64,000 bases of DNA from Desulfovibrio desulfuricans DSM 642 (lineage in GTDB: Bacteria > Desulfobacterota > Desulfovibrionia > Desulfovibrionales > Desulfovibrionaceae): positions 1-64,000 of the forward strand of contig NZ_ATUZ01000002.1 of NCBI RefSeq assembly GCF_000420465.1, written 5' to 3'. Shown here piece by piece: positions 1-64,000 of this stretch. The position numbers and the translations under genes are program-made. The notes beneath the pieces are model-generated. The model saw only the letters and a list, made by a program, of their open reading frames with translations, was not told the DNA's origin and did no database searches. Position 1 is the first letter of the stretch; each line of letters opens with the position of its first letter.

Positions 1-132
1 ACGGTCTTCAGATGGTGATCGCCTGGCTGAACTGCGGTTAAACTGAATCACTCGGCAAGCCCGCCGCTCTGAGTAGCCATGTGCAGCCTGAATGTGATGC
101 ACGGCTTCCCTGTTGGCTGCGGGCTTCAAAAG
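1..132 (-). CDS. IS3-family transposase OrfB (5' part only)
   Basis: In the -1 frame relative to orfA there is an open frame of 44 codons from 132 to the window edge. It contains HGYSERRACRVIQFNRSSAR, the typical start of the OrfB catalytic subunit (HTH_21 region before the DDE integrase core). The DDE residues are outside the window. OrfB is normally expressed as an OrfAB fusion by programmed -1 frameshifting, and a matching slippery site is present at 132-138. Whether the complete gene is intact cannot be seen. Confidence 0.75.
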
Positions 133-392
133 TTTTTTGAGATCACGTCCTTTAGGACGACAATATCAAGTGCCTGCTCGCCTACAAGTCTTTTCAGCCG
201 TGCGTTTTCTTCCTCTAACTGGCGTAATCGCTTTGCGTCAGAGATGTTCATTCCACCGAACTTGCTGCGCCACTTGTAAAAGGTCGCATCCGAGATGCCA
301 TGCTGACGGCATAGATCGACAACGCGAACTCCAGCCTCGGCTTGCCGCAAAATTCCAATAATCTGTTCTTCGGTGAATCTGCTACGTTTCAT
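126..392 (-). CDS. IS3-family transposase OrfA
   Basis: This is an 88-residue protein with an N-terminal helix-turn-helix (begins MKRSRFTEEQIIGILRQ; YKWRSKFGG in the recognition region) and a C-terminal leucine-zipper-like stretch (RLRQLEEENARLKRLV), the usual architecture of IS3 OrfA. It binds the element's terminal repeats and forms the N-terminal part of the OrfAB transposase made by frameshifting. The ATG follows an AGGAG ribosome site. The length is normal for the IS407/IS1222 subgroup, so this part looks intact. Confidence 0.9.
   Translation of the reverse strand: MKRSRFTEEQIIGILRQAEAGVRVVDLCRQHGISDATFYKWRSKFGGMNISDAKRLRQLEEENARLKRLVGEQALDIVVLKDVISKNF
132..138 (-). other. A-AAA-AAC slippery heptamer for OrfAB frameshift
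   Basis: On the minus strand the heptamer AAAAAAC sits just before the orfA stop codon (TGA at 126-128). A -1 slip here moves ribosomes from orfA into the orfB frame without meeting a stop. This heptamer class is known for IS3-family programmed frameshifting. I did not model a downstream stimulatory structure. Confidence 0.7.
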
Positions 393-454
393 TCTTGTGC
401 TCCTATGTCAGGAACACTAACTTTTCAATGGCATACTTTTCGGGGGGAGGGTCA

Positions 455-554
455 ACTCCATACCAACTTCGTATTTCCTAATACCATGTTTTCTTAAATC
501 AACTCTTGCCAATAAACCAATAAATAAATGTTTATTACGTATTATTGCCTTCAT
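455..554 (-). pseudogene. 5' fragment of a small ORF cut by the IS element
   Basis: On the minus strand an ATG at 554, preceded by an AAAGGAT-like ribosome site, opens 33 codons without a stop (begins MKAIIRNKHLFIGLLARVDL) up to the IS boundary near 454. The rest of the gene, if real, would lie beyond the element outside the window. I do not recognise the product. The stretch is A+T-rich, so a chance ORF is quite possible. The call rests on the ribosome site and on the frame running exactly to the insertion point. Confidence 0.3.
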
Positions 555-683
555 ATAATGATATCCTTTTACGCGAGGCCCTTTTTATATAGGGTGGTCC
601 GCGAAAAATCTTATTCTAGCACAAAGAAGGAACGCTGGCCTTCAGTCCTAATTCCCCTAGCGCAGCCTGACTTTAAGGAGTGA

Positions 684-851
684 ATGTCAGATCGATCAAG
701 CGACGCAGAATCAACCAGCAAAGTTCATGAGTCGCCCCTTAAAGCATGGTGGCAATCAGTATCCTTTGACGAGACCCGACGAAATCCTACTTTGGGGGCA
801 ACTGGCAACAACAGCAATTTCATGGCCCTCGTATGGGATGCCATCGCTTAA
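684..851 (+). CDS. Small hypothetical protein (55 aa)
   Basis: An ATG at 684 lies four bases after a good AAGGAG ribosome site and opens 55 codons ending in TAA. The peptide is hydrophilic at the N-terminus and contains tryptophans (KAWWQS, FMALVWDAIA), with no signal peptide and no recognised domain. It lies between the IS element and the Gp2-like gene and could belong to the same small mobile island. Only the ribosome site supports it, so confidence is low. Confidence 0.3.
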   Translation: MSDRSSDAESTSKVHESPLKAWWQSVSFDETRRNPTLGATGNNSNFMALVWDAIA

Positions 852-1159
852 TTCTTTCTTCAGGTGTGCTCAGCTCAAGCCCGATTGCCAACGACGACCA
901 GACCCTCTTGCTCTTCGGCGTCCATATGTAGAGAGGCTGGCCGTTAACTCTGCCGGGGATTCCAGATGATGGAAATATGTGAGCGAGCAACTTTGTCGCA
1001 TAATATAATATACTGAGTGGATGGGGGGGGCTAAAAAAACATACTGAGAGGTGAGGGAAAGAGCACGAAGCCACTACCCGGTTAATTGGTAATATCTTTA
1101 AGTAGTTATAAACAAGCATAAAAGGCTAGGATAGCCATTACCCACCATTAGCAAACAAC
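852..1159. other. Non-coding stretch upstream of the Gp2-like gene
   Basis: I see no convincing gene here. It is A+T-rich in its second half, contains a run of G at 1023-1030 and two copies of the short word ATACTGAG (around 1010 and 1041). A promoter for the gene at 1251 is likely in this region or just after the hairpin at 1160-1194, but I cannot place it. Confidence 0.4.
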
Positions 1160-1194
1160 ACAGGGGTATGCATTACCAAGATGCATACCCCTGT
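1160..1194. repeat. Perfect 14-bp inverted repeat (hairpin)
   Basis: ACAGGGGTATGCAT at 1160-1173 and its exact complement at 1181-1194 enclose a 7-base loop, followed by TATTATTTATT. It could be a terminator for something upstream. Its place 56 bases before a rolling-circle-type replication gene also makes it a candidate replication origin or operator. The sequence alone does not decide between these. Confidence 0.7.
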
Positions 1195-1250
1195 TATTAT
1201 TTATTCAACCACCTAAATAAAATGACTTTTATAAAAACTGGAGAACTATC

Positions 1251-1877
1251 ATGCCAAAGACCACTAAATCAAACACGTATCGTGGCTACTCTATCAACAC
1301 AGGCAAAGACAACAACTTGCCATGCAGCACGAAAACTTTAGACCAACTCGTGGATACCATTGAGTATATGTCAGAAAATCACTCAAGGGTTCTTGCTGTA
1401 AGAGCAGACATACACTCAGAACAAGATTCTGAAAAAGTTCTCACAAGAAGAGATGTTACACGTGCTATTGAGAACACCAAACGGAACATCAACTCAAGAT
1501 GTAAGGATTCAAAGAACAAGCCTGATATAAAATTCATCACAACAACAGAACAAACATCGCCAGAGGCTAACCCTCATTTCCATGTCATGGCATTTGCTAA
1601 TGGCAATGCCATCCAGAATGGCTACTCCATTTTCTCTGAACTTAACAAACAGGTAAAAAACAAGCTTGATACTGACAATGATGGACTTGTGCATTTTTCA
1701 GAGAGCAACGGACAGCAAGGCATCATGATCGACAGAAATTCTGATAATTTTGAACAGCAGATGAATAACGTTGTTTATGCTGGCAGTTATCTGGCTAAAA
1801 TCAAATCCAAGGAGCACAACCCTAAGGGATCAAGGGTGTCATCCTCAAGCAGACGAACTAAGAGTAATAGCAAGTAA
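1251..1877 (+). CDS. Inovirus Gp2-like / YagK-YfjJ family replication protein
   Basis: The 208-residue protein has the motif NPHFHVMAFANG (H-hydrophobic-H, as in HUH rolling-circle nucleases) at about residue 104, and a later VVYAGSYLAK segment whose tyrosine is placed like the catalytic tyrosine of such proteins. This matches inovirus Gp2 and the prophage YagK/YfjJ family, which initiate rolling-circle replication or have a related role. The start follows GGAG. The gene is clearly richer in A+T than its neighbours, suggesting transfer. No coat, zonula-occludens-like or assembly genes are nearby, so this is a solitary remnant or satellite. The basic C-terminus (SSSRRTKSNSK) is typical of the family. 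Confidence 0.7.
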   Translation: MPKTTKSNTYRGYSINTGKDNNLPCSTKTLDQLVDTIEYMSENHSRVLAVRADIHSEQDSEKVLTRRDVTRAIENTKRNINSRCKDSKNKPDIKFITTTEQTSPEANPHFHVMAFANGNAIQNGYSIFSELNKQVKNKLDTDNDGLVHFSESNGQQGIMIDRNSDNFEQQMNNVVYAGSYLAKIKSKEHNPKGSRVSSSSRRTKSNSK

Positions 1878-1954
1878 AAGTTGCTGATTCTGCTGATGTT
1901 GACGTACAAAATTTCATGAGGATCTAGATATATAACAAAAGAAAATCATTAGAA

Positions 1955-1990
1955 AAGGTGAGTGTTGTTTTCACGAGCAACACTCACCTT
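1955..1990. terminator. Bidirectional hairpin terminator between convergent genes
   Basis: AAGGTGAGTGTTG at 1955-1967 is exactly complementary to 1978-1990, with a 10-base loop. It lies between the Gp2-like gene (ending 1877) and the convergent XRE gene, whose stop codon forms the edge of the right arm. The right arm is followed by CATTTCTCATTCTT on the plus strand and the left arm by TTTTCT on the minus strand, so it may serve both genes. Confidence 0.75.
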
Positions 1991-2328
1991 CATTTCTCAT
2001 TCTTCAGATTCATCACCCGGGCAGCCTCTGCCACCAAGTTGACCAATGCTTCCTGCCCATCATCAGGAACGGTCATTAGGATTTCCGCAATGGAAGTAGC
2101 TTTTTCAAGGACCTCATCCGATTGGGTTCTGAAAAAATAGCTGACAGGACATTGCAGATGGGCAGCGAGGTCTTCAAGGCGGCTCATTTTAGGCGCGATC
2201 TTCCCTTTTTCCATCCGTGTCATGGCATCCTGAGTTATGCCCAGTAATGTTGCCAATTCCTTTTGGCTCAGACCAAGTTGCCTGCGGCGTACAGTGATAT
2301 TCTCTCCAACAAGCTCTGCAAGTTTCAT
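1990..2328 (-). CDS. XRE-family transcriptional regulator
   Basis: The 112-residue protein has a canonical Cro/CI helix-turn-helix near its N-terminus (LGLSQKELATLLGITQDAMT, then RMEKGKIAPKMSRLEDLAAH), followed by a helical C-terminus. I chose the ATG at 2328 because AAGAGG then has proper spacing; an in-frame ATG two codons upstream would be too close. It probably acts as a DNA-binding repressor. It is divergent from the autotransporter gene, and the 150-base intergenic region could hold operators for both. Its ligand or inducer is unknown. Confidence 0.85.
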   Translation of the reverse strand: MKLAELVGENITVRRRQLGLSQKELATLLGITQDAMTRMEKGKIAPKMSRLEDLAAHLQCPVSYFFRTQSDEVLEKATSIAEILMTVPDDGQEALVNLVAEAARVMNLKNEK

Positions 2329-2480
2329 AAGCATACCTCTTAATTACATTTGCCATGAAATTTGCATCACCAGCCTAAGATTTTTAAATTTAATTATCGA
2401 CTTTTAAGGTCTATATAGCTAGAATTGAGCTGGCTTGACGCTTGAACCAATCAAAACACTGCCAAGGGCAAGGAGGGAAA

Positions 2481-4457
2481 ATGGGATTTAGATCAATGCA
2501 GAAGGTAGTCTTGGCATTAGCCCTAGTGGCGGTAAACCCCATCAGCTCAAACGCTGCCGACATATGGGACACCACTGGAGGAATAACGCTCAGCAGCGAT
2601 ACGGCAGTGACTTCCACAACTGCTACCTCGCAGTCGGAGAACATTGCCATCAGCAGCGGAACAACTCTGCTACTCAACAATGGAACGCTTAATCAGGCGA
2701 CAGGATTGGGCACAGCTCCGCTCCATCTGGAAAACAGCGGCTCCATCTCCGTACAGGGCGTCAGTGCCCTTGAAGACCGGCTCAATGGTTGAGCTGTGAT
2801 CCGGGGAGGTTCTGTAGTGTTTGGGGACAACGCGTCTCTGGTGAGCAATAGCATGTCCATCCGTGAAGGAACGACAGTCACGCTAGGCTCAAGGGCAGGA
2901 AGCATGACCACAAGCAGCCTGGGGATAGACAGTTCACGGATAAACATCCCGCTGGTGGCAACGCAAGCATCTGATGCGCCCATCAACCTTGGATACGCGG
3001 GCAACGGGTATGCAGCGAGTGGTAGCGGTGTTCTCAGCTTTAACCCGCATCAGGCTGGAACGGTTGATCTCGGCACCATTAGCATCAATGGCCTGGTTAC
3101 AGACGTTACCAAGGCAAAAATAGGAGTGGGACAGACCCAGAGCATTTATCTCGTCACCGGCGTGACCTCTATTGATCAAGGCAATGCAGCCATTCCCGTT
3201 TCAAACTTGTCAGCGGTGCAGCTAACGACCAATGATGTGCTCTTTTCCATGTCCGGCCTAACGTACAGCGGCAACTCTTTGCTGGCTTCAGTATCGCGCA
3301 GAGCGGCTCAGGCGGCCATGCCTATGTTGCCGAAAGAACTGGCTGGAATTGTTGATGGTTACACCCCTGGGACCAATGCTTTCATGGATTCGGCGGTGAC
3401 CAAGGGATCATCGGCAGCTCAGGCCGTTACATCGGCCTCCTATGCTTCCTCTGTAGGGGCCGGGGGCATGGCCGCAGTTTCCACAAACACACAAAACCTT
3501 GGGGCAATCGCTGCCCGAGCTTCAGGCCAAGCTATGGCTCCGGGAAGCGTTACCGCATCACTTTCTGGAGATTCAGGAGGCCAGTCCGGCATGAGTGCGG
3601 GCGATTCGTTAGATGTCCCGTTGTGGAAACAGGGATTGGGCATATGGGCCAGTCCCGTTTACATGCATGATCGTGGATTCGGCATCAGTGTGGGCAGCTT
3701 TGATACTGGCTATAACGCTGACACCTATGGTCTTGTGTTCGGTGCGGACTACACCTTCGAAAACTATCGGGTGGGTGTGGCTGGCAATCTTGGCGCAGGC
3801 TATGTGCAGTCAACCGGAGACCTGGCCAAAACAAAGAACCATCTCAATTACGGCGGCGTGAACCTTTACGGCAGTTGGAATCTTGAACCCTTCACGCTGA
3901 CTGCCAGCGGCGGCTGGATGCGTACCCACAACAGCCTAGATCAGGAAAATGTGGCCGGGAATCTCACTGCCGACTATGACGCTGATCTTTGGTCTGCCAA
4001 TCTGCTGGCGGAGTACACCTTGCATGCCGCCAGCGTGAACATCATCCCCAGCTTGGGTGTCAGTTACGGATTCTATGATCAGCACAAATTTGACACCGAG
4101 ATGCAAGGTTCTGCCATTGCCAATAATGGTCGGGCACAGCTGAACATCGTCAACATTCCCGTGGGCATTCGCGCGAATATGGACTTTTCTCTCGGCAATG
4201 GCGTTTTGACGCCAGAGCTGCGCGCCCGTTGGATTTCCAGTGTGGCTGATACGCACCTGAAGTATGACGTCCGCATGCCCGGCAGCACTGGTGTGGCTTC
4301 AGCAAATGGTCCAATGCTGGACAACCAGACAGGAGAAGTCGGAGCCGGGCTTAAATACGGCATCGGTGATTTTTCCATAACAGCCAACTACGACTATCAA
4401 TTCTCTGAACACCATGCTTCACACGGCGTGAATGCTCTTCTGCGCCTGGAATTTTAG
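2481..4457 (+). pseudogene. Autotransporter (type V secretion) with in-frame TGA in the passenger
   Basis: One continuous frame of 658 codons is broken only by TGA at 2790-2792. The start at 2481 follows AGGAGG and gives a clear signal peptide (MQKVVLALALVAVNPISSNA). The passenger has short glycine-rich beta-helix-like repeats (GTTLLLNNGTLNQ, ENSGSISVQG). The last ~280 residues form an autotransporter beta-barrel (LGIWASPVYMHDRG, ANYDYQFSEHHASH), ending in phenylalanine as outer-membrane barrels do. Around the stop the frame reads NG-stop-AVIRGGS. Autotransporter passengers commonly have NGGAV there, so one G-to-T change in a GGA glycine codon explains it. The 3' part alone has an ATG at 2796 but no signal peptide. 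Most likely a recent nonsense mutation, less likely recoding or a sequencing error. Confidence 0.8.
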
Positions 4458-4539
4458 CAGAGTGGGCTACTGTCTTTCTGGACAGTGGTCCTTTCCAAAG
4501 ACTGTAACTGAAAAATCAAACGAACTGGAGCTGACAAAA

Positions 4540-4788
4540 ATGGCCATGCTGGAAACGGCGTTCCGGTACGCCAAAAAGGTATGGGATTTCGTTGATAATT
4601 TGGTGGATGAAAAAAACAAGGAGATTGCAAAATATCAGTCGAAATACCGCGATTATAGCAGGGATGAGTTGATTCAGCGGTGCCAGAACTCTGATTGCTG
4701 GGCTGAAAAAATGGCGATCGGGAGTATTATGAAAAAAAATGGCTGGATACCACCTAAAAAAGATGGCGCAGAAGGAGAAGAATTATGA
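4540..4788 (+). CDS. Hypothetical protein (82 aa), coupled to a zinc-ribbon gene
   Basis: The frame opens earlier, inside the end of the autotransporter gene, but the ATG at 4540 (ACTGGAG nine bases upstream) is the sensible start. The product is small, charged and helical (FRYAKKVWDFVDNLVDEKNK), with two cysteines in CQNSDCW and a lysine-rich tail. I do not recognise a family. Its TGA overlaps the next gene's start as ATGA at 4785-4788, so the two are probably translated together. Confidence 0.55.
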   Translation: MAMLETAFRYAKKVWDFVDNLVDEKNKEIAKYQSKYRDYSRDELIQRCQNSDCWAEKMAIGSIMKKNGWIPPKKDGAEGEEL

Positions 4789-4940
4789 GCAGATGCAGCC
4801 GGTGCAATGGTAAGGGAAGAATTGAATGCCCGCTGGAATACGGCACTGATCGCCACCCTGAAAATTGTCCCTCATGCGGAGGGGATAACTGGGTGACCTG
4901 CCCGGACTGCGACGGCAGCGGGCGATCTGAAGACGATTAG
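4785..4940 (+). CDS. Small DnaJ-type zinc-ribbon protein (51 aa)
   Basis: The ATG at 4785 overlaps the previous stop codon and is preceded by AGGAGAAG. The peptide has two zinc-knuckle pairs of the DnaJ cysteine-rich type: CSRCNGKGR near the start, then CPSCGG and CPDCDGSGR at the end. This is the CxxCxGxG pattern of DnaJ central domains, but no J domain is present. Proteins like this usually act as zinc-bound adaptors; the partner here is unknown, possibly the 82-aa product of the preceding gene. Confidence 0.65.
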   Translation: MSRCSRCNGKGRIECPLEYGTDRHPENCPSCGGDNWVTCPDCDGSGRSEDD

Positions 4941-5099
4941 CGCCGCATGCGCGCATGGCTGTTTATCTTCCCCTTATGGGCTCTGCTGGATCAGGGCCCA
5001 TTTTTTTGCATCTGCCCCCTCCTCGTTTTATTCTGGCACAACAGCCCCCACAAAGACAAAATACTATTCAACCCTTTTGCAAATGGATAGTAAGATCAA

Positions 5100-5927
5100 A
5101 TGCAAAGCAAGTTCGCTACGCTGACCCTATTTCTAATTTTCCTCGCAGGCTGTTCTACAACCCCGCGTGAGGCTACCTTGCACCTTGCCAAATCTTCAGG
5201 ATTTACGGAGGTGCGTTTTCCAACAGAGCAATTTACCTTATACGGGCAATTCCGGCCCAGCGATCATGGAGAAAGGAAAACGCTGCGAGTCTATATTGAA
5301 GGAGATGGTCATGCCTGGAGCACTCGCACAAGGCCATCGGGTGACCCAACACCGCGAGACCCTGTGGGTTTACGACTGGCGATGGCTGATCCCAGTCTCG
5401 ATCCGGTGCTATATCTGGCGCGTCCGTGCCAGTTCGTTACAGGGAGTGACCTACGGAACTGTTCTGCGAAATATTGGACATCCGCCCGCCTTGCGCCAGA
5501 AGTTATCGCCAGCCTTAACGAGGCCATCAACAAGGCCAAAGCAACATTCGGCGCTGAGAAGATTATACTGGTTGGATTTTCAGGTGGTGGAGGGGCAGCG
5601 CTGCTGCTGGCTGCCCAGCGAACCGATGTGATTTTTCTTGGCACTGTCGCGGGCAATTTGGATACGGATGCCTGGGCCAAGTTGCAAGGCATAAGTCCGC
5701 TAGAGGAGTCGCTTAACCCCATTGCCGTTGCCCCATCTTTACAGAATATGCCGCAACTCCATTTGAGCAGCGCTGACGACACAATCATGCCACCGGAGAT
5801 CAGTGAGCGGTTCTGCCGTGCTGCTCAGCAGCCCCTGAGTTGCCGCGTCGTAAAAGGCGTGCAGCATGGTGGGGTGTGGCAGGAGTTTTGGGATTATCAG
5901 AAAGGATCAGAAAATACGGTTAACTAA
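5100..5927 (+). CDS. Predicted lipoprotein, alpha/beta-hydrolase fold
   Basis: The 275-residue product starts with a lipoprotein signal (LTLFLIFLAGCS, lipobox LAGC with cysteine at residue 18), so it should be anchored to a membrane on the periplasmic side. A nucleophile-elbow motif GFSGGGGAALLL lies near residue 160, and a late HGGVW histidine could complete a Ser-Asp-His triad, with an aspartate in SSADDTIMP. The substrate is unknown; esterase or peptidase-like hydrolase is plausible. The ribosome site is weak. The gene stands alone, with about 160 bases before and after. Confidence 0.7.
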   Translation: MQSKFATLTLFLIFLAGCSTTPREATLHLAKSSGFTEVRFPTEQFTLYGQFRPSDHGERKTLRVYIEGDGHAWSTRTRPSGDPTPRDPVGLRLAMADPSLDPVLYLARPCQFVTGSDLRNCSAKYWTSARLAPEVIASLNEAINKAKATFGAEKIILVGFSGGGGAALLLAAQRTDVIFLGTVAGNLDTDAWAKLQGISPLEESLNPIAVAPSLQNMPQLHLSSADDTIMPPEISERFCRAAQQPLSCRVVKGVQHGGVWQEFWDYQKGSENTVN

Positions 5928-6092
5928 CGTTAAACCACACTTGAAGTGGGTGCTCTACTCGGCCTATAACTATTTTGACAATGAGAGAAGCCCCAATTAA
6001 CGAATTGAACTTTTCTTTGAAAAATGACTTTGACTATCCGCCGCTGTTACCGGCAAAATAGACGTGCATGCAATTTTCGCGCAGGAGGCAGT

Positions 6093-7019
6093 ATGAGTGA
6101 TATCAAATTATTCCACTTTTCTAATGACAAAGCCGAAGAACTGGCGGGACGCTCCGCCTTAGTCGAGCGTGAATTACACGATTTGATGGAAAAGCACATG
6201 GAGTGTTTTTTAGGCATCCGCTTTGTGGCGCACGAATACAGCACCGGCAAGCAACATAGAGGCCGCATAGATTCTTTGGGCCTGGATGAAAATTATTGCC
6301 CTGTCATCATCGAATACAAACGTCAGACCAACGAAAACGTCATCAATCAGGGTTTGTACTACCTGGACTGGCTGCTCGACCACCAGGCCGAATTTAAACT
6401 GCTGGTCATGGAGCGTTATGGCAAAGAGAAGGCTGACTCCATTGAATGGAACGGCACTCGCGTTTTGTGCGTAGCCGGAGATTTTACCAAGTTTGACGAG
6501 CACGCCGTTGCTCAGATTGGCCGCAATATCGAGCTTATCCGGTATAAATACTTTTCGCGCGACTTACTCATGCTGGAATGGATAAATCTTGTGCAGTCCA
6601 AGCCGCAACCTGCCGATCAGGGAGCATCGGCGGAATCGTCTACAAAACAGTCGGTCAAGAAGGAGCAGACATTTTCGGACAACCTGGGCGCGTTGTCTGG
6701 AGACTTCAAACGGTTGTATGATGATGTGTTTGCCTTCATCACTACGCTGGGCGACGACATCAACGCCAAAACCGTAAAATACTATATGGCTTTCAGCCGT
6801 CTCAAGAATTTTGCATGCTTGGCTATTTTTCCTCAGGAGCCGCACATGAAGCTTTGGCTGAAACTGAAGCCTGAAGAAATTGCCGAAGAAAAAGGTTTCA
6901 TCCGGCATGTTCACAATACAGGACATTGGGGAACAGGCGATGTTGAAGTCATCATCCGCGATGCCGCCAGTTTTGCCAACGCCAAAGTGCTCATCGAGCG
7001 TGCGTATCAGGAAAATTGA
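6093..7019 (+). CDS. DUF91-like PD-(D/E)XK plus DUF5655 protein
   Basis: The start at 6093 follows GGAGG with good spacing; the frame is open further upstream without such a site. The first ~160 residues of the 308-aa product look like a restriction-endonuclease-like fold: RIDSLGLDEN followed by CPVIIEYKRQ gives the D...E-x-K spacing of a PD-(D/E)XK active site. After a low-complexity linker (SAESSTKQSVKKEQ) the last ~100 residues match DUF5655 (KNFACLAIFPQEP, TGHWGTGDVEVII). A DNA-cleaving or DNA-binding role is inferred. It lies beside the restriction-modification operon but converges with it, so it is a separate unit. Confidence 0.75.
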   Translation: MSDIKLFHFSNDKAEELAGRSALVERELHDLMEKHMECFLGIRFVAHEYSTGKQHRGRIDSLGLDENYCPVIIEYKRQTNENVINQGLYYLDWLLDHQAEFKLLVMERYGKEKADSIEWNGTRVLCVAGDFTKFDEHAVAQIGRNIELIRYKYFSRDLLMLEWINLVQSKPQPADQGASAESSTKQSVKKEQTFSDNLGALSGDFKRLYDDVFAFITTLGDDINAKTVKYYMAFSRLKNFACLAIFPQEPHMKLWLKLKPEEIAEEKGFIRHVHNTGHWGTGDVEVIIRDAASFANAKVLIERAYQEN

Positions 7020-7186
7020 AAAAGTTATGATGCTAGCTGCAGTACTGCATGGAAAAGCCGCACGGGTCTCGGTTGATGGAAAAACTGTCAGTTGTCGTGC
7101 AAAAAAATTATCTTCAAACTCGCCGTTACTTCAGGCCCGTACAAGGTAAAATAACATGGTAATTCCCCGTTCCACTGAAGGTCTGC
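7020..7186. other. Intergenic stretch between convergent genes
   Basis: This short gap separates the DUF5655 gene from the end of the restriction-modification operon. I see no clear hairpin terminator or gene; a frame on the plus strand is open for part of it, but it is the out-of-frame continuation of the upstream gene region without a ribosome site. Confidence 0.4.
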
Positions 7187-8047
7187 TCACTCATTGAGCA
7201 GTATTTCAGCCATATTATCCAATTTGTCTTTTACACATTGCCAGTCAGGCAACAGAGATTCCAGCAAAGCATAAAAGGCTTTTCCGTGATTATGCTCCAG
7301 CAAGTGGCAGATTTCGTGCAGCAACACATAGTCAACACAACGGGCCGGAGCCTTGATAAGATGCTGGTTCAGCAGCAGAACGCCCGCAGGGGAACAGCTA
7401 CCCCACTGTTTTTGCATGGATTGCAGGCGGAAGGCAGGGATGCTGTCAAGCCATGAAATATTCTGTTGCAGTGCCACAAGGCGTTTTTGAAAATACGCGG
7501 CGGCATGCTCCCTGTACCAGTCACGCAGCAAAATCTTAACGCGCTGACGCCTAGCGGCCTGCATGGCCTTGTCCTCACAGGAGGTCAAGATTACTGGCCT
7601 TCGGTGCGCCCTGTCATCTTCATGAATTCTCAAGAGTTGCGGTTGCCGAATGGTGACTGTTAAATACGCGCCGGAGAGCTTCACTCCAGTTTTCGCGGGC
7701 TGTTTCCCTTGGCTGAGCTTACATCGCAAGGCAGCCGCATCCAGAACCACAACCTTCAGCATGTAACGCCGCCCCAGATAAAAATGGCTCTCCCCGCTTA
7801 CATAATCTCGTGGCAGCACATGTTGCCGTCGCTTTTCTATTTCCCGCAGATGCCCCACAATCCACTGAGCGCGGGCGCGCACAGCCTCGCGTATCGCATG
7901 GCTGTCCGCCTCTTCCGGTGCTTCCACCTCGACCAATCCGTCAGGATGCACATGAATGCGCACACGGGAGTGCCTGCCCGCATGACGCCGGATGACATAA
8001 TGAATACTGTCCGCACCATAATGGACAGTTTGCACGGCTTCGTTCAC
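7187..8047 (-). CDS. YgjP/DUF45-type zinc metallopeptidase
   Basis: The 286-residue protein has the zinc motif HEICHLLEHNHGKAF near the C-terminus: HExxH plus a third histidine at the usual distance in the SprT-like YgjP (DUF45, M48-like) family. Upstream, KQWGSCSPAGVLLLN is the other conserved family motif. It is the last gene of the type I restriction operon; its ATG overlaps the hsdR stop by four bases (ATGA), so translation is coupled. YgjP-type genes frequently neighbour hsdR in bacteria, but their exact role is not established; proteolytic control of the restriction subunit is one idea. Confidence 0.85.
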   Translation of the reverse strand: MNEAVQTVHYGADSIHYVIRRHAGRHSRVRIHVHPDGLVEVEAPEEADSHAIREAVRARAQWIVGHLREIEKRRQHVLPRDYVSGESHFYLGRRYMLKVVVLDAAALRCKLSQGKQPAKTGVKLSGAYLTVTIRQPQLLRIHEDDRAHRRPVILTSCEDKAMQAARRQRVKILLRDWYREHAAAYFQKRLVALQQNISWLDSIPAFRLQSMQKQWGSCSPAGVLLLNQHLIKAPARCVDYVLLHEICHLLEHNHGKAFYALLESLLPDWQCVKDKLDNMAEILLNE

Positions 8048-11000
8048 GCTTCTTTCCCACCCGGCGTGAATGCCCGGCTCCCATAGCGGGTAGATTTGAT
8101 AATGCCGTCAATAACTTTTTGGGCACGTTCAAGGCCAAGCCAGGAATACAGGCGCGGCAGGAGTCCTTTGGTAATCTCCGCTTCAATATCTTGAGGATTA
8201 AGAGAATTTTCGGCAATGGCCAGTGAAACAATACGCTCTGCGGCCAATGCCTCTTCCACAAGTTTGTCCTGCTGCTCTGGGGCTTGCGTGCTTTCCGCCA
8301 TACGAAAAATACCAAAAAATGCGCGTGCCCTTTCCTTTTCACGCAATGCTTCGGGGATATCCGCCATTCGGCGCTGCCGCACCCTCTCCTCAAATTCCTG
8401 AAACAGGGCAAACTGCTTGTATGGGTGGTTGAACATCTCCTCGGCCTTGGCAATGGCCTCTTTCAGCAACTGCGAAAAGTATTTTTGAGCATAGGGGTCA
8501 AAGGCCAATTCCTGATCAATGCTCTTGCGCACACGGCTCTTGATGATGTCCGTTTCGTTGCGCAACTTTTCCTTGCTCCATGCAGAAGGGTCTTGCACCT
8601 TGCCCAGTTCATCCACAAGGTAATGATCTTCCGCAACGGAGATGCCTTCCCCCATCACATGTTTGTCCACAAGCTTTCGGATTTGTTCTTCATATATACT
8701 GTAGTCCACAGTCTCTTGGGCGTCGCGGCGGGCAATTTTGCGCAGCTCAATAAAAAAGGCCAAATCTTTTTTATACATGGCGACGGTTTTTTCACCAAAA
8801 GCGCCATCTTCATAAAAGGAACGAGAAGCCAGCGCCACCTTCAGGCAAAGGCCGAAGGCGGTAAGAGCCTGATAAAAATCTTCACGAATCTTCTGACGGA
8901 TATCATAAAGGTCGCCATCTTCGCCGGGATCGGTGGCATACTGCGGGGTAAGCACCTGCCGAAACTGCTGAATGTCCTTCTTATTGCCCACATCATTAAA
9001 AATAGCCCACAGAGCGTCATGCAAGACCGGGAGGCGCTTATATTCCGTGTTCACCTGATGGTAGAGGCCTTCGATGTCTTTAACCTCATAGCCTTCCAGC
9101 GTGCGTTCTTCCAAAAGTTGATACCCGGCGACCGCTGTGTCTAGCTTGGCGAGAATCCCCCTGTAGTCAATGAGCAGGCCGTATTCCTTGGCAGGGTGCA
9201 GCCGGTTCACACGGGCGATGGCCTGAATGATATTGTGCCCTTCCAGCGGCTTATCGATATACAGAACGGCATTGCGTGGCTCGTCAAAGCCCGTGAGCAG
9301 CTTGTCCACCACAATGAGGATGTCGGGCGCGCCGTCGGTAGCAAAGTCTTCAATGACGCCGCGTTCGTAATCCTGCGGGGGCGTTTTACCCACGGTTTTC
9401 TTGTACCATCGGTGCACCAGCGGCAGGGCATCGTCGTCCTCGTCCACACTTTTGTTGCCTTCGCGGGTGTCTGGCGGCGATATGACCACGGCTGACGTGA
9501 CCCAGCCGGTTTCGTCCAAATGCTGTTTGTAACGGATAGCCGCAATCTTGCTGTCCGTGGCCAGTTGCCCCTTGAGTTCCGGGCCTAAATCGCGCACATA
9601 ATCCTTAAAATGCTTGGCAATATCCCAGGCGATCAATTCAATGCGGTTGTCGGAACCGTATACGGTGTCCTTGTTGTCGAACTTGCGTTTGATGTCGGCT
9701 TTTTGCTGGTCGCTGAGGCCGTCAGTAATGCGCTCGAACCATGCGTCAATGGCTTTTTGGTTGATGTCCAGTTCCGGCTTGCGCTCTTCATACAAGAGTG
9801 GGCGCACCGCTTCATCCTGCACTGCCCTTTGCATGGTATAGGCATGGATAATGGGACCGAACTTGCTGACGGTTTTTTCCTTTTTCAGCAGCGGCGTACC
9901 GGTAAAGGCGATATAGGCCGCATTGGGCAAGGCCGCGCGCATGCGTTCGTGTGTTCCGCCCTGTTGGCTGCGATGGCCTTCGTCCACCAGCACGATGATG
10001 TCTTCACTGGGGTTATGGCATTCCTTGAGCTTGGCTGCAGAGTTGAATTTCTGCACCAGGGTGAAAATAATCCGTTCAACACCCTTGCCTATGCGCAATG
10101 CGAGATCACGACCGGATTTGGCCTTGGATTTTTCCGCACTTTTGCTGGCAATGGCTCCGCCATAGGCCCCGGCATCCTGAAAGGTTCCCGCCAGTTGTTT
10201 TTCCAAATCAACGCGGTCGGTGACCACAATGATGCGACATTGCGCCAGGGCTGGATGCAGCAGCAACGCCTTGCACAAAAAGACCATGGTCAAGGATTTG
10301 CCGGAGCCTGTGGTGTGCCAGATGACACCTCCCTGGCGTCCGCCGCCTTCGCGGGGTGCCTTATGCTGCTGAATGCGTTCCAGCATGCGCCGCACGCCGA
10401 ACATCTGGGGATAGCGGGCCACCACCTTGCCCTTTTTTCTGTCAAAGAGCGTGAAATAGCGGATGATCTCCAGCAGACGCCCCTTGCCGAGCAGGCTGAC
10501 CAGCATAGTGTCCTGCTCCGTGGCTTGCATAGGCTGCGACCAGAGTGACTGAAAAAAAGTCCGCATGGCGTGGCCGTCTTCACGCCAGTCAAAAAGCTTG
10601 TGCTGTTCTTCCTGCGTGGGGATGCAGTTTTTCAGGTTTTCCACCTCTGCCGGGGAGAGTTCCTCCTCGTGCCAGCGTTGCCAAAACGTATCTATGGTCT
10701 TGGTGGTGCCGTATTTGCCGTCCGTGCCGCTGATCGCCAGCAAAAGCTGGGAGTAGACGAAAAGCAGAGGAATTTCGTCATACTTCTGGTTGCGAATATT
10801 CTGGCTTACCCCTTCGTCCACCATGTTTTTGTTGGGGTTGCCGGACTCCGGCTTTTTGGCCTCCATGACCACCAGGGGCAGGCCGTTAACAAATGCCACC
10901 ATGTCGGGCCGCCGGGTGTGCAGGCCATCGGCGCACAGCACTTCCATTTCTTCCGTTACCACAAAGCGGTTGTGCGTTGTGCCAGTGGCGTCCAGTCCGT

Positions 11001-11373
11001 TCCAGTCCAGCAGGGGGATGGTGGCACTTATTTTTTGGCCGTCCACAAATTCCGTGACCGTCACCCCCAGACAGAGTTTGTCGTAGATACGTTCATTGGC
11101 GGTGAGCAATCCTTCCTGCATGGGGGGTGAGCTCACCTCGCGCACAATCTGGTCCACAGCATTGGGGGAGAGGGGGTAGTCCTTGCCCTTGTAGGAAAAG
11201 CGCCGTGTTTGCAAAAAGGCCACAAGCTCGTCCCGCAGGATGACTTCACGGTTGTTGCCGCGTTTTTTCAGACACTCCGCCGGGGGGATGTATTGCCAGC
11301 CAAGGGCCATAAGCATTTGCAGGGCGGGGATCTTGGCGATGTATTCTTCTGACATATTGGGAACGGTGGACAT
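8044..11373 (-). CDS. hsdR: Type I restriction enzyme, R subunit (HsdR)
   Basis: The 1109-residue protein has the three expected parts. The N-terminal nuclease has a PD-(D/E)XK motif (DMVAFVNGLPLVVMEAKKP). Next comes a superfamily 2 translocase with Walker A HTTGSGKSLT, a DEAH-box-like IIVLVDEGHRSQ and motif VI IIQAIARVNRLH. The C-terminal region is helical and contacts the methylase. It cleaves unmethylated DNA after ATP-driven translocation, in complex with HsdM and HsdS. Length is normal and no disruption is seen. It follows hsdS after a 9-base gap. Confidence 0.97.
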   Translation of the reverse strand: MSTVPNMSEEYIAKIPALQMLMALGWQYIPPAECLKKRGNNREVILRDELVAFLQTRRFSYKGKDYPLSPNAVDQIVREVSSPPMQEGLLTANERIYDKLCLGVTVTEFVDGQKISATIPLLDWNGLDATGTTHNRFVVTEEMEVLCADGLHTRRPDMVAFVNGLPLVVMEAKKPESGNPNKNMVDEGVSQNIRNQKYDEIPLLFVYSQLLLAISGTDGKYGTTKTIDTFWQRWHEEELSPAEVENLKNCIPTQEEQHKLFDWREDGHAMRTFFQSLWSQPMQATEQDTMLVSLLGKGRLLEIIRYFTLFDRKKGKVVARYPQMFGVRRMLERIQQHKAPREGGGRQGGVIWHTTGSGKSLTMVFLCKALLLHPALAQCRIIVVTDRVDLEKQLAGTFQDAGAYGGAIASKSAEKSKAKSGRDLALRIGKGVERIIFTLVQKFNSAAKLKECHNPSEDIIVLVDEGHRSQQGGTHERMRAALPNAAYIAFTGTPLLKKEKTVSKFGPIIHAYTMQRAVQDEAVRPLLYEERKPELDINQKAIDAWFERITDGLSDQQKADIKRKFDNKDTVYGSDNRIELIAWDIAKHFKDYVRDLGPELKGQLATDSKIAAIRYKQHLDETGWVTSAVVISPPDTREGNKSVDEDDDALPLVHRWYKKTVGKTPPQDYERGVIEDFATDGAPDILIVVDKLLTGFDEPRNAVLYIDKPLEGHNIIQAIARVNRLHPAKEYGLLIDYRGILAKLDTAVAGYQLLEERTLEGYEVKDIEGLYHQVNTEYKRLPVLHDALWAIFNDVGNKKDIQQFRQVLTPQYATDPGEDGDLYDIRQKIREDFYQALTAFGLCLKVALASRSFYEDGAFGEKTVAMYKKDLAFFIELRKIARRDAQETVDYSIYEEQIRKLVDKHVMGEGISVAEDHYLVDELGKVQDPSAWSKEKLRNETDIIKSRVRKSIDQELAFDPYAQKYFSQLLKEAIAKAEEMFNHPYKQFALFQEFEERVRQRRMADIPEALREKERARAFFGIFRMAESTQAPEQQDKLVEEALAAERIVSLAIAENSLNPQDIEAEITKGLLPRLYSWLGLERAQKVIDGIIKSTRYGSRAFTPGGKEA

Positions 11374-11382
11374 GGTTCCCCC

Positions 11383-12621
11383 TTATGCGGGTGTTGCACC
11401 CGCGTTGCCCGAAGAGTCAGGCATGACGCGGATTTTTCCAGTGAGCAGCTGCTGCATGAGGGCCTTTTTCTGCATTTGCAGATGGGCAAGTTTGGCCTCG
11501 TATTGGGCGATGAACGCATCAGCGGCGTTGAGGACTTCAGCGATCGCCTTTTGTTCGTCGAGGGGGGGGACGGGAACCGTAGCCTGAAGGAACTCTTCAG
11601 GCTTGATATTGAGCAAACCATTGTTCCTGACGCCTGTGTTCACCATGTCGCTAAGTTGTTTTTTTAAATGGTCATTTTCGAAGAGGTACTTATAGAATTC
11701 TGCACAATATTTACTATGAAGTTTAAAACAAACATACACATGAGGAACAAGCCCTGTTTCGAAATTACTTAACGGGAATATACAACCCAATTCATATGTT
11801 TTTGAATTTCCCTTGTTGTATGCAAATTCCCCGTTATATAAAAGAATATAGTTATTGACGCTCTCTCCTGCCATATATCTTCTATATTTAGAATCTTGCC
11901 TTACAAATCCAGAAGTAGAAGAAATAGTCAAAATCGGGTGTGGCTTACCGTCAGACTTGCGGGTTACCCTCTTTGATAATTCACGAATCATACTTTGTGC
12001 CCATGGAGTATTAAATCCCGGCAAGCGCCGCCGCCCTGTCAGAAGCTGCTGCATCAACGCATTTTTTTGCTGCTTGCTGTTTTCAAGCAGTCTTTGGGTG
12101 CAGGTTATGGCGGCATCCCAAGTGGTGAGGATGTGAGCGATTTTTTGCTGTTCAGCAAGTGGTGGTGAACATATTAACAGTGACTTCAATAAATCTAAAC
12201 TGAGATTTTTTTGAGATCCAGAATTGCTCAGTTCTCTTAATTCATTATATTTATTTTGAAAATAGTAGAAATAAAAAGATTGGTTGTGCTGGGAATTAAA
12301 AATTATTGCAGCGCATGCCTGGTTTGTTGCTGCAGAAATTCCGAGCTTGGCAACTGTTCCTCTAGTTTTTCCTTGTCCATATAATGCAATAAGCAAGGTT
12401 TCAGCAGGGAAAATTTTTGCCGCAGAATTTGCGAGTCCAATTTCTGTGATACACTCATTAGTTGTTGTTATGATATTGAATGAAACTTCGCCTGTGGTCA
12501 CCCACGGGATATCTCCATTCCAGTATATTGCTTGGCTTCTGGCAGGTGTACCGCCAGACGTTACAAGAGCAATCGAGGCAAGGTGGGCTGCACTCCACCC
12601 TTTCGGTAACTTCTCACTCAT
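11383..12621 (-). CDS. hsdS: Type I restriction enzyme, S subunit (HsdS)
   Basis: The start is set at 12621 (MSEKLPKGW), the usual N-terminus, overlapping the fic stop by 8 bases; a longer open frame upstream is antisense-like fic sequence. The 412-aa protein has two target-recognition domains. Each is followed by a helical conserved region: QQKIAHILTTWDAAITCTQR with NALMQQLLTGRRR in the middle, and DEQKAIAEVLNAADAFIAQY with KALMQQLLTGKIR at the end. This internal duplication is the hallmark of a full S subunit that defines a bipartite recognition site. The recognition domains are locally A+T-rich, as is common in exchanged specificity genes. Confidence 0.95.
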   Translation of the reverse strand: MSEKLPKGWSAAHLASIALVTSGGTPARSQAIYWNGDIPWVTTGEVSFNIITTTNECITEIGLANSAAKIFPAETLLIALYGQGKTRGTVAKLGISAATNQACAAIIFNSQHNQSFYFYYFQNKYNELRELSNSGSQKNLSLDLLKSLLICSPPLAEQQKIAHILTTWDAAITCTQRLLENSKQQKNALMQQLLTGRRRLPGFNTPWAQSMIRELSKRVTRKSDGKPHPILTISSTSGFVRQDSKYRRYMAGESVNNYILLYNGEFAYNKGNSKTYELGCIFPLSNFETGLVPHVYVCFKLHSKYCAEFYKYLFENDHLKKQLSDMVNTGVRNNGLLNIKPEEFLQATVPVPPLDEQKAIAEVLNAADAFIAQYEAKLAHLQMQKKALMQQLLTGKIRVMPDSSGNAGATPA

Positions 12622-13411
12622 CCCCCACCCCCAGCACAAACCAGTACGGCGCAAAGCTCTTTTCCACCAGATCGCATACCTGTTCCACAAAGGGCGCATA
12701 GTCACCCTTTACCGCCACGGTATCCAAGTTGGCGTAATATACGCTGCGTTCTTCCACTGGCACGATCACCACGGGAAATCCCGCCCGCATCAGCTCCAGA
12801 TTCATGAGCAGCCGGGCCGTTCTGCCGTTGCCGTCCACAAAGGGATGGATGTTCACAAAATCCGCATGCACACGGGCGGCACGTTCCACGGGGTGCAAAC
12901 TCGCCGCCGCGCCTGCGCACCATGCGCAAAAGGCTTCCATGTGTTCCCGCACATGCAGAAAATTTGGCGGGGTAAATCCCGCACCGCTGATGAGCACGTT
13001 CTGCTGCCGGTAACGTCCGGCATTGGATGAATCCACGGATTTGAGCACAATCTGATGTAAATTTTTTATCTCGGCTTCCGTAAGTGCGCCGGGTTGCCCG
13101 GCCAGTTCCACCACATAGTCAATGGCTTCCCTGTGATTGATGGCTTCCAGATGCTCGCGCATGCTTTTGCCGCCAATGGTTACCCCATCTTCCAAAACAA
13201 CCTTGGTTTCGGAAATGGTCAGGGTGTTTCCTTCAATGGCGTTGGAGTGATAGGTGTACCGCACCACCATATCGGCGTGCAGGTTTTTTACCACCTCCGG
13301 GGCCAGGGGACGATGGGCGTCAAGCTTGGCCTTGAGGGCATCCAGCCGGGTGTAGGTGCTGGCAAGTTTGGGCAAGGGGCCGCTGTGCCCCGGCGTCAGG
13401 CTATTGAACAT
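12614..13411 (-). CDS. Fic-domain protein (probable AMP-transferase)
   Basis: The 265-residue protein carries the Fic core motif HPFVDGNGRTARLL (H-P-F-x-x-G-N-G-R-x-x-R complete) near residue 200 and an N-terminal inhibitory motif SNAIEGNTL (S-x-x-x-E-G) near residue 58, as in class II Fic proteins that restrain themselves. The family usually transfers AMP from ATP to hydroxyl side chains. It sits inside the operon, overlapping hsdM upstream by 11 bases and hsdS downstream by 8, so it is made together with the restriction enzyme. Fic genes between hsdM and hsdS recur in bacteria; the target is unknown. Confidence 0.93.
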   Translation of the reverse strand: MFNSLTPGHSGPLPKLASTYTRLDALKAKLDAHRPLAPEVVKNLHADMVVRYTYHSNAIEGNTLTISETKVVLEDGVTIGGKSMREHLEAINHREAIDYVVELAGQPGALTEAEIKNLHQIVLKSVDSSNAGRYRQQNVLISGAGFTPPNFLHVREHMEAFCAWCAGAAASLHPVERAARVHADFVNIHPFVDGNGRTARLLMNLELMRAGFPVVIVPVEERSVYYANLDTVAVKGDYAPFVEQVCDLVEKSFAPYWFVLGVGDE

Positions 13412-14909
13412 AACCCAGCTCCTTGAGGTATTTTTCCATTTCCCCTTCCAGCCTTTCCAATTCCGCTTTCAGGCCCGCACGTTCCGCCAGCAGGGCGTGC
13501 ATGTCTATTTCCGGCTCTTCTTCAAAGGTATCCACATAGCGGGGGATGTTCAGGTTGTAGTCGTTGGCCTTGATCTCTTCCACCGTGGCAAGGTAGGCGT
13601 ATTTTTCCACACTTTGCCGTGCACGAAAGGTTTCCACGATCTTTTGTATGTCCTGTGGGCGTAAGGCGTTTTGATTTTTGCCGTCCGCATAGTCGCGGGA
13701 AGCGTCGATAAAGAGCACCTTGTCGTCAGCCTTACGCTTGCGGAACACCAGAATGGCAGCCGGGATGCCCGTGCCAAAGAAAAGCTTTTCCGGCAGCCCG
13801 ATGACTGCATCAAGAAGATTCTCGTCAATAAGCTTGGCCCGAATTTTTCCTTCCGCCGCGCCGCGAAAGAGCACACCGTGCGGAGCCACCACGGCCATGC
13901 GCCCCACAGCGGGCTTCATAACTTCAATCATGTGCAGGATAAAGGCGTAATCGCCCTTGGTGCGCGGGGGCAAACCACGCCGAAAGCGTCCGAACTTGTC
14001 GTCTGCCGCGCTGTCTTGGCCCCACTTGTCCAGTGAGAAGGGGGGATTTGCCACCACCACGTCAAAGTGTTTGAGCTTGTCGTTGCCGTCCAGCAACAGG
14101 GGATTGCGCAGGGTGTCGCCCCACTCCACCTTGTGGTTGTCTTCTCCGTGCAAAAAAAGATTCATCTTCGCCAGCGACCAGGTGGAGCCTATGCTCTCCT
14201 GTCCGAACAAGGCATATTTGCGCGCCCCTGCCTTGTCGCGCACTTTGTAGCCGCATTTCATCAGCAGCGACGCGGAGCCGCAGGCCGGATCGCAAATTTC
14301 GTCACCTTCCTGCGGGTCCACCAGTTCAGCAATAAGTTGCGAGACTTCCGCCGGGGTGTAGTATTCCCCGGCCTTTTTCCCGGCGTCGGAAGCGAACATC
14401 TTGATCAGGTATTCATAGGCATTGCCGATGATATCCAGTGTGCCCACGCGGCTGGGGCGTAAGTTGAGGGTGGGTTTGTTGAAATCTTCCAGCAACAGGC
14501 GCAGGAGATCGTTTTTTTGTGTTTCTTCCCCCAGTTTGCCGGAGTTGAAACTGATGTCCTGAAACACCCTGTCCAGTTTGGTGATGTTGGCTTCCTCAAT
14601 GGCGTGCAGGGCCTTGTCGATGCGTTCGCCGTTGCCCGGCTCAAAGCGTTTTGCGTAGAGAGAATAGAAATCCGCTCCCATGGGCAGCACAAAGCGTTCC
14701 GTTTGCAGCATGGCTTGAACCATTTTTTTATCGCCGAACTCTTTTTTGTAGGCATCGTACTTGTCCTGCCACACGTCGCTCAAATATTTCAGGAACAGCA
14801 TGGTCAGCACATAGTCTTTATATATCTCTGAGGAAATTGTACCGCGAAACGTGTCGCAGGCGCTCCATACCGCTTTGTTCACTTCATTCTGGTCAATCAT
14901 GGTGGTCAT
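13401..14909 (-). CDS. hsdM: Type I restriction enzyme, M subunit (HsdM)
   Basis: The 502-residue protein has an N-terminal helical domain, SAM-binding motif I (DPACGSASLLMKCG) and the N6-adenine methylase motif NPPF (VVANPPFSLDKWGQ). It methylates the recognition site chosen by HsdS and is also part of the restriction complex. The length is ordinary for the shorter HsdM group. It overlaps the S-like gene upstream by four bases (ATGA) and fic downstream by 11, so expression is tightly coupled. Confidence 0.97.
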   Translation of the reverse strand: MTTMIDQNEVNKAVWSACDTFRGTISSEIYKDYVLTMLFLKYLSDVWQDKYDAYKKEFGDKKMVQAMLQTERFVLPMGADFYSLYAKRFEPGNGERIDKALHAIEEANITKLDRVFQDISFNSGKLGEETQKNDLLRLLLEDFNKPTLNLRPSRVGTLDIIGNAYEYLIKMFASDAGKKAGEYYTPAEVSQLIAELVDPQEGDEICDPACGSASLLMKCGYKVRDKAGARKYALFGQESIGSTWSLAKMNLFLHGEDNHKVEWGDTLRNPLLLDGNDKLKHFDVVVANPPFSLDKWGQDSAADDKFGRFRRGLPPRTKGDYAFILHMIEVMKPAVGRMAVVAPHGVLFRGAAEGKIRAKLIDENLLDAVIGLPEKLFFGTGIPAAILVFRKRKADDKVLFIDASRDYADGKNQNALRPQDIQKIVETFRARQSVEKYAYLATVEEIKANDYNLNIPRYVDTFEEEPEIDMHALLAERAGLKAELERLEGEMEKYLKELGYVQ

Positions 14910-15505
14910 ACAGACTCCTTATACAACGCGGCAAGTTCCTTACCGGCAATGGCGGACAACAGGTTGTGACAATTGGCAATGCCGGATTGCAGCACCGCAA
15001 TATTTTTTTGGATGCTCTCCACGGCGTCTAGAAGCGTCTTCTGACGATTTAGCGGCAGCACAGTGATGGGCATATCGGCAAAGTCGGCACGACGCATGCT
15101 TTTTTGTGCGCTCCCGGCTTCCACATTGTTGTAATAGCGCTGTGCCTGATGTTGCCCTAGCTGCCACGCGAGAAAGGCTGGCAGGATCATCCGGGGTTGC
15201 GTCACACGTACACGAAAGAAATGTAGCGCTGCCAGTGACAAATCCGGAGGATTGGCGAGCAATGTTCCGTAATAATTGCCGCCGCGCATGACAAATAGGA
15301 TATCGTCATGCCGGAGAAAATAGCTCTCCATGTTGGCTTCATGCTGAACCCGGACGGTTGATGCCCAGTTAACTCCCATGGCGGGGCTCACGTCCCTCAT
15401 CTGAACAACCCGGATTTTGCCACCGGGGTCGTCGCTTAGGCCAACGCGGAAGGGATAACCGGCACTAATTTCGGCAACATCCCGCAAAAAAAGTGTTTTT
15501 TTCAT
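14906..15505 (-). CDS. Half-length HsdS-like (restriction subunit S) protein
   Basis: The product resembles a single S-subunit half: an N-terminal recognition-domain-like region (FLRDVAEISAGYPFRVGL, later AGSAQKSMRRADFADMPITV) and one helical conserved stretch near the end (RQKTLLDAVESIQKNIAVLQ). About 199 residues result from the start chosen at 15505, where homologues usually begin. In-frame ATGs at 15559 and 15640 are alternatives, and none has a good ribosome site. It precedes hsdM with an ATGA overlap. A full HsdS is also encoded, so this could be an alternative specificity subunit that dimerises, or a regulator. Confidence 0.7.
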   Translation of the reverse strand: MKKTLFLRDVAEISAGYPFRVGLSDDPGGKIRVVQMRDVSPAMGVNWASTVRVQHEANMESYFLRHDDILFVMRGGNYYGTLLANPPDLSLAALHFFRVRVTQPRMILPAFLAWQLGQHQAQRYYNNVEAGSAQKSMRRADFADMPITVLPLNRQKTLLDAVESIQKNIAVLQSGIANCHNLLSAIAGKELAALYKESV

Positions 15506-15578
15506 ATCTATATGCCATTTTTGCGTAAAATTGTCATATTCAAGCGGTAGCTCTGGCATCTTATGGCAGTCATGCGCT

Positions 15579-16610
15579 TCATCCCCAAACTTTGGCGGTT
15601 TCGCTATCATAAAAATGTACTTCCAGAGGGTGCCTGGCATCCCTGCGTGCGCTAGCTGCCAGGGCTGCAGCGATGGTTTGTTGGTTGCCGGAACTTTTCG
15701 GCGAGCCGAACAAACTGACGAACAGCTTGCGTATATTTATATTTTTCACAACGATGTTAATGAGATGCTCGTCATTTGGGGAAAGCGAGACGCCATAAAG
15801 GAAAAGAGAATTCTGGATACTGCTGAGGCTGCGCAATCCCTTGCTCAAATAGCCGTGGTGATAAATTTTATCCAATTTTTTCTGTGAAGACCCTTCCGCA
15901 ACAAAAAGGGGAAACAAATTCTTTGCGATGGCTTCCCTTGTTTGTGCAACAAGTGCAATGTCCGTTCTATTCCATGTATATTTTTGCAATTCATGCCCGC
16001 CGTCAAACAAGTGAAGCGCTCCGTGAAGATAGTAAACATTTTGCTTATGTGCCGAGTCATCCCACACGACATATCCCGCATCAGCATTGTTGCGATCTGT
16101 TCTGAATCCGTCATCAAAGCTGATCATTTTTTTGGTTTTTCCGTGCATGAGTGCCCAGTACAGGAGGATGTCGTAATTCAGGGTAAAAATTCTGCCATCA
16201 CTTGGGGCGGCTCGAAAGTTGCGCAGAAAATTGATACAGGCTTCATATTGCTGATCTGTAATATCGCCAGGGCCTTCGGGGTGTTGCCCTGCGATGGTTT
16301 GCACCAGCACGTCTTTAATTTTTGCGGCGCATTCGCGCATCCGTTTGCTGATGGGCGGGGCATCCTCTGTGAATGCGGCAAGCACCAACGCCGCTCGTTC
16401 GAGAGCTTCCACAGCTTCTTCAAAATCTTCGGAGCCGATGGCATCGAAGGTTTGTCTGACCTCAGGAAAGTGTGAAAAATCAGCTTTTTCAAATAATGAC
16501 CCATAGCGAAAGATGTCGGGCCGAATTGCCACACTGAAACCATTTCCGAGCATGAGATGGCGCTTTTCCCCCGCAATTGCAAGAGAATCTTCAAAAGAAA
16601 GAATATCCAT
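15579..16610 (-). CDS. DUF4917 family protein (AbiH/SIR2-like N-terminal motif)
   Basis: The ATG at 16610 follows CCGGAGG with good spacing. The 343-residue product begins with the DUF4917 pattern (HLMLGNGFSVAIRPDIFRYG), a GNGF loop like that of AbiH and SIR2-like proteins, and ends with a segment of the same type (SLFLYGVSLSPNDEHLINIV). AbiH- and SIR2-like proteins act in abortive phage defence, in some cases by using NAD; whether DUF4917 does so is inference. It is the first gene of the restriction-modification operon, which suggests a linked defence role. The next gene begins about 70 bases after its stop. Confidence 0.75.
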   Translation of the reverse strand: MDILSFEDSLAIAGEKRHLMLGNGFSVAIRPDIFRYGSLFEKADFSHFPEVRQTFDAIGSEDFEEAVEALERAALVLAAFTEDAPPISKRMRECAAKIKDVLVQTIAGQHPEGPGDITDQQYEACINFLRNFRAAPSDGRIFTLNYDILLYWALMHGKTKKMISFDDGFRTDRNNADAGYVVWDDSAHKQNVYYLHGALHLFDGGHELQKYTWNRTDIALVAQTREAIAKNLFPLFVAEGSSQKKLDKIYHHGYLSKGLRSLSSIQNSLFLYGVSLSPNDEHLINIVVKNINIRKLFVSLFGSPKSSGNQQTIAAALAASARRDARHPLEVHFYDSETAKVWG

Positions 16611-16797
16611 ACTGCCTCCGGCAGGATATGGAGCCGCCTTGAACCTCAGCACAAAACCATGTATTCTTCTAAATCCGATCGAGGTTTCGCCTGAGTACCT
16701 GCAGCGGTTCCGTTGTGGGCAGGATCACCTCACCAAACGGCTGGATGTTGGCGCATCCGGTCGTTTGTTTTTTGAGGCGTTCAACCATGATGCTTAC
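16611..16797. other. Probable promoter region of the restriction-modification operon
   Basis: The 187 bases between the DUF2188 gene and the DUF4917 gene hold no convincing gene. A minus-strand promoter for the operon is expected here unless transcription continues from the DUF2188 gene. I cannot assign -35 and -10 boxes with confidence. Confidence 0.35.
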
Positions 16798-17025
16798 CTA
16801 ACCTTTGGGAGGGAACGGGTCGTTTCCGTGGCTATCCGACTGCCTGATTCGACCGTCTCTGCCATGAATTTGCAGTTCCGTCCCTTGGTTGCCACTGATC
16901 TGGCGGGCTATTTGAATAGCCTCCTGCTGGGTTGAAGTGACGTGCGAAGGCTTGGAGTTGCCATCGCGCTGAACCTTCCAGTCTCCGTCGCCTGTGGGGA
17001 GAACTCGGTGAGTGTCTCTTGCCAT
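16798..17025 (-). CDS. DUF2188 domain protein (75 aa)
   Basis: The whole protein is one DUF2188 domain: the start ARDTHRVLPTGDGDWKVQRD, a middle TQQEAIQIARQIS helix, and the diagnostic end ELQIHGRDGRIRQSDSHGND followed by PFPPKG. The ATG follows a strong AAGGAGG site. The function of the family is not known; such small proteins are widespread and often near mobile or defence genes. It reads in the same direction as the restriction-modification operon but is 187 bases upstream of it. Confidence 0.92.
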   Translation of the reverse strand: MARDTHRVLPTGDGDWKVQRDGNSKPSHVTSTQQEAIQIARQISGNQGTELQIHGRDGRIRQSDSHGNDPFPPKG

Positions 17026-17670
17026 TTGATCCTCCTTGTTTTTGCACCAATCTCAGTGCTGCTTAAACTTCTATCGATGATTCACTCACACGTCAAGATA
17101 TTTGCAACAATTAAATTGGTGCATTTTTTTAATGCCCTCCATGAGGAGGCAGGCACGCGCGCATACAATTTCAAATTTTCATGCGTTCGCCCTGCTAACT
17201 TATGAAGGTTCGTCCACGGCCTCCATCCTTTCCGCCGCCCGGTGCTTTCATTTATTTTTTGTTATTAATATCAGATAGTTCATGTACAGAGCTGCATGAC
17301 ATGCTTTGCTATCTGACAAAGGACTTTTCTAAGGCGTGTGACGGGGAGCCACAAAGGTAAATTTTTATCCCGCCACTAGCTTCATCTTTTAGCCACGTCA
17401 TGGAATGGCCTCGGTTATTCCTTTCGGACAGCCGGAAAATGAAAATTTTGTAAATAGTTACGATGCGCAATGAATCGACTGCGCATAGCGGCCAGAGAAA
17501 ACCTATATGACAAAGCTAAAGCGTGGAGATTGATATTAGTGGAATCATTAATCATCCAGTTTTAGGGATATATTACTGAATCAAGGCAACTGAAATTACG
17601 TTTCAAATCAGTTCTAAAATCTCTGTCCAGCCCTTGTTGGGCAGGGATTCACCACATCTGGAGACATGTC
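17026..17670. other. Intergenic region upstream of the recombination module
   Basis: About 645 bases separate two divergent units. I find no ORF with a ribosome site and no clear RNA gene. Promoters for the DUF2188 gene (minus) and for the ERF operon (plus) must lie here. The short hairpin GCCC-TTGTT-GGGC near 17632-17644 is too weak to interpret. Confidence 0.4.
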
Positions 17671-18372
17671 ATGGTTACATATCAAACTGAAAATATCACC
17701 GATTTGGCTAAGGCCCTGCTTAACGTGCAACGAACCGTTCAACCTGCTACAAAAGACGCTGAAAATCCCTTCACCAAAAGCTGGTACGCCAGCCTCAACA
17801 GCGTCATGGACGCCTGCCGTGATGCTCTCATTGAAAATGGCATCTGGCTGTGCCAGTACCCTGTGCCTGTGGAGCAGCCCAACTCATTGGGGCTGGTTAC
17901 CAAGCTGACGCATGCAGAGTCTGGCCAGTGGCAAAGCTCTCTTGCCGTGGTTCCTTTACCCAAGGCCGATCCGCAGGGCATGGGATCGGCAATTACCTAT
18001 GCCCGCCGCTATGCTCTAACCGCCATGTTGGGCATGGTAACTGAAGATGACGATGGTGAAGGGGCTAAAAATGGCAAAAAATCGCTGACACGGCCAAAAT
18101 TGCCCGTAATTGCCCCTGAATCACAAAAAGCGCGACAACGCGACCAATCTACCGCAAACAACATTTCAAGCCCCTTAAGTCACCCGCCAGCAAACCTTGA
18201 AAATCTTCCGCCGTTAGAAGGCGTCACCTACCAGCAAGTTACTGCCCAGGACGGACGTCCTTGCATCATTGCTACCGGAAACACGCAAGCAAAAAAGGAA
18301 CTGCTGACCGGTTCGGGCTTCCGCTGGAACCCGCAGAGGAAATTGTGGTGGAAGTATGTTGATGCCGCATAA
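17671..18372 (+). CDS. ERF-family single-strand annealing protein
   Basis: The first ~140 residues fit the ERF superfamily of phage recombinases: NPFTKSWYASLNSVMDACRD, then the conserved GMGSAITYARRYALTAMLGM followed by acidic EDDDGEG. These proteins anneal complementary single strands during recombination. After a linker there is a ~45-residue C-terminal module (ELLTGSGFRWNPQRKLWWKY) like small modules appended to phage replication proteins. CTGGAG precedes the start; an overlapping ATG in another frame at 17666 is not used. It opens an operon-like series on the plus strand and is paired with the nuclease gene that follows, as in phage annealase/exonuclease pairs. Confidence 0.88.
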   Translation: MVTYQTENITDLAKALLNVQRTVQPATKDAENPFTKSWYASLNSVMDACRDALIENGIWLCQYPVPVEQPNSLGLVTKLTHAESGQWQSSLAVVPLPKADPQGMGSAITYARRYALTAMLGMVTEDDDGEGAKNGKKSLTRPKLPVIAPESQKARQRDQSTANNISSPLSHPPANLENLPPLEGVTYQQVTAQDGRPCIIATGNTQAKKELLTGSGFRWNPQRKLWWKYVDAA

Positions 18373-18390
18373 CAAAAATCAAAATACCGA

Positions 18391-18427
18391 GTAAGAGGGC
18401 TGCCTGATGGCGGCCCTCTTACTTTTG
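18391..18427 (+). terminator. Intercistronic hairpin terminator
   Basis: GTAAGAGGGCTGCC at 18391-18404 pairs with GGCGGCCCTCTTAC at 18409-18422 (one G-U pair), loop TGAT, followed by TTTTG. This looks like a factor-independent terminator, perhaps leaky, between the ERF gene and the nuclease gene, whose ribosome site (TGGAGG) follows immediately. It would lower expression of the downstream genes relative to ERF. Confidence 0.75.
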
Positions 18428-18440
18428 TGGAGGCTAACTT

Positions 18441-19604
18441 ATGAAACAGATGAACCGCACTGAAGGATTACGGGCTCTAATCAGACAGGGTCTACAAGCG
18501 GTCGCCCACAAAGACACGCTTGCCTATCTGGGCGATCGCTCCAGCTATGTGGGAATGAGCGACATCGGCCAACATTGGGAATGCCCACGGGCTGCACTGG
18601 CCAGAAAGGTGCTGCCTACCACAAACAGCCTAGAGCGTCTGCTCACACTGCAGCGTGGGCACTGGTTTGAATCCGGGGTTGGGCAAGCTCTAGTATCGCT
18701 CGGCCTGCATGTTCTGCCCCAGCTTGAGATCAATTGGCAGCATCATGGCGTGCCCATCAAGGCTCATCTCGATTTTGTGCTGGCCTGGGGCGCACCGGTC
18801 AACGCCATACGCATTCTGGAAGTGAAAAGCACAGACAAACTGCCAGCTTCGCCGCATGATTCTCATCTTCTGCAATTGCATGGCCAGATCGGTCTTCTGA
18901 CAAAAGCTTGGAACAAACCCGTCTTCAGCCTTCGTGCTGAGGACGGCACGCTTATGCATGACCAAATGACATTTTCACAACTTTGCCGTGCCCAACTTGG
19001 CCTTCAGCTGCCCGCAACGGCTGCCGAGACAAGTATGGAGGCATGGTTGCTCTGCCTTTCCATGAAAGAGATTAAAGCGTTCGGCCCCTACGGTTTCAAT
19101 CAGGCCATGCTCGACACTGCCCTTGACCATGCGGCCCAGCTTTGGGGCGAGCTTGCAGCATTCCGCGCTGGGCACATAACTCTGGCACATGTGGATTGCG
19201 CTCAAGGCTTTTACCCATTGTGCTCGTACTGCGAGCACAATGGTGACTGCCCCAAATTTCCGCAGGGCATACAGATGCCCCAATGGGAGCCAGCACTGGA
19301 AAAGCTGGCGGCCCTCAAGGAGCAGCGCACCGCTTTAGATAGCGAAATAAAAGAGATGGAAACTGTGCTCAAGCTTGTTCACCGCCAGGCTGGCACACGG
19401 GATTGGGTAGACACCGGCACCTACCGCTTTCGCATGTCAGTGACAGCAGGCCGAACCACGTTGGACAGGGATGCTCTGCGCGGGGAGTTGGCCGAAATTT
19501 TTAACTCTGAGCACATGGGCGGCACCGATGTGGACACCTTGCTGGCCCGTTGCGAGCGCACAGGCTCACCTTTCGAAAAATTGAGCATTTCGCCCATAAA
19601 CTGA
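18441..19604 (+). CDS. Cas4/RecB-like PD-(D/E)XK nuclease with cysteine cluster
   Basis: In this 387-residue protein the nuclease core is visible as KAHLDFVLAWG followed by IRILEVKSTDK (D...E-x-K). An early cysteine (HWECPRAALARK, about residue 52) and a late trio FYPLCSYCEHNGDCPKFP (about residues 256-266) match the four-cysteine iron-sulfur arrangement of Cas4/AddB-type nucleases. A coiled-coil-like segment (LAALKEQRTALDSEIKEMET) follows. It probably resects double-stranded DNA to feed the ERF annealing protein encoded just upstream. The ATG follows TGGAGG. No cas genes or CRISPR array are nearby, so it is not a CRISPR adaptation gene here. Confidence 0.82.
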   Translation: MKQMNRTEGLRALIRQGLQAVAHKDTLAYLGDRSSYVGMSDIGQHWECPRAALARKVLPTTNSLERLLTLQRGHWFESGVGQALVSLGLHVLPQLEINWQHHGVPIKAHLDFVLAWGAPVNAIRILEVKSTDKLPASPHDSHLLQLHGQIGLLTKAWNKPVFSLRAEDGTLMHDQMTFSQLCRAQLGLQLPATAAETSMEAWLLCLSMKEIKAFGPYGFNQAMLDTALDHAAQLWGELAAFRAGHITLAHVDCAQGFYPLCSYCEHNGDCPKFPQGIQMPQWEPALEKLAALKEQRTALDSEIKEMETVLKLVHRQAGTRDWVDTGTYRFRMSVTAGRTTLDRDALRGELAEIFNSEHMGGTDVDTLLARCERTGSPFEKLSISPIN

Positions 19605-19620
19605 GCTTCGGGAGATTATC

Positions 19621-19980
19621 ATGGGATATTATTCTTGTGGCCCTGTGCCTGACAAAAAATTGCATGGGTCAGTTAAAAGCAGCTCTTGCAGAGGTAGAAA
19701 AAACAATCCTGACAACTTTGCAGCAATCAAAATGCTCATAGGTGGCGAACCCAGCAAAATCGATGAAGACTCAGGCTCCGTTGTCTTTCTTTGGGAGGGA
19801 GAAAAGTGGTACGCAGAATTTGATGAAGTGGCCTTTGTAGCAAAACTAACGGACAGCTTGCCCGACCAAGACTTCCGGTTCATCCGTCTTGGCGAAGATT
19901 ATGACGACACTGAAACTCGCGGTAGCTTTCGTGGCAAACCGTTTGGGATATATGTGGAAAGAAAAATCGCATTTGCGTGA
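19621..19980 (+). CDS. Hypothetical protein (119 aa)
   Basis: The ATG at 19621 follows GGGAG and lies 16 bases after the nuclease gene, so it is likely co-transcribed. The N-terminal ~30 residues are basic with two cysteines; the rest is acidic and aromatic (VVFLWEGEKWYAEFDEVAF) with a predicted beta-rich character. I do not recognise a family. Its stop codon directly abuts the end of the convergent toxin gene. Confidence 0.6.
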   Translation: MGYYSCGPVPDKKLHGSVKSSSCRGRKNNPDNFAAIKMLIGGEPSKIDEDSGSVVFLWEGEKWYAEFDEVAFVAKLTDSLPDQDFRFIRLGEDYDDTETRGSFRGKPFGIYVERKIAFA

Positions 19981-20268
19981 TTATTGCGGATAACGGCGGG
20001 CGGTATGAAGAACACGAAGTATCTGTACTTCCGATTTCACGACGCGGTATGCAATAAAATACGAAAATTCTGTCAGAACAAGCTCACGAGTCCCTGCGAC
20101 CCTGCCAGCCCTTCCTCGTGAAGGCAGGGAGGCAAGGCTTTGCCCAGCATTCCATACGCATTGGGCTATTTGTTTCCCTGCATCTGAGTCCTTTTCAGCT
20201 AAATACGCCGCTATGCCTTCCAAATCCTCAATGGCTAGAGCGAGCCACCGCACAGGCCTATTTTGCAT
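19981..20268 (-). CDS. RelE/ParE-family toxin
   Basis: The 95-residue product fits the ParE fold: VRWLALAIEDLEGIAAYLAE at the N-terminus, and the family C-terminal pattern YFIAYRVVKSEVQILRVLHT followed by ARRYPQ. ParE toxins poison DNA gyrase and RelE relatives cut mRNA on the ribosome; ParE-like is favoured by the sequence. I chose the ATG at 20268, which overlaps the antitoxin stop by 11 bases. The pair reads against the surrounding recombination genes, like an insertion for stabilisation. Confidence 0.88.
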   Translation of the reverse strand: MQNRPVRWLALAIEDLEGIAAYLAEKDSDAGKQIAQCVWNAGQSLASLPSRGRAGRVAGTRELVLTEFSYFIAYRVVKSEVQILRVLHTARRYPQ

Positions 20269-20497
20269 GAACGCCCCAACGAGCAAAGGCGTCCGTTACC
20301 TCTTGGTCAGAAGCAAACTTCCCCTCATCTGCCTGACGAACGCCTTCCTGAATGGCCTCTATCTGCCAAGACTGTTCGGCCACATATTGCCTTACCGCCT
20401 CTGCCACCAACCATGAACGAGAACGTGAGGTAGAAGCGGCAAGCTTTTCAAGCTGCGCCTGCGTATCCGCATCCAATCGCGCTGTTACCGTAGACAT
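20258..20497 (-). CDS. Ribbon-helix-helix (CopG-type) antitoxin
   Basis: From the ATG at 20497, after AAAGGAGA, the 79-residue product starts with an RHH domain (STVTARLDADTQAQLEKLAA, then RSRSWLVAEAVRQYVAE) and ends in an acidic tail that should wrap the toxin. The domain binds its own promoter as a dimer, so the operon probably autorepresses. It overlaps the toxin gene by 11 bases. Confidence 0.9.
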   Translation of the reverse strand: MSTVTARLDADTQAQLEKLAASTSRSRSWLVAEAVRQYVAEQSWQIEAIQEGVRQADEGKFASDQEVTDAFARWGVHAK

Positions 20498-20565
20498 GGG
20501 AATCTCCTTTGTCTTCATTGTGTACATTCAAGTTAAACGTGTCAATAGAACACACAGGAGAAGTG

Positions 20566-21591
20566 ATGCACACCAATCTTACTTCTGGCCTTGACTCTCT
20601 TCAACCCACCGACCTTGATGCAGGCCAAGTCTTCAGCGGCAAACCTTCTGGCACCACGGTCAGGGGCTACGCCGTCCCTTCGACCTACACCCCGGCCATT
20701 GACCACAACTATCTTTTCCATGAGTCCAGCCGTGACGTTGTGGTCTGGTTTCTCAACCCACAGGAACCGCTGTACGTCTTCGGCCCCACAGGCTGCGGTA
20801 AAACGACATGCATCAAGCAACTTGCAGCCAGGCTTAACTATCCCGTTTTTGAGGTCACCGGACACGGACGGCTGGAATTTGCCGATCTGGTTGGTCACCT
20901 AGCGGTCAAGGACAGCAACATGATCTTTGAGTACGGCCCGCTTGCGCTTGCCATGCGCTACGGCGCACTTCTTCTGATCAATGAAATCGATCTGACCTCA
21001 CCAGAAATCGCCGCAGGCTTGAACAGCGTGTTGGACGGCTCCCCCCTGTGCATAGCGGAAAACAGCGGGGAATTGATTGGGCCGCACCCCATGTTCCGTC
21101 TGGTTGCCACGGCCAATACCAATGGCGGTGGCGATGACACCGGCCTCTACCAGGGCACCCAGCGGCAGAACCTTGCATGGCTGGACCGCTTTACTATCTG
21201 CGAAGTGGGCTACCCTTCTGCCGATGTGGAAAAGAGTCTGCTTACCCGGCGTTTCCCATCGCTGCCCGAATCGTTGTGCGCCACCATGGTGGACTACGCT
21301 AATGAGGTTCGCAAACTGTTCATGGGCGAGTCCTCTACGAGCAATCTAACCAATACCATTGAAGTAACATTCTCCACTCGCAGCTTGCTTCGCTGGGGTG
21401 ATCTGACCGTTCGCTTTCAGCCGCTGGCCCATCAGGGCATACAGCCAGTCACCTATGCCCTTGACCGGGCGCTGGGATTCCGAGCCAGCCGTGAAACTCG
21501 CGCCATGTTGCATGAATTGGCTCAACGCATGTTCCCGCAACTAGTGGAAACTGAAGGTCTCAACGCTACATCTTCCGATAAATCAATGTAG
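20566..21591 (+). CDS. CbbQ/CobS-type MoxR-group AAA+ ATPase
   Basis: The start at 20566 follows CAGGAG. The 341-residue product has a Walker A motif (FGPTGCGKTTCIKQL, about residue 77), a Walker B-type strand (ALLLINEIDLTSPEIAAG) and the sensor region RLVATANTNGGGDDTG, typical of the CbbQ/NirQ/CobS branch of MoxR-like ATPases. Such ATPases work with a von Willebrand factor A protein to remodel a target complex; a matching VWA gene lies two genes downstream. The promoter and 5' end lie close to the divergent antitoxin gene. Confidence 0.88.
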   Translation: MHTNLTSGLDSLQPTDLDAGQVFSGKPSGTTVRGYAVPSTYTPAIDHNYLFHESSRDVVVWFLNPQEPLYVFGPTGCGKTTCIKQLAARLNYPVFEVTGHGRLEFADLVGHLAVKDSNMIFEYGPLALAMRYGALLLINEIDLTSPEIAAGLNSVLDGSPLCIAENSGELIGPHPMFRLVATANTNGGGDDTGLYQGTQRQNLAWLDRFTICEVGYPSADVEKSLLTRRFPSLPESLCATMVDYANEVRKLFMGESSTSNLTNTIEVTFSTRSLLRWGDLTVRFQPLAHQGIQPVTYALDRALGFRASRETRAMLHELAQRMFPQLVETEGLNATSSDKSM

Positions 21592-21600
21592 GAGGTTATA

Positions 21601-22638
21601 ATGACACAACTTGTTTCTGACATCCACATTTTGGACAATCTATTGGCCCTCAACCTTAACGTCAGTTTATGGTCAGCCCGACGCAAAATGAGTCAGGAAG
21701 ACTTGGGCGGCGCAGAGCTGCCCCCTGAAGATTTGGCTTCATTGGGCTCAAAGCGCATTGCCGACCCGGAAAACCTCAAAGTTTTCGGCACACTCAAGGC
21801 TCGCGCCTTCAACTACCTTGACCGTCATGGGGTACGGTTCATGTCTGGCTGGGCCATACCTGAAGAAAAGGCCGGCGAAATCGTACAGGAACTGCTCAAC
21901 ATCCGCACCGTATTCCAGAAAGAAAAGGAAGCGTTCCTGGCTGGCTACGACCAAAATGTGCAGGCATGGATTGAGAAGCACCATCAGTGGGGCGAAATCA
22001 TCCGCAACTCCATCGTGGGGCCTGACTATGTACGCGCCCGCATGGATTTTCGCTGGCAACTGTATAAGGTAGCTCCCCTGGAACAGCATGCGGACAATAC
22101 AGCAGTGCTTGAAGCCGGTCTTGCTGAAGAGGTTCACGGTCTTGGTGGTACCCTGTTTGATGAGGTGACCAAGTCGGCTGGCGATATATGGCGCAGGGTT
22201 TACCACGGCAGGACGGAAGTGACCCACAAGGCTCTTTCGCCACTGCGAACTCTGCATGCCAAGCTCACGGGGTTGTCATTTGTAGAGCCGCATGTGGCCC
22301 CGGTAGCTGACATCGTGCAGGCTGCTCTGCTGCGCATGCCCAAGAAGGGCAACATCACCGGCACAGACCTACTGCTTTTGCAGGGGCTGGTCTGCCTACT
22401 CAAGGACAGTACGGCTCTTGTAGGCCACGCCCAAAAAGTTATTGAAGGCTACGGCCCAGCATTTGTGCTGGAGGCTCTATTGGCTGGTCCGGACGTTATC
22501 CACGAGCCGGGCGGTCCTGGTGGACAGATGGATGGCACAGTGGATGTGGATATGGACGATGATCCCATTCTATCAGACATCACCAAGGCGGACAGCCCGT
22601 TGTCGCATCCTGCCATCCCCAGCCTGGGCCTGTGGTGA
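21601..22638 (+). CDS. DUF3150 family protein
   Basis: The 345-residue product matches the DUF3150 pattern: an N-terminal VSDIHILDNLLALNLNVSLW, then a helical core (YLDRHGVRFMSGWAIPEEKA and KEKEAFLAGYDQNVQAWIEK). It has no enzymatic motif that I can see and an acidic C-terminus. The ribosome site is AGGAGG just upstream, 9 bases after the ATPase gene. DUF3150 genes characteristically stand between CobS-like ATPases and VWA proteins in mobile elements, so it is probably a structural partner of that pair. Confidence 0.75.
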   Translation: MTQLVSDIHILDNLLALNLNVSLWSARRKMSQEDLGGAELPPEDLASLGSKRIADPENLKVFGTLKARAFNYLDRHGVRFMSGWAIPEEKAGEIVQELLNIRTVFQKEKEAFLAGYDQNVQAWIEKHHQWGEIIRNSIVGPDYVRARMDFRWQLYKVAPLEQHADNTAVLEAGLAEEVHGLGGTLFDEVTKSAGDIWRRVYHGRTEVTHKALSPLRTLHAKLTGLSFVEPHVAPVADIVQAALLRMPKKGNITGTDLLLLQGLVCLLKDSTALVGHAQKVIEGYGPAFVLEALLAGPDVIHEPGGPGGQMDGTVDVDMDDDPILSDITKADSPLSHPAIPSLGLW

Positions 22639-22642
22639 CATT

Positions 22643-24340
22643 ATGATACGCACAAAAGACGTTCTCAACTGCCTGCCCCTGGTGGCGTCCATCCTAGGTG
22701 ACCGCTATGGGGTGCAGGTTCGTATCGGCGGCAAGGAGGCCTGCACCAGTGGTAAGGTCATTTTCTTGCCCTCATTACCTATGGATTGTGAGCCGGAATT
22801 GCTGGCACTCGCCAAGGGATTTACAGACCATGAGGCGGCTCATCTACGGCACACAGATTTTAGCGTGCTGAAAGCTGCAAATCTTGATCCTGTGACCTTC
22901 CATTTATTCAATTGTCTTGAGGACTGGCGCGTTGAAAAGATGCTGTCGGGTATTTTCCCTGGCTGCCGGAAAAACTTGAACTGGTTGATACGACGATTCT
23001 TTGTAGAGCGAGCACAGCCAAGGGCCGGGGATGATTCCCCGGCCCTTGCGGTTTTAGACTATGTGCTGCTGACGGTGCGAGCTTGGGATGTGGACGAAGT
23101 GACCCCAGCACGCCGAAACGCGGCGAGTATCATAGATTTGCACTTTCCCGGCCTGAAAGAAGCCCTCGATGCCATATTGGTCAAGGTCTATATCCATTGC
23201 CCGGATACAAAGGCTGCGGTTGAATACGCAAGGCAGATTGCCCTGTGCATCCGGCAGTGGGAACCATCACAACAACGACGCAAGCCCCACGAAAACACCA
23301 CGCAAAACAAACGAATCCACGGCGAATCACTGCGCAAAGGCAACACAAACCATAAAGACTCTGAGCATTGGGCTACAAAAAAGCCCAACGATTCTACCAC
23401 GCATATTAAGCGACAGGGGCATCCCGCCCACTCGCCTGAAGCAGTAGCTCCACTGCAGGCCTTAAGCGCTTTACCGCTCAAAGCCCTTTTCCATGCGGAG
23501 ACGCAGGATCTGCCTCAAAACATCGGGGAAATAATGGCGAGTGAGCTTACCAATTGCAGCACAGAATCCACCGGCGACGCTCTGACCGTTGCAGTGGAAG
23601 GCACCCGGCAAGCAGCACCGTTGTCAGCTGAACTGAAGCAGCAAGCTCTTCAAGCCAGCATCGCCCTACGCACTCGCCTTCAGGGCTTTCTGCAGGCGCA
23701 GACCCAGAAGCGATGCAGCATTGGGCACAGGGGCAAACTCCATACCAGTTCTCTGTACCGCCTGCAGGTTGGCAATACTCGTGTTTTCCAAAAAGAATCT
23801 GAGCACCAAGGCCTTAATACAGCTGTCCACATCCTGCTGGACGTAAGCGGCAGCATGGCCGGTGCACCGATTAATCTCGCCAATCGGGCCTGCTTTGCCG
23901 TGGCAAAGGCGCTGGGGCACATTCGTGGCGTGAATCCGGCAGTGACTGCCTTCCCTGCTACCGCAGGCACGAACTCTGTATTCCCCATCATGCGGCACGG
24001 GCAGGCAGTGCCAGACTTGTTTGATATTCGGGCTTCTGGCGGGACACCGTTGGCTGCGGCTTTATGGTGGGTGCTGCAAACCATGCTGCCCCTCAAAGAG
24101 CAGCGTAGGATGATTCTGGTTATTACTGACGGCATGCCGGACAACCCACTAGCTGCAAACAACGCCATAGGGGTGGCGCAAAAACTTGGCATTGAAGTTT
24201 ATGGTATTGGCATCAGGAATGAGCACATAACCTTCCTTCTGCCGCACACCAGCAAGGTGGTCAACGACTTGCCCGATCTGGTGCCTGCCATGTTTACCAT
24301 ACTGCAGGCTGCATTACTGAAAGGAGACAAGAATGGCTGA
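22643..24340 (+). CDS. CobT-like VWA protein with N-terminal metallopeptidase-like motif
   Basis: The ATG at 22643 lies four bases after the previous stop and gives 565 residues; a longer open frame upstream overlaps DUF3150 and is not used. Near the N-terminus FTDHEAAHLRHTDF contains HExxH (His63-His67), followed by NCLEDWRVEKML, the layout of predicted metallopeptidases linked to VWA domains. A long polar basic middle follows. The C-terminal VWA domain has a complete-looking metal-ion site (LLDVSGSMAG, later SGGTPLAAAL and VITDGMPDN). With the AAA ATPase two genes upstream it should form a MoxR-VWA type machine; the target is unknown. Confidence 0.82.
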   Translation: MIRTKDVLNCLPLVASILGDRYGVQVRIGGKEACTSGKVIFLPSLPMDCEPELLALAKGFTDHEAAHLRHTDFSVLKAANLDPVTFHLFNCLEDWRVEKMLSGIFPGCRKNLNWLIRRFFVERAQPRAGDDSPALAVLDYVLLTVRAWDVDEVTPARRNAASIIDLHFPGLKEALDAILVKVYIHCPDTKAAVEYARQIALCIRQWEPSQQRRKPHENTTQNKRIHGESLRKGNTNHKDSEHWATKKPNDSTTHIKRQGHPAHSPEAVAPLQALSALPLKALFHAETQDLPQNIGEIMASELTNCSTESTGDALTVAVEGTRQAAPLSAELKQQALQASIALRTRLQGFLQAQTQKRCSIGHRGKLHTSSLYRLQVGNTRVFQKESEHQGLNTAVHILLDVSGSMAGAPINLANRACFAVAKALGHIRGVNPAVTAFPATAGTNSVFPIMRHGQAVPDLFDIRASGGTPLAAALWWVLQTMLPLKEQRRMILVITDGMPDNPLAANNAIGVAQKLGIEVYGIGIRNEHITFLLPHTSKVVNDLPDLVPAMFTILQAALLKGDKNG

Positions 24341-24440
24341 AAATAATCCTGCCAGCAGTCTTGACGCCTCAGCATGGCTTGTCATTGCAATTGCCCTGCT
24401 AAAAGCTGCAAAGGCAATTTGGGATGAATTGAAGGTTTAA
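24333..24440 (+). CDS. Small hydrophobic peptide (35 aa)
   Basis: An ATG at 24333, overlapping the end of the VWA gene by 8 bases and preceded by AAGGAGA, opens 35 codons to TAA. The middle is hydrophobic (AWLVIAIALLKAAKAIW), about one membrane span or an amphipathic helix, with charged ends. The strong ribosome site, the overlap and the terminator-like hairpin just after it support a real last gene of the operon. The function is unknown. Confidence 0.5.
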   Translation: MAENNPASSLDASAWLVIAIALLKAAKAIWDELKV

Positions 24441-24448
24441 CTATTGAC

Positions 24449-24496
24449 GATTATGCCCAGCATTGTGGCACCGATCCGGCCTTGCTGGGCATAATC
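24449..24496 (+). terminator. Perfect 14-bp inverted repeat after the recombination operon
   Basis: GATTATGCCCAGCA at 24449-24462 is exactly complementary to 24483-24496, with a 20-base loop, eight bases after the stop of the 35-aa peptide gene. It is followed by TTTCGTT, a weak T-run. A transcription terminator is the simplest reading; the large loop is less typical. Confidence 0.6.
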
Positions 24497-24894
24497 TTTC
24501 GTTAAACGGGCTGACCTTGGCAGGCGCCAAAGTAACAGAACCGATATCCCAACGGAAAGCCCTGATTAAAAATGGTATAAGGCCCGGCAATTGCTCTAGC
24601 CTTGTGAGTTTATCCGTTCATTGCACAATTGGGCGTGCCCTGTATACTGGCGGACTGACTGACAAGCGTACTCGGCAACGTTTCCACATTGCAACAAAAT
24701 TAGAGTTGGTGAGCTGACCGGTTTGAGATTGTCTGCGACAACGGTACGCGGATGGGCGTCATTTTTTGCCCTGTATAGTCGATGACTCCTATTGGTACTG
24801 ACTGATTGGTTAAGCAGGATCGCGAGGTCCGTACCTGTTTGGAGGCAAGCCTTTCAGATGGGCGTTTTTTCTTCGAACCGCTGCAGTCTGCTGT
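24497..24894. other. Non-coding stretch, possible decayed sequence
   Basis: These roughly 400 bases hold no gene that I can support. Short open frames exist on both strands but lack ribosome sites and family-like sequence. The region separates the recombination operon from the sulfurtransferase gene and could mark an old junction of a mobile element. Confidence 0.4.
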
Positions 24895-25800
24895 TTACCT
24901 CTCAACTTTCCCTGTCTCAAGAGGCAACGTCGGGTCTGCAGCCCATTCGAACAGCGACGCGTCGTAAACAGTTATGTTATCAGCACCTAGCAGGTGTAAG
25001 GCAAAAGCAACACTACAGGCGGCCAATCCACCTCCACAATATGAAATAGTGGGCCTTAACACACTCAACCCCGCCTCCGAGAATATTTTCCTGAGGGCCA
25101 CTGCGGGCAGGAAAGCCATGGTCTTTAAATCCACCAACGCTTTTGCAGGAACATTGAAGCTGCCAGGAATATGCCCTGGTCTCACATACCGTTGCAACGA
25201 TCCGTCAAATATCTCCGGGGCCAACGCGTCGATAAGCAGGGCCCGGTTGGTTTGCAAGTTTTTCAGTACCGCCTGTTTGTCAACAAAAACTGTAGGAGCC
25301 GGTTGCAGGGGGAATTCGGCCTTGCACCAAACGGGCTGCTCCCGTGTGACCCGGCGGTGTTCCATGCTCCACTTCCGCCAACCACCGTTAAGGACCACGG
25401 CGTCGTTAAAGCCGTAGGCATGGAGCATCCACCACAGTCTGGCAGCACAAATGTTGCTCGTGTCATCGTAAAGAACGGCCGTTGTTCCACGCCCCAATCC
25501 CAATCCCCCCATCACCTGAGAAAACCGTTCTGGCGTTGGCATCATCAAGGGCAGGTCACTATCCGGATCTGAGAGCTCCTCCAGCAAATCCACGTAGGCG
25601 CTTCCAGGAATATGCCCGTTCTGCCAGTTGGTTATTCCTGTTCCCGGTTCTGCGTGAAAGTACGCGCTACAATCGAAAATTCTTAACGTCGGATTATCAA
25701 TGTTCGCCTCAAGCCAGTCTGTTTCGATAAGGCTGCCTGATCTGGGATAACCACCGAAAGTTGCGCCGCCAACCGTTATTTGCGAGCATATTTTGTGCAT
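24895..25800 (-). CDS. Two-domain rhodanese-type sulfurtransferase
   Basis: The 301-residue product has two rhodanese domains: a non-catalytic N-terminal one (IFDCSAYFHAEPG, GHIPGSAYVDL, LWWMLHAYGFNDAVVLNGG) and a catalytic C-terminal one (GHIPGSFNVPAKALVD and the active-site loop SYCGGGLAACS with cysteine at about residue 251). The family moves sulfur from thiosulfate or 3-mercaptopyruvate to a thiophilic acceptor; loop sequence alone does not settle the donor here. I prefer the start at 25800, which has GAGG upstream, over an ATG 14 codons earlier. It is divergent from a LysR gene, its likely regulator. Confidence 0.88.
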   Translation of the reverse strand: MHKICSQITVGGATFGGYPRSGSLIETDWLEANIDNPTLRIFDCSAYFHAEPGTGITNWQNGHIPGSAYVDLLEELSDPDSDLPLMMPTPERFSQVMGGLGLGRGTTAVLYDDTSNICAARLWWMLHAYGFNDAVVLNGGWRKWSMEHRRVTREQPVWCKAEFPLQPAPTVFVDKQAVLKNLQTNRALLIDALAPEIFDGSLQRYVRPGHIPGSFNVPAKALVDLKTMAFLPAVALRKIFSEAGLSVLRPTISYCGGGLAACSVAFALHLLGADNITVYDASLFEWAADPTLPLETGKVER

Positions 25801-25871
25801 CGTTTGCCTCACATGTGGCTGATTGTTTATTGCCCCAACCATTTCACTGGCCGAACTGATTAATTAAATGT

Positions 25872-25889
25872 ATTTCACACCTATGAAAT
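25872..25889. promoter_or_regulatory. Candidate LysR operator in the divergent promoter
   Basis: ATTTCA-CACCTA-TGAAAT is a perfect 6-6-6 palindrome about midway between the divergent sulfurtransferase and LysR genes. LysR-type regulators typically bind such imperfect or perfect dyads in the shared promoter. The assignment is from position and symmetry only. Confidence 0.4.
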
Positions 25890-25943
25890 CGTTTCCAATG
25901 ATAATTTTCTATTACAACAATCGGCCTGAATGAAGAGTATAAA

Positions 25944-26831
25944 ATGGAACTGCGCGACCTGCGAACATTCGTCACTCTAGCGTCACTGCTCAATTTTAAC
26001 CAAACGGGGAAGGTCCTGAATGCAGCGCAATCCACCGTATCTATGCGTATTAAGACGCTTGAAGACGAGCTTGATGTTCGCCTGTTCGAGCGGTTGGGCC
26101 GCAAGGTTGTTTTGACGGAATCTGGACTCAAGCTGTTACAGTATGCCAGAAAAATGCTCGAAATAGAGGGGGAAGCCAGGGCTTCTGTCAGTGACAATGC
26201 CGCATCCGGTAACGTGACCATAAAGGTTCCGGAATCTCTGGAATGTCACCGGATGCCCGGCGTTCTGCTTGCGTTTCGGCGCAAGATCCCAACAGGCAGA
26301 GTTCGCATTCTTCCTTGTATCACGGGTAACGTGGCCGAAGATTTGCGCCGGGGGGTGACGGATTTGGCCTTTGTGTTTGCCTACGAGCCGTCAGCACGGG
26401 ATATTAATGCGGCATTTTTGGGCACGGATGAGCTTGTGGCCGTGGCTGCACCGGAGCATCCGTTGGCTGGCATGAAGATGGTGGAACCGGCAGACATCCT
26501 GAAGCATAGCCTCCTGCTGGCGGCTTCAGATTGTAGCTATCGCCGAACGTTTGAAATCTTTTTGTCGGAAACAGCCAACCTGCCCCAACCCTCAGTGGAA
26601 TGTGACTGCGTTGCCGCCGCGATCAGCATGGTTCGCGCTGGTCTTGGCTTGACCATACTTCCCAAAATGGCTGTGCGTGACCACATTGCAGCTGGTGCGT
26701 TGCGGCAGTTGCCGTTGATTGGCGGGCCTTTTGAAACTGGCGTATTCATGCTGTGGCACAAAGATAAATGGCTTTCCCCGTGCTTGCGGGATTTTATGGC
26801 CGTGTGCCGCGAGCACTTGATGCGGGAGTAG
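25944..26831 (+). CDS. LysR-family transcriptional regulator
   Basis: The 295-residue protein has the N-terminal winged helix-turn-helix (FNQTGKVLNAAQSTVSMRIK, then LEDELDVRLFERLGRKVVLT) and a C-terminal substrate-binding domain of the periplasmic-binding type (DLAFVFAYEPSARDINAAFL, VRAGLGLTILPKMAVRD). Length is typical. It probably controls the divergent sulfurtransferase gene and itself; the effector is unknown. Confidence 0.93.
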   Translation: MELRDLRTFVTLASLLNFNQTGKVLNAAQSTVSMRIKTLEDELDVRLFERLGRKVVLTESGLKLLQYARKMLEIEGEARASVSDNAASGNVTIKVPESLECHRMPGVLLAFRRKIPTGRVRILPCITGNVAEDLRRGVTDLAFVFAYEPSARDINAAFLGTDELVAVAAPEHPLAGMKMVEPADILKHSLLLAASDCSYRRTFEIFLSETANLPQPSVECDCVAAAISMVRAGLGLTILPKMAVRDHIAAGALRQLPLIGGPFETGVFMLWHKDKWLSPCLRDFMAVCREHLMRE

Positions 26832-27059
26832 ATCAAGTCCCTGCAGCAAAGTCGCAAAGACTGTTGGGGATGAATTGAAGAATTGGCAATGCGCCGACTG
26901 GGCTATTTGTTCCGCTAGATTTCCACGTAAGTCACAGCTACTATGGGGTCACAAACGGGGTCACAAGCCTTCGTGAACAAAAAATAAATTACAACAATTT
27001 CAGACTGTTGAAATTCCACATATCAAGTGATGCCGAGTCTCCCCTTCACAATCTTTTAA
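26832..27059. other. Intergenic region with a short direct repeat
   Basis: No gene is supported here. GGGGTCACAA occurs twice, at 26945-26954 and 26957-26966. A frame across 26944-27084 is open but has no ribosome site. The sequence may be the remnant of a lost gene or an old integration junction. Confidence 0.35.
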
Positions 27060-27098
27060 GAGTCGTTACAAGCGACAGCCTGTAACGACTCATTTTTT
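27060..27098 (+). terminator. Factor-independent terminator (plus strand)
   Basis: GAGTCGTTACA at 27060-27070 is exactly complementary to TGTAACGACTC at 27081-27091, and ATTTTTT follows. This is a textbook terminator for plus-strand transcripts. The nearest plus-strand gene, LysR, ends about 230 bases earlier, so it serves LysR or an unseen transcript in between. The minus-strand pchA gene ends at 27227, and I see no comparable T-run for it. Confidence 0.8.
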
Positions 27099-27226
27099 AT
27101 ACATAATGGGGATATCCTTCCAAAAATCACAGCAAAAAGTAGTTGCGGGCACTGCTTAGTTTTCTGACGATTCACATTGTTCGATTGAATTTTCTTTTTT
27201 CCATTCCAATAATAACCTCACCGAAT

Positions 27227-28630
27227 TTAAACGCGCATTGGCTTATTTTTTTTCCACTCTGGGCATACCCCGTCCAACATGGTGGAAAATTTTAGCTGCG
27301 TTTCCCGATATTCTTTTTCAGGATCAGAACCAGCCACCAGACCGCAACCGGCAAAAAGTGTTGCGCTTCGTCCGTCGATGATGCCAGACCGTAGCGAGAC
27401 CATAAACTCCCCGTTGCCAAGAGCATCAAGCCAACCTACCGGCCCTGCGTACCAGCCTCGGTCAAAACCTTCATGGGCACGCAAGAATTCCAGCGCACTA
27501 TTACAAGGTACCCCACCCACAGCGGGAGTGGGATGCAGATGTTCAATAATATCAAGAATATTGCATGGATGCATAATCTCACCCTCAAAATGGGTTACTA
27601 GATGTTGCACACTTTTCAGTTTGTGCAGCGAGGGCGAGGCATCCATAGCAATGCATCTGCAGCGCGATCTGAGCGCCTGCGATACGGCCTGCACTACAAA
27701 ATCATGCTCCTGCCGTTCCTTTTCAGAGGCCAACAACCCTTGTCCAAATGCTGCATCCTGAACGGGGTCTTCACTTCGCGGAGCGCTGCCTGCCAGGGCC
27801 ATTGTGCGAAAAACTCCAGCATTTGCGGCAAGGAGAACCTCCGGAGTAGCGCCTATAAAATAAGCCCCCTTTCGCCCAAAAGCGAAAAGCGCAGCTTTGG
27901 GATTGTCCACCTTCAAACGCTGCACAATGGCAGGCACAGTAAATGGCACGTCGGCTTTGACCCGCAGCATACGCGCGGCAACAATCTTTCTGGCCTTGCC
28001 CTGCGAAATATCGCGCAGGGCAGCATGCACCAGAGTATGCCAACGGAGTTTCTCTTTTTCTGACTCAAGTAACACTGGCTGTGCTAAAGGGGCAGACCCA
28101 GCGATTGAATCCCTGTTTTTCCATAAAGAAACCATGCGCTCAAACCTGCCGACCAGATCAGCATGGGGAGGAACGTAATCCGCAGCGACCACATGGCAAC
28201 CGCCGTCTTCCAGATGCAAAACTGCCAGACGAGGTATCGACAGTGCCCCATCCTTAAAATTTTTCCACATTGGCGAAATCTTGCAGGCAGGGTCAAACCG
28301 AAAACCACCCAGCGCAAATGGCGCGATACCGCCTACCACAACAGCCCCATCAATGGCTGCATGCCATTCAACAGAAACCGTGGAAAATCTACGGCTGTTC
28401 TGTCCCAAACACTCCAGGGCGCTCCCCACGCCGAGTATGGATCTGCCCGCAAGCCCAAGCCACAAGCTTACATCATCCTGACGAGAATAGCGGGCAAATA
28501 TAGAAAGCAAATCCGCATGAGGCACAGGTATACTTGCAACTGCAAGCACCGACCGTCCTTCTGCGGATGCTTTCTTGCTCGCGGTGTCCATTGCGAAAAG
28601 CAGGGAATGGCGGATAACGTCAAACATCAT
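27227..28630 (-). CDS. pchA: Isochorismate synthase (PchA-like)
   Basis: The 467-residue chorismate-binding enzyme has conserved segments GKARKIVAARMLRV (with the lysine expected as general base), YFIGATPEVLLAANAGVFRT, LHPTPAVGGVPCNSALEFLR, GWYAGPVGWLDA and LFAGCGLVAGSDPEKEYRET, the last holding magnesium-binding glutamates. It should convert chorismate to isochorismate. Because a separate isochorismate lyase gene precedes it (four-base overlap), it acts as PchA in salicylate synthesis rather than as a one-step salicylate synthase like Irp9/MbtI. A menaquinone-type MenF role is unlikely in this context. Confidence 0.9.
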   Translation of the reverse strand: MMFDVIRHSLLFAMDTASKKASAEGRSVLAVASIPVPHADLLSIFARYSRQDDVSLWLGLAGRSILGVGSALECLGQNSRRFSTVSVEWHAAIDGAVVVGGIAPFALGGFRFDPACKISPMWKNFKDGALSIPRLAVLHLEDGGCHVVAADYVPPHADLVGRFERMVSLWKNRDSIAGSAPLAQPVLLESEKEKLRWHTLVHAALRDISQGKARKIVAARMLRVKADVPFTVPAIVQRLKVDNPKAALFAFGRKGAYFIGATPEVLLAANAGVFRTMALAGSAPRSEDPVQDAAFGQGLLASEKERQEHDFVVQAVSQALRSRCRCIAMDASPSLHKLKSVQHLVTHFEGEIMHPCNILDIIEHLHPTPAVGGVPCNSALEFLRAHEGFDRGWYAGPVGWLDALGNGEFMVSLRSGIIDGRSATLFAGCGLVAGSDPEKEYRETQLKFSTMLDGVCPEWKKNKPMRV

Positions 28631-28944
28631 TCACCCGCCCTGCCCGGCATGTAGGTTTGCCGCCAATGCCCGATCTGCGTGGCAATGTACCAGTCGGTAA
28701 TACGAATAAACAACTTTTCAACAAAGTCTTCCGCAAGCCCGCAATCCCTGGCCCATGCCCGCCTTTGCGCCAGCATGCTTCTTACCCGATCTGGCGCGGG
28801 GATGTCCTCCTCACCCTTTTTGAAAGCAGCAGCCGCTAGGACATACTCCAGGCGGCGACCAAGCAGGTTGACCATTTCTTTATCCAGCAGATCTATTTCA
28901 TAGCGGATATCTTCAAGGCTTGAGCATTCGCCCGGATTTTTCAT
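28627..28944 (-). CDS. pchB: Isochorismate pyruvate lyase (PchB-like)
   Basis: This 105-residue AroQ-fold protein of the chorismate-mutase family shows the PchB pattern: SLEDIRYEIDLLDKEMVNLL, then GRRLEYVLAAAAFKKGEEDI (the lysine on the active-site loop) and FVEKLFIRITDWYIATQIGH. It releases pyruvate from isochorismate to give salicylate, the starter for the assembly line upstream. Its end overlaps the isochorismate synthase gene. AGAGGTG precedes the start, and a Fur-like palindrome lies about 35-55 bases further upstream. Confidence 0.88.
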   Translation of the reverse strand: MKNPGECSSLEDIRYEIDLLDKEMVNLLGRRLEYVLAAAAFKKGEEDIPAPDRVRSMLAQRRAWARDCGLAEDFVEKLFIRITDWYIATQIGHWRQTYMPGRAGE

Positions 28945-28977
28945 GATGTCACCTCTCGAATTTACTCTAATTAAAAA

Positions 28978-29000
28978 TGAAAATGAATTTTCAATTCATT
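28978..29000 (-). promoter_or_regulatory. Fur-like iron box over the pchBA promoter
   Basis: Two overlapping dyads are present: TGAAAAT-GA-ATTTTCA at 28978-28993 and AATGAATTTTCAATTCATT at 28982-29000 (perfect 8-3-8). They resemble the overlapping-dyad structure of Fur boxes, and the TGAAAAT half-site resembles the motif proposed for Desulfovibrio Fur, from memory. A possible -35 element TTGAAA (minus strand, 28989-28994) lies within it, which would let Fur-Fe block RNA polymerase. A 60-codon ORF on the plus strand starting here is spurious. Confidence 0.6.
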
Positions 29001-29107
29001 AAATATTACTACGCCACCGCAGAACAAAAGATCCCACCGGCGTACCCCAAAACTGGTTCGGCCCCATTCCACGCTACTGCCACGAATAACAATCCGCGTG
29101 ATGCAAT

Positions 29108-29145
29108 CTTTTGGCTGGCACATCATGCGACATACCAGCCAAAAG
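29108..29145. repeat. Perfect 11-bp inverted repeat upstream of pchB
   Basis: CTTTTGGCTGG at 29108-29118 is complementary to CCAGCCAAAAG at 29135-29145, with a 16-base loop. It lies between the methyltransferase gene (ending 29275) and the pchBA promoter. It may terminate the long upstream operon, though no T-run follows on the minus strand; it could also be an operator. The rest of 29001-29274 shows no gene. Confidence 0.5.
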
Positions 29146-29274
29146 ACCTGCTATTCTGAGATGATACTGTCCTTCATGCCGTGCATCGCACTACAGAGCA
29201 GTAAAAATCCATGCCGATGGCAATGACGAGGGTGCAATAAGATTCGCATACTCCCGGTGCCGGAGCAGAACAGA

Positions 29275-30015
29275 TTACGCTGGCAGTTTGCGCAGTATAC
29301 CCGAAGGAATAAGTGTATCATCATTTACGGGTTCAAATTCAAAGCCATGGGGGGCCGCCTCCCGCGCAACATCCTTGAGGCTTACAGTCTGCCATGTATA
29401 CTCAGCATGGCTTTCCAGAACTACTTTGCCGTCACGGACAATCTGATATGTGGACACCCATTTTTCACGCTGCTCATCCAGCGGGACACCTTCAGACCAG
29501 GCATGGTAAACATTGCGTCCCATGGGCACTTCCGCCACATGAATCTTTTCAACAGGCTGAGGTTTATCAATCATCATCACGTCAAAAAGCACCAAACCGC
29601 CGGGCGACATATGTTTAGCAAGCCTGCCCCAGAAATTACGCCGGACCGCATCGTCCATAAGACCGATGCAGGCAAGAAACAGCACAGCACGGACTTTTTC
29701 GGGCAGATCAGCGTCTTCAAAGGTTGATGGAATCACGGTAGTTCGCTTTTGCAGGCCTTCTGTCTGCATGATCCGCGATACAAGCACGGCGCGCATAGTC
29801 GGGGAAGGCTCTATGGCAAACATTTCCACATCGGGCAGCACGCGGCCCACGGCAACAAGGCCATGCCCGGTGCCAGAGCCGATATCCAGAACAGCCCCTT
29901 CCACATCCGCAAGACCAGAAAGCGCTTTCAGAAATCCCTTGCGCCGCTGCCACAAATTGCCTGCCATCACGTCATAAAATTCCCCGGCGTCAGCGTACAT
30001 TTCCTTGTTTTCCAT
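29275..30015 (-). CDS. Class I SAM-dependent methyltransferase
   Basis: The 246-residue free-standing methyltransferase has SAM-binding motif I VLDIGSGTGHGLVAVG at about residue 42, an acidic motif II region (MFAIEPSPTMRAVL), and LFLACIGLMDDAVRR as the post-motif segment. AAAGGAG precedes the start. It is the last gene of the metallophore operon, 112 bases after the ABC gene. It may methylate the finished or enzyme-bound product (O-, N- or S-position); the target cannot be read from the sequence. Confidence 0.82.
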   Translation of the reverse strand: MENKEMYADAGEFYDVMAGNLWQRRKGFLKALSGLADVEGAVLDIGSGTGHGLVAVGRVLPDVEMFAIEPSPTMRAVLVSRIMQTEGLQKRTTVIPSTFEDADLPEKVRAVLFLACIGLMDDAVRRNFWGRLAKHMSPGGLVLFDVMMIDKPQPVEKIHVAEVPMGRNVYHAWSEGVPLDEQREKWVSTYQIVRDGKVVLESHAEYTWQTVSLKDVAREAAPHGFEFEPVNDDTLIPSGILRKLPA

Positions 30016-30127
30016 GTTGTCTCCTTTAAATGATTAGAAGCAATTGCCACTACAGGAGCACGACGCAGAAACAAATATTCCGGAACCATCAATATGAAAA
30101 CCGCAAAAACATATTCTGCGCAAAAAC

Positions 30128-31843
30128 TTACCCTCCTTCATTCTGCACTTCCCACATTTTTGCGTACAATCCCGCTGCGTTCATCAGTTCAACATGGGTT
30201 CCGCGCTCAACTATGGCACCTTTGTCCATCACAAAAATGCAGTCTGCATCCTGAATAGTCCAAAGGCGGTGTGCAATCACAAGTGTGGTTTTCTCCCGGC
30301 AAAGATTGGCGAGGGCTTGCTGCACCGCTGTTTCATTTTCCAGATCAAGACTTGCCGTTGCTTCATCCAGAATAAGAACAGGCGCATCTTTCAGAATGGC
30401 CCTGGCAATGGCCAACCGCTGACGTTCCCCGCCTGAAAGCGCTACATCTCCGCTTTCAAGTAGGGTCTCATACCCTTGAGGCAGTTGCAGCACACGCTCG
30501 TGGATGCAGGCCGCCTTGGCGACCTCAATCACCTTGTCCATTGAAGCGTCAGGACGCCCAAGACGGATATTATCCGCAACAGTCATGGGGAACAGAACCA
30601 CATCCTGCAACACCATGCTCACTGTTTCCTGTAGGGTGCGTTCGTCCATATCCCGCAAATCCACATTGCCGATGCGAATTGCCCCACCTTTGACGTCCCA
30701 CAAACGGGCCGTCAGCGCTGCTAGGGTACTTTTTCCAGACCCAGATGGCCCCACCAGGGCGGCCATTTTCCCATTGCCTACCTGAAGTGAAGCATTATGA
30801 ATGACATCCGCACCGCCATAGCTGAATGTCACATGCGACACGTCAATGCCGCCATCCTGCGGCTGTTGCCCCTGATGGGTTTGCGGCATGATCGGTTCAT
30901 CCATAACATCACGGATACGCTGAATGATTGTGCCAACAAAACGCATTTCCGCCAGGTATGGACCAAATTCATTGATTGCCATGGCCAGGCGCAGCGTCAG
31001 CAAAATCACCACAAAAAACGATGCCGGGCTGCCCCCTTGCGCGGCAAATTGCAGACTTGCCACACCAATGGCCACTGCGGCCCCGATAAAGATGACCAGG
31101 CTAAACAGCAGTAATGCAGGGGCAGGCGCCACTTCTGTTTTCATGGATTGATCGCGGTAATCGCGCAGGGATTGCAGTGCAGTTTCGGCACGTTGCCCCA
31201 GAGGGTCGAAAAAGCGCAGATCCCTGGCTCCTGTTATGACCTCAAGCACGTTTACGGAGGCATCTTGCCGCGCTTGGGCTACCTTGGCTGCGGCCCTGTC
31301 CAGCAATCGATACGCCAAGGGCACACTCAGCATGGCGCAAGGCAGCGCCAGCAACAGCACCGCCGCACTGGCCCAGTTGAGCCAGAGCAGCATCAACCAC
31401 AACAGTACGGGCAAGGCTGTTCCGGCCACCACGCAGCCCCAAACCAGGGTTACTATGTCTTGATACATGCTGAACTGCGCGGTTATCAGTTCGGCCCAGG
31501 CCCCGTCCCTTTGCAACAGCACCCGGCCCAATGGCAATTTTGCAAGATGGTTGGCCAAGCCGATTCTGGCATGCGAAACCAACGCGTATGTTGCGTCAAA
31601 ATTGGCGCACAAAGCCTTAACCTTTGCCATGAGTCCCAGCAGAAAACCCACAATCCCCAGTACCGCAACGGCTACCACAGCAGCAAGCGTGTTTCCCCCT
31701 TCCAGCACGTATGGCAAGGCAAACGCTGCCAAAAACCAGGGCAAGGCTTCGGCGCAGGCCCCCAGAGCGCCAAAAAAAATGCCCTGCATCATTTTATCAT
31801 CTCGATGTTCTGTCAGATCAAAACCCAGATATTCCCGAATCAT
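30128..31843 (-). CDS. ABC transporter, fused permease-ATPase (YbtQ-like)
   Basis: The start at 31843 forms an ATGA overlap with the preceding ABC gene and has GGAGAGG upstream. The ~571-residue product has an N-terminal exporter-fold membrane domain (hydrophobic segments such as GIFFGALGACAEALPWFLAA and LLLFSLVIFIGAAVAIGVAS) and a C-terminal ATPase with Walker A GPSGSGKST, signature LSGGERQRLAIA and Walker B VLILDEATASLD. With its neighbour it should form a heterodimer like YbtP/YbtQ, which in Yersinia imports ferric yersiniabactin despite the exporter fold. Export of the product is the alternative. Confidence 0.88.
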   Translation of the reverse strand: MIREYLGFDLTEHRDDKMMQGIFFGALGACAEALPWFLAAFALPYVLEGGNTLAAVVAVAVLGIVGFLLGLMAKVKALCANFDATYALVSHARIGLANHLAKLPLGRVLLQRDGAWAELITAQFSMYQDIVTLVWGCVVAGTALPVLLWLMLLWLNWASAAVLLLALPCAMLSVPLAYRLLDRAAAKVAQARQDASVNVLEVITGARDLRFFDPLGQRAETALQSLRDYRDQSMKTEVAPAPALLLFSLVIFIGAAVAIGVASLQFAAQGGSPASFFVVILLTLRLAMAINEFGPYLAEMRFVGTIIQRIRDVMDEPIMPQTHQGQQPQDGGIDVSHVTFSYGGADVIHNASLQVGNGKMAALVGPSGSGKSTLAALTARLWDVKGGAIRIGNVDLRDMDERTLQETVSMVLQDVVLFPMTVADNIRLGRPDASMDKVIEVAKAACIHERVLQLPQGYETLLESGDVALSGGERQRLAIARAILKDAPVLILDEATASLDLENETAVQQALANLCREKTTLVIAHRLWTIQDADCIFVMDKGAIVERGTHVELMNAAGLYAKMWEVQNEGG

Positions 31844-33636
31844 GCCACCTCTCCCCTGACTCGTTCCATGCCGAGCCTCCATGCGCTTGAACGCGTCTGT
31901 AACTGCCAAAGATTCTGATATACCGCTGAAGAGGTCAGCAAATCTCCATGCGTTCCCTGTTTTTCAAGGGAGCCGTTCACAACAACAAGTGTGGCATGGG
32001 CGTTCTCTATCTCGTTAAGACGGTGGGAGATGGCAAAAACGGTTTTGTCAGTCATCAGGCGCTTCAGACTGCGCGTAATATCCTTTGCGGCAAGGGGATC
32101 AAGATGGGCGGTCGCTTCATCCAAAATCAGGATGGGCGCATTTTTCAGAAATGCCCGGGCAATGGCGATGCGCTGCTGTTCACCGCCTGAAAGCCCCAGC
32201 CCTTTATCCCCCACTGGCGTGTCCAGCCCCAGGGGCATATATTTCAGCATGTCAGCGCAACCAGCAGCATCAATGGCATCTGCAAGTTCGATTTCTGTGG
32301 CGTCAGGCTTGGCAAGCAACACATTCTCTCGGATCGTGCCGTGAAACAAAAAGGCATCCTGAAAAACAATGCTCACAAGTTTCTGAAACTGGAGGATTGG
32401 GATATCGCGAATATCCTGCCCCCCAATGAGAATACGGCCCTGTGAAACATCATCAAGACGCGCCAGAAGTCTGGCCAGTGTTGTTTTTCCTGATCCGGAT
32501 GGACCTGTAACGGCTGTAATGCGGCCTTGCGGCAGGGTGAAGCTGATGTTCCGGAGTATGGAAACCTTCTCTCCAGAACCAGACGCAACGCTGTAGGATA
32601 CATTTTCAAAAACAACTTCTGCACCAGTCACAGGTTTATACGCGGTGGGTTCGGCAAAGGCCGGCAGCGCCATCATATCCCGTATGTGGGCGGCTGCGGC
32701 CTGCAAAAGGCGAAGTGCGGTAAGGCTCATGACCACCTTGGTAAGCGGAAGTAGCATAATTCCGCTGATGGCCGTTGCAAAAACAAGGTCAGCCGTGCCA
32801 AGCGAGCCGTATTCGTGGAGTAGCAGCGCGCATGGCAGAATAACGAGCAAGGGTGACGTCATGGCAAGGCCAAACAACGAATACGGCACGGCGCAGGCTC
32901 GGGTTACCTCGCCCGCCAGCTTGCCAATGGCAAAGATGCTGTCAGTCACTTCGTTGAGAGAGCTTGCCTGCCGGTTAAAGGCCCGCAATGTGGCAAGCCC
33001 CCTGACATAAAATAGAAGCGCCGACGATGCCCGCCCGTCTGCCTGCACCCAGCGCACGAACATCTCTGGAGAAGCCTTGGCGATGCGCACCTGCGCCCAT
33101 GCGCCCAAGGCCAGCATGCTGCACGAAACCATGGCAAGCCGCCAGTCTGCCCAGAGCAGCAGCACGGCGCATATCAGGAACATAAACACGCCAGCAATGG
33201 CATCTGGAATGGTGTGGGCCAAAATACTGTTGAGGCGACCCACTTCATCCATGGCGGCACGGCTCAGCTGAGCGCTTTTTCCTTCAATGGCAGCGGGCAT
33301 GACAGTTTTCATGTGGTCTATCAGGCGGCAACGCAGCCGGCATTCTGAACGGAATCCGGCCAGATGCCCAAGAATGGTTACGGCCCCCTGTATGGCAAAA
33401 CGCAGCAGTATTGCGCCCAGGATTCCCCCGGTCAGCCAGAGCGCCCTGTCTGTTCCGGCCGTGTTCTCAAATGCCTCCCTGGCAATGACCCAAATGAGGA
33501 CAAAGGGCACAATTTCAAGCGCCGCAGCCAGGCAGGCAAGCAGCAGGGTAAGCAGCAGCTTGCCCCTGTCTGGCTGCGCAGCCTGCCAGTATACATAGAG
33601 TGGGCTTTTCCCTGTTTCCTTAACCTGTTCCATCAT
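31840..33636 (-). CDS. ABC transporter, fused permease-ATPase (YbtP-like)
   Basis: This 598-residue protein has six-helix exporter-type membrane segments in the first ~320 residues and a C-terminal ATPase: Walker A GPSGSGKTTLARLL, Q-loop VSIVFQDAFLFHG, signature LSGGEQQRIAIA, Walker B ILILDEATAHLD. It overlaps the carboxylase/reductase gene upstream and its partner ABC gene downstream by four bases each. Heterodimerisation with that partner is inferred from gene pairing, as in ybtPQ and in mycobactin irtAB. Confidence 0.88.
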   Translation of the reverse strand: MMEQVKETGKSPLYVYWQAAQPDRGKLLLTLLLACLAAALEIVPFVLIWVIAREAFENTAGTDRALWLTGGILGAILLRFAIQGAVTILGHLAGFRSECRLRCRLIDHMKTVMPAAIEGKSAQLSRAAMDEVGRLNSILAHTIPDAIAGVFMFLICAVLLLWADWRLAMVSCSMLALGAWAQVRIAKASPEMFVRWVQADGRASSALLFYVRGLATLRAFNRQASSLNEVTDSIFAIGKLAGEVTRACAVPYSLFGLAMTSPLLVILPCALLLHEYGSLGTADLVFATAISGIMLLPLTKVVMSLTALRLLQAAAAHIRDMMALPAFAEPTAYKPVTGAEVVFENVSYSVASGSGEKVSILRNISFTLPQGRITAVTGPSGSGKTTLARLLARLDDVSQGRILIGGQDIRDIPILQFQKLVSIVFQDAFLFHGTIRENVLLAKPDATEIELADAIDAAGCADMLKYMPLGLDTPVGDKGLGLSGGEQQRIAIARAFLKNAPILILDEATAHLDPLAAKDITRSLKRLMTDKTVFAISHRLNEIENAHATLVVVNGSLEKQGTHGDLLTSSAVYQNLWQLQTRSSAWRLGMERVRGEVA

Positions 33637-34958
33637 GCATCCTTTTTGCGGAAAATTCTGAACTGCCGCTCACCGATTTCATTACGAAGAACCATATCTT
33701 CAATGCCTTCGTCAGCGGTACTGGCGTTGCACAGGATTGCTATTTTTCCCACATGGTCGCTGTTCAGCATTGCAACGGCATCATCAAAGCGTTCCAGCGG
33801 AAAGGCGCTGCTCAGTTCTGGCATAATCACGCCCCGGCAGATCAGGTCGTTTGCCCGCGCGGCCTCATTCCACGAAGCGCAGTGCGAACCAATGATACGT
33901 TTGCCATACATCCACAGGTATCTGTTATCGTAAAGATGCTCGTAACCCGTTGTTGACCCGCAGGTCACAATGCGCCCCCGGTTGGCCGCCACCAGAACGC
34001 TGGCGTAAAAGGTTGCGCGCCCAGGATGTTCAAAAACCACATCTGGCGCCCGCCCCTGGTTTGCCTGCAAAACATCCCGGCGAAAGCGAACCAGCCTGCG
34101 CATGTTTGGGGTACCATCCGCGTTCACAAAGTTGTTTTCCGCATTGGGCCGCACAATCACCGCCGTGCAGCCGAGAGCGCGCACAAGTTCGGCCTTCTCC
34201 TCCGTTGAGACAATGCCGACGGGCGTTGCGCCAGCCCGCAACGCGTACTGTACCGCCATGCTGCCTATGCCGCCGCTGGCCCCCCAAACAAGAACGCTTT
34301 CGCCAATCTTGATCTGGGCGCCGTTGGGAGAAACCAGCATACGGTACACGGTGGAATTTCCTCCGGTCAGCACTGCGGCTTCTGCCCATGAAAGATGTTT
34401 GGGTTTGGGAAGCACCTGCGTGGCGCGTATGAGGCAATAGTCCGCAAAAGCGCCAAAATTGGTTTCATAGCCCCAAATGCGGCTTTTTTCATCGTACAGG
34501 TAATCCTCAATGGCCTGTGGGGATTGGTGATCAAAAACCACGGGGAAAACCACAATATTATCGCCAGGCTGGCAGTTTTTTACGCCATCCCCAACGCTGA
34601 CAACAACGCCAGCCCCATCGCTGCCCATGATTTGGTAATCCAGGTTGTGGCGCACGGCATCAGGATCAAGCTTGGCGAATCTTCCCAGCCGGTCAAAGGT
34701 GCTGACAGGGTGTCTACGCAGCGCCCAAAGAGTATTGTAGTTCATTGCGCCAGCCATAACCTTGACCAGCACCTCGCCCGGACCGGGCTTGGGAACAGGA
34801 ACGTCATGTTCAACATGGATTGCGGCTCTCAGCCTTTCATCCTCATCCGCAATGGACATTAATTTTTCATCTTCCGCCTTGTAGAGCACCACAGCGCGCA
34901 TTGTTGCGGGCGCTTCATGGCGGTAAACAGATTGCGTTTCAGCCTGCAAGCTACTCAT
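33633..34958 (-). CDS. Crotonyl-CoA carboxylase/reductase-like enzyme (extender-unit supply)
   Basis: The 441-residue medium-chain dehydrogenase/reductase is of the Ccr type: MAGAMNYNTLWALRR, IWGYETNFGAFADYC, PKPKHLSWAEAAVLTGGNST, nucleotide-binding VLVWGASGGIGSMAVQ, VFEHPGRATFYASVL and a C-terminal NSDHVGKIAILCN. The asparagine (NYN), glutamate (GYET) and histidine (FEHPGR) positions known to hold CO2 in Ccr all appear present. Ccr reduces and carboxylates crotonyl-CoA to ethylmalonyl-CoA, and paralogues make other alkylmalonyl units for polyketides. It overlaps the type II thioesterase gene, so it is made with the megasynthases. Confidence 0.85.
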   Translation of the reverse strand: MSSLQAETQSVYRHEAPATMRAVVLYKAEDEKLMSIADEDERLRAAIHVEHDVPVPKPGPGEVLVKVMAGAMNYNTLWALRRHPVSTFDRLGRFAKLDPDAVRHNLDYQIMGSDGAGVVVSVGDGVKNCQPGDNIVVFPVVFDHQSPQAIEDYLYDEKSRIWGYETNFGAFADYCLIRATQVLPKPKHLSWAEAAVLTGGNSTVYRMLVSPNGAQIKIGESVLVWGASGGIGSMAVQYALRAGATPVGIVSTEEKAELVRALGCTAVIVRPNAENNFVNADGTPNMRRLVRFRRDVLQANQGRAPDVVFEHPGRATFYASVLVAANRGRIVTCGSTTGYEHLYDNRYLWMYGKRIIGSHCASWNEAARANDLICRGVIMPELSSAFPLERFDDAVAMLNSDHVGKIAILCNASTADEGIEDMVLRNEIGERQFRIFRKKDA

Positions 34959-35716
34959 TCCAGCGCTCCTTCATTCAATTTTGTCAGGCAGTCGAAAGTG
35001 CTGGACATCACCAGCTCCGCATGTGTCTGAATAAAAAAATGTCCGCCCGGTATATGCCGCAGTTCCCATGCAGACGCCGCAAAACGCTTCCACTCGCGCA
35101 CCACCGGTTGTGGAACCACGGTGTCATCCATACCGGCAAAGGCCACAATGGGAACATGGATGGAACGCACTGGTTTTGGAGCCCAGCTTTCAAGTAGGGC
35201 GTAGTCCGCACGAAGAATGGGCTCGAATATTTCCATCAGTTCCTCATGCTCCATGACTTCGCGCGGGATGCCCCCATTGCTGAAAATGAACGATCTGAAC
35301 GCATCTGTTGGCAAGTCGCTGCACGGAGGCCACCAGTGCTTGTGCGCAGGTTCCGAGGCGCTGATAAAAAGGCACTGCGGCAAAGGCATGTTTTCCTCCT
35401 GAAGCCGAATGGCCCATTCAGCGGCAATGGTGCCGCCCATGGAATGCCCGAAAAACGCAAATCGCTGACCCAGCCAGGGACTGGACGCATGCAGCAGTCC
35501 ATCCAGTACCGATTCCATGTCCGACAGGAGCGGCTCATTCATGCGCGTGCCGTGCCCGGGCAGCTGCACCCGGCAAATGGCTGTGCCCTGCGGCGCATTT
35601 TCCTGCCACTGCCGAAAAACAGCCGCCTGCCCTCCTGCAAAGTGCAGGCAGAAAAGAATCAGGTCATCCGGCTCCGGCAAACGATCAAAGATAAGCCAGG
35701 GGCTCAACTTAGACAT
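34955..35716 (-). CDS. Type II thioesterase (YbtT/GrsT family)
   Basis: The start at 35716 lies one base after the megasynthase stop and has a GGGGGAGG site; the frame is open upstream only because of overlap. The 253-residue alpha/beta hydrolase has FCLHFAGGQAAVFRQW, the nucleophile motif FFGHSMGGTIAAEW, aspartate in GMDDTVVP and histidine in PGGHFF. Such thioesterases clear mis-acylated carrier proteins of NRPS/PKS lines. Its place right after the last synthase matches ybtT in yersiniabactin clusters. Confidence 0.92.
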   Translation of the reverse strand: MSKLSPWLIFDRLPEPDDLILFCLHFAGGQAAVFRQWQENAPQGTAICRVQLPGHGTRMNEPLLSDMESVLDGLLHASSPWLGQRFAFFGHSMGGTIAAEWAIRLQEENMPLPQCLFISASEPAHKHWWPPCSDLPTDAFRSFIFSNGGIPREVMEHEELMEIFEPILRADYALLESWAPKPVRSIHVPIVAFAGMDDTVVPQPVVREWKRFAASAWELRHIPGGHFFIQTHAELVMSSTFDCLTKLNEGALE

Positions 35717-35717
35717 G

Positions 35718-38700
35718 CTACGCCTCCCCCGCTGTTTCAAACCAGTCGACAAATTCTCCAAGCCACACCAGAAGCTGTTTGCGCTTCAGGCAGTCGGCGT
35801 GTGTTCCGGGTGAGGGAATTTTGTGGAGCAGGTCTGCCCTGTTACGCCAGAACTCAAAACCCTGCCCCTGTCCCACTATTTCCTGACTTTCCACAAAGGC
35901 GCTGGGCACGGCGGTTTTTTTATACTCCGCGCCCTCAAGCAGTGCGCACAGGCCGCCAAGGTTTTCCAGCAACTCAGGCGCGGAGTGTCCGGCCATACCC
36001 AGCACAATTCCTTCCAACATTGAAGCATTGTTGTGGATGCCGGGCGGAAGGGGCATGCAGTCAATCAGAACAAGCCTGTCCACCACGCGCCCCATTTCCT
36101 GCAGGTGTTCCGCCACCAGCCAGGCAAGCAGGCCTCCTGCGCAATAGCCCGCCACCCGTAGCGGGCCTTGCGGTTGTGCAAGTGAGATATGGCGGCACAA
36201 CCGCGCAACAGATGTTTCAAGGGTGTCACTTTTCATGGGCATCACGGATACTGTTTTCACGCTTCCCAGAGGCCAGTAGCGTGCAAAATCATGGAAACTG
36301 CTTCCGTCCGTCACCGCATCGCCGAGGCAGAACAGCACTTCTGAAGATGCTGACGAGCGCAGAGTGCCCACATTCGGCAACAAACGCTCGTCCAGGCAAT
36401 TGGCCATTTCGCTCACCACAGGGTGATCAAACACTGTCTGCAAAGGAAGTTTCAGACCGTACCGTTTTTTGACGAGCGCCTCCGCTCTTACCGCGCCAAG
36501 AGACTCCGCGCCCAGGGCAAAAACATTGTCCGCAGGGGCAACTGGCACGCCCAGCACCTCTCGCCAGACATCGCAGAGCATTGCCTCGGAAGAATACGAG
36601 GAAGTTGAAGGAGGAACGGCGCCCTGCGCACGGGCAACCGCCTGCCCGGCGAGTTCAGCAAGCGCGCGCCGGTCTATTTTTCCATTGGGGGTGAGGGGCA
36701 TTCGATCAACAACCCTGATGAGCGCGGGCACCATGTACCGGGGAAGTGCTTCCCCAAGCGCCTTTTGCAGAGCCTCCGCAGTTGGCGCGCTGGGCGTGTT
36801 GGCTGGAACCACAAAGGCTGCCAGTTGCCCCGCCCCTGCCAGCACAGCCGCGCAGAGCGCCACATCCGGCAGGGCGGCCAGAGCGGCCTCCACATCGCCA
36901 AGTTCTATGCGGAATCCGCCCACTTTAACCTGCGTGTCCAGACGGCCAAGAAATTCGATAGCTCCATCGGCATGCCTGACGCCCATATCGCCTGTTTTAT
37001 AGAGCCGCTCTCCGCCCGACGGCGAATGGACGAACCGCGCGGCTGTGAGCTCCAGATTATGCAGATACCCAAGGGCCAGCGCTGCGCCGCCGATATAGAG
37101 TTCTCCAGCCACATGTTCAGGGCATATACGCATATCCTCATGCCGCACCTGAAAACTCTGCCCGGCAAGGGCCTTGCCGTATGGGATACTCTGCCAGCCC
37201 GGCTGCGGGTCATCTGGAGCCATTTCGTGGCAGATTGACCAGATGCCAGCCTCTGTGGCTCCTCCCAGGCTCACCATATGCGTTGTCGGAAACCGCTTTG
37301 CGCTTTCGGCAGGCAAGCTCACAGGGATGCTGTCGCCGCTCAAAAAGGCCAGTCGCGGTGGTGTTTGGGGTATTTCGCCAGATTCAAGCAGCATCTGCCA
37401 GAACATGGGGACGGAATTCCATACAGTGACACCGTGCTGTTCCATGAGCACCCGCCATACATCCGGACGGCGGATGGTGGATTCACGGAGCATGACAACT
37501 CCCCCGCCAGCGGCCCATATACCAAAGAAATCGTACACGGAGAGGTCAAAGGTCAATGCCGACAGGGCAAGCACCCGATCATGCTCCCTAACGCAAAACC
37601 GCCTGTTGATTTCATCAATGGTCACCATTGCGGCGGCATGGCTCATCATGACGCCCTTGGGCACTCCCGTGGTGCCCGATGTAAATATAACGTATGCAAG
37701 CGAGCCGGGATCCGTGCGCAACAACGCATCCTGAACTATGGCTTGACCGCAATTTTCCGCTACGAGATCCCGAACAGGGCACATGGGCAGGCTATTCCAG
37801 TTTGCCGCGTCTTCGTCCATCAAGGACACCACGCAAGCGGGCCTTGCCTCGTCAAGCACGGCCTTACGGCGCGGCAACGGCCAATCGGGATCAATGGGAA
37901 CATAGGCCGCACCGGCAAAAAGCACGGCCAGCACCGCCACTGCCTGCTGATGCCCTCTTGGCAAGGCCACGGCCACGAGAGGAATTTCGTGACTCTTTGG
38001 AGCAATCAGGGCGGCAATCCTCCCCGCCAGCATGGCTGCTTCCCTGAAAAGTTCGCCGTAGGTCATCACCCTGTCTGCATCAATAACAGCCGTGTGGTCA
38101 GGATATTGAGCGGCATTGCGAACAAAGCCGGCATGCAGCAATTGCGCTTTTTCCTTCAGCGGCAAAGGCTGCTCCACCTTCACCTCGAACTCTGCGGGCA
38201 CATCGGCCATCCAGGCAGCATCGTCTTTGGCCAGTCGTTCAAGCGTACCGCAATAGGCCGCAAACATGCTGTCTATCATTCCAGCCGGGAACAGTTCTTC
38301 CACCACATCCCAGTAAATGCTCAGCGTTCCATCACGGTCGTGCACATGATTATCTATCCAGACCTGTGGTGTTTGGCTGATATTAAAAACTTCCCGCCCG
38401 AGAGAAGAAAATCCCTCAATGGACGATGCAAAACCTGTATCCGCCTTTTTTGCGAGGCCAAAGGTGCTGGTAAAAACAACAGGCATCCGCACTGATCGTG
38501 AGGAAGCTCCGTCACGTATTTTACGGCGCATGACCTCAATGCCGCTGACCTGGCAATATTTCAGCCCGTCAAAAACACGCTGCTGCACAGCCTTGACTTT
38601 GTCGGCAAAGGGCATACCCCGGCCTGTTTCGCAACGCACCAGTATACTTGATGTAAACTCGCCAAGCACATTGTTTACAGCGGGATGGAACGGCAGACGG

Positions 38701-41700
38701 GTGAAGACAGGGGCGTTGACCGTCAAACTGGAAGACCGGCTCCAAAGGCCCAGAACATCCGCATAGGCCGTGAGCAGCACAGAAGAAAACGTTACCCCAT
38801 GCCGCCCTGCGGCAGCTTTGAGAGCTTGCCACAAGTATGGAACCATACGGTAGTCGTGCCTGGCAAACCTGGGTTTTTCTATGCATTCTGGCTGTGTTGC
38901 CAGCGGCAGTTCCGGGGCTGGCGGCAGCAGTTTTGTCTCCGCATCCCAGTAGGCTTCTGCCTGCTGGTAGGCTTCTGTTCTGCGGTAACGCTCAAGCGCG
39001 GAAATATAGTCACGGAATGAGATTTCTTCCGGCGGCAGGGAGTGATCCGGATTATGGTACAAAGCAGCCCACTCTGCCAGAAGGATACTGATGCTCCTTC
39101 CATCCATCACCACATTGTCCATAAGCACATGCAAACGCCGCATTCTGCCGGAAAGCAACGAAACCTCCACATCAAACAGAGGCCACAGCATGGGATCGTG
39201 CACCTTGTGCGAAAGCCTGCCGCGTATGCCCACCAGCGCATCATTCCGCTCAGCGTCAGTCAGGCCCGTCAGGTCATGCACCGCAATGCTGAAATCCGGC
39301 GCACTTTCAAGTACGCGCTGCAATCCGTCCTCGCCAATTATGGTTCTCAGGGTATCATGTCGGGCTATCAGACATAGCCAGGCGCTTTGCAGCCGCTCCA
39401 CATCAAGATTTTCGCAGTCAAATTCGATGTATCCCTGGCAAGCGGTATTACCCAAGGCCATTTCCTGCCGACGGCCAATCCAGTAGGCCCGCTGCACATC
39501 CGTTAAGTTGAAAGGTTCGTACCGCTTGTGCGGCTCTGGAATAAACAACTCTGCAAGCGGGCTTGCGGTATTGCTCCCCAGTTTCAGGTCTGGCAGCAAC
39601 TTGGCCGTAATGTTTTCAACAGTGAAGTTCTGAAGCAGGCTGCTTGGCGAAATTTTGATATCCAGGTCTTTCTCAAGCCCATCTGTCATCTCTATGAACA
39701 TCAGGGAGTCCACACCCAGATCAAAGAGGCTTGCAGTGCGGCCAATGGATTCCACTCCTGTCTTCAGCAGTGCGGCAAAACGCTCTTTAAGCCACGCTTC
39801 CAGCATGGAGCGCCGTTCGTTTTCTCCCTTGGCGCTTCGCAGAGATGAAAGGATGTGTGACCGCTCCGCAACAGGGCTGGCCGTATTGACGCCATGCTTG
39901 GAGGACGTGACCGGTTGCGCCGCACCCCTGCCGCAAAACCGGGAAAAATAGGCAGGAAAGCGCTCCCCGTACTGCCTGAGCAGGCGTGACCAATCGACCT
40001 TCATCACCGCCAGATGCGCCGTATCTCTGCCAAGAACAGCGTTCAGCAGGGCCATGCCTTCAGCAGGTGAAAAACCGTATAGCCCGCCGTTGCGCAGATG
40101 GTCGGCCTGGGCAGGATCGGAAACCGTGCCGATGTCCTTCCACGCCCCCCAGCTGACGGAAAGCGCGGGCAAGCCCTGATCGCGCCGCCAGAGGGCAAGT
40201 GCGTCCAGATAGGTATTGGCGGCAACGTAATGTGGCAAACTGTACGGCGGAGCAATGCTGACCGAGGAGGAAAAGAACACCATCCTGTCCAGCGTCAGCT
40301 TGCGCTCCTCGGAAAGGCGGTGGAGATTCCATGCCCCAAGAACCTTTGGAGCCATAATCTGCCAGAAGGCGGGCCAGGGATCGCGTTCATCCGCACCGCT
40401 GACGCGCTTGACCACGGCGCAATGGTATACTGCGCGTATTGCGGCCTGTGATTCCAGATGGGCAGCTGCCAGTGCAAGTGCGGAGTAGTCCGTTACGTCG
40501 GCCTGAACACAAACTATACTTGCACCCTGTGCGCCGCTTTTTTCTATCTCTGCAATGGCTTGCAGTTCTTCCGGGCCGGGAGCGCGACGGCTGAGCAGTG
40601 CTATGCGCAGAAAACCCTGGGAAACCAGCTCCCTAGCCAAGGCCATTCCTATGCCGCCCAGACCTCCCACAATAACCTGCCAGCCTGTGGTGTCTGGCGT
40701 TTTGCCGCATGGGGGAAGATCCGCAATAGCCCGGCGCTCAAGCCTTGGCACCAGCCACTGCCCCCCATCGATGGCGTTGAGTTCTTCAGATTCTCCGCTT
40801 TCAAGCAGGTCAAAAAGAGTGCTTATGGTTCCGGCTGACGCATCGGCAAGGTCAAACTGGCGCAGCCCCAGTTCCGGATGGCCCATGGATACAACACGGT
40901 TCATTCCCCAATAGGTGGCCTGGGCCGGATGCAGCACAGTGCGCGCGGCCCCCTTGGTCAATGTAGCCCATTGCCATTTTGTTCCGCCCAGTTCTCTGGC
41001 GGTAAACAGCGAAAGCAGATGGAGCATTCCACCGCAAAGGCGCTCTTGCTCCGCGCAGTTTGTGCTGTGCGTTGTTTCGCTCAGGGCTCTTGCGTCAAGC
41101 ACGGTGCAGAGGGCCTGCCTATCTGTCCACTCCCGCAGGTCTGCCACCGTGCATTCTGCCGGAACAAGCGTAAGCACCAGACCGCGTTTTTTTGCCTCTG
41201 CCGCAAACTGTGGGGCATCTTCATGGGTTGCCAGCAGTAAAATTCTGCCCAGCCCGGCCCCCTTGCCCGTAATATCCCTTGGTTCCCAAACCGTCTGATA
41301 GGTGCACCCGGCAGGAAGCACCGCTCCTGCCTTGACGTTATTGGTCAGATACCGGGCCGAAAGCACCCTGTCCGGCAGGGCCGCCTCCGCCTGATCGTCA
41401 CGCGGCAAAATCTGGATATCGCCAAATCCGCTGGCAGCGAGCACAGACTCCCATGTTTTATTGGAGGCCATGGGCTGGATGCCACGGGCATCGCAATCCG
41501 TGATATCAGGCAGCAAAAGCCCCGTGGTTATCTCACCCAGAAAATTGGCACGGGTTATCTCATACAAAAGCAGCATGCCGCCAGGGCGCAGCAGTGAGGC
41601 CGCATGCCTTACGGCAACGCTCAGGTCTTTGGCGGCGTGCAGCACGTTTGCAGCGATGACGATATCATAGATGCCCGTCTCAACTCCCTGAATTTCCGGC

Positions 41701-44411
41701 CGCTCTTCCATGTTGAACAGACCGGTGCGAAGAAATCCATATTCTGAAAACCGCTGCTTTGCCTGTTTGAGAAACACGGGTGACACATCGGTAAACATGT
41801 ATGTGGATCTGTCTGGCGGCAACAGAGGCAAGATACGTTCGGCTGTGGCGGCTGTTCCACCGCCTATTTCAAAAATGCGTACAGCCTCTCCCGATGCCGT
41901 TTTTTCAAGCCATTCGCGCACATGCTCCCGCACAAGAGCGTTGAAATATACGGAATTGGGCAGTTCGGAATACACCCTGCGCGCTCCGCTCAGGTTGCCT
42001 CCCGGCATGAATGTTTCCCGCAGGTCAAGCTGCCCTGTCAGCAGATCGGGCAAGCGTTCCGCAGTGGAAAGAACTACGGATTCCATTGCCCCCCAGGCTT
42101 CCCAGACGGGTTGCGTTTCTGCCTCTAGCTCGCTGAATGCCGCTTCCGATACTTGCGCAAGATCATGATAAAAATCCCCATCGCGACGCAGCAGACCTTT
42201 TTCGTGCAGGGCCAGAAGCAGCCTTTCTACAAGCTGCGAGAACTGGGGGGGAATACGCATGGCTTCAAGCGCTTGGGCAACCGTTGCCCTGCTGGGGAAT
42301 CCCAGCCTGGCAAAGGCCCGTGCCACTGCGCCCGCGCACAGATTCTCCAGCAGAGCCTCACGTTCCACCAACATATGTGGTTCAAGAACATGCCCCGCTG
42401 TTGCAGCCATGCGCGCTGCTGCCGCCTGCGCGGCCTCTACCGGGTCATGCGGAACATATTCCCGCCGCTGCGCAAGCGCATGGCAGTACGTCGCCCGACA
42501 AAAGGGCGTGAGAGGAATACGTGTAATCCGTCCGTCAAGCAGGTGATCCCAGCCTATCTGTTTGCCAGAAGCATAGGCGCTGGCAACATGTTGCAAGAAA
42601 TGCAGCAGAGTTGCACCCGCATCGGGTGCAACTCTGAGTCGCAATGCCAATGGTTCGACTCCAATGGCCTGACAAAATTTATCCAGCGCATCGGCGCAAA
42701 ATTTCTGCTGCCCAAGAGCAGTTTCCAGATCCATTGCGGCCTCGGCAGCATACTGTCCAATGGTCTCACGCGCATTGCCAAACTTGTGGCAAAGACTTTG
42801 AAGCAGCGTTGCGGCAGGCATTACAGCCTCGATAGCGGTGTTTTCCTGCGCATTCTGCACAAGGACATTTTTTTGCGGATACGCTGCAAGCGCGGCCACA
42901 AGCTCCGCGCGGGATTTACCCACAAAAGCCATGCGGTAGGCCCGGTGGCTGCGGCGGCAGGCTGCTGTCCAGCAGGCGTGCGACAGGTGGGGGCACTGAG
43001 CGGCGTACTGCCGCCATATATCCACCAGCGCATCCAGCGCGCTTTGGGTGTGGGCTGAAAGCGGCAGTATAAACGGCCCATCATCGTCATATTTATTGGG
43101 TTCAGCCACTTCTGGCGCAGATTCAAGCACGATGGAAACGTTGGTCCCGCCAAAACCAAACGCATTGGCCATGGCGTAGCGTGTGGCATTCGTCCAGCGG
43201 GTTGCGGTTTTTCTGATAACAAAGGGGGTTTCGTTCAACCGCAAGGCAGGATTGGGCGAGCAAAAATTGGCAATCGGCGGCAACTCCGCCTTTTCAAGCG
43301 CCAGCATGGCCACCATGAAACCCGCTATGCCTGCCGCTGCGTCAAGGTGCCCAATATTGGCCTTTATAGCGCCAAGTGTGCAGTATTCCCTTTTGGAGGT
43401 TTCAAGGGCCCGCGTGAGGGCCTCTATCTCAATGGGGTCTCCTATTGCCGTTGCGGTGCCGTGAGTGGAAATGAATTCTATTTTCTCTGGCAAAACGCAA
43501 CTTACTCCAAGAGCCTCGGCCACAGCCGCAGCCTCGCCATGAACAGACGGAGCCGTATAGCCCACCTTGCTGGCCCCGTCATTGTTGACGGCGGTTCCGC
43601 GCACAATGGCATGGATGACATCTCCATCCCTGAGCGCCGCATCAAGCGGCTTAAGCAGGATGACCCCTACGCCGTTGCCGTTGACGGTTCCATCTGCCTG
43701 CGCGTCAAAAGGACGGCATACGCCGCTGCGCGAAAGAATAAGCCCTTCCCTGTGTCGGTATCCGTCCATCTGGGGCAAGGTTATGGACACCCCACCAGCC
43801 AGCGCCATATCGCATTCGCCCGCAAGCAGGCTCTGGCAGGCCAGGTGTATGGCGGTAAGCGATGACGAGCAGGCCGTCTGCACCGTAAGGCTGGGGCCTG
43901 TGAGATCAAGAAGATTGGAAATACGCGTGGCAAGGTAATCCCTGTCATTGCCAATGGCCATTTGCAATGCTTCCGTCACGCGGGCGGTTCCCGCGCCAAG
44001 GATAGCCGAAGGCAGATAACTGCTGTGGCTGGCAGATGCGTAGACCCCCACACGGTTTTCGTTGACGCCCGGCGCATAACCCGCACTTTCCAGAGCCTCG
44101 TATGCGCATTCGAGAAACTTACGCTGCTGCGGGTCCATCAACTCCGCCTCGTGAGCGCTTATACCAAAAAAACCGGCATCAAAGGCCATTACATCATCAA
44201 GACGACCCATGGCTGTAATGTAGCCATCCACACCGAGGTCGGCATCAGGAACGCCTCCAGCCCTCAAATCCTCAATTGCGGTATCTGTGGTACAATTGCG
44301 ACCAGTCCGCACGGCATCCCAAAATGCATCGAGCGATACCGCCCCCGGAAAACGTGCCGCTGCTCCGATAACCGCAACGGCATCAGGCCTGTCTTCATTC
44401 CACTTGGTCAT
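35718..44411 (-). CDS. Hybrid PKS-NRPS: KS-(no AT)-MT-KR-ACP-Cy-A-PCP-TE
   Basis: The ATG at 44411 follows TTGGAGAAG; ~2897 residues. KS: TACSSS (Cys181), ISTHGTATAIGDP, KANIGHLDAAAG. The KS-AT linker is followed by ~170 residues with no GHSxG, so the AT is missing. C-methyltransferase: EIGGGTAATAER (~848). KR: GGLGGIG (~1248) and YVAAN tyrosine (~1392), looks active. ACP: GVDSLMF (~1567). Cyclisation domain: DNVVMDGRS (~1764). Adenylation: IFTSGTTGVPKG (~2240), FDLSVYD, WNSVP, LSGDS, GGATEAGIW, a cysteine-type pocket. PCP: GAESLGAV (~2635). TE: GYCAGG (~2756), cysteine in place of serine. It is HMWP1-like but without AT and with its own A domain. It should add a methylated, reduced two-carbon unit and the last thiazoline, then release the chain. 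Confidence 0.9.
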   Translation of the reverse strand: MTKWNEDRPDAVAVIGAAARFPGAVSLDAFWDAVRTGRNCTTDTAIEDLRAGGVPDADLGVDGYITAMGRLDDVMAFDAGFFGISAHEAELMDPQQRKFLECAYEALESAGYAPGVNENRVGVYASASHSSYLPSAILGAGTARVTEALQMAIGNDRDYLATRISNLLDLTGPSLTVQTACSSSLTAIHLACQSLLAGECDMALAGGVSITLPQMDGYRHREGLILSRSGVCRPFDAQADGTVNGNGVGVILLKPLDAALRDGDVIHAIVRGTAVNNDGASKVGYTAPSVHGEAAAVAEALGVSCVLPEKIEFISTHGTATAIGDPIEIEALTRALETSKREYCTLGAIKANIGHLDAAAGIAGFMVAMLALEKAELPPIANFCSPNPALRLNETPFVIRKTATRWTNATRYAMANAFGFGGTNVSIVLESAPEVAEPNKYDDDGPFILPLSAHTQSALDALVDIWRQYAAQCPHLSHACWTAACRRSHRAYRMAFVGKSRAELVAALAAYPQKNVLVQNAQENTAIEAVMPAATLLQSLCHKFGNARETIGQYAAEAAMDLETALGQQKFCADALDKFCQAIGVEPLALRLRVAPDAGATLLHFLQHVASAYASGKQIGWDHLLDGRITRIPLTPFCRATYCHALAQRREYVPHDPVEAAQAAAARMAATAGHVLEPHMLVEREALLENLCAGAVARAFARLGFPSRATVAQALEAMRIPPQFSQLVERLLLALHEKGLLRRDGDFYHDLAQVSEAAFSELEAETQPVWEAWGAMESVVLSTAERLPDLLTGQLDLRETFMPGGNLSGARRVYSELPNSVYFNALVREHVREWLEKTASGEAVRIFEIGGGTAATAERILPLLPPDRSTYMFTDVSPVFLKQAKQRFSEYGFLRTGLFNMEERPEIQGVETGIYDIVIAANVLHAAKDLSVAVRHAASLLRPGGMLLLYEITRANFLGEITTGLLLPDITDCDARGIQPMASNKTWESVLAASGFGDIQILPRDDQAEAALPDRVLSARYLTNNVKAGAVLPAGCTYQTVWEPRDITGKGAGLGRILLLATHEDAPQFAAEAKKRGLVLTLVPAECTVADLREWTDRQALCTVLDARALSETTHSTNCAEQERLCGGMLHLLSLFTARELGGTKWQWATLTKGAARTVLHPAQATYWGMNRVVSMGHPELGLRQFDLADASAGTISTLFDLLESGESEELNAIDGGQWLVPRLERRAIADLPPCGKTPDTTGWQVIVGGLGGIGMALARELVSQGFLRIALLSRRAPGPEELQAIAEIEKSGAQGASIVCVQADVTDYSALALAAAHLESQAAIRAVYHCAVVKRVSGADERDPWPAFWQIMAPKVLGAWNLHRLSEERKLTLDRMVFFSSSVSIAPPYSLPHYVAANTYLDALALWRRDQGLPALSVSWGAWKDIGTVSDPAQADHLRNGGLYGFSPAEGMALLNAVLGRDTAHLAVMKVDWSRLLRQYGERFPAYFSRFCGRGAAQPVTSSKHGVNTASPVAERSHILSSLRSAKGENERRSMLEAWLKERFAALLKTGVESIGRTASLFDLGVDSLMFIEMTDGLEKDLDIKISPSSLLQNFTVENITAKLLPDLKLGSNTASPLAELFIPEPHKRYEPFNLTDVQRAYWIGRRQEMALGNTACQGYIEFDCENLDVERLQSAWLCLIARHDTLRTIIGEDGLQRVLESAPDFSIAVHDLTGLTDAERNDALVGIRGRLSHKVHDPMLWPLFDVEVSLLSGRMRRLHVLMDNVVMDGRSISILLAEWAALYHNPDHSLPPEEISFRDYISALERYRRTEAYQQAEAYWDAETKLLPPAPELPLATQPECIEKPRFARHDYRMVPYLWQALKAAAGRHGVTFSSVLLTAYADVLGLWSRSSSLTVNAPVFTRLPFHPAVNNVLGEFTSSILVRCETGRGMPFADKVKAVQQRVFDGLKYCQVSGIEVMRRKIRDGASSRSVRMPVVFTSTFGLAKKADTGFASSIEGFSSLGREVFNISQTPQVWIDNHVHDRDGTLSIYWDVVEELFPAGMIDSMFAAYCGTLERLAKDDAAWMADVPAEFEVKVEQPLPLKEKAQLLHAGFVRNAAQYPDHTAVIDADRVMTYGELFREAAMLAGRIAALIAPKSHEIPLVAVALPRGHQQAVAVLAVLFAGAAYVPIDPDWPLPRRKAVLDEARPACVVSLMDEDAANWNSLPMCPVRDLVAENCGQAIVQDALLRTDPGSLAYVIFTSGTTGVPKGVMMSHAAAMVTIDEINRRFCVREHDRVLALSALTFDLSVYDFFGIWAAGGGVVMLRESTIRRPDVWRVLMEQHGVTVWNSVPMFWQMLLESGEIPQTPPRLAFLSGDSIPVSLPAESAKRFPTTHMVSLGGATEAGIWSICHEMAPDDPQPGWQSIPYGKALAGQSFQVRHEDMRICPEHVAGELYIGGAALALGYLHNLELTAARFVHSPSGGERLYKTGDMGVRHADGAIEFLGRLDTQVKVGGFRIELGDVEAALAALPDVALCAAVLAGAGQLAAFVVPANTPSAPTAEALQKALGEALPRYMVPALIRVVDRMPLTPNGKIDRRALAELAGQAVARAQGAVPPSTSSYSSEAMLCDVWREVLGVPVAPADNVFALGAESLGAVRAEALVKKRYGLKLPLQTVFDHPVVSEMANCLDERLLPNVGTLRSSASSEVLFCLGDAVTDGSSFHDFARYWPLGSVKTVSVMPMKSDTLETSVARLCRHISLAQPQGPLRVAGYCAGGLLAWLVAEHLQEMGRVVDRLVLIDCMPLPPGIHNNASMLEGIVLGMAGHSAPELLENLGGLCALLEGAEYKKTAVPSAFVESQEIVGQGQGFEFWRNRADLLHKIPSPGTHADCLKRKQLLVWLGEFVDWFETAGEA

Positions 44412-44506
44412 CCGTCTTCTCCAATTTCTTTGGCAAAAAAGCGCGGTAATGCGCATCCGGCATATGTCTGTGCATGCGCCATCCCGGCAATTATGAAAAA
44501 TACGTC

Positions 44507-47500
44507 TTACGGCTGCACAGCCTTGCCCCGGCGTGAATTTCTGGCAGCCAGTCTTTTTTCCGCATGGCTGCGTCCCTTGCCGGGGGCATCTGCCCTTCCC
44601 TTGATGATAAGACTGGCCAGCGCGTGGACGCTGGGTGCTTCAAAAAGCTGGATCAGGGCAATCTGCTGCGGGAGTATCTGGTTAAGACTGCGATGAATCT
44701 TCACCATCAGTAGTGAGGTGGCTCCAAGGTCAAAAAACCTGTCATGGAGGCCAAATGACGAAATACCCAGATGCAGCCCCACAACTTCACGAATGCGCTC
44801 CTCAAGCTCCGTGCCTTTTTCCTGCGTGGCGGCTTCTTCAAGCTGGGGAGCTGGCAAGCTTTTTCTGTCCACCTTGCCATTATCGGAAAGCGGCAACTGC
44901 TCAAGCACCACATAATGCTGAGGCACCATATACAGGGGCAGCCTGGCCCGGAGGGCCGTGTGCAGATCGTTTTGGGAGAGCGAGCGTTGTGATTGCTGCG
45001 GGACCACATATCCCACCAGCCCTTTGCCTGCGCCAGCCAGCGGCATTATAGCCGCAACCGCAGCCTGCACGCCCGGCAGGGAGGCAAGGGCAGTCTCAAT
45101 ATCCCCAAGTTCAATGCGAAAGCCATTTACCTTCACCTGAGTGTCGTTGCGCCCCATAAATTCTATCTGCCCGTTACCGCGCCACCGAGCCATGTCGCCA
45201 GTGCGATAGAGCCTCTCGCCACTCCGCGGGTGCGTAATGAAACGCTGGTCAGTGAGCGCCCTGTCCCCCAGGTAGCCCATGGCAAGGCCCCTTCCGCCGA
45301 TATACAACTCTCCGGGCACATCATCCGGGCAAGGGGTCATGTCCTCGTGCAGAACGAGCATTTTCTGATTCGCAAGCGCGCGGCCATAGGGAATGGACTT
45401 CCACCCTGCCGGGGGATCATTGGGCGACATTTCGTAAGCAATGGACCAGATGGCGGCCTCCGTGGCGCCTCCCAGACTTATCAACATGGTTGCAGGAGAA
45501 AAGTGCGCTGAGTCGCCCGGCAGGCGCGGCGGAATCCAGTCGCCGGAAAGCAACGCCAGCCGGGGCATATGCTCTACAGCCGTACCGTGTTCCACAAACA
45601 TCTGCCACAGCATCGGCACAGAATTCCACAGGGTTGCCGGATGGCGGGCAAGACGGCGCACCCAGGCGGAAGGGTCACGTATTTCACGTTCATCAGGCAG
45701 TACAAGATGCCCACCAGCTGAAAGCAGACCGAAAATATCATAGACCGAAAGATCAAATGACAGGGCGGAGATGGCGAATACGCTGTCGTTTGACGAAACC
45801 CCGAATCTTGAATTGATATCGCGAATGGTGTTCTGCACCGCACGGTGCGTCATCATGACGCCCTTGGGCGTACCTGTTGTTCCAGAGGTAAAGATGACGT
45901 AGGCCAGCCTGTCCGGCGAGGTTTGCCGGGCGGCAACAAGAGCATCAGCCGCCGCGTCTGCCGCCGCATCTACCGAGGCGTCCTCCTGTCTGACGACCGC
46001 CAGCGGCAGATCATCCCAGTCATGGGCGGCTGCGCCTTGGTCCGCAACCACAGCCATGACTCCCTGTTGCAGAATGGCCGAGCGCCGCGCACGGGGCCAC
46101 GTGGGGTCAATCGGTACATAGGCCGCGCCCGTAAGCAGAATACCCATGACAGCCGCAATCTGTTCCCAGCCTTTGGGAAGCCCCACGGCCACAAGGACAT
46201 TCTGCGTATTTTGCGGCAAAGCGCCCGTCAACTGCCGCGCCACGGCGTAAGCCGCCTGAAACAGCTCGCCAAACGTCAGCGTGCGGTCGGGCGCAATAAC
46301 GGCCCTTTTGTTGGGGAACGCCAGCACATGCTCCAGAAATCCCTGGTGCAACAAATGCCCATCGTCTTCAAAACAAGGCTCTGCATCGTGGCGTCGCACC
46401 ATCTGCTCTTCAGGCAATTCGGGCATGACTGGCTGTTGCCAATCTGCGTCAGGCTTGCAAAGAGCTTCAACCAAGCTGCCATAGCAGCGGAAAATGGCAT
46501 TCTGAAGAGCCTCGTCAAAAATCCCTTCCACCACATCCCAGTTGAAAACCAGCCTTCCATCTTCCTCAAGAACCTGGTGGTCAAGCCATATCTGGGGAGT
46601 CTGCGTTATTGTGTAGGCGGGTTTTCCGAACACGCCGTTGTTGGTGTCCAGAATTTCTCCCACATCCCCGGCACCCAGCGCACTTGTAAAAACAATGGGC
46701 ATAAGAACCGGACGCCTTTGCCGCTCGGAAATATCCTGAAGAACCTTTATGCCAGAGTACGCGCTGTGTTCCACATCCTGCCAGAACCGGGCGTCCAGTT
46801 CTCTGGCGTACTCAATAAAGCTTTCCTGCGGGCGCATCTTTCTGGCCGCTGAAAGCATGGTTGTGGTAAAATCGCCCACCACCTGTTGAATGGCCGGATT
46901 TTCAGATTCCCTGTTAAAAACAGTTATGTTAAGGCAAAAATCCGGCCTGGCGGCCCACTGGCCCATCACGGCAGCAAAGACGGTGTACAATACCACGGAA
47001 GGGGTAAGGGCGTGCCGGTTGCACATGGCCTTGAACGCTGCCCATTGCTCCGGCTCCAGACCGGCCTTCAATCGTTTGAACCGCTGCACCTGCGGCTGTG
47101 CTTCCTGCGTGGGCAATTGCGGCGCGGCGGGAAAGTCCGCCAGCCTGTTCTGCCAGTATTTGCGGCACTCATGATAAAAACTGGTCTCTTCCTTACGCTT
47201 CTGCTCTTCCACATACTGACCGAAAGTCATGCCCGGAACGGGCATGTCACCCTGGGGATGCGTATAGAAAAAACTTAGCTCTCGCAGACAGTTGCCAATG
47301 CTGTACACGTCCGCCATGACAGCATCGCAGCTCAGGTGCACGCGCACAAAGTCATCGGCGATAATGCTTGCTCCAAGTGTTATTACCGGCCATACGGAAA
47401 GGTCGGGGACACGGTGCGAAAGCTTGTTTCGCCGCGCTGCAAGGCGCTGTTCCTTTTCTGCGGTATCAAGCTGACGCAAATCCTCAATTTCCCAGCGCAG

Positions 47501-47848
47501 AGGCGGCACCTTCGGCAAGATGTGAAACATGCCCTCACGCGTTACCGTGGCGCGCAGCATGTCGTGACGGGCAATAACCCTGTCCCAGGCTTTTTGTAGT
47601 CGTTCAACATCCAGCTCGCCGCAATCAAACTCCTGATATCCGTGGCTCCCCACGCCGCTCAGGTTGACGCCAGCCGTGCGTCCAATCCAGTAGGCGCGCT
47701 GCACGTCCGTCATGGGAAATTCCTGGGGCACGCCCTCCTGCACAGGGCAAGAATTCTGTTCACGGACGGTGCTGTGCTCTACCCGGGCAAGCCCCTTTTG
47801 CCCTGCCAGTCGGGAAAAAAGCTGCAACTGTTCGGCGCTGAAACTCAT
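44507..47848 (-). CDS. NRPS module Cy-A-PCP (cysteine)
   Basis: In this 1113-residue module the heterocyclisation domain has DVQRAYWIGR and the Cy signature DAVMADVYS (D-x4-D-x2-S) near residue 175. The adenylation domain has YVIFTSGTTGTPKG near 650 and pocket motifs [25 protein letters not shown] and [10 protein letters not shown], which agree with the cysteine code (D, L, Y, N, ..., I, W) as recalled. The PCP serine is in LGATSLLM near 1044. It starts with an ATGA overlap on the preceding PKS gene. By gene order it accepts the chain from that PKS and adds the second thiazoline. The tail after the PCP is basic. Confidence 0.92.
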   Translation of the reverse strand: MSFSAEQLQLFSRLAGQKGLARVEHSTVREQNSCPVQEGVPQEFPMTDVQRAYWIGRTAGVNLSGVGSHGYQEFDCGELDVERLQKAWDRVIARHDMLRATVTREGMFHILPKVPPLRWEIEDLRQLDTAEKEQRLAARRNKLSHRVPDLSVWPVITLGASIIADDFVRVHLSCDAVMADVYSIGNCLRELSFFYTHPQGDMPVPGMTFGQYVEEQKRKEETSFYHECRKYWQNRLADFPAAPQLPTQEAQPQVQRFKRLKAGLEPEQWAAFKAMCNRHALTPSVVLYTVFAAVMGQWAARPDFCLNITVFNRESENPAIQQVVGDFTTTMLSAARKMRPQESFIEYARELDARFWQDVEHSAYSGIKVLQDISERQRRPVLMPIVFTSALGAGDVGEILDTNNGVFGKPAYTITQTPQIWLDHQVLEEDGRLVFNWDVVEGIFDEALQNAIFRCYGSLVEALCKPDADWQQPVMPELPEEQMVRRHDAEPCFEDDGHLLHQGFLEHVLAFPNKRAVIAPDRTLTFGELFQAAYAVARQLTGALPQNTQNVLVAVGLPKGWEQIAAVMGILLTGAAYVPIDPTWPRARRSAILQQGVMAVVADQGAAAHDWDDLPLAVVRQEDASVDAAADAAADALVAARQTSPDRLAYVIFTSGTTGTPKGVMMTHRAVQNTIRDINSRFGVSSNDSVFAISALSFDLSVYDIFGLLSAGGHLVLPDEREIRDPSAWVRRLARHPATLWNSVPMLWQMFVEHGTAVEHMPRLALLSGDWIPPRLPGDSAHFSPATMLISLGGATEAAIWSIAYEMSPNDPPAGWKSIPYGRALANQKMLVLHEDMTPCPDDVPGELYIGGRGLAMGYLGDRALTDQRFITHPRSGERLYRTGDMARWRGNGQIEFMGRNDTQVKVNGFRIELGDIETALASLPGVQAAVAAIMPLAGAGKGLVGYVVPQQSQRSLSQNDLHTALRARLPLYMVPQHYVVLEQLPLSDNGKVDRKSLPAPQLEEAATQEKGTELEERIREVVGLHLGISSFGLHDRFFDLGATSLLMVKIHRSLNQILPQQIALIQLFEAPSVHALASLIIKGRADAPGKGRSHAEKRLAARNSRRGKAVQP

Positions 47849-50800
47849 GACAAGGCCTCCAGTGACGCAGAAACATCCTCTGGGCGCATGTGCTTTACAG
47901 ATTCAAGCAGTTCTGCGAGGGCAAACAGCCTTTCCTTTTCCTCCTGCGATTCGGTCAGGTAGTCTGCAATGTTCGCCACAGTCCGTTGACGGAATATTTG
48001 CGCTACGCTGAACGCGGAGAGATCAAAGAGATCACGGATTTCTTTTGCCAGGGGCATGGCCATGAGGCTGTCGCCCCCAAGCTCCACATAGTCATCATCA
48101 ATGCCTATGCCGCTTAAGCCAAGGCGCGACTCAAAAAGATCAACAAGAGCCCGGTCCAGCGCATGACGTGCTCCGCGCCATTCCACCATCAGCGGGGGGC
48201 GCTGCCCAACGCTTCCTTCGGCCTTGAGGTCGGCCGACTCAAGAGCATCCGTTGCAAGCCCGCGCTTGGTTCGCGCCTCTTCAAGCATGGCGGCAAGGCT
48301 GCAACCGCTGACAACAGGAAGCTCCACCATTATTCCGAGGCAAGTCTTAACCGCCGCAAGGGCTGCATCTGGAGCGATGCCCCCCTTCAGCTCCTCTCCG
48401 GAAAGCCGTGCATGCAGTGAAGCCATCTTGTTGATCATGCCCACCTGACGCCATACGTCCCAGCGTATGCCCATGACGCGTGTTCCCGCGCGCTGCTGCT
48501 GCATGGCCCAGGCATCCAGCACTATGTTGGCTACAGTGTTATCCAGTTGTCCAACAGAACCGCACAATGCGCCTATGGATGTATTAAAAACAACAAAATC
48601 AACGTTACAAAACTTCAGCACCTTTTCAATGCCAAGCAATGGAATAACCTTGGCGCTCCAGTTTTCCGTCTTTTCAACGGACAAACTTTGCGCCTGCATC
48701 AATCCACCGCCAGTGACGCCGCTGGCATGCACAATTCCAGCCACATCTTTATGTTCAGCAAGCACCTCATCCAATACCTGCATAAGTTCATTCTGCTTGC
48801 TGAGGTCGACATAGCGCGGCCTGACAATCGCCCACTCACTAGCGCAGTTCTCCCAGAATTCTGCGGATCGGCGCGTTTTCTGTAGGGGGACAAGTGTTAT
48901 GCGGCGCTGCTGCTCGGCTGCCTGCCTGGCCAGATCGAGCATGAATGTTCGGCCAATGCCGCCACTGCCGCCAAAAACAAGGTAGGCCGCCCCTTCACGC
49001 AGATGAATGTGCTCTTTTATATTTTCAGACTGCTGCACGCATTCAGGTTGCTCCTGCCAGAAAATTCCGGCGCGCACAGCCACAAGAGACGTCAGCGCGG
49101 TAGCCGCCATGCGGTTGCTCACAGCCTTTTCCAGCAGGTCGGCTAGTACCGGGGCGGAAAGTCCTTCTTCCACATCCAGCACGCAAGCCAGGGTATTTCT
49201 GGCCTCAAACGGCAGCACACGGGCAGGAGCCAGCAAGGCGCTTCTGTCAATGATCGGCAGGACCGTACCAAAGGCCGCCACCCCGGAGGTGAGCCAGTAA
49301 ACACTCATGGCCTGCCCGTTGGCGCACTCGGCCAGCCATGCGCACAACTCCGCCGCCTCCCCGCACGTACGCGCCGCAGATGCCAGTGAATTACCGCCTT
49401 GTCCGGCAAAACGGCAGTCCACCAATGTATCCGGCAGGACACTACTGCCCTGCAAATCCGCAAGTGTTTTGAACAGCAGGGCATTCCAGCCACGCTGGCG
49501 CAACGCCTCGGCAACATCCGCCCCATCTTTGCCCAAAAATCCTATAACGCCCTGGGGCATTGCGGGCATTGTCACAGGTATCTGCCGCCAGCAGAGGACA
49601 GAAATCTCCATTCCCTGATCCGCAGACATCTTGCTGTCCGCCATATGCCGTTCAAGCCAATACCGCTGGCGCTCAAAGGGATAGGCCGGCAAAGGCACAG
49701 CGTGCCCGCCGCCGCTCAGGGCATCTATTTTTGCCCAGTCAGCGCGGCCTCCCTGTTGCCAGAGTTGTCCTATGGCTTCCAGAAGGGCCATATGCTCCCC
49801 GGTCTTGCTCTGTTCTGAAGGCATCACGGGAATAATCGGCGAGTGTTTTTTGAAGGCCGGATGGCGGCGCAGCATGGCGCTCAGCTTTCGCGCAGGGCCA
49901 ACTTCAAGCAATACGGCCTCGCCCTCATGGCACAATGTGGATATCTGGTCAGATAGCTGCACAGGGGCGCACAACTGGCGAACCCAGTATTCGGCATCCG
50001 TGGCTTCAGCTTCTGTGAGCCAGCTTCCTGTGACATTTGAAAGTATGGGCAGTTGCGGTCTGTGCAGCTCAACGCCCTCAAAGGCCTTGCGCAGCAGCGG
50101 CATGGCGAAATGCAGCAGGCTGGAGTGGCCCGCCTTTTCTGCTGCCAGTTTTGAGAACGGCAGGTCTGCCGCATTCAGCGCAGCCTCAAGCGCATTGATT
50201 CCATGCGCAGTGCCGGAGGCAACGCATCCATTGGGCGTGATTACAGTTGCAATGCTTACCCCTTCTGGCAAAAGGAGTTGCAGCTTTTCTGACGCCATCG
50301 GCACAAAAAGCATGGCCCCTGACGGGGAATCGTCAATAAGCCGTGATCGTTCTGCAATGAGGCGAACGGCGTCGTTCTCGGCAAAGACCCCCGCCACGGT
50401 TGCGGCTACGTACTCCCCTGCCGAATGCCCCATCACAAAGGAGGGCTGTATTCCAAAATCTTGCAACAGCATCGCCAGCGCGTATTCCACGGCAAACAGG
50501 GCAAACGTACCCAGACGCGTATCTGTGGACACTTCCTGACGATCAAGCGCCGCAGCCACGTCAATCCCGGTCTCATGCTGAAACAGCGCGCATATTCTAT
50601 TGAAAACATTTCCAAATTCTGAATGTAATGCGCAAAGCTCCCTTGCCATGCCCGGATACTGCGATCCGAAACCGGGGAACAGAAAAGCCACGGGCCGGGC
50701 CTTGTCTGGATCGTCCAGCCTGTTTGCCCGGCGCAACAAAGCCGAAGATTGCAGCGTGCGCAAAAGCGACTCCGAATCCTGACAAACAAGGCTCAGGCGG

Positions 50801-52236
50801 CAGGCCTGCATGTCGCGCCCCAAAAGCAGCGTATGCGCGAGGTCAGCCAGCGGGACAGGATGCGCCTGCCCCCATGTGCTCAGTTCCACCACCTTTTTTT
50901 CAAGAGCGGCAGTGGTTTTGGCGGAAAGGGTAATCAAGGTTGCGCCAGGGGCATCCGTAGCTGTTGACTCCGGGCCTTCCTCCAAAATCAGATGCACATT
51001 GTTGCCGCCTATACCCAGTGAATTTACCGCTGCAACGCGGGTTTTGCCTGCCGCAACAGTCCAGGCTTCTGTTTTGCTGGCAATTCTAAAAGGGGTAGCC
51101 TCCAGCGCCAGCCTCGGATTGGGCGCGTGAAAATCCAGCGAGGCGGGGATAACCTTGTGATGCAGCGCCAGCGCTGTCTTGATCAGGCTGGCAACGCCTG
51201 CGGCGGCGTTCAGATGCCCTATGCCAGTTTTTACTGACCCCAGGCGGCAATACTGGCGGGGAGCGCTTTGGGGAATTGCCCATGCCTGAGTAAGGGCCGC
51301 AACTTCCATGGGGTCGCCAATGGGCGTCCCTGTGCCGTGCCCCTCCACAAGGCCAATTTCCAGAGGGTCAACACCAGACATAGCCAGAGCATCGGCAATG
51401 ACCGCCGCCTGACCAGACACGGACGGCGCGTAAAATCCCGTTTTGTCCGAGCCATCGTTGCCAATGGCATAGCCGGAAATGACGGCATAAATGATATCCC
51501 TGTCGCGCAACGCGTCATCCAGGCGTTTGAGCACGACAACACCAACCCCTTCCCCTTCATTCACTCCACTGGCATCATCGCTGTAGGCGCGGACATGCCC
51601 ATCGCATGAAAGCGGGCCTTCCGGCTCATAGCTGTAGCCGGGGCTCACCCCGGCCTTCAGCCCCGCACCGCCCGCCAAAGCCACATCGCACTGCCCGGCG
51701 AGAAGAGCCTGACAAGCCATCGCCGCAGCCGCAAGGGACGATGAGCAGGCGCTTTGCACCGTCATTGCTGGACCTTTCAGGTTCAGCTTATACGCAACAC
51801 GCGCAGCCAGATAATCCTTGTCGCTGGCTGCAAGCATATCCACCAGATCAAGGGGCTTGGCGTCCAGAATCCTGTCTGCAAACCGCAATGCGTAGCCGTT
51901 GAAATTGCAACTTCCAAACACACCAACAAACTGACCGCTGGCTTTGGGGGCAATGCCCGCATGCTCCAGAGCCGCATACGCGCATTCAAGAAAAATTCGG
52001 TGCTGCGGGTCCAGCATTCTTGCTTCGCGCGCGGGAACATCAAAAAAATCGCCATCAAACATATCTTTGTTTTCAAGCGCAAAGCCGTAGTGAACCAAAC
52101 CATCGTCAGCATCGGCCAACATCTTCCCACCGGAAATTCCGGCTTGCAGATTTTCCCAGAAAGCATCCAGGTTTTCCGCACCAGGAAAGCGCCCAGCCAT
52201 GCCAACTATTGCTATTTTTAAAGAATTTTCTGTCAT
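47845..52236 (-). CDS. Type I PKS module KS-AT-KR-ACP
   Basis: The start at 52236 lies one base after the NRPS stop, with an AGGAGG site; 1463 residues. KS: SACSSSLAAAA (~162), EGHGTGTPIGDP, KTGIGHLNAAAG. AT: FPGFGSQYPGMA, active site GHSAGEY (Ser605), and KAGHSSLL (His ~702) where malonyl enzymes have HAFH and methylmalonyl enzymes YASH; xAGH is the motif described for ethylmalonyl ATs. KR: GGSGGIG (~1088), but the catalytic tyrosine position reads N in QLDNTVAN (~1233), so reduction is doubtful. ACP: LGGDSLM (~1389). It extends the first thiazoline by one, probably ethyl-branched, ketide unit. Yersiniabactin has no counterpart at this position. Confidence 0.9.
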   Translation of the reverse strand: MTENSLKIAIVGMAGRFPGAENLDAFWENLQAGISGGKMLADADDGLVHYGFALENKDMFDGDFFDVPAREARMLDPQHRIFLECAYAALEHAGIAPKASGQFVGVFGSCNFNGYALRFADRILDAKPLDLVDMLAASDKDYLAARVAYKLNLKGPAMTVQSACSSSLAAAAMACQALLAGQCDVALAGGAGLKAGVSPGYSYEPEGPLSCDGHVRAYSDDASGVNEGEGVGVVVLKRLDDALRDRDIIYAVISGYAIGNDGSDKTGFYAPSVSGQAAVIADALAMSGVDPLEIGLVEGHGTGTPIGDPMEVAALTQAWAIPQSAPRQYCRLGSVKTGIGHLNAAAGVASLIKTALALHHKVIPASLDFHAPNPRLALEATPFRIASKTEAWTVAAGKTRVAAVNSLGIGGNNVHLILEEGPESTATDAPGATLITLSAKTTAALEKKVVELSTWGQAHPVPLADLAHTLLLGRDMQACRLSLVCQDSESLLRTLQSSALLRRANRLDDPDKARPVAFLFPGFGSQYPGMARELCALHSEFGNVFNRICALFQHETGIDVAAALDRQEVSTDTRLGTFALFAVEYALAMLLQDFGIQPSFVMGHSAGEYVAATVAGVFAENDAVRLIAERSRLIDDSPSGAMLFVPMASEKLQLLLPEGVSIATVITPNGCVASGTAHGINALEAALNAADLPFSKLAAEKAGHSSLLHFAMPLLRKAFEGVELHRPQLPILSNVTGSWLTEAEATDAEYWVRQLCAPVQLSDQISTLCHEGEAVLLEVGPARKLSAMLRRHPAFKKHSPIIPVMPSEQSKTGEHMALLEAIGQLWQQGGRADWAKIDALSGGGHAVPLPAYPFERQRYWLERHMADSKMSADQGMEISVLCWRQIPVTMPAMPQGVIGFLGKDGADVAEALRQRGWNALLFKTLADLQGSSVLPDTLVDCRFAGQGGNSLASAARTCGEAAELCAWLAECANGQAMSVYWLTSGVAAFGTVLPIIDRSALLAPARVLPFEARNTLACVLDVEEGLSAPVLADLLEKAVSNRMAATALTSLVAVRAGIFWQEQPECVQQSENIKEHIHLREGAAYLVFGGSGGIGRTFMLDLARQAAEQQRRITLVPLQKTRRSAEFWENCASEWAIVRPRYVDLSKQNELMQVLDEVLAEHKDVAGIVHASGVTGGGLMQAQSLSVEKTENWSAKVIPLLGIEKVLKFCNVDFVVFNTSIGALCGSVGQLDNTVANIVLDAWAMQQQRAGTRVMGIRWDVWRQVGMINKMASLHARLSGEELKGGIAPDAALAAVKTCLGIMVELPVVSGCSLAAMLEEARTKRGLATDALESADLKAEGSVGQRPPLMVEWRGARHALDRALVDLFESRLGLSGIGIDDDYVELGGDSLMAMPLAKEIRDLFDLSAFSVAQIFRQRTVANIADYLTESQEEKERLFALAELLESVKHMRPEDVSASLEALS

Positions 52237-52237
52237 G

Positions 52238-55200
52238 TTACCTCCTGGGGCGGACGCGGGACGCCATGGCGCGGAGCTTTTCAACGCGGCCTTGAGTGTG
52301 CCCGGATTCTGTGGAACAGAGCACTTCGGCATCAATGAGGTGCTTCGCCTGACTGGCTATGGTTGTGTACTGAAAAACAGAAAGAACAGGCACAGGCCGC
52401 TGCAATACCGCCGTGAGCCTGGTGGACAGCTGCATGGCAAGAAATGAAGTCCCGCCTGCATCAAAAAAGGATACCGATACGCCCGGCCGCGCTCCATTGA
52501 GCACGGATGCCCACGCATCCGCTATCTGCTGCTCGGCCTTTGTTTCAGGAACAGACGCCTCTCTGGCGCGGGGCTTGCTCAGGGAGGTCTTTGCCCGGGC
52601 AGTCAAGGCGCGCCGGTCAACCTTGCCGTTGGCAGTGAGCGGGAATGTTGATTCCAGACAAATTTCCGCTGGCAGCCAGGAATAAGGCAACCGACCTTTC
52701 AGGGCCAGGCCGATACGCTGGGCGTCCAACTTGTGATCTCCGTCCGGCTGGGCAAAAGCCACGATTTTTATACTCTGCGAGTGCTCGGCCACAACGGCAA
52801 CGGCCTGCCGCACACCGGGCATCTCTGCAATGGCTGATTCAATTTCACCAAGCTCAATGCGCATGCCGTTGATTTTGACCTGCGTGTCATCGCGGCCCAT
52901 AAATTCAATATCGCCATCAGGCAGCATTCTTCCCCAGTCGCCGGTTCGGTAGAGCCGCTCGCCAGTCTGAGGGTGAGAAAAAAACGATTGTTCCGTCAGT
53001 TCCGGCCTGTGCAGATATTCCTGCGCGAGCCCCACTCCCGCGATGTATATTTCGCCGGGTACCCACAGGGGGCATGGCCTCATGGATGCATCCAGAACGT
53101 AGAGCATCTGACCGGAAAGCGGTTTTCCATAAGGAACTGTCTTCTGCCCCGGCAAAAGCGCATCCACAACTTTTTCAACTGACCAGATTGCGGCTTCTGT
53201 CGCTCCGCCCATGCTGACCAGACGCGGTTCTTGCGGCAAGGCAAGGATGCTGGCGGCCAATTCTACTGGCAGCCAGTCTCCACTGAGCATAAAGAGGCGC
53301 AAATGCTTCAGGCCTCCTCCTGTGGCTTTGGCTGAATCCAGCAGCAATTGCGCCAGCGCTGGCACAGAGTTCCACACAGTAACCTGCGTATGCTCCACCA
53401 GCCTTACCCACTCCAGAGGTTCGGCAAAATCCGCGTCCTGTGGCAAAACCAAAGCCGCGCCAGCCGCCAGAGTGCCGAAGATATCGTAGACGGAAAGATC
53501 AAAGTTGAGTTGTGAGATGCCAAACACCCTGTCATTTGGGCCCACGGCATTCCTGGAATTGACATCTAAAATCGTATTCAGCGCGGATTGATGCGAAACT
53601 GCCACGCCCTTGGGTTTGCCCGTGGACCCAGAAGTAAAAATCACATAGGCCGTGGCTTCCGGATCGACATCCACCGAGGCGTCAGCCGCAACAGTCTGTC
53701 CGCTGGATTGCTTCTTGCCAGCTCCAGTTGCCCTTGTACCCCCCGTGTCATTTCCGGAAAAATCCGCAAGCAGCAGAGGTGTGTTTTCGACAGAAATTTC
53801 TGCAAGCTGGCAGTCTGCGTCAGCCAGAAATCCTTGTTTTTTCCCATCGCACAGGGCAAGACGAACGCCGCCTTCCGCAAGGATGGTCAAAATACGGCTT
53901 TGCGGGTCGTTGACGTTCATGGGCAAGTATGCCGCCCCAGCGCGCAGCACCGCCAGTACGGCCACCACCTGAAGCCATCCCTTGGGAAGGGCAATGCCAA
54001 CCAGTTCCCCCTTGTTGAGCAGCGGCTCCGAGGTCAGCCGACGGGCCAGATCCCCGCTGAGCCTATCCAGTTCGCCGTAAGAGAGCGTCTTCTCGGGTGT
54101 AATGAGGGCGGTTGCCGCAGGGCAGGACGCGGCGCGCTTCAAAAAAGGCCCTGTCAGGCTCTGCCGGGCAGGCGGCAACAAGGCCAGAGATGCTGGCTGG
54201 ATACGCGGCTGCCGCACGGTCTGAGCAGACATCCCCCACACCCCGCCGTCCGACAGGGCATGGGCCAGAGCTACAAACTTCTCAAACATGCTTTCAATAA
54301 GGTCGGGAGGGAAAAGACCTTGGGGATAATCCCAAACCAGCGAAAGTCCATCGCGATATTCCACAACCTGCGCGTCTATCCATGTCTGCGGAGCCTGATT
54401 GCAGGCAAAAATCAGCTCTCCGAAGCGTGAAGCCGCATCCAGATAGCTGCCGCCTGCAATGCCCGTGGCGCAGGTCAACACAACGGGAAGTGGGTTTTCG
54501 TTGGGTGTAGCGTGAGCGCGGGCGATGATTGCATTGACCTCGGCCCCGCTGATATCCGCATGCGACAGCGCCTGACAAATATCCTCATGGGCGGCGCGGC
54601 ATAGCGCAAGAAAAGTCTGCCCCGCACCAGCGCGCACCGTCACCGGCAGCATTGAGGTAAAATCACCCAACACGCCGTCATAGGCTGCTCTTTCCCCTGC
54701 CCGGTCAAACAGGGTCAGGTTCAGCGTCATGTGAGGCGAACGGCTGAACCGCGAAAGAGTTTCACCAAGAATGGCAGCGAACATTCCCGCAGCTGTCACC
54801 CCAGCCCTTGCCGCGTGACTTTTGAGGCTTTGCCATGCATCGGCCTGCATGTGCGACGCAAGCCGACCTATGACGGGCGGCGTGAGTTCTCTTGGCTGAT
54901 GGGCAAACGGCAACTGGGGCGCTAGGGGCAACTGCGCCGCGCGCGCCTGCCACCACTCCCGGTGCCTCTTTGCAGACGCCAGTTCTTTGCTGGCCTCAGC
55001 TTGCGCTACATATTGTGAGAACTGTCTGTTACTGATGCAGGCTTTTTTCTGCTGCCCAGTGTAAAGACCGTGCAGCTCGTTCAGCCACAAAGCCAGAGAG
55101 GCCACATCAAGCAGCAGGATATCAAAGCTGATATGGAGATATGCGCAAGGCGCGTTGTCCGTTCCGCTCACGCATATGTTAAACAGCGGCCACGTTTCCG

Positions 55201-55789
55201 CTGGCAGCACTTCCGCCCGCATCTCCTCCCTGCACTCTGCCGTGGCATGCGTGCCGCAACGGCTGTGTATACGGTACCAGGGAACCTCTGGCAGCACCTT
55301 TTGCTGCCCATCTGGCGTCAGCACTGTCCGCAGCATGGGATGGGCCAGTATTGTCTGGTTGAGGGCTTTTTCCAGACGCGGCAGATCAAATTTTCCCTTT
55401 GGCTCATGAATTTCCAGATAGCCGTGCGCGGCAATTCCCCCCAGGGGAAAAACCGTTTGACGCCCCAGCCAGTAAGCCCGCTGCATATCCGTGAGCGCAA
55501 AGGGCTGCCCGTCGATGATGCGTTCCGGCTCCTGCTCCACAGAGCATCTTCTGCCCTGCTCCACCAACCGAACCCAGCTTCCCAAGGTTGCATCTTTCAG
55601 CATATCCGCAAGCTTGACGCTAACGCCAGCTTTTTTGAGCATAACAGGCAGGCGCATCATCATGAGCGAACTCATGCCAAGCTCTATGAGGGAATCTTCG
55701 TCTCCTATCAATTCCGGGGAGCAATCAAGAACTTCCGCAATCCAGCGGCGCAAGCCGAGGCGCGATAGTATCGGAGCTTCAGCATTCAT
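52238..55789 (-). CDS. NRPS ArCP-Cy-A-PCP (HMWP2/PchE-like loading module)
   Basis: The ATG at 55789 after AAAGGAG overlaps the ligase gene by 11 bases; 1183 residues. The aryl carrier domain at the N-terminus has its phosphopantetheine serine in [10 protein letters not shown] (~40). The cyclisation domain has DILLLDVAS (~223). The adenylation domain has [14 protein letters not shown] (~715) with pocket motifs [24 protein letters not shown] and [10 protein letters not shown], indicating cysteine. The PCP is GGTSFLAM (~1112). Salicylate is loaded on the ArCP by the adjacent ligase, then condensed with cysteine and cyclised to hydroxyphenyl-thiazoline. Unlike HMWP2 and PchE, no methyltransferase or epimerase insertion is apparent in the A domain. 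Confidence 0.92.
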
Positions 55790-57452
55790 GTTCTGCTCCT
55801 TTAGCTTCTGCAATATGTTGCTGATATTGCATCAGAAGCTGCTCGCGCAAGCTGCGACGGTTATTTTTGCCCACCGCAGTGCAGGGAAACGAAGGAACAA
55901 ATACAAACTGATCGGGGATCTTGAAGGTCGTCAGACCGTTCTGTTGTAAAAAAAGACGTAGCGAGCGTGCGTTCAAACCGTCGTCATCGTGCTCGTGCAC
56001 ATGGATAAAAGCGCATATACGCTCGCCCAGATGCTCGTCCGGAATGCCCACAAGCACGGCATCACGCACTCCCTGGCAGGTTACGAGTACATTTTCCACT
56101 TCTTCGGGAGTTATTTTTTCTCCGCAACGCTGGATTTGATCCTTTTCCCGCCCTTCAAGCACCATGCACCCGTCAGGCCTACGCCGCGCAAGGTCCCCAG
56201 TGCGAAAAAATCCATCAGTGGTAAACGATTCCGCATCGACATCTGGCCGTTTGTAATAGGCATGGATGGTGTATGGCCCGCGAATCTGCAAACCACCGAC
56301 GGTATTGTCCGACACCTCCTTGCCTGCGGCGTCAACGATACGAAACTCGTCCGCCGGGCACACGGGTTTTCCCTGTGTGCTGCAAACCGTTTCTTCATCC
56401 ATATCCATGCGGGTCATGCTCACCAGTCCTTCAGACATGCCGAAAACATTCTGAAAGCGGCAGCCGAATACTCTTATGGTGCGCCGTGCAAGTTCTTCAC
56501 TCACGCGCGCCCCACCAACCTGGATGCTCTGTAAACTGGGAAAATCCCCCTCACGATCCAGCAGTTCCGCCATATCGCACCAGAGAATCGCCGCAGGCGG
56601 CACAAGGGCGGTGCTGGTGACGGAATGCTTGTCTATCAGGTCAAAGCAGGTGTCTGGATCGGGATTTTCGGCTATGACCAGGGTTCCGCCGCATAAAAGG
56701 GTTCCCAGCAGACCAGGTGCGGCCAGCGGAAAGTTGTGCGCCATAGGCAAGGTGGCCAGATAGACGGTTGAGGCATCGAACCCGTTGGCGGCGGCGTTGT
56801 AACGGACTGAACAGAGGTATTCACAATGGACGCGCGCAATCAGCTTTGGGGTGCTCGTGGTGCCGCCCGAAAGCAGAAAACAGAGCAGAGAGTCGGGCAT
56901 GGCAGGGTCTTGCGGCAAAGCAAAACCGGTGCCAAACAAGGATTGGAAAGGAACAAACTCCTCTGCATTGCCGCGCACAACTACGTGATCAAGGCCGGGG
57001 TACTGCTGTTGCAGTTCGCGAGCCAACGTGCGGTAGTCAAAGCCTGACGCCTCGTCGGCGCAGATATAGGCTTTTGCGCCAGCCGCCTCCACAAATGCGG
57101 AAATCTCTGTCTTTCGATGCGCTGGCAGAGCCATAACCGGGGCAACCCCAAGGCGGACAAGGGCAAAAAAGGCAACCACAAATTCCCAGCAGTTTGGCAA
57201 CTGCAAAACTACCGTTTGCCCCGCTGTGAGCCCAAGCGCGGCAAGCCCGGCGGCGGCCTGAGCCACCTTTTGCTCCAGCTCAGCATAGGTAAGGCAAAAC
57301 TCGCCATCAATAACAGCAAGATGCCCTGTGTGCTTACGCGCCAGATCACTCAGAAAGGTGTTTAGCGTTTCTTCACGCCAGTAACCTTCCGCCCTGTAGC
57401 GCTCTATCTCCTTTATCGGCCATCCAAGATCATGCGCGTAAAACATATTCAC
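55779..57452 (-). CDS. ybtE: Salicyl-AMP ligase (YbtE/PchD-like)
   Basis: The 557-residue member of the EntE/DhbE/YbtE aryl-acid ligases shows [18 protein letters not shown] (ATP-binding loop), [33 protein letters not shown] and the hinge and catalytic region [20 protein letters not shown]. It activates salicylate with ATP and loads it on the aryl carrier domain of the next gene product, which it overlaps by 11 bases. The pchBA genes provide the substrate. 2,3-dihydroxybenzoate is the alternative substrate for the family, but no entA/entB-type genes are present. Confidence 0.92.
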
Positions 57453-57551
57453 CTCATCTCGCTTGCCGGAAGCAGTTGTGTTGCGGCAACAAGTGTGCTG
57501 CCGCGAATATTCATCGTGCCAGCCGCCTTTGTTAAGGGGCCGTTCGCGCGC

Positions 57552-58790
57552 TTAAGCCACAGGCGCGCGGGGTTCTTTTTTTGCAGAGGAGGACACATAA
57601 AATCTGGCGAAGATGCCCCCTAGCGCCGAGCAGGCCAACGCTGCGCAAATAGTTGCACTGTAACCCAAGCGACCAGCCATGACCATGCCCGTGCCCCCCA
57701 TGCCCATTGCAAAAAACTGATATATGCTGAACTGCACTGTGTAGTCCGTTGCCGGACTTTCTTTGGATGCATGATCCATCATCAGCGTGCTAAGCATGGT
57801 GACTGACGGCACATAGCCCAGAAAATGAGCCATGACCGCAGCTACGACCATACTTGTGCTCACGTTTCCCATGGCCATAAAAAGTACCGCTGCAATACTG
57901 AGCAGCTGCATCCCCAGGCAGTAATTCATGGTGAAACTCCGTCCATGGCGGGAAATCATCCACCCTGCGAACAAGCTGGAAGCAATGCCCATAACTGGAC
58001 CGAGCACATCCACATAAAACCCGATGCGTTCAAGCGACCAATGATTATCCACCAGAATTGGCGTCAACAGACTGTAGGCAACTGTAATTCCCATGGGGAA
58101 AAGCAGCAGCATCACAAGCCAGGATGCCATACCCGGCTGCCGCCAAAACCCTACAAGCCTGACAGCGGCCTGCAAACCACTTTGCTTTTGAATTTGCAAT
58201 TCATCTTCAATAAAGAAAAGCAGTTGCACCAATGACACGGCAGTGCCCAGAGCCAGAATCAAGACAGACTGACGCCAGCCAAGGCTGGGGTATGCCATCA
58301 ACACAAAGCCTGCGCCTATCATAAAGCCGAGCATGCCCCCGGCAGTCTGAATGCCATTGCCGATGCCCCGCTCTTCTTTGGAAAGGATGGAGCATACCAG
58401 GCCATCTGTTGCGATATCCTGGGTTGCTCCGCACAGGGCTATGACGATGCACAGCAGATAAACAGAGCCAAAGTCTGTTTGCACATCCAGGCTTGCGATA
58501 GCACAAAGCACCACAACGAGGAGCGACTGCATCAAGATCAGCCAACCGCGAAAATGACCAATTCGTGGTGTGAAACGAATTTTATCCACCAAGGGAGCCC
58601 ACAAAAATTTGCAGGCTCCAATCATGCCAAGGGCATAAACGGAGCTTATCTGCTCAAGAGGCGCACCCTGCTTGCGCAATATGGCAACAAGCGCAACTGA
58701 AAAAAAGCTCAGCCCGAGGTATTGCGTAGTGTAGAGGCTGGCTATCAGACTCCATACAGAAAAAGGCTTTCGTGATAACATTGCAAACAT
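57552..58790 (-). CDS. MFS permease (FptX/RhtX/AmpG-like)
   Basis: The 412-residue integral membrane protein has about 12 hydrophobic segments and family motifs ATQDIATDGLVCSILSKEER and RGIGNGIQTAGGMLGFMIGA, which place it with the AmpG/FptX/RhtX group of major facilitators. FptX imports ferric pyochelin and RhtX rhizobactin across the inner membrane; YbtX occupies a similar place in yersiniabactin loci. I chose the ATG at 58790 because AAGGA is then properly spaced. It is 100 bases upstream of the ligase gene in the same direction. Confidence 0.82.
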   Translation of the reverse strand: MFAMLSRKPFSVWSLIASLYTTQYLGLSFFSVALVAILRKQGAPLEQISSVYALGMIGACKFLWAPLVDKIRFTPRIGHFRGWLILMQSLLVVVLCAIASLDVQTDFGSVYLLCIVIALCGATQDIATDGLVCSILSKEERGIGNGIQTAGGMLGFMIGAGFVLMAYPSLGWRQSVLILALGTAVSLVQLLFFIEDELQIQKQSGLQAAVRLVGFWRQPGMASWLVMLLLFPMGITVAYSLLTPILVDNHWSLERIGFYVDVLGPVMGIASSLFAGWMISRHGRSFTMNYCLGMQLLSIAAVLFMAMGNVSTSMVVAAVMAHFLGYVPSVTMLSTLMMDHASKESPATDYTVQFSIYQFFAMGMGGTGMVMAGRLGYSATICAALACSALGGIFARFYVSSSAKKEPRAPVA

Positions 58791-58884
58791 ACGCATCCTT
58801 GAAATTTACAACTGTTGCCTTCAGTTGATGCCTATAAGCTAAAGAATATATCCAAATTCAGCTGTGCGCCCAGGTTGGAAAGGC

Positions 58885-60021
58885 CTAATCCAGCGTACGG
58901 CGGTAGCAGCGGATGGACAGCGTGCAGACAACTGCCAGAATCAGCACTAACGCGCCAAAATCCACCCAGATATCAGCAAGGGTGTTACCCTTAAGAAGAA
59001 TCCCGCGCACAATCCGCAAAAAATGCGTTACCGGCAATATTTCACCAAGCCATTGCGCCCAATCTGGCATACCCCGATACGGAAACATAAACCCAGACAA
59101 TATGATGGACGGCAGCAGAAAACCCGAAGAAGCCTGATTGGCCTGCATCTGGTTTTTGGCAATGGATGAAAAAATGAATCCAAGTGCCAGATTTGCGCAG
59201 ATAAAAACCACGCACACCAGAAACAGCAAAGCCATGGAACCCATCATTGGCACATGGAAAAGAACCTTTGCAGCGGTAAGAATAACCAGTATCTGACCGA
59301 ATCCGATAAGAATGTAGGGCGAAATCTTGCCAAGCATCATCTCTAGGGGCCGAATGGGGGCCACCAGCAGACTTTCCAGGGTTCCACGTTCACGTTCGCG
59401 GGTCATGGCTATGGAAGTCATCATGATCATAGTTGATGAAAGCACCACGCCAAGGATACCGGGAACCACGCTGAACGCCGATTCGTTTTCTTCGTTATAC
59501 TTGCGGTGCACCAGCAACGAGTACGGCGGGCTCCCCTGCTTCAATTCAGAAAGCGGCCCGGTGAGATCCGCATTTATGGCTTTTGCCGCAAGCCCGGACA
59601 GGGCAGCTATGGCGGCGGAAGTGGCGGAAGGATCGGTTGCGTCAGCCTCGACCAGCACCTCGGGGCGTTCGCCCCTGGCAACCTTTCGTGAAAAATCTAC
59701 GGGAATATTGATGACAAACTGGGTGGAACCGTTGGCCAGCGCCCGCTGCGACTCAGCTTCCGTTGCATTGCGGTTGGTGATCAAAAAATAGCCCGATACT
59801 TCCAGGGAACTTACAAACGAACGGCTCATAACCGACTGATCACCATCAACCACAAGGGTGGGCAGATGCTTTGGGTCGGCATTGATCGCATAGCCAAACA
59901 GAAGAATTTCCATAAGCGGCACGCTGAGCAACATGGAAAACGTTGCCCGGTCGCGCTTCATCTGGATCAGTTCCTTAGTCAGCAAAGCCACAAAACGCCT
60001 TAGGGAAAATCCTCTGAACAT
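58885..60021 (-). CDS. ABC-2 type permease (YbhR/YhhJ-like)
   Basis: The 378-residue protein has one N-terminal membrane segment (MLLSVPLMEILLFGYAINAD), a large soluble loop, and five C-terminal segments, including ALLFLVCVVFICANLALGFI, with the ABC-2 pattern RERERGTLESLLVAPIRPLE. It is the membrane part of an efflux ABC transporter; its ATG overlaps the ATPase stop by one base (TGATG). With the ATPase and the membrane-fusion lipoprotein it should export the metallophore or a related compound. Only one permease gene is present, so it would act as a homodimer. Confidence 0.88.
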   Translation of the reverse strand: MFRGFSLRRFVALLTKELIQMKRDRATFSMLLSVPLMEILLFGYAINADPKHLPTLVVDGDQSVMSRSFVSSLEVSGYFLITNRNATEAESQRALANGSTQFVINIPVDFSRKVARGERPEVLVEADATDPSATSAAIAALSGLAAKAINADLTGPLSELKQGSPPYSLLVHRKYNEENESAFSVVPGILGVVLSSTMIMMTSIAMTRERERGTLESLLVAPIRPLEMMLGKISPYILIGFGQILVILTAAKVLFHVPMMGSMALLFLVCVVFICANLALGFIFSSIAKNQMQANQASSGFLLPSIILSGFMFPYRGMPDWAQWLGEILPVTHFLRIVRGILLKGNTLADIWVDFGALVLILAVVCTLSIRCYRRTLD

Positions 60022-60971
60022 CAGGCCAGCCCCATCTTCATATCTTTCAGGGCACGGTTCATGAGCAGAATAAACAGATCCTCAAGCGATGCCTCGGCGT
60101 CTGACCACACCAGTGCCGGGTCGTGCCGCCAGGGGCGGATCGCCTCTTCAAGCAGGGCTGCATCTGCGCCGCCCACGTGCAGGTCATTGCCAAAGGGTAT
60201 AACCACATCCACATGGTTTTGCGACTCAAGCCGCTGCGCTATGCGGGTAAGAATTGCTGGCGCCAGGTCTGGCTTGAGGCATGCGGAGTACATTTTCATG
60301 GGAAACCGTTTGATAAGCTCGCGGCTTGTGCCGCAAGCCAGCAGTTTGCCATAGGCAATGTAGGCAATGCTGTGACAGCGCTCCGCCTCATCCATATAGT
60401 GTGTTGACACAAGCACGGTAATACCCTCTGCCGCCAGTGCATGTATCTGCTCCCAAAATTCCCGCCGGGCGGTAGGGTCCACCCCTGCGGTGGGTTCATC
60501 CAGAAGCAATACCTTGGGCTTGTGCATCACGCAGCTTGCCAGTGCCAACCGTTGCTTCCACCCGCCAGAGAGCGACCCGGCCAGCTTTTTGCGCTGCTCC
60601 CACAATCCCAGTCGGTGCAGCACGCTCTGGATTTCACGGCGCACATTGCTCAACCCATAAATGCGGGCTGTAAAGGCAAGATTTTCTTCAAGAGTCATGT
60701 CTTCATAAAGCGAAAAACGCTGAGGCATGTACCCCACCTGTAGTTTGATCTGATCCGCCTGCGTCAGGATATCGAGCCCAAGGCAGGTGCCAGTGCCTTT
60801 ATCCGGCGTCAGCAGGCCGCACATCATCCGCAGGGTCGTGGTTTTTCCTGATCCGTTGGGGCCAAGAAAACCAACAATCTGGCCCTCTGGAACGCTGAAC
60901 GACACGGAATCTACCACAGTAACATTGCCAAACGTTTTGGTAAGGCCCTGCACTTCGATGGCGTTTGTCAT
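60021..60971 (-). CDS. ABC transporter ATPase for the ABC-2 exporter
   Basis: The 316-residue ATPase has Walker A GFLGPNGSGKTTTLRMM, signature LSGGWKQRLALASC, Walker B VLLLDEPTAGVDP and the switch histidine in VLVSTHYMDEAERC. It belongs to the drug/polysaccharide-exporter type (YbhF/CcmA-like) with a C-terminal extension. It overlaps both neighbours: four bases with the membrane-fusion gene, one with the permease. Confidence 0.92.
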   Translation of the reverse strand: MTNAIEVQGLTKTFGNVTVVDSVSFSVPEGQIVGFLGPNGSGKTTTLRMMCGLLTPDKGTGTCLGLDILTQADQIKLQVGYMPQRFSLYEDMTLEENLAFTARIYGLSNVRREIQSVLHRLGLWEQRKKLAGSLSGGWKQRLALASCVMHKPKVLLLDEPTAGVDPTARREFWEQIHALAAEGITVLVSTHYMDEAERCHSIAYIAYGKLLACGTSRELIKRFPMKMYSACLKPDLAPAILTRIAQRLESQNHVDVVIPFGNDLHVGGADAALLEEAIRPWRHDPALVWSDAEASLEDLFILLMNRALKDMKMGLA

Positions 60972-61921
60972 TTATGGAAAACTCCCGTCACGGGCAGCCC
61001 CGGGCGTAGTTGCGCGCAAGACTCAAGAGGAACCGCTTCAACCATAAAGGCCAGCTTGCCCGACTCGTTACGCGAATAAAGCACCGGCGGCCTGTAGGCA
61101 GCCTCGGAAGAAACAAAATTTACGCGAGCGGGGATGCCTTTGCCGCAACCTTCGCATTGCAGCAGAATTTCCGGTTCTGCGGACGTCCAGCCAACCTGGG
61201 TCGGGGAAAGAAAAAAACGGGCCTTGATGTTCCCCGGAGGCAGCAGTTCCACGACAGCCTGTCCACTCGCTATGGTTTCTCCCGGTCGGTAGATGATATC
61301 GTTTACCACGGCATCGGCAGGCGCAATCGCTTGTCGCAGAGCCAGATTCGCCTCTGCCTCGCGCACAGCGGCCTGACGGAATTGCAGCATCTTTTGCGCG
61401 GCTTCAATTTCGCCTTCGCGCCCAATGCTCAGTTGGGCCAAACGCAGACGGCTTTCGCTGGCGCGGATTTTTGCCCTCGTGGCCGATTCCTCTGACCGCA
61501 GGCGCTCAACTTCATCCATTGACGCAGCACCGCTGTGGCTGAGATTCAATTTACGGCGATACGACGCTGCGGTGTAGGCAAGCTGGGCCTTGAGCTCTGC
61601 AATGCCAGACTGCAAGGCTTCTATTTCATCATTCCGTTCCGCAGAAAGTAGATTGGATACTTCCGCCTTTGCGGCCTCAAGCTCGGAGCGGGCCTTGTCC
61701 AGAGCGGCTTTTTCCCTGTTGCTGTCGAGGGTAAAAAGGGTTTCTCCCACCTTTACATGACTGCCGCGCGAAACAGAGAGGGTTTCAACAATACCGCTTG
61801 CAGGCAGAGAAACTCTGACAAAATCACCTTCAACATAGCCCTGAACTTCAGTATCTGACCGCCCGTAGCAGCCGGTAAGGAGGCTCGCTATGACAGCAGA
61901 AGCAAGAACCGCGCACTTCAT
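60968..61921 (-). CDS. HlyD-family membrane-fusion lipoprotein
   Basis: I set the start at 61921, where GGAGAA is properly spaced; an ATG five codons upstream has no site and would fall at the edge of a hairpin. The 317-residue product begins with a lipoprotein signal (VLASAVIASLLTGCYG, lipobox LTGC), then the HlyD barrel-sandwich start (VSLPASGIVETLSVSRGSHV), a long coiled-coil hairpin (~70-165) and a second barrel half (APADAVVNDIIYRPGETIAS). It should bridge the ABC-2 exporter to an outer-membrane channel. No TolC gene is in the window. Confidence 0.9.
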   Translation of the reverse strand: MKCAVLASAVIASLLTGCYGRSDTEVQGYVEGDFVRVSLPASGIVETLSVSRGSHVKVGETLFTLDSNREKAALDKARSELEAAKAEVSNLLSAERNDEIEALQSGIAELKAQLAYTAASYRRKLNLSHSGAASMDEVERLRSEESATRAKIRASESRLRLAQLSIGREGEIEAAQKMLQFRQAAVREAEANLALRQAIAPADAVVNDIIYRPGETIASGQAVVELLPPGNIKARFFLSPTQVGWTSAEPEILLQCEGCGKGIPARVNFVSSEAAYRPPVLYSRNESGKLAFMVEAVPLESCAQLRPGLPVTGVFHK

Positions 61922-61936
61922 TGAATTCTCCGCCAT

Positions 61937-61989
61937 GAAGTGCGCTTTCTCTGCTGCGCGGATACCACGCTACAGAGAAAGCACACTTC
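61937..61989 (-). repeat. 17-bp inverted repeat between receptor and exporter genes
   Basis: GAAGTGCGCTTTCTCTG at 61937-61953 pairs with CAGAGAAAGCACACTTC at 61973-61989 with one G-U-type mismatch and a 19-base loop. It occupies almost the whole gap between the TonB receptor stop and the fusion-protein gene. No T-run follows on the minus strand, so an RNA-stabilising or processing hairpin, or a weak attenuator, is more likely than a strong terminator. Confidence 0.75.
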
Positions 61990-62002
61990 AATGAGACCTC
62001 GG

Positions 62003-64000
62003 CTAAAATTTCAGCGTAAAATCAACACCGAACATCATTGGGTCAATAAGAGTCACCAAGGTGTTCTGGTCGTATGACGGGTTCATGGCGTTCACATAGA
62101 ACTGCGAGGCCGTAGCCGCCTGATTCAGCAGGTTGCGGCCCCAGAGGTTCACCTCGTACTTATCGTTCTTGACGCCGAGATTCAGGTCAAACGTACCATA
62201 TCCGGCCTGCTCAAGCCTGTTTTCAATGTCGTAGTAGTAATTTGAACGATAGCGGAAGGTCAGATCAATACCCGCCACAAGCTTGTCCCAGGGCAATTCG
62301 TACTCATAACCGACCGTGCTCCGCCCAGTAAACTTGGAGTGATACTGCTGCTGATTACCGCTGGCGTTGATGGTGCGGCCGCCAGCCGTTGCAGGGGCAT
62401 TCTTAAAGTCCACATAGGTCGCGTCCGCATAGCCCACGCCAACGCTTGCATGGATACCGTTGTCAAACTTGCCGGCAAGGTCTGCCTCAAAGCCATAGGA
62501 ACGGCTCTGTGGTGCATTGATAATGGGAGTCATGTTTGTGGAGGAATCATATGCCAACACCTGCTGGTCTCTCCAGTCAATGTAGAAGAGCGCGGTGTTC
62601 AGGGTAATGCGGCCATCGTAAAAGGAATTTTTCATTCCCAGTTCGTAGTTTACGGTGGTTTCTTCGTCGTATTTGAAGGCGGGCTTGTCGTAGAAAAGAG
62701 ACGTATTAAAGCCGCCAGCCTTATAGCCGGTACTTACGCTGAAATAAACGTTATTGAATTCATCAAAGCTGTATTTGATGCCGCCGCGCGGCATCCAGTA
62801 CAGTTTATCCCACTCCCCATCGTAATTCTTGATCATGGTCTTGCCAGGAATTCTCCAGTATTCATCAAGATACGCATCACCAAGGTTTGATGAGGTGTTA
62901 AATTCATATTCCTTTTTGTCATACCCCACACGGACGCCGCCAAAAACCTGCCAATATTGGTTAAAATCGTAAGAGGCATTGCCAAATGCGGCAACAGACC
63001 ATGCATTTTGCTGACCACGCAAATCAATGCTGCCGTGATCGCCAGACAAGGTACTCGGCACCCAGGGCGAGCCCTTGTCCCAGCCATTAGTCTGACTGTT
63101 CAGACGGTCGGCGCGGTTAAAGTCCCCATAAACACCAGCAACATACTTGAAAGCTTCATTTTCCGGCGAGGCCAGGCGTAGTTCTTGCGATATCTGCCCA
63201 AAACTTTCGCTGAAAGTGCCGTATTTCTTGAATTGAAAGTTGGTAAAGCCCATCATCGTGTTATGCTGCGCATTAATTATGTCAAAGTAGCCTTTTGGAC
63301 CGTAGGCCTGCTTGTAGTCCATGGCTGTGCTGCGATAGCCGGTGAGCGAAGTCAGCTTGTAGCCGCTGTCAAAATCATGATTGACTTCAAGCTTGGCGCC
63401 GCCAGAAGAGATATCGCCACCGGAAGAACCGTCCCAGTTGAAGGTTTTGTTTCCGTCATCATAATCCGTCTTGCTCATCCTGGCGGAGTCGTTGCGATAC
63501 TGCTTCTGGATATCAGAGCTGAAATCGACGCTTGTATTTTCGCCAAGCATCATAAACCAGCTCAAACGGCCCTGATAATTATTTTGCTTGCCGAGGTTGC
63601 CCCCTTCGTAATTTTCCCAGACATGCCCGGTCTGATTGTATCCAAAGGCCACACGCACTGCGGCCTTACCGTCCCACAAGGGCATATTGGACATCACTTC
63701 TGTGCGATAATGCTCATAATTGCCAGCGCCAATGGTTATGTACCCCTCTTGCTTGCTCGGGTCGGCCTTCTTGGATGTGACATTGATTGCGCCGCCAAGA
63801 GTATTGCGTCCATAGAGCGTACCTTGCGGGCCACGTAATACTTCTACTTGCTCCACATCAAGCAGGTTGTTCAAATAACCGTGCGTTAGCGTAAGCGGCA
63901 CACCGTCAACAAATACACCCACCGAGGGATCCGTTTCAATTTCCGCAGACCCCACGCCGCGTATGCTAAAAAATGGAGACAGAGAACCACCGACCTGTCC
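62003..64000 (-). CDS. TonB-dependent outer-membrane receptor (FyuA-like), N-terminus cut off
   Basis: The frame is open to the window edge (the visible part begins GQVGGSLSPFFSIRGVGSAE), giving 665 residues. The plug domain shows VGVFVDGVPLTLTHGYLNNL, then DVEQVEVLRGPQGTLYGRNT and GGAINVTSKKAD; the rest is a 22-strand-type barrel ending in GVDFTLKF with a C-terminal phenylalanine. Signal peptide, TonB box and promoter lie beyond 64000. It probably imports the metal-loaded product across the outer membrane, as FyuA and FptA do. It is the first visible gene of the operon that runs to the methyltransferase. Confidence 0.92.
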   Translation of the reverse strand, partial: GQVGGSLSPFFSIRGVGSAEIETDPSVGVFVDGVPLTLTHGYLNNLLDVEQVEVLRGPQGTLYGRNTLGGAINVTSKKADPSKQEGYITIGAGNYEHYRTEVMSNMPLWDGKAAVRVAFGYNQTGHVWENYEGGNLGKQNNYQGRLSWFMMLGENTSVDFSSDIQKQYRNDSARMSKTDYDDGNKTFNWDGSSGGDISSGGAKLEVNHDFDSGYKLTSLTGYRSTAMDYKQAYGPKGYFDIINAQHNTMMGFTNFQFKKYGTFSESFGQISQELRLASPENEAFKYVAGVYGDFNRADRLNSQTNGWDKGSPWVPSTLSGDHGSIDLRGQQNAWSVAAFGNASYDFNQYWQVFGGVRVGYDKKEYEFNTSSNLGDAYLDEYWRIPGKTMIKNYDGEWDKLYWMPRGGIKYSFDEFNNVYFSVSTGYKAGGFNTSLFYDKPAFKYDEETTVNYELGMKNSFYDGRITLNTALFYIDWRDQQVLAYDSSTNMTPIINAPQSRSYGFEADLAGKFDNGIHASVGVGYADATYVDFKNAPATAGGRTINASGNQQQYHSKFTGRSTVGYEYELPWDKLVAGIDLTFRYRSNYYYDIENRLEQAGYGTFDLNLGVKNDKYEVNLWGRNLLNQAATASQFYVNAMNPSYDQNTLVTLIDPMMFGVDFTLKF

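Follow-up and report, generated by a model that had tools for sequence, protein, structure and literature searches.

A candidate salicyl-thiazoline metallophore assembly line in Desulfovibrio desulfuricans with an acyltransferase-less polyketide module and a CCR-like gene

Judging from its sequence, we consider it somewhat probable that a conserved cluster of D. desulfuricans DSM 642 directs the synthesis of a metallophore that is capped by salicylate and contains three thiazolines and two ketides; the first ketide would likely be alkyl-branched through the cluster's own crotonyl-CoA carboxylase/reductase (CCR)-like enzyme, and the second would likely be loaded in trans, because the module in question, P1, lacks an acyltransferase (AT). 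The assignment of the line as a salicyl-thiazoline NRPS/PKS that has an additional PKS module and three A domains of the cysteine type is supported by its predicted domains. A more detailed version, held only tentatively, is a sulfate-reducer metallophore line in which module 1 pairs a dead KR with a glycine-site AT that is fed by the CCR, and an AT-less module 2 combines SAM methylation with the borrowing of FabD or of the AT of P3.

The synthase line and its neighbourhood

The window, that is, the whole stretch of 64,000 nucleotides analysed, contains the following features, listed in order of transcription:

Beyond the receptor, up to contig position 66197 and outside the 64-kb window: ExbD, ExbB and TonB genes
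62003..64000, minus: TonB-dependent siderophore-type receptor (domain searches), running on to contig position 64309
60968..61936, minus: periplasmic adaptor, HlyD-type (PF13437)
60021..60971, minus: ATPase of an ABC transporter (PF00005)
58885..60021, minus: ABC-2 permease (PF12698), a predicted exporter with the HlyD-type adaptor and the ATPase
57552..58796, minus: MFS transporter; among NCBIfam models it scores best with RhtX/FptX siderophore transporters, at 151 of 356 bits far under the cut-off
55779..57452, minus: aryl-AMP ligase, with DhbE and PchD as its nearest relatives of solved structure; predicted salicylate activation
52238..55789, minus: P4, ArCP-Cy-A(Cys)-PCP (Pfam and translation); predicted thiazoline 1
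47845..52236, minus: P3, KS-AT-KR-ACP, first PKS module; AT site KAGH, KR Tyr replaced by Asn
44507..47848, minus: P2, Cy-A(Cys)-PCP (Pfam and translation); predicted thiazoline 2
35718..44411, minus: P1, the second PKS module, KS-(no AT)-MT-KR-ACP-Cy-A(Cys)-PCP-TE, with Cys as TE nucleophile; predicted to form thiazoline 3 and release the product
34955..35761, minus: type II (stand-alone) thioesterase (PF00975)
33633..34958, minus: CCR-like protein (TIGR01751); predicted alkylmalonyl extender maker
31840..33636, minus: ABC transporter half, membrane and ATPase parts; full-length YbtP match, generic ABCB exporters higher
30128..31909, minus: other ABC transporter half of the pair (domain searches)
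29275..30015, minus: stand-alone methyltransferase (domain searches)
28978..28993, no strand: TGAAAATGAATTTTCA, a perfect inverted repeat that lies 33 bases ahead of the PchB-like start and may be a regulator site; spotted after the fact
28627..28944, minus: isochorismate pyruvate lyase, PchB-like (PchB E 7.5e-29; PF01817)
27227..28630, minus: isochorismate synthase (TIGR00543, 322.5 bits against a cut-off of 224.75)

The domain content and order that the earlier note had proposed for the four synthase genes were borne out by Pfam and by the translations: three A domains are present, one for each cysteine module, a PKS module precedes the second Cy-A-PCP in gene order, and the last PKS module had correctly been given without an AT. 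The motifs FDLSVYD, WNSVP, LSGD and GGATEA[AG]IW, which had been ascribed to all three A domains, occur in each of the translations. Codes extracted by hand, DLYNMSMIWK (P4), DLYNLSLIWK (P2) and DLYNFSLIWK (P1), are all cysteine-type, by the code positions and the cysteine consensus used for the reading. The Cy motif DxxxxD is found in all three Cy domains (DILLLD, DAVMAD and DNVVMD), and the active-site Cys and two His are kept in both KS domains. No DH or ER domain was detected in the synthase line (Pfam, E <= 0.001). Three starts were re-set from orthologues that begin there (P4, ATG at 55789; P3, ATG at 52236; P1, about 44411), and adjacent genes overlap or stand at most 100 bases apart.

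The line was found in 5 of 79 genomes of the genus and in 5 of 288 of the family, the source genome counted. G042 (96-97% identity) as well as G007 and G021 (60-70%) have these genes in identical order, and contig pieces of G001 carry them too (91-95%), which implies that the domain arrangement is not due to chance. Plasmid relatives amounted to 981 records, all below 60% identity and at 33-38% among the 15 matches listed; of three plasmid stretches retrieved, the two read have AT sites of the xAFH type.

Loading of the second polyketide module

No AT domain was found in P1 with the Pfam family PF00698. This family was also absent from the ten nearest P1 homologues (among which P0133 is a fragment missing most of the region) and present in the next five. 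Between the same landmarks P1 has 430 residues, against 668-687 in these five AT-bearing sisters, and it has kept the post-AT linker. A fold prediction of the P1 linker, from an alignment of four sequences, had a mean pLDDT of 44.4 and was set aside. The active sites of P1 are kept in its orthologues, although the AT-less module could still be non-functional. The nucleophile of its TE is Cys; this was rejected as a defining feature, Ser being found in 2 of 10 AT-less proteins with TE letters, a set of ten that counts P1.

The whole genome held three AT-family matches, namely that of P3, a FabD-sized frame on contig C11 and an AT with a carrier protein on C17. No discrete AT was found within the cluster and P3 has its own, so the line is not a trans-AT PKS in the classical sense. 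The AT sites of the five AT-bearing sisters (HPFH in two, HAFH in one and DAFH in two) are malonyl-like, and for this reason FabD would most likely be the outside transacylase that puts malonyl on the P1 ACP.

Alternatively, the single AT of P3 might serve both modules, acting in cis on its own and in trans on that of P1; in that case the second ketide would bear the alkyl group plus one methyl. This would parallel the one A domain that serves several modules in yersiniabactin, and the line has one AT for two KS; the cousin-cluster stretches of G061, G016 and G035 have one AT for three KS. In support of this idea, the KS of P1 was placed outside both groups that hold the AT-less KSs of cousin clusters, and therefore AT sparing seemingly arose more than once in the genus. 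Even so, we regard loading by P3 as rather unlikely: the sisters that keep an AT have Phe in malonyl-like sites where P3 has KAGH, so that the ancestral unit of module 2 was probably malonyl, and the genome also has the FabD-sized AT.

Extender unit of the first polyketide module

The CCR-like protein scored 416.9 bits with TIGR01751 (NCBIfam), for which the cut-off is 378.55. In an alignment with 6owe it keeps three of the four CO2-pocket residues, N81, E171 and H365, and has Tyr at the fourth, F170. At E <= 1e-60 a CCR was present in 7 of the 79 genomes of the genus, including all five with the synthase line, and in these five a CCR-type gene lies within or beside the cluster, one copy being divergent; that of G021, 45% identical, occupies a different spot of the same cluster. 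CCR-like matches in cousin clusters (24-28%) were rejected as they resemble PKS ER domains, which Pfam confirmed for G061, the one scanned.

Among 31 AT sites read, a tally of selected ATs rather than of every AT in the genus, 6 were [KR][AP]GH and 25 xAFH. The first type occurs in six genomes, each with a CCR-like gene, and such a gene was found in 0 of 23 other genomes, counts that are not independent because the CCR and AT genomes are related. Two of the xAFH sites belong to other PKSs of CCR-bearing genomes (G007 and G000), and in G048 a CCR was present and no AT was found. Homologues from metagenomes and from Alphaproteobacteria have sites of the [KR]AGH type as well. The view that the AT motif by itself proves ethylmalonyl was rejected, as [KR]AGH was found outside the close family in P0019, P0025, P0062, P0064, P0072, P0073 and P0080; hence the support for this unit comes solely from the co-occurrence of the motif with the CCR gene.

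The possibility that the AT of P3 uses plain malonyl-CoA, with an unbranched first ketide and the CCR-like enzyme doing another job (trans enoyl reductase or primary metabolism), draws on the searches of the host genome. These found no crotonase (PF00378), MaoC hydratase, acyl-CoA dehydrogenase (PF00441) or methylmalonyl-CoA mutase, which leaves the source of a CCR substrate unexplained, and the canonical crotonyl-CoA route was not found in this genome; in addition, xAGH ATs occur in proteins beyond the CCR survey. On the other hand, Pfam found no DH domain on the line to give an enoyl substrate, AT site and CCR go together in 6 of 6 genomes against 0 of 23, and the CCR-type gene accompanies the cluster in all five genomes, once as a divergent copy. 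Together, these data make plain malonyl unlikely and are consistent with a branched unit, for which ethylmalonyl is the simplest guess.

The catalytic Tyr of the P3 KR is replaced by Asn in 19 of 21 alignment rows, while it is present in the best 4 of 21 solved-structure matches to this domain; the first ketide is thus likely a beta-keto unit. The KR Asn and the glycine-site AT are common to homologues outside the genus and were therefore not shaped by this line alone.

Predicted product and relation to known systems

In the proposed pathway, which assumes colinearity, salicylate would be made by the isochorismate synthase and PchB homologues and loaded by the DhbE/PchD-like AMP ligase onto P4, where Cys1 would give thiazoline 1. 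The AT of P3 would take alkylmalonyl-CoA and its KR, with the catalytic Tyr missing, would leave the beta-keto group; P2 would form thiazoline 2. On P1, the MT would add one or two methyl groups at the alpha carbon and the KR would reduce; thiazoline 3 would arise on the last Cy-A-PCP, and the product would leave through the Cys-type TE. A reference product with ethylmalonyl, keto and gem-dimethyl groups would be C24H29N3O5S3, with a computed [M+H]+ of 536.134. The computed value is 522.119 for a keto product with methyl branch and gem-dimethyl or with ethyl branch and a single methyl, and 508.103 for one with gem-dimethyl but unbranched or with methyl branch and a single methyl; an active first KR would raise each by 2.016.

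By analogy and gene neighbourhood, metal would be acquired through the TonB receptor, which lies together with TonB, ExbB and ExbD beside the line, and an inner-membrane importer. The ABC half at 31840..33636 matched YbtP (6p6i) with 271.6 bits, its top match being a generic exporter (319.4). A Fur-regulated origin was rejected, the pattern scans being without clear signal (7 weak matches against 3.7 expected, and none to the classical box). The inverted repeat before pchB is also present in the near-identical G042, but the stretch ahead of pchB in G007 lacks it.

Yersiniabactin uses a single A domain for all its cysteines and one PKS module, KS-AT-MT-KR-ACP, with its own AT. Compared with yersiniabactin proper (HMWP1/HMWP2), the line described here has three A domains, two PKS modules and one AT, its MT-bearing module is AT-less, and a search of its genome for the thiazolinyl reductase TIGR01761 gave no match (E <= 0.001). 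With yersiniabactin, piscibactin and photoxenobactin (PMC9396620, in part) the line shares the salicylate-capped Cy architecture, a ketide before a later thiazoline and a type II TE; in ybt, the MT of the PKS module carries out C-14 bismethylation.

The earlier note knew of no metallophore with such a scaffold. This held for the three-cysteine version of the module order, which was not found in the literature among the matches listed, by title and abstract opening; the module order itself has a precedent in the lusichelins of the cyanobacterium Lusitaniella coriacea (lus, PMC12210259, passages available). The two share a salicylate start, a PKS between rings 1 and 2 and a second PKS before the last thiazoline (here if colinear), a carboxyl group on the terminal thiazoline (predicted here; the lusichelins were isolated as the methyl ester), A domains with a cysteine prediction in the NRPS modules, a type I TE, a stand-alone type II TE and a TonB receptor. 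The lus line differs in using four cysteines, with one thiazole, against three cysteine modules here, in having KR-DH and KR-DH-ER modules where we found no DH or ER, in the malonyl-type AT of LusU (GHSVG, HAFH) against KAGH in P3, and in a bifunctional salicylate synthase; those passages mention no CCR. Sorangibactin and coelibactin (PMC10127202, in part) share the salicylate cap and a terminal TE with Cys nucleophile, but are described there as products of an NRPS cluster, with oxazole, N-methyl-thiazolidines and thiolactone release. No Desulfovibrio member of the class was found among the literature matches listed, by title and abstract opening; the nearest published cluster from the Desulfovibrionia is bil of Bilophila, which likewise has an AMP ligase and NRPS/PKS proteins with cysteine Cy modules, but comprises three core genes and four modules with two cysteines before the PKS, and yields two-ring acids and ring-opened forms, the bilothiazoles (PMC11934131, in part).

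A shorter or rearranged product, for example salicyl-thiazoline-thiazoline, would result if the proteins worked in an order other than that of their genes or if the chain bypassed the AT-less module. Comparable cases are bil, whose products described from E. coli are acids with two rings that lack the later PKS portion (PMC11934131, in part), and photoxenobactin lines, with release at several stages (PMC9396620, in part); nevertheless, the shared gene order of G042, G007 and G021, the close packing of the genes and the kept catalytic residues of P1 make it distinctly improbable here. That the product is chiefly an antibiotic is very unlikely given the co-located TonB, ExbB, ExbD and siderophore-type receptor, even though some bilothiazoles are antibacterial (PMC11934131, in part), the cluster has its own ABC-2/HlyD exporter genes, and the ABC pair is as exporter-like as YbtP-like, or more.

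The AT-bearing and AT-less sisters with the same flanking domains would, if this reading is right, offer a compact test of how a cis-AT module can lose its AT without losing function, and the cluster would connect a signature of AT specificity with a gene for making extender units inside one genus. If true, the line would be a mirror image of yersiniabactin, with ATs spared here and A domains there, and a CCR-branched thiazoline metallophore would be the first found in the literature, among the matches listed. In a host of this kind, sulfide competes for metals. If the prediction holds, it would point to a metal-binding scaffold that is new and comes from a lineage for which natural-product knowledge is very sparse, as the available parts of PMC11934131 describe it.

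Organization of the locus and its surroundings

Contig C2 of D. desulfuricans DSM 642 (NZ_ATUZ01000002.1; genome size 3.39 Mb) comprises 68,342 bases, of which the window covers the first 64,000. On the minus strand, in transcription order, Pfam resolved the four synthase proteins as P4 (ArCP-Cy-A-PCP), P3 (KS-AT-KR-ACP), P2 (Cy-A-PCP) and P1 (KS-MT-KR-ACP-Cy-A-PCP-TE). Comparison with orthologues points to trimmed frames and suggests true starts at ATG 52236 for P3, ATG 55789 for P4 and near 44411 for P1. From the aryl-AMP ligase gene through the ABC transporter pair, adjacent genes overlap or are separated by at most 100 bases.

Other features of the window:
6024-7019, match to the candidate defence family PDC-S18 (DUF5655 protein with weak NucS_C similarity)
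7187-16652, type I restriction-modification locus (HsdR, HsdS, HsdM)
12614-13411, Fic/DOC protein between HsdS and HsdM
14906-15640, second HsdS-like frame, half-size
15579-16652, DUF4917/PDC-S21 candidate defence protein
17671-24340, ERF recombinase, AAA_5 ATPase, DUF3150 and CobT/VWA-like genes
33633-34958, crotonyl-CoA carboxylase/reductase (CCR)-like gene, scoring above the NCBIfam CCR cut-off and aligning to solved CCRs over most of its length

The genes at 17671-24340 perhaps belong to a mobile element, and the predicted metallophore cluster itself may sit on an integrating element. Just past the cluster tonB gene, at contig positions 66845-68284 (6845-8284 of the fetched stretch L009), a tyrosine-recombinase-like protein with DUF6538 gave a weak match to XerC.

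Precursors and the first PKS module

Seen from the synthase genes, an isochorismate synthase gene and the gene for a PchB-like lyase lie beyond the ABC pair. Five of the seven solved-structure matches of the lyase were PchB (E 6e-28 or better), the remaining two being weak chorismate mutases. In the related genome G007 (stretch L031) isochorismate synthase matched two separate frames, so that this copy may be broken. When aligned with its solved relatives, the aryl-AMP ligase was nearest to DhbE and PchD, and carries Ala at the position occupied by Ser in DhbE and by Cys in PchD, a position that discriminates dihydroxybenzoate from salicylate. The earlier note had proposed a yersiniabactin-like line with three cysteine A domains, a reading that codes other than cysteine would have refuted; those read by hand at the usual code positions (DLYNMSMIWK, DLYNLSLIWK and DLYNFSLIWK) agree with the cysteine consensus and to that extent do not contradict it.

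The KS and AT active sites of P3 are intact. Its KR retains the nucleotide motif, with Asn in place of the catalytic Tyr, a replacement seen in 19 of the 21 rows aligned (all but those of the more distant G009 and G030); Tyr occupies this position in all four solved KRs (the best 4 of 21 matches). Because of this replacement, the first ketide would be expected to remain a beta-keto group. The AT specificity site reads KAGH, and Gly at its third place suits larger extender units. According to a review, methylmalonyl sites read YASH and malonyl sites HAFH (PMC6164871).

P3 orthologues were found in 5 of 79 genomes of the genus and in 5 of 288 of the family (E <= 1e-200, own genome included), these falling within a single genus of the 44 covered; database relatives stood at 48-96%. 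Scanning the genome collection with P2 gave eight relatives, the closest on a D. desulfuricans MAG contig (92%), followed by Desulfovibrio sp. OH1186_COT-070 (69%) and six others at 28-40%. A CCR-like gene (E <= 1e-60) was present in seven of the 79 genus genomes, own included, among them all five with the synthase line. It follows the P1 region in the own genome (G000), G042, G007 and a contig piece of G001; the G021 copy, only 45% identical, adjoins the second ABC gene rather than the P1 region, and that of G030 sits on a 5-kb contig that carries no synthase gene. The copy of G048 is near a thioesterase, an AMP ligase and a frame read by eye as ArCP-Cy, yet no AT of the P3 kind was found in that genome. 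This locus (L047) is interrupted by the contig end and appears to be a further NRPS locus of ArCP-Cy type, equipped with a CCR, an AMP ligase and a thioesterase of its own.

AT sites were read in 31 ATs, a selection of genus ATs comprising P3 and 30 from selected loci; G059 (whose row ends before the site), a duplicate of G030 and a degenerate, non-matching AT of G009 were left out. A [KR][AP]GH site occurred in six of them (G000, G042, G001, G007, G021 and G030) and xAFH in 25, including two ATs that belong to other PKSs in G007 and G000. Per genome, CCR was present in 6/6 with the [KR][AP]GH site vs 0/23 without it (chance value 2.1e-6, kinship ignored). Against this link, PF00378, PF01575, PF00441 and PF01642 all lacked matches in the host genome. 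A substituted malonyl unit would thus likely have to originate from CCR, but no canonical crotonyl-CoA route to supply CCR itself was found in the host.

Probable AT loss in the second PKS module

Pfam detects no AT in P1, and the GHSxG[EQ] motif is likewise absent. Its relatives were searched among 5.8 billion proteins and the best 120 of 985 matches considered; among those listed, the ten nearest have no AT domain in precomputed Pfam (one, P0133, is a fragment missing most of the region), and an AT domain is present in the five that follow (Methylobacterium, Methylorubrum, Veronia and two others). Between common landmarks P1 spans 430 residues vs 668-687 in the five AT-bearing relatives, the AT-less ones except P0133 spanning 356-432. 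This shorter interval, the recognisable post-AT linker kept in P1 and the AT sites of the AT-bearing sisters (HPFH, HAFH or DAFH) indicate that its ancestor was most likely a malonyl-type module that lost its AT. The catalytic letters of P1 are present (KR Tyr, MT glycine motif, KS Cys and His). Other AT-family matches in the genome were a FabD-sized frame on contig C11 and, on C17 (L048 7548-11156), a 1202-aa AT plus carrier protein with no KS match.

The 40-kb stretches fetched for the cousin clusters of G061, G016 and G035 contain three KS per one AT. In the KS tree the P1 KS fell outside both groups containing their AT-less KSs, so AT sparing apparently evolved more than once. These cousin NRPS/PKS loci of Desulfovibrio are L034-L037, L039 and L040, one AT-less module of G061 having DH, ER and KR. 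The own genome harbors a second very large NRPS/PKS frame (L049; C13 46001-66000), of 5441 aa within the stretch fetched and 5621 aa as an open frame in the genus search.

Release, related systems and transport

The terminal TE has a Cys nucleophile (GYCAGG vs GYSAGC in surfactin). Among AT-less proteins with TE letters, P1 included, Cys was found in 8/10 and Ser in two; the four AT-bearing sisters for which letters were available all have Ser. A Cys-type TE is common to P1 and sorangibactin, for which a required Cys and thiolactone release are described (PMC10127202).

The closest described product family found was lusichelin, from Lusitaniella coriacea. Its line also places a PKS module between rings 1 and 2 (PMC12210259), but the present one is set apart by the number of cysteines, the pattern of reduction, the AT missing from P1, CCR and the host. 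Among the matches listed from the open-access literature on Desulfovibrio and Desulfovibrionaceae, the Bilophila bilothiazole cluster bil (PMC11934131) was the only Desulfovibrionia cluster of such kind.

A search for Fur-box patterns revealed none that stood out. A perfect inverted repeat, TGAAAATGAATTTTCA, occupies 28978-28993, 33 bases ahead of the PchB-like gene; it is present in G042 and absent upstream of pchB in G007.

One half of the ABC pair matched YbtP over its full length, with generic ABCB exporters scoring above YbtP, and the best NCBIfam match of the MFS protein was RhtX/FptX, far under the cut-off of that model. Further transport genes encode an ABC-2/HlyD exporter, TonB, ExbB, ExbD and a receptor. 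Given this set of transport genes, our best guess is that the predicted function of the cluster is metal uptake.
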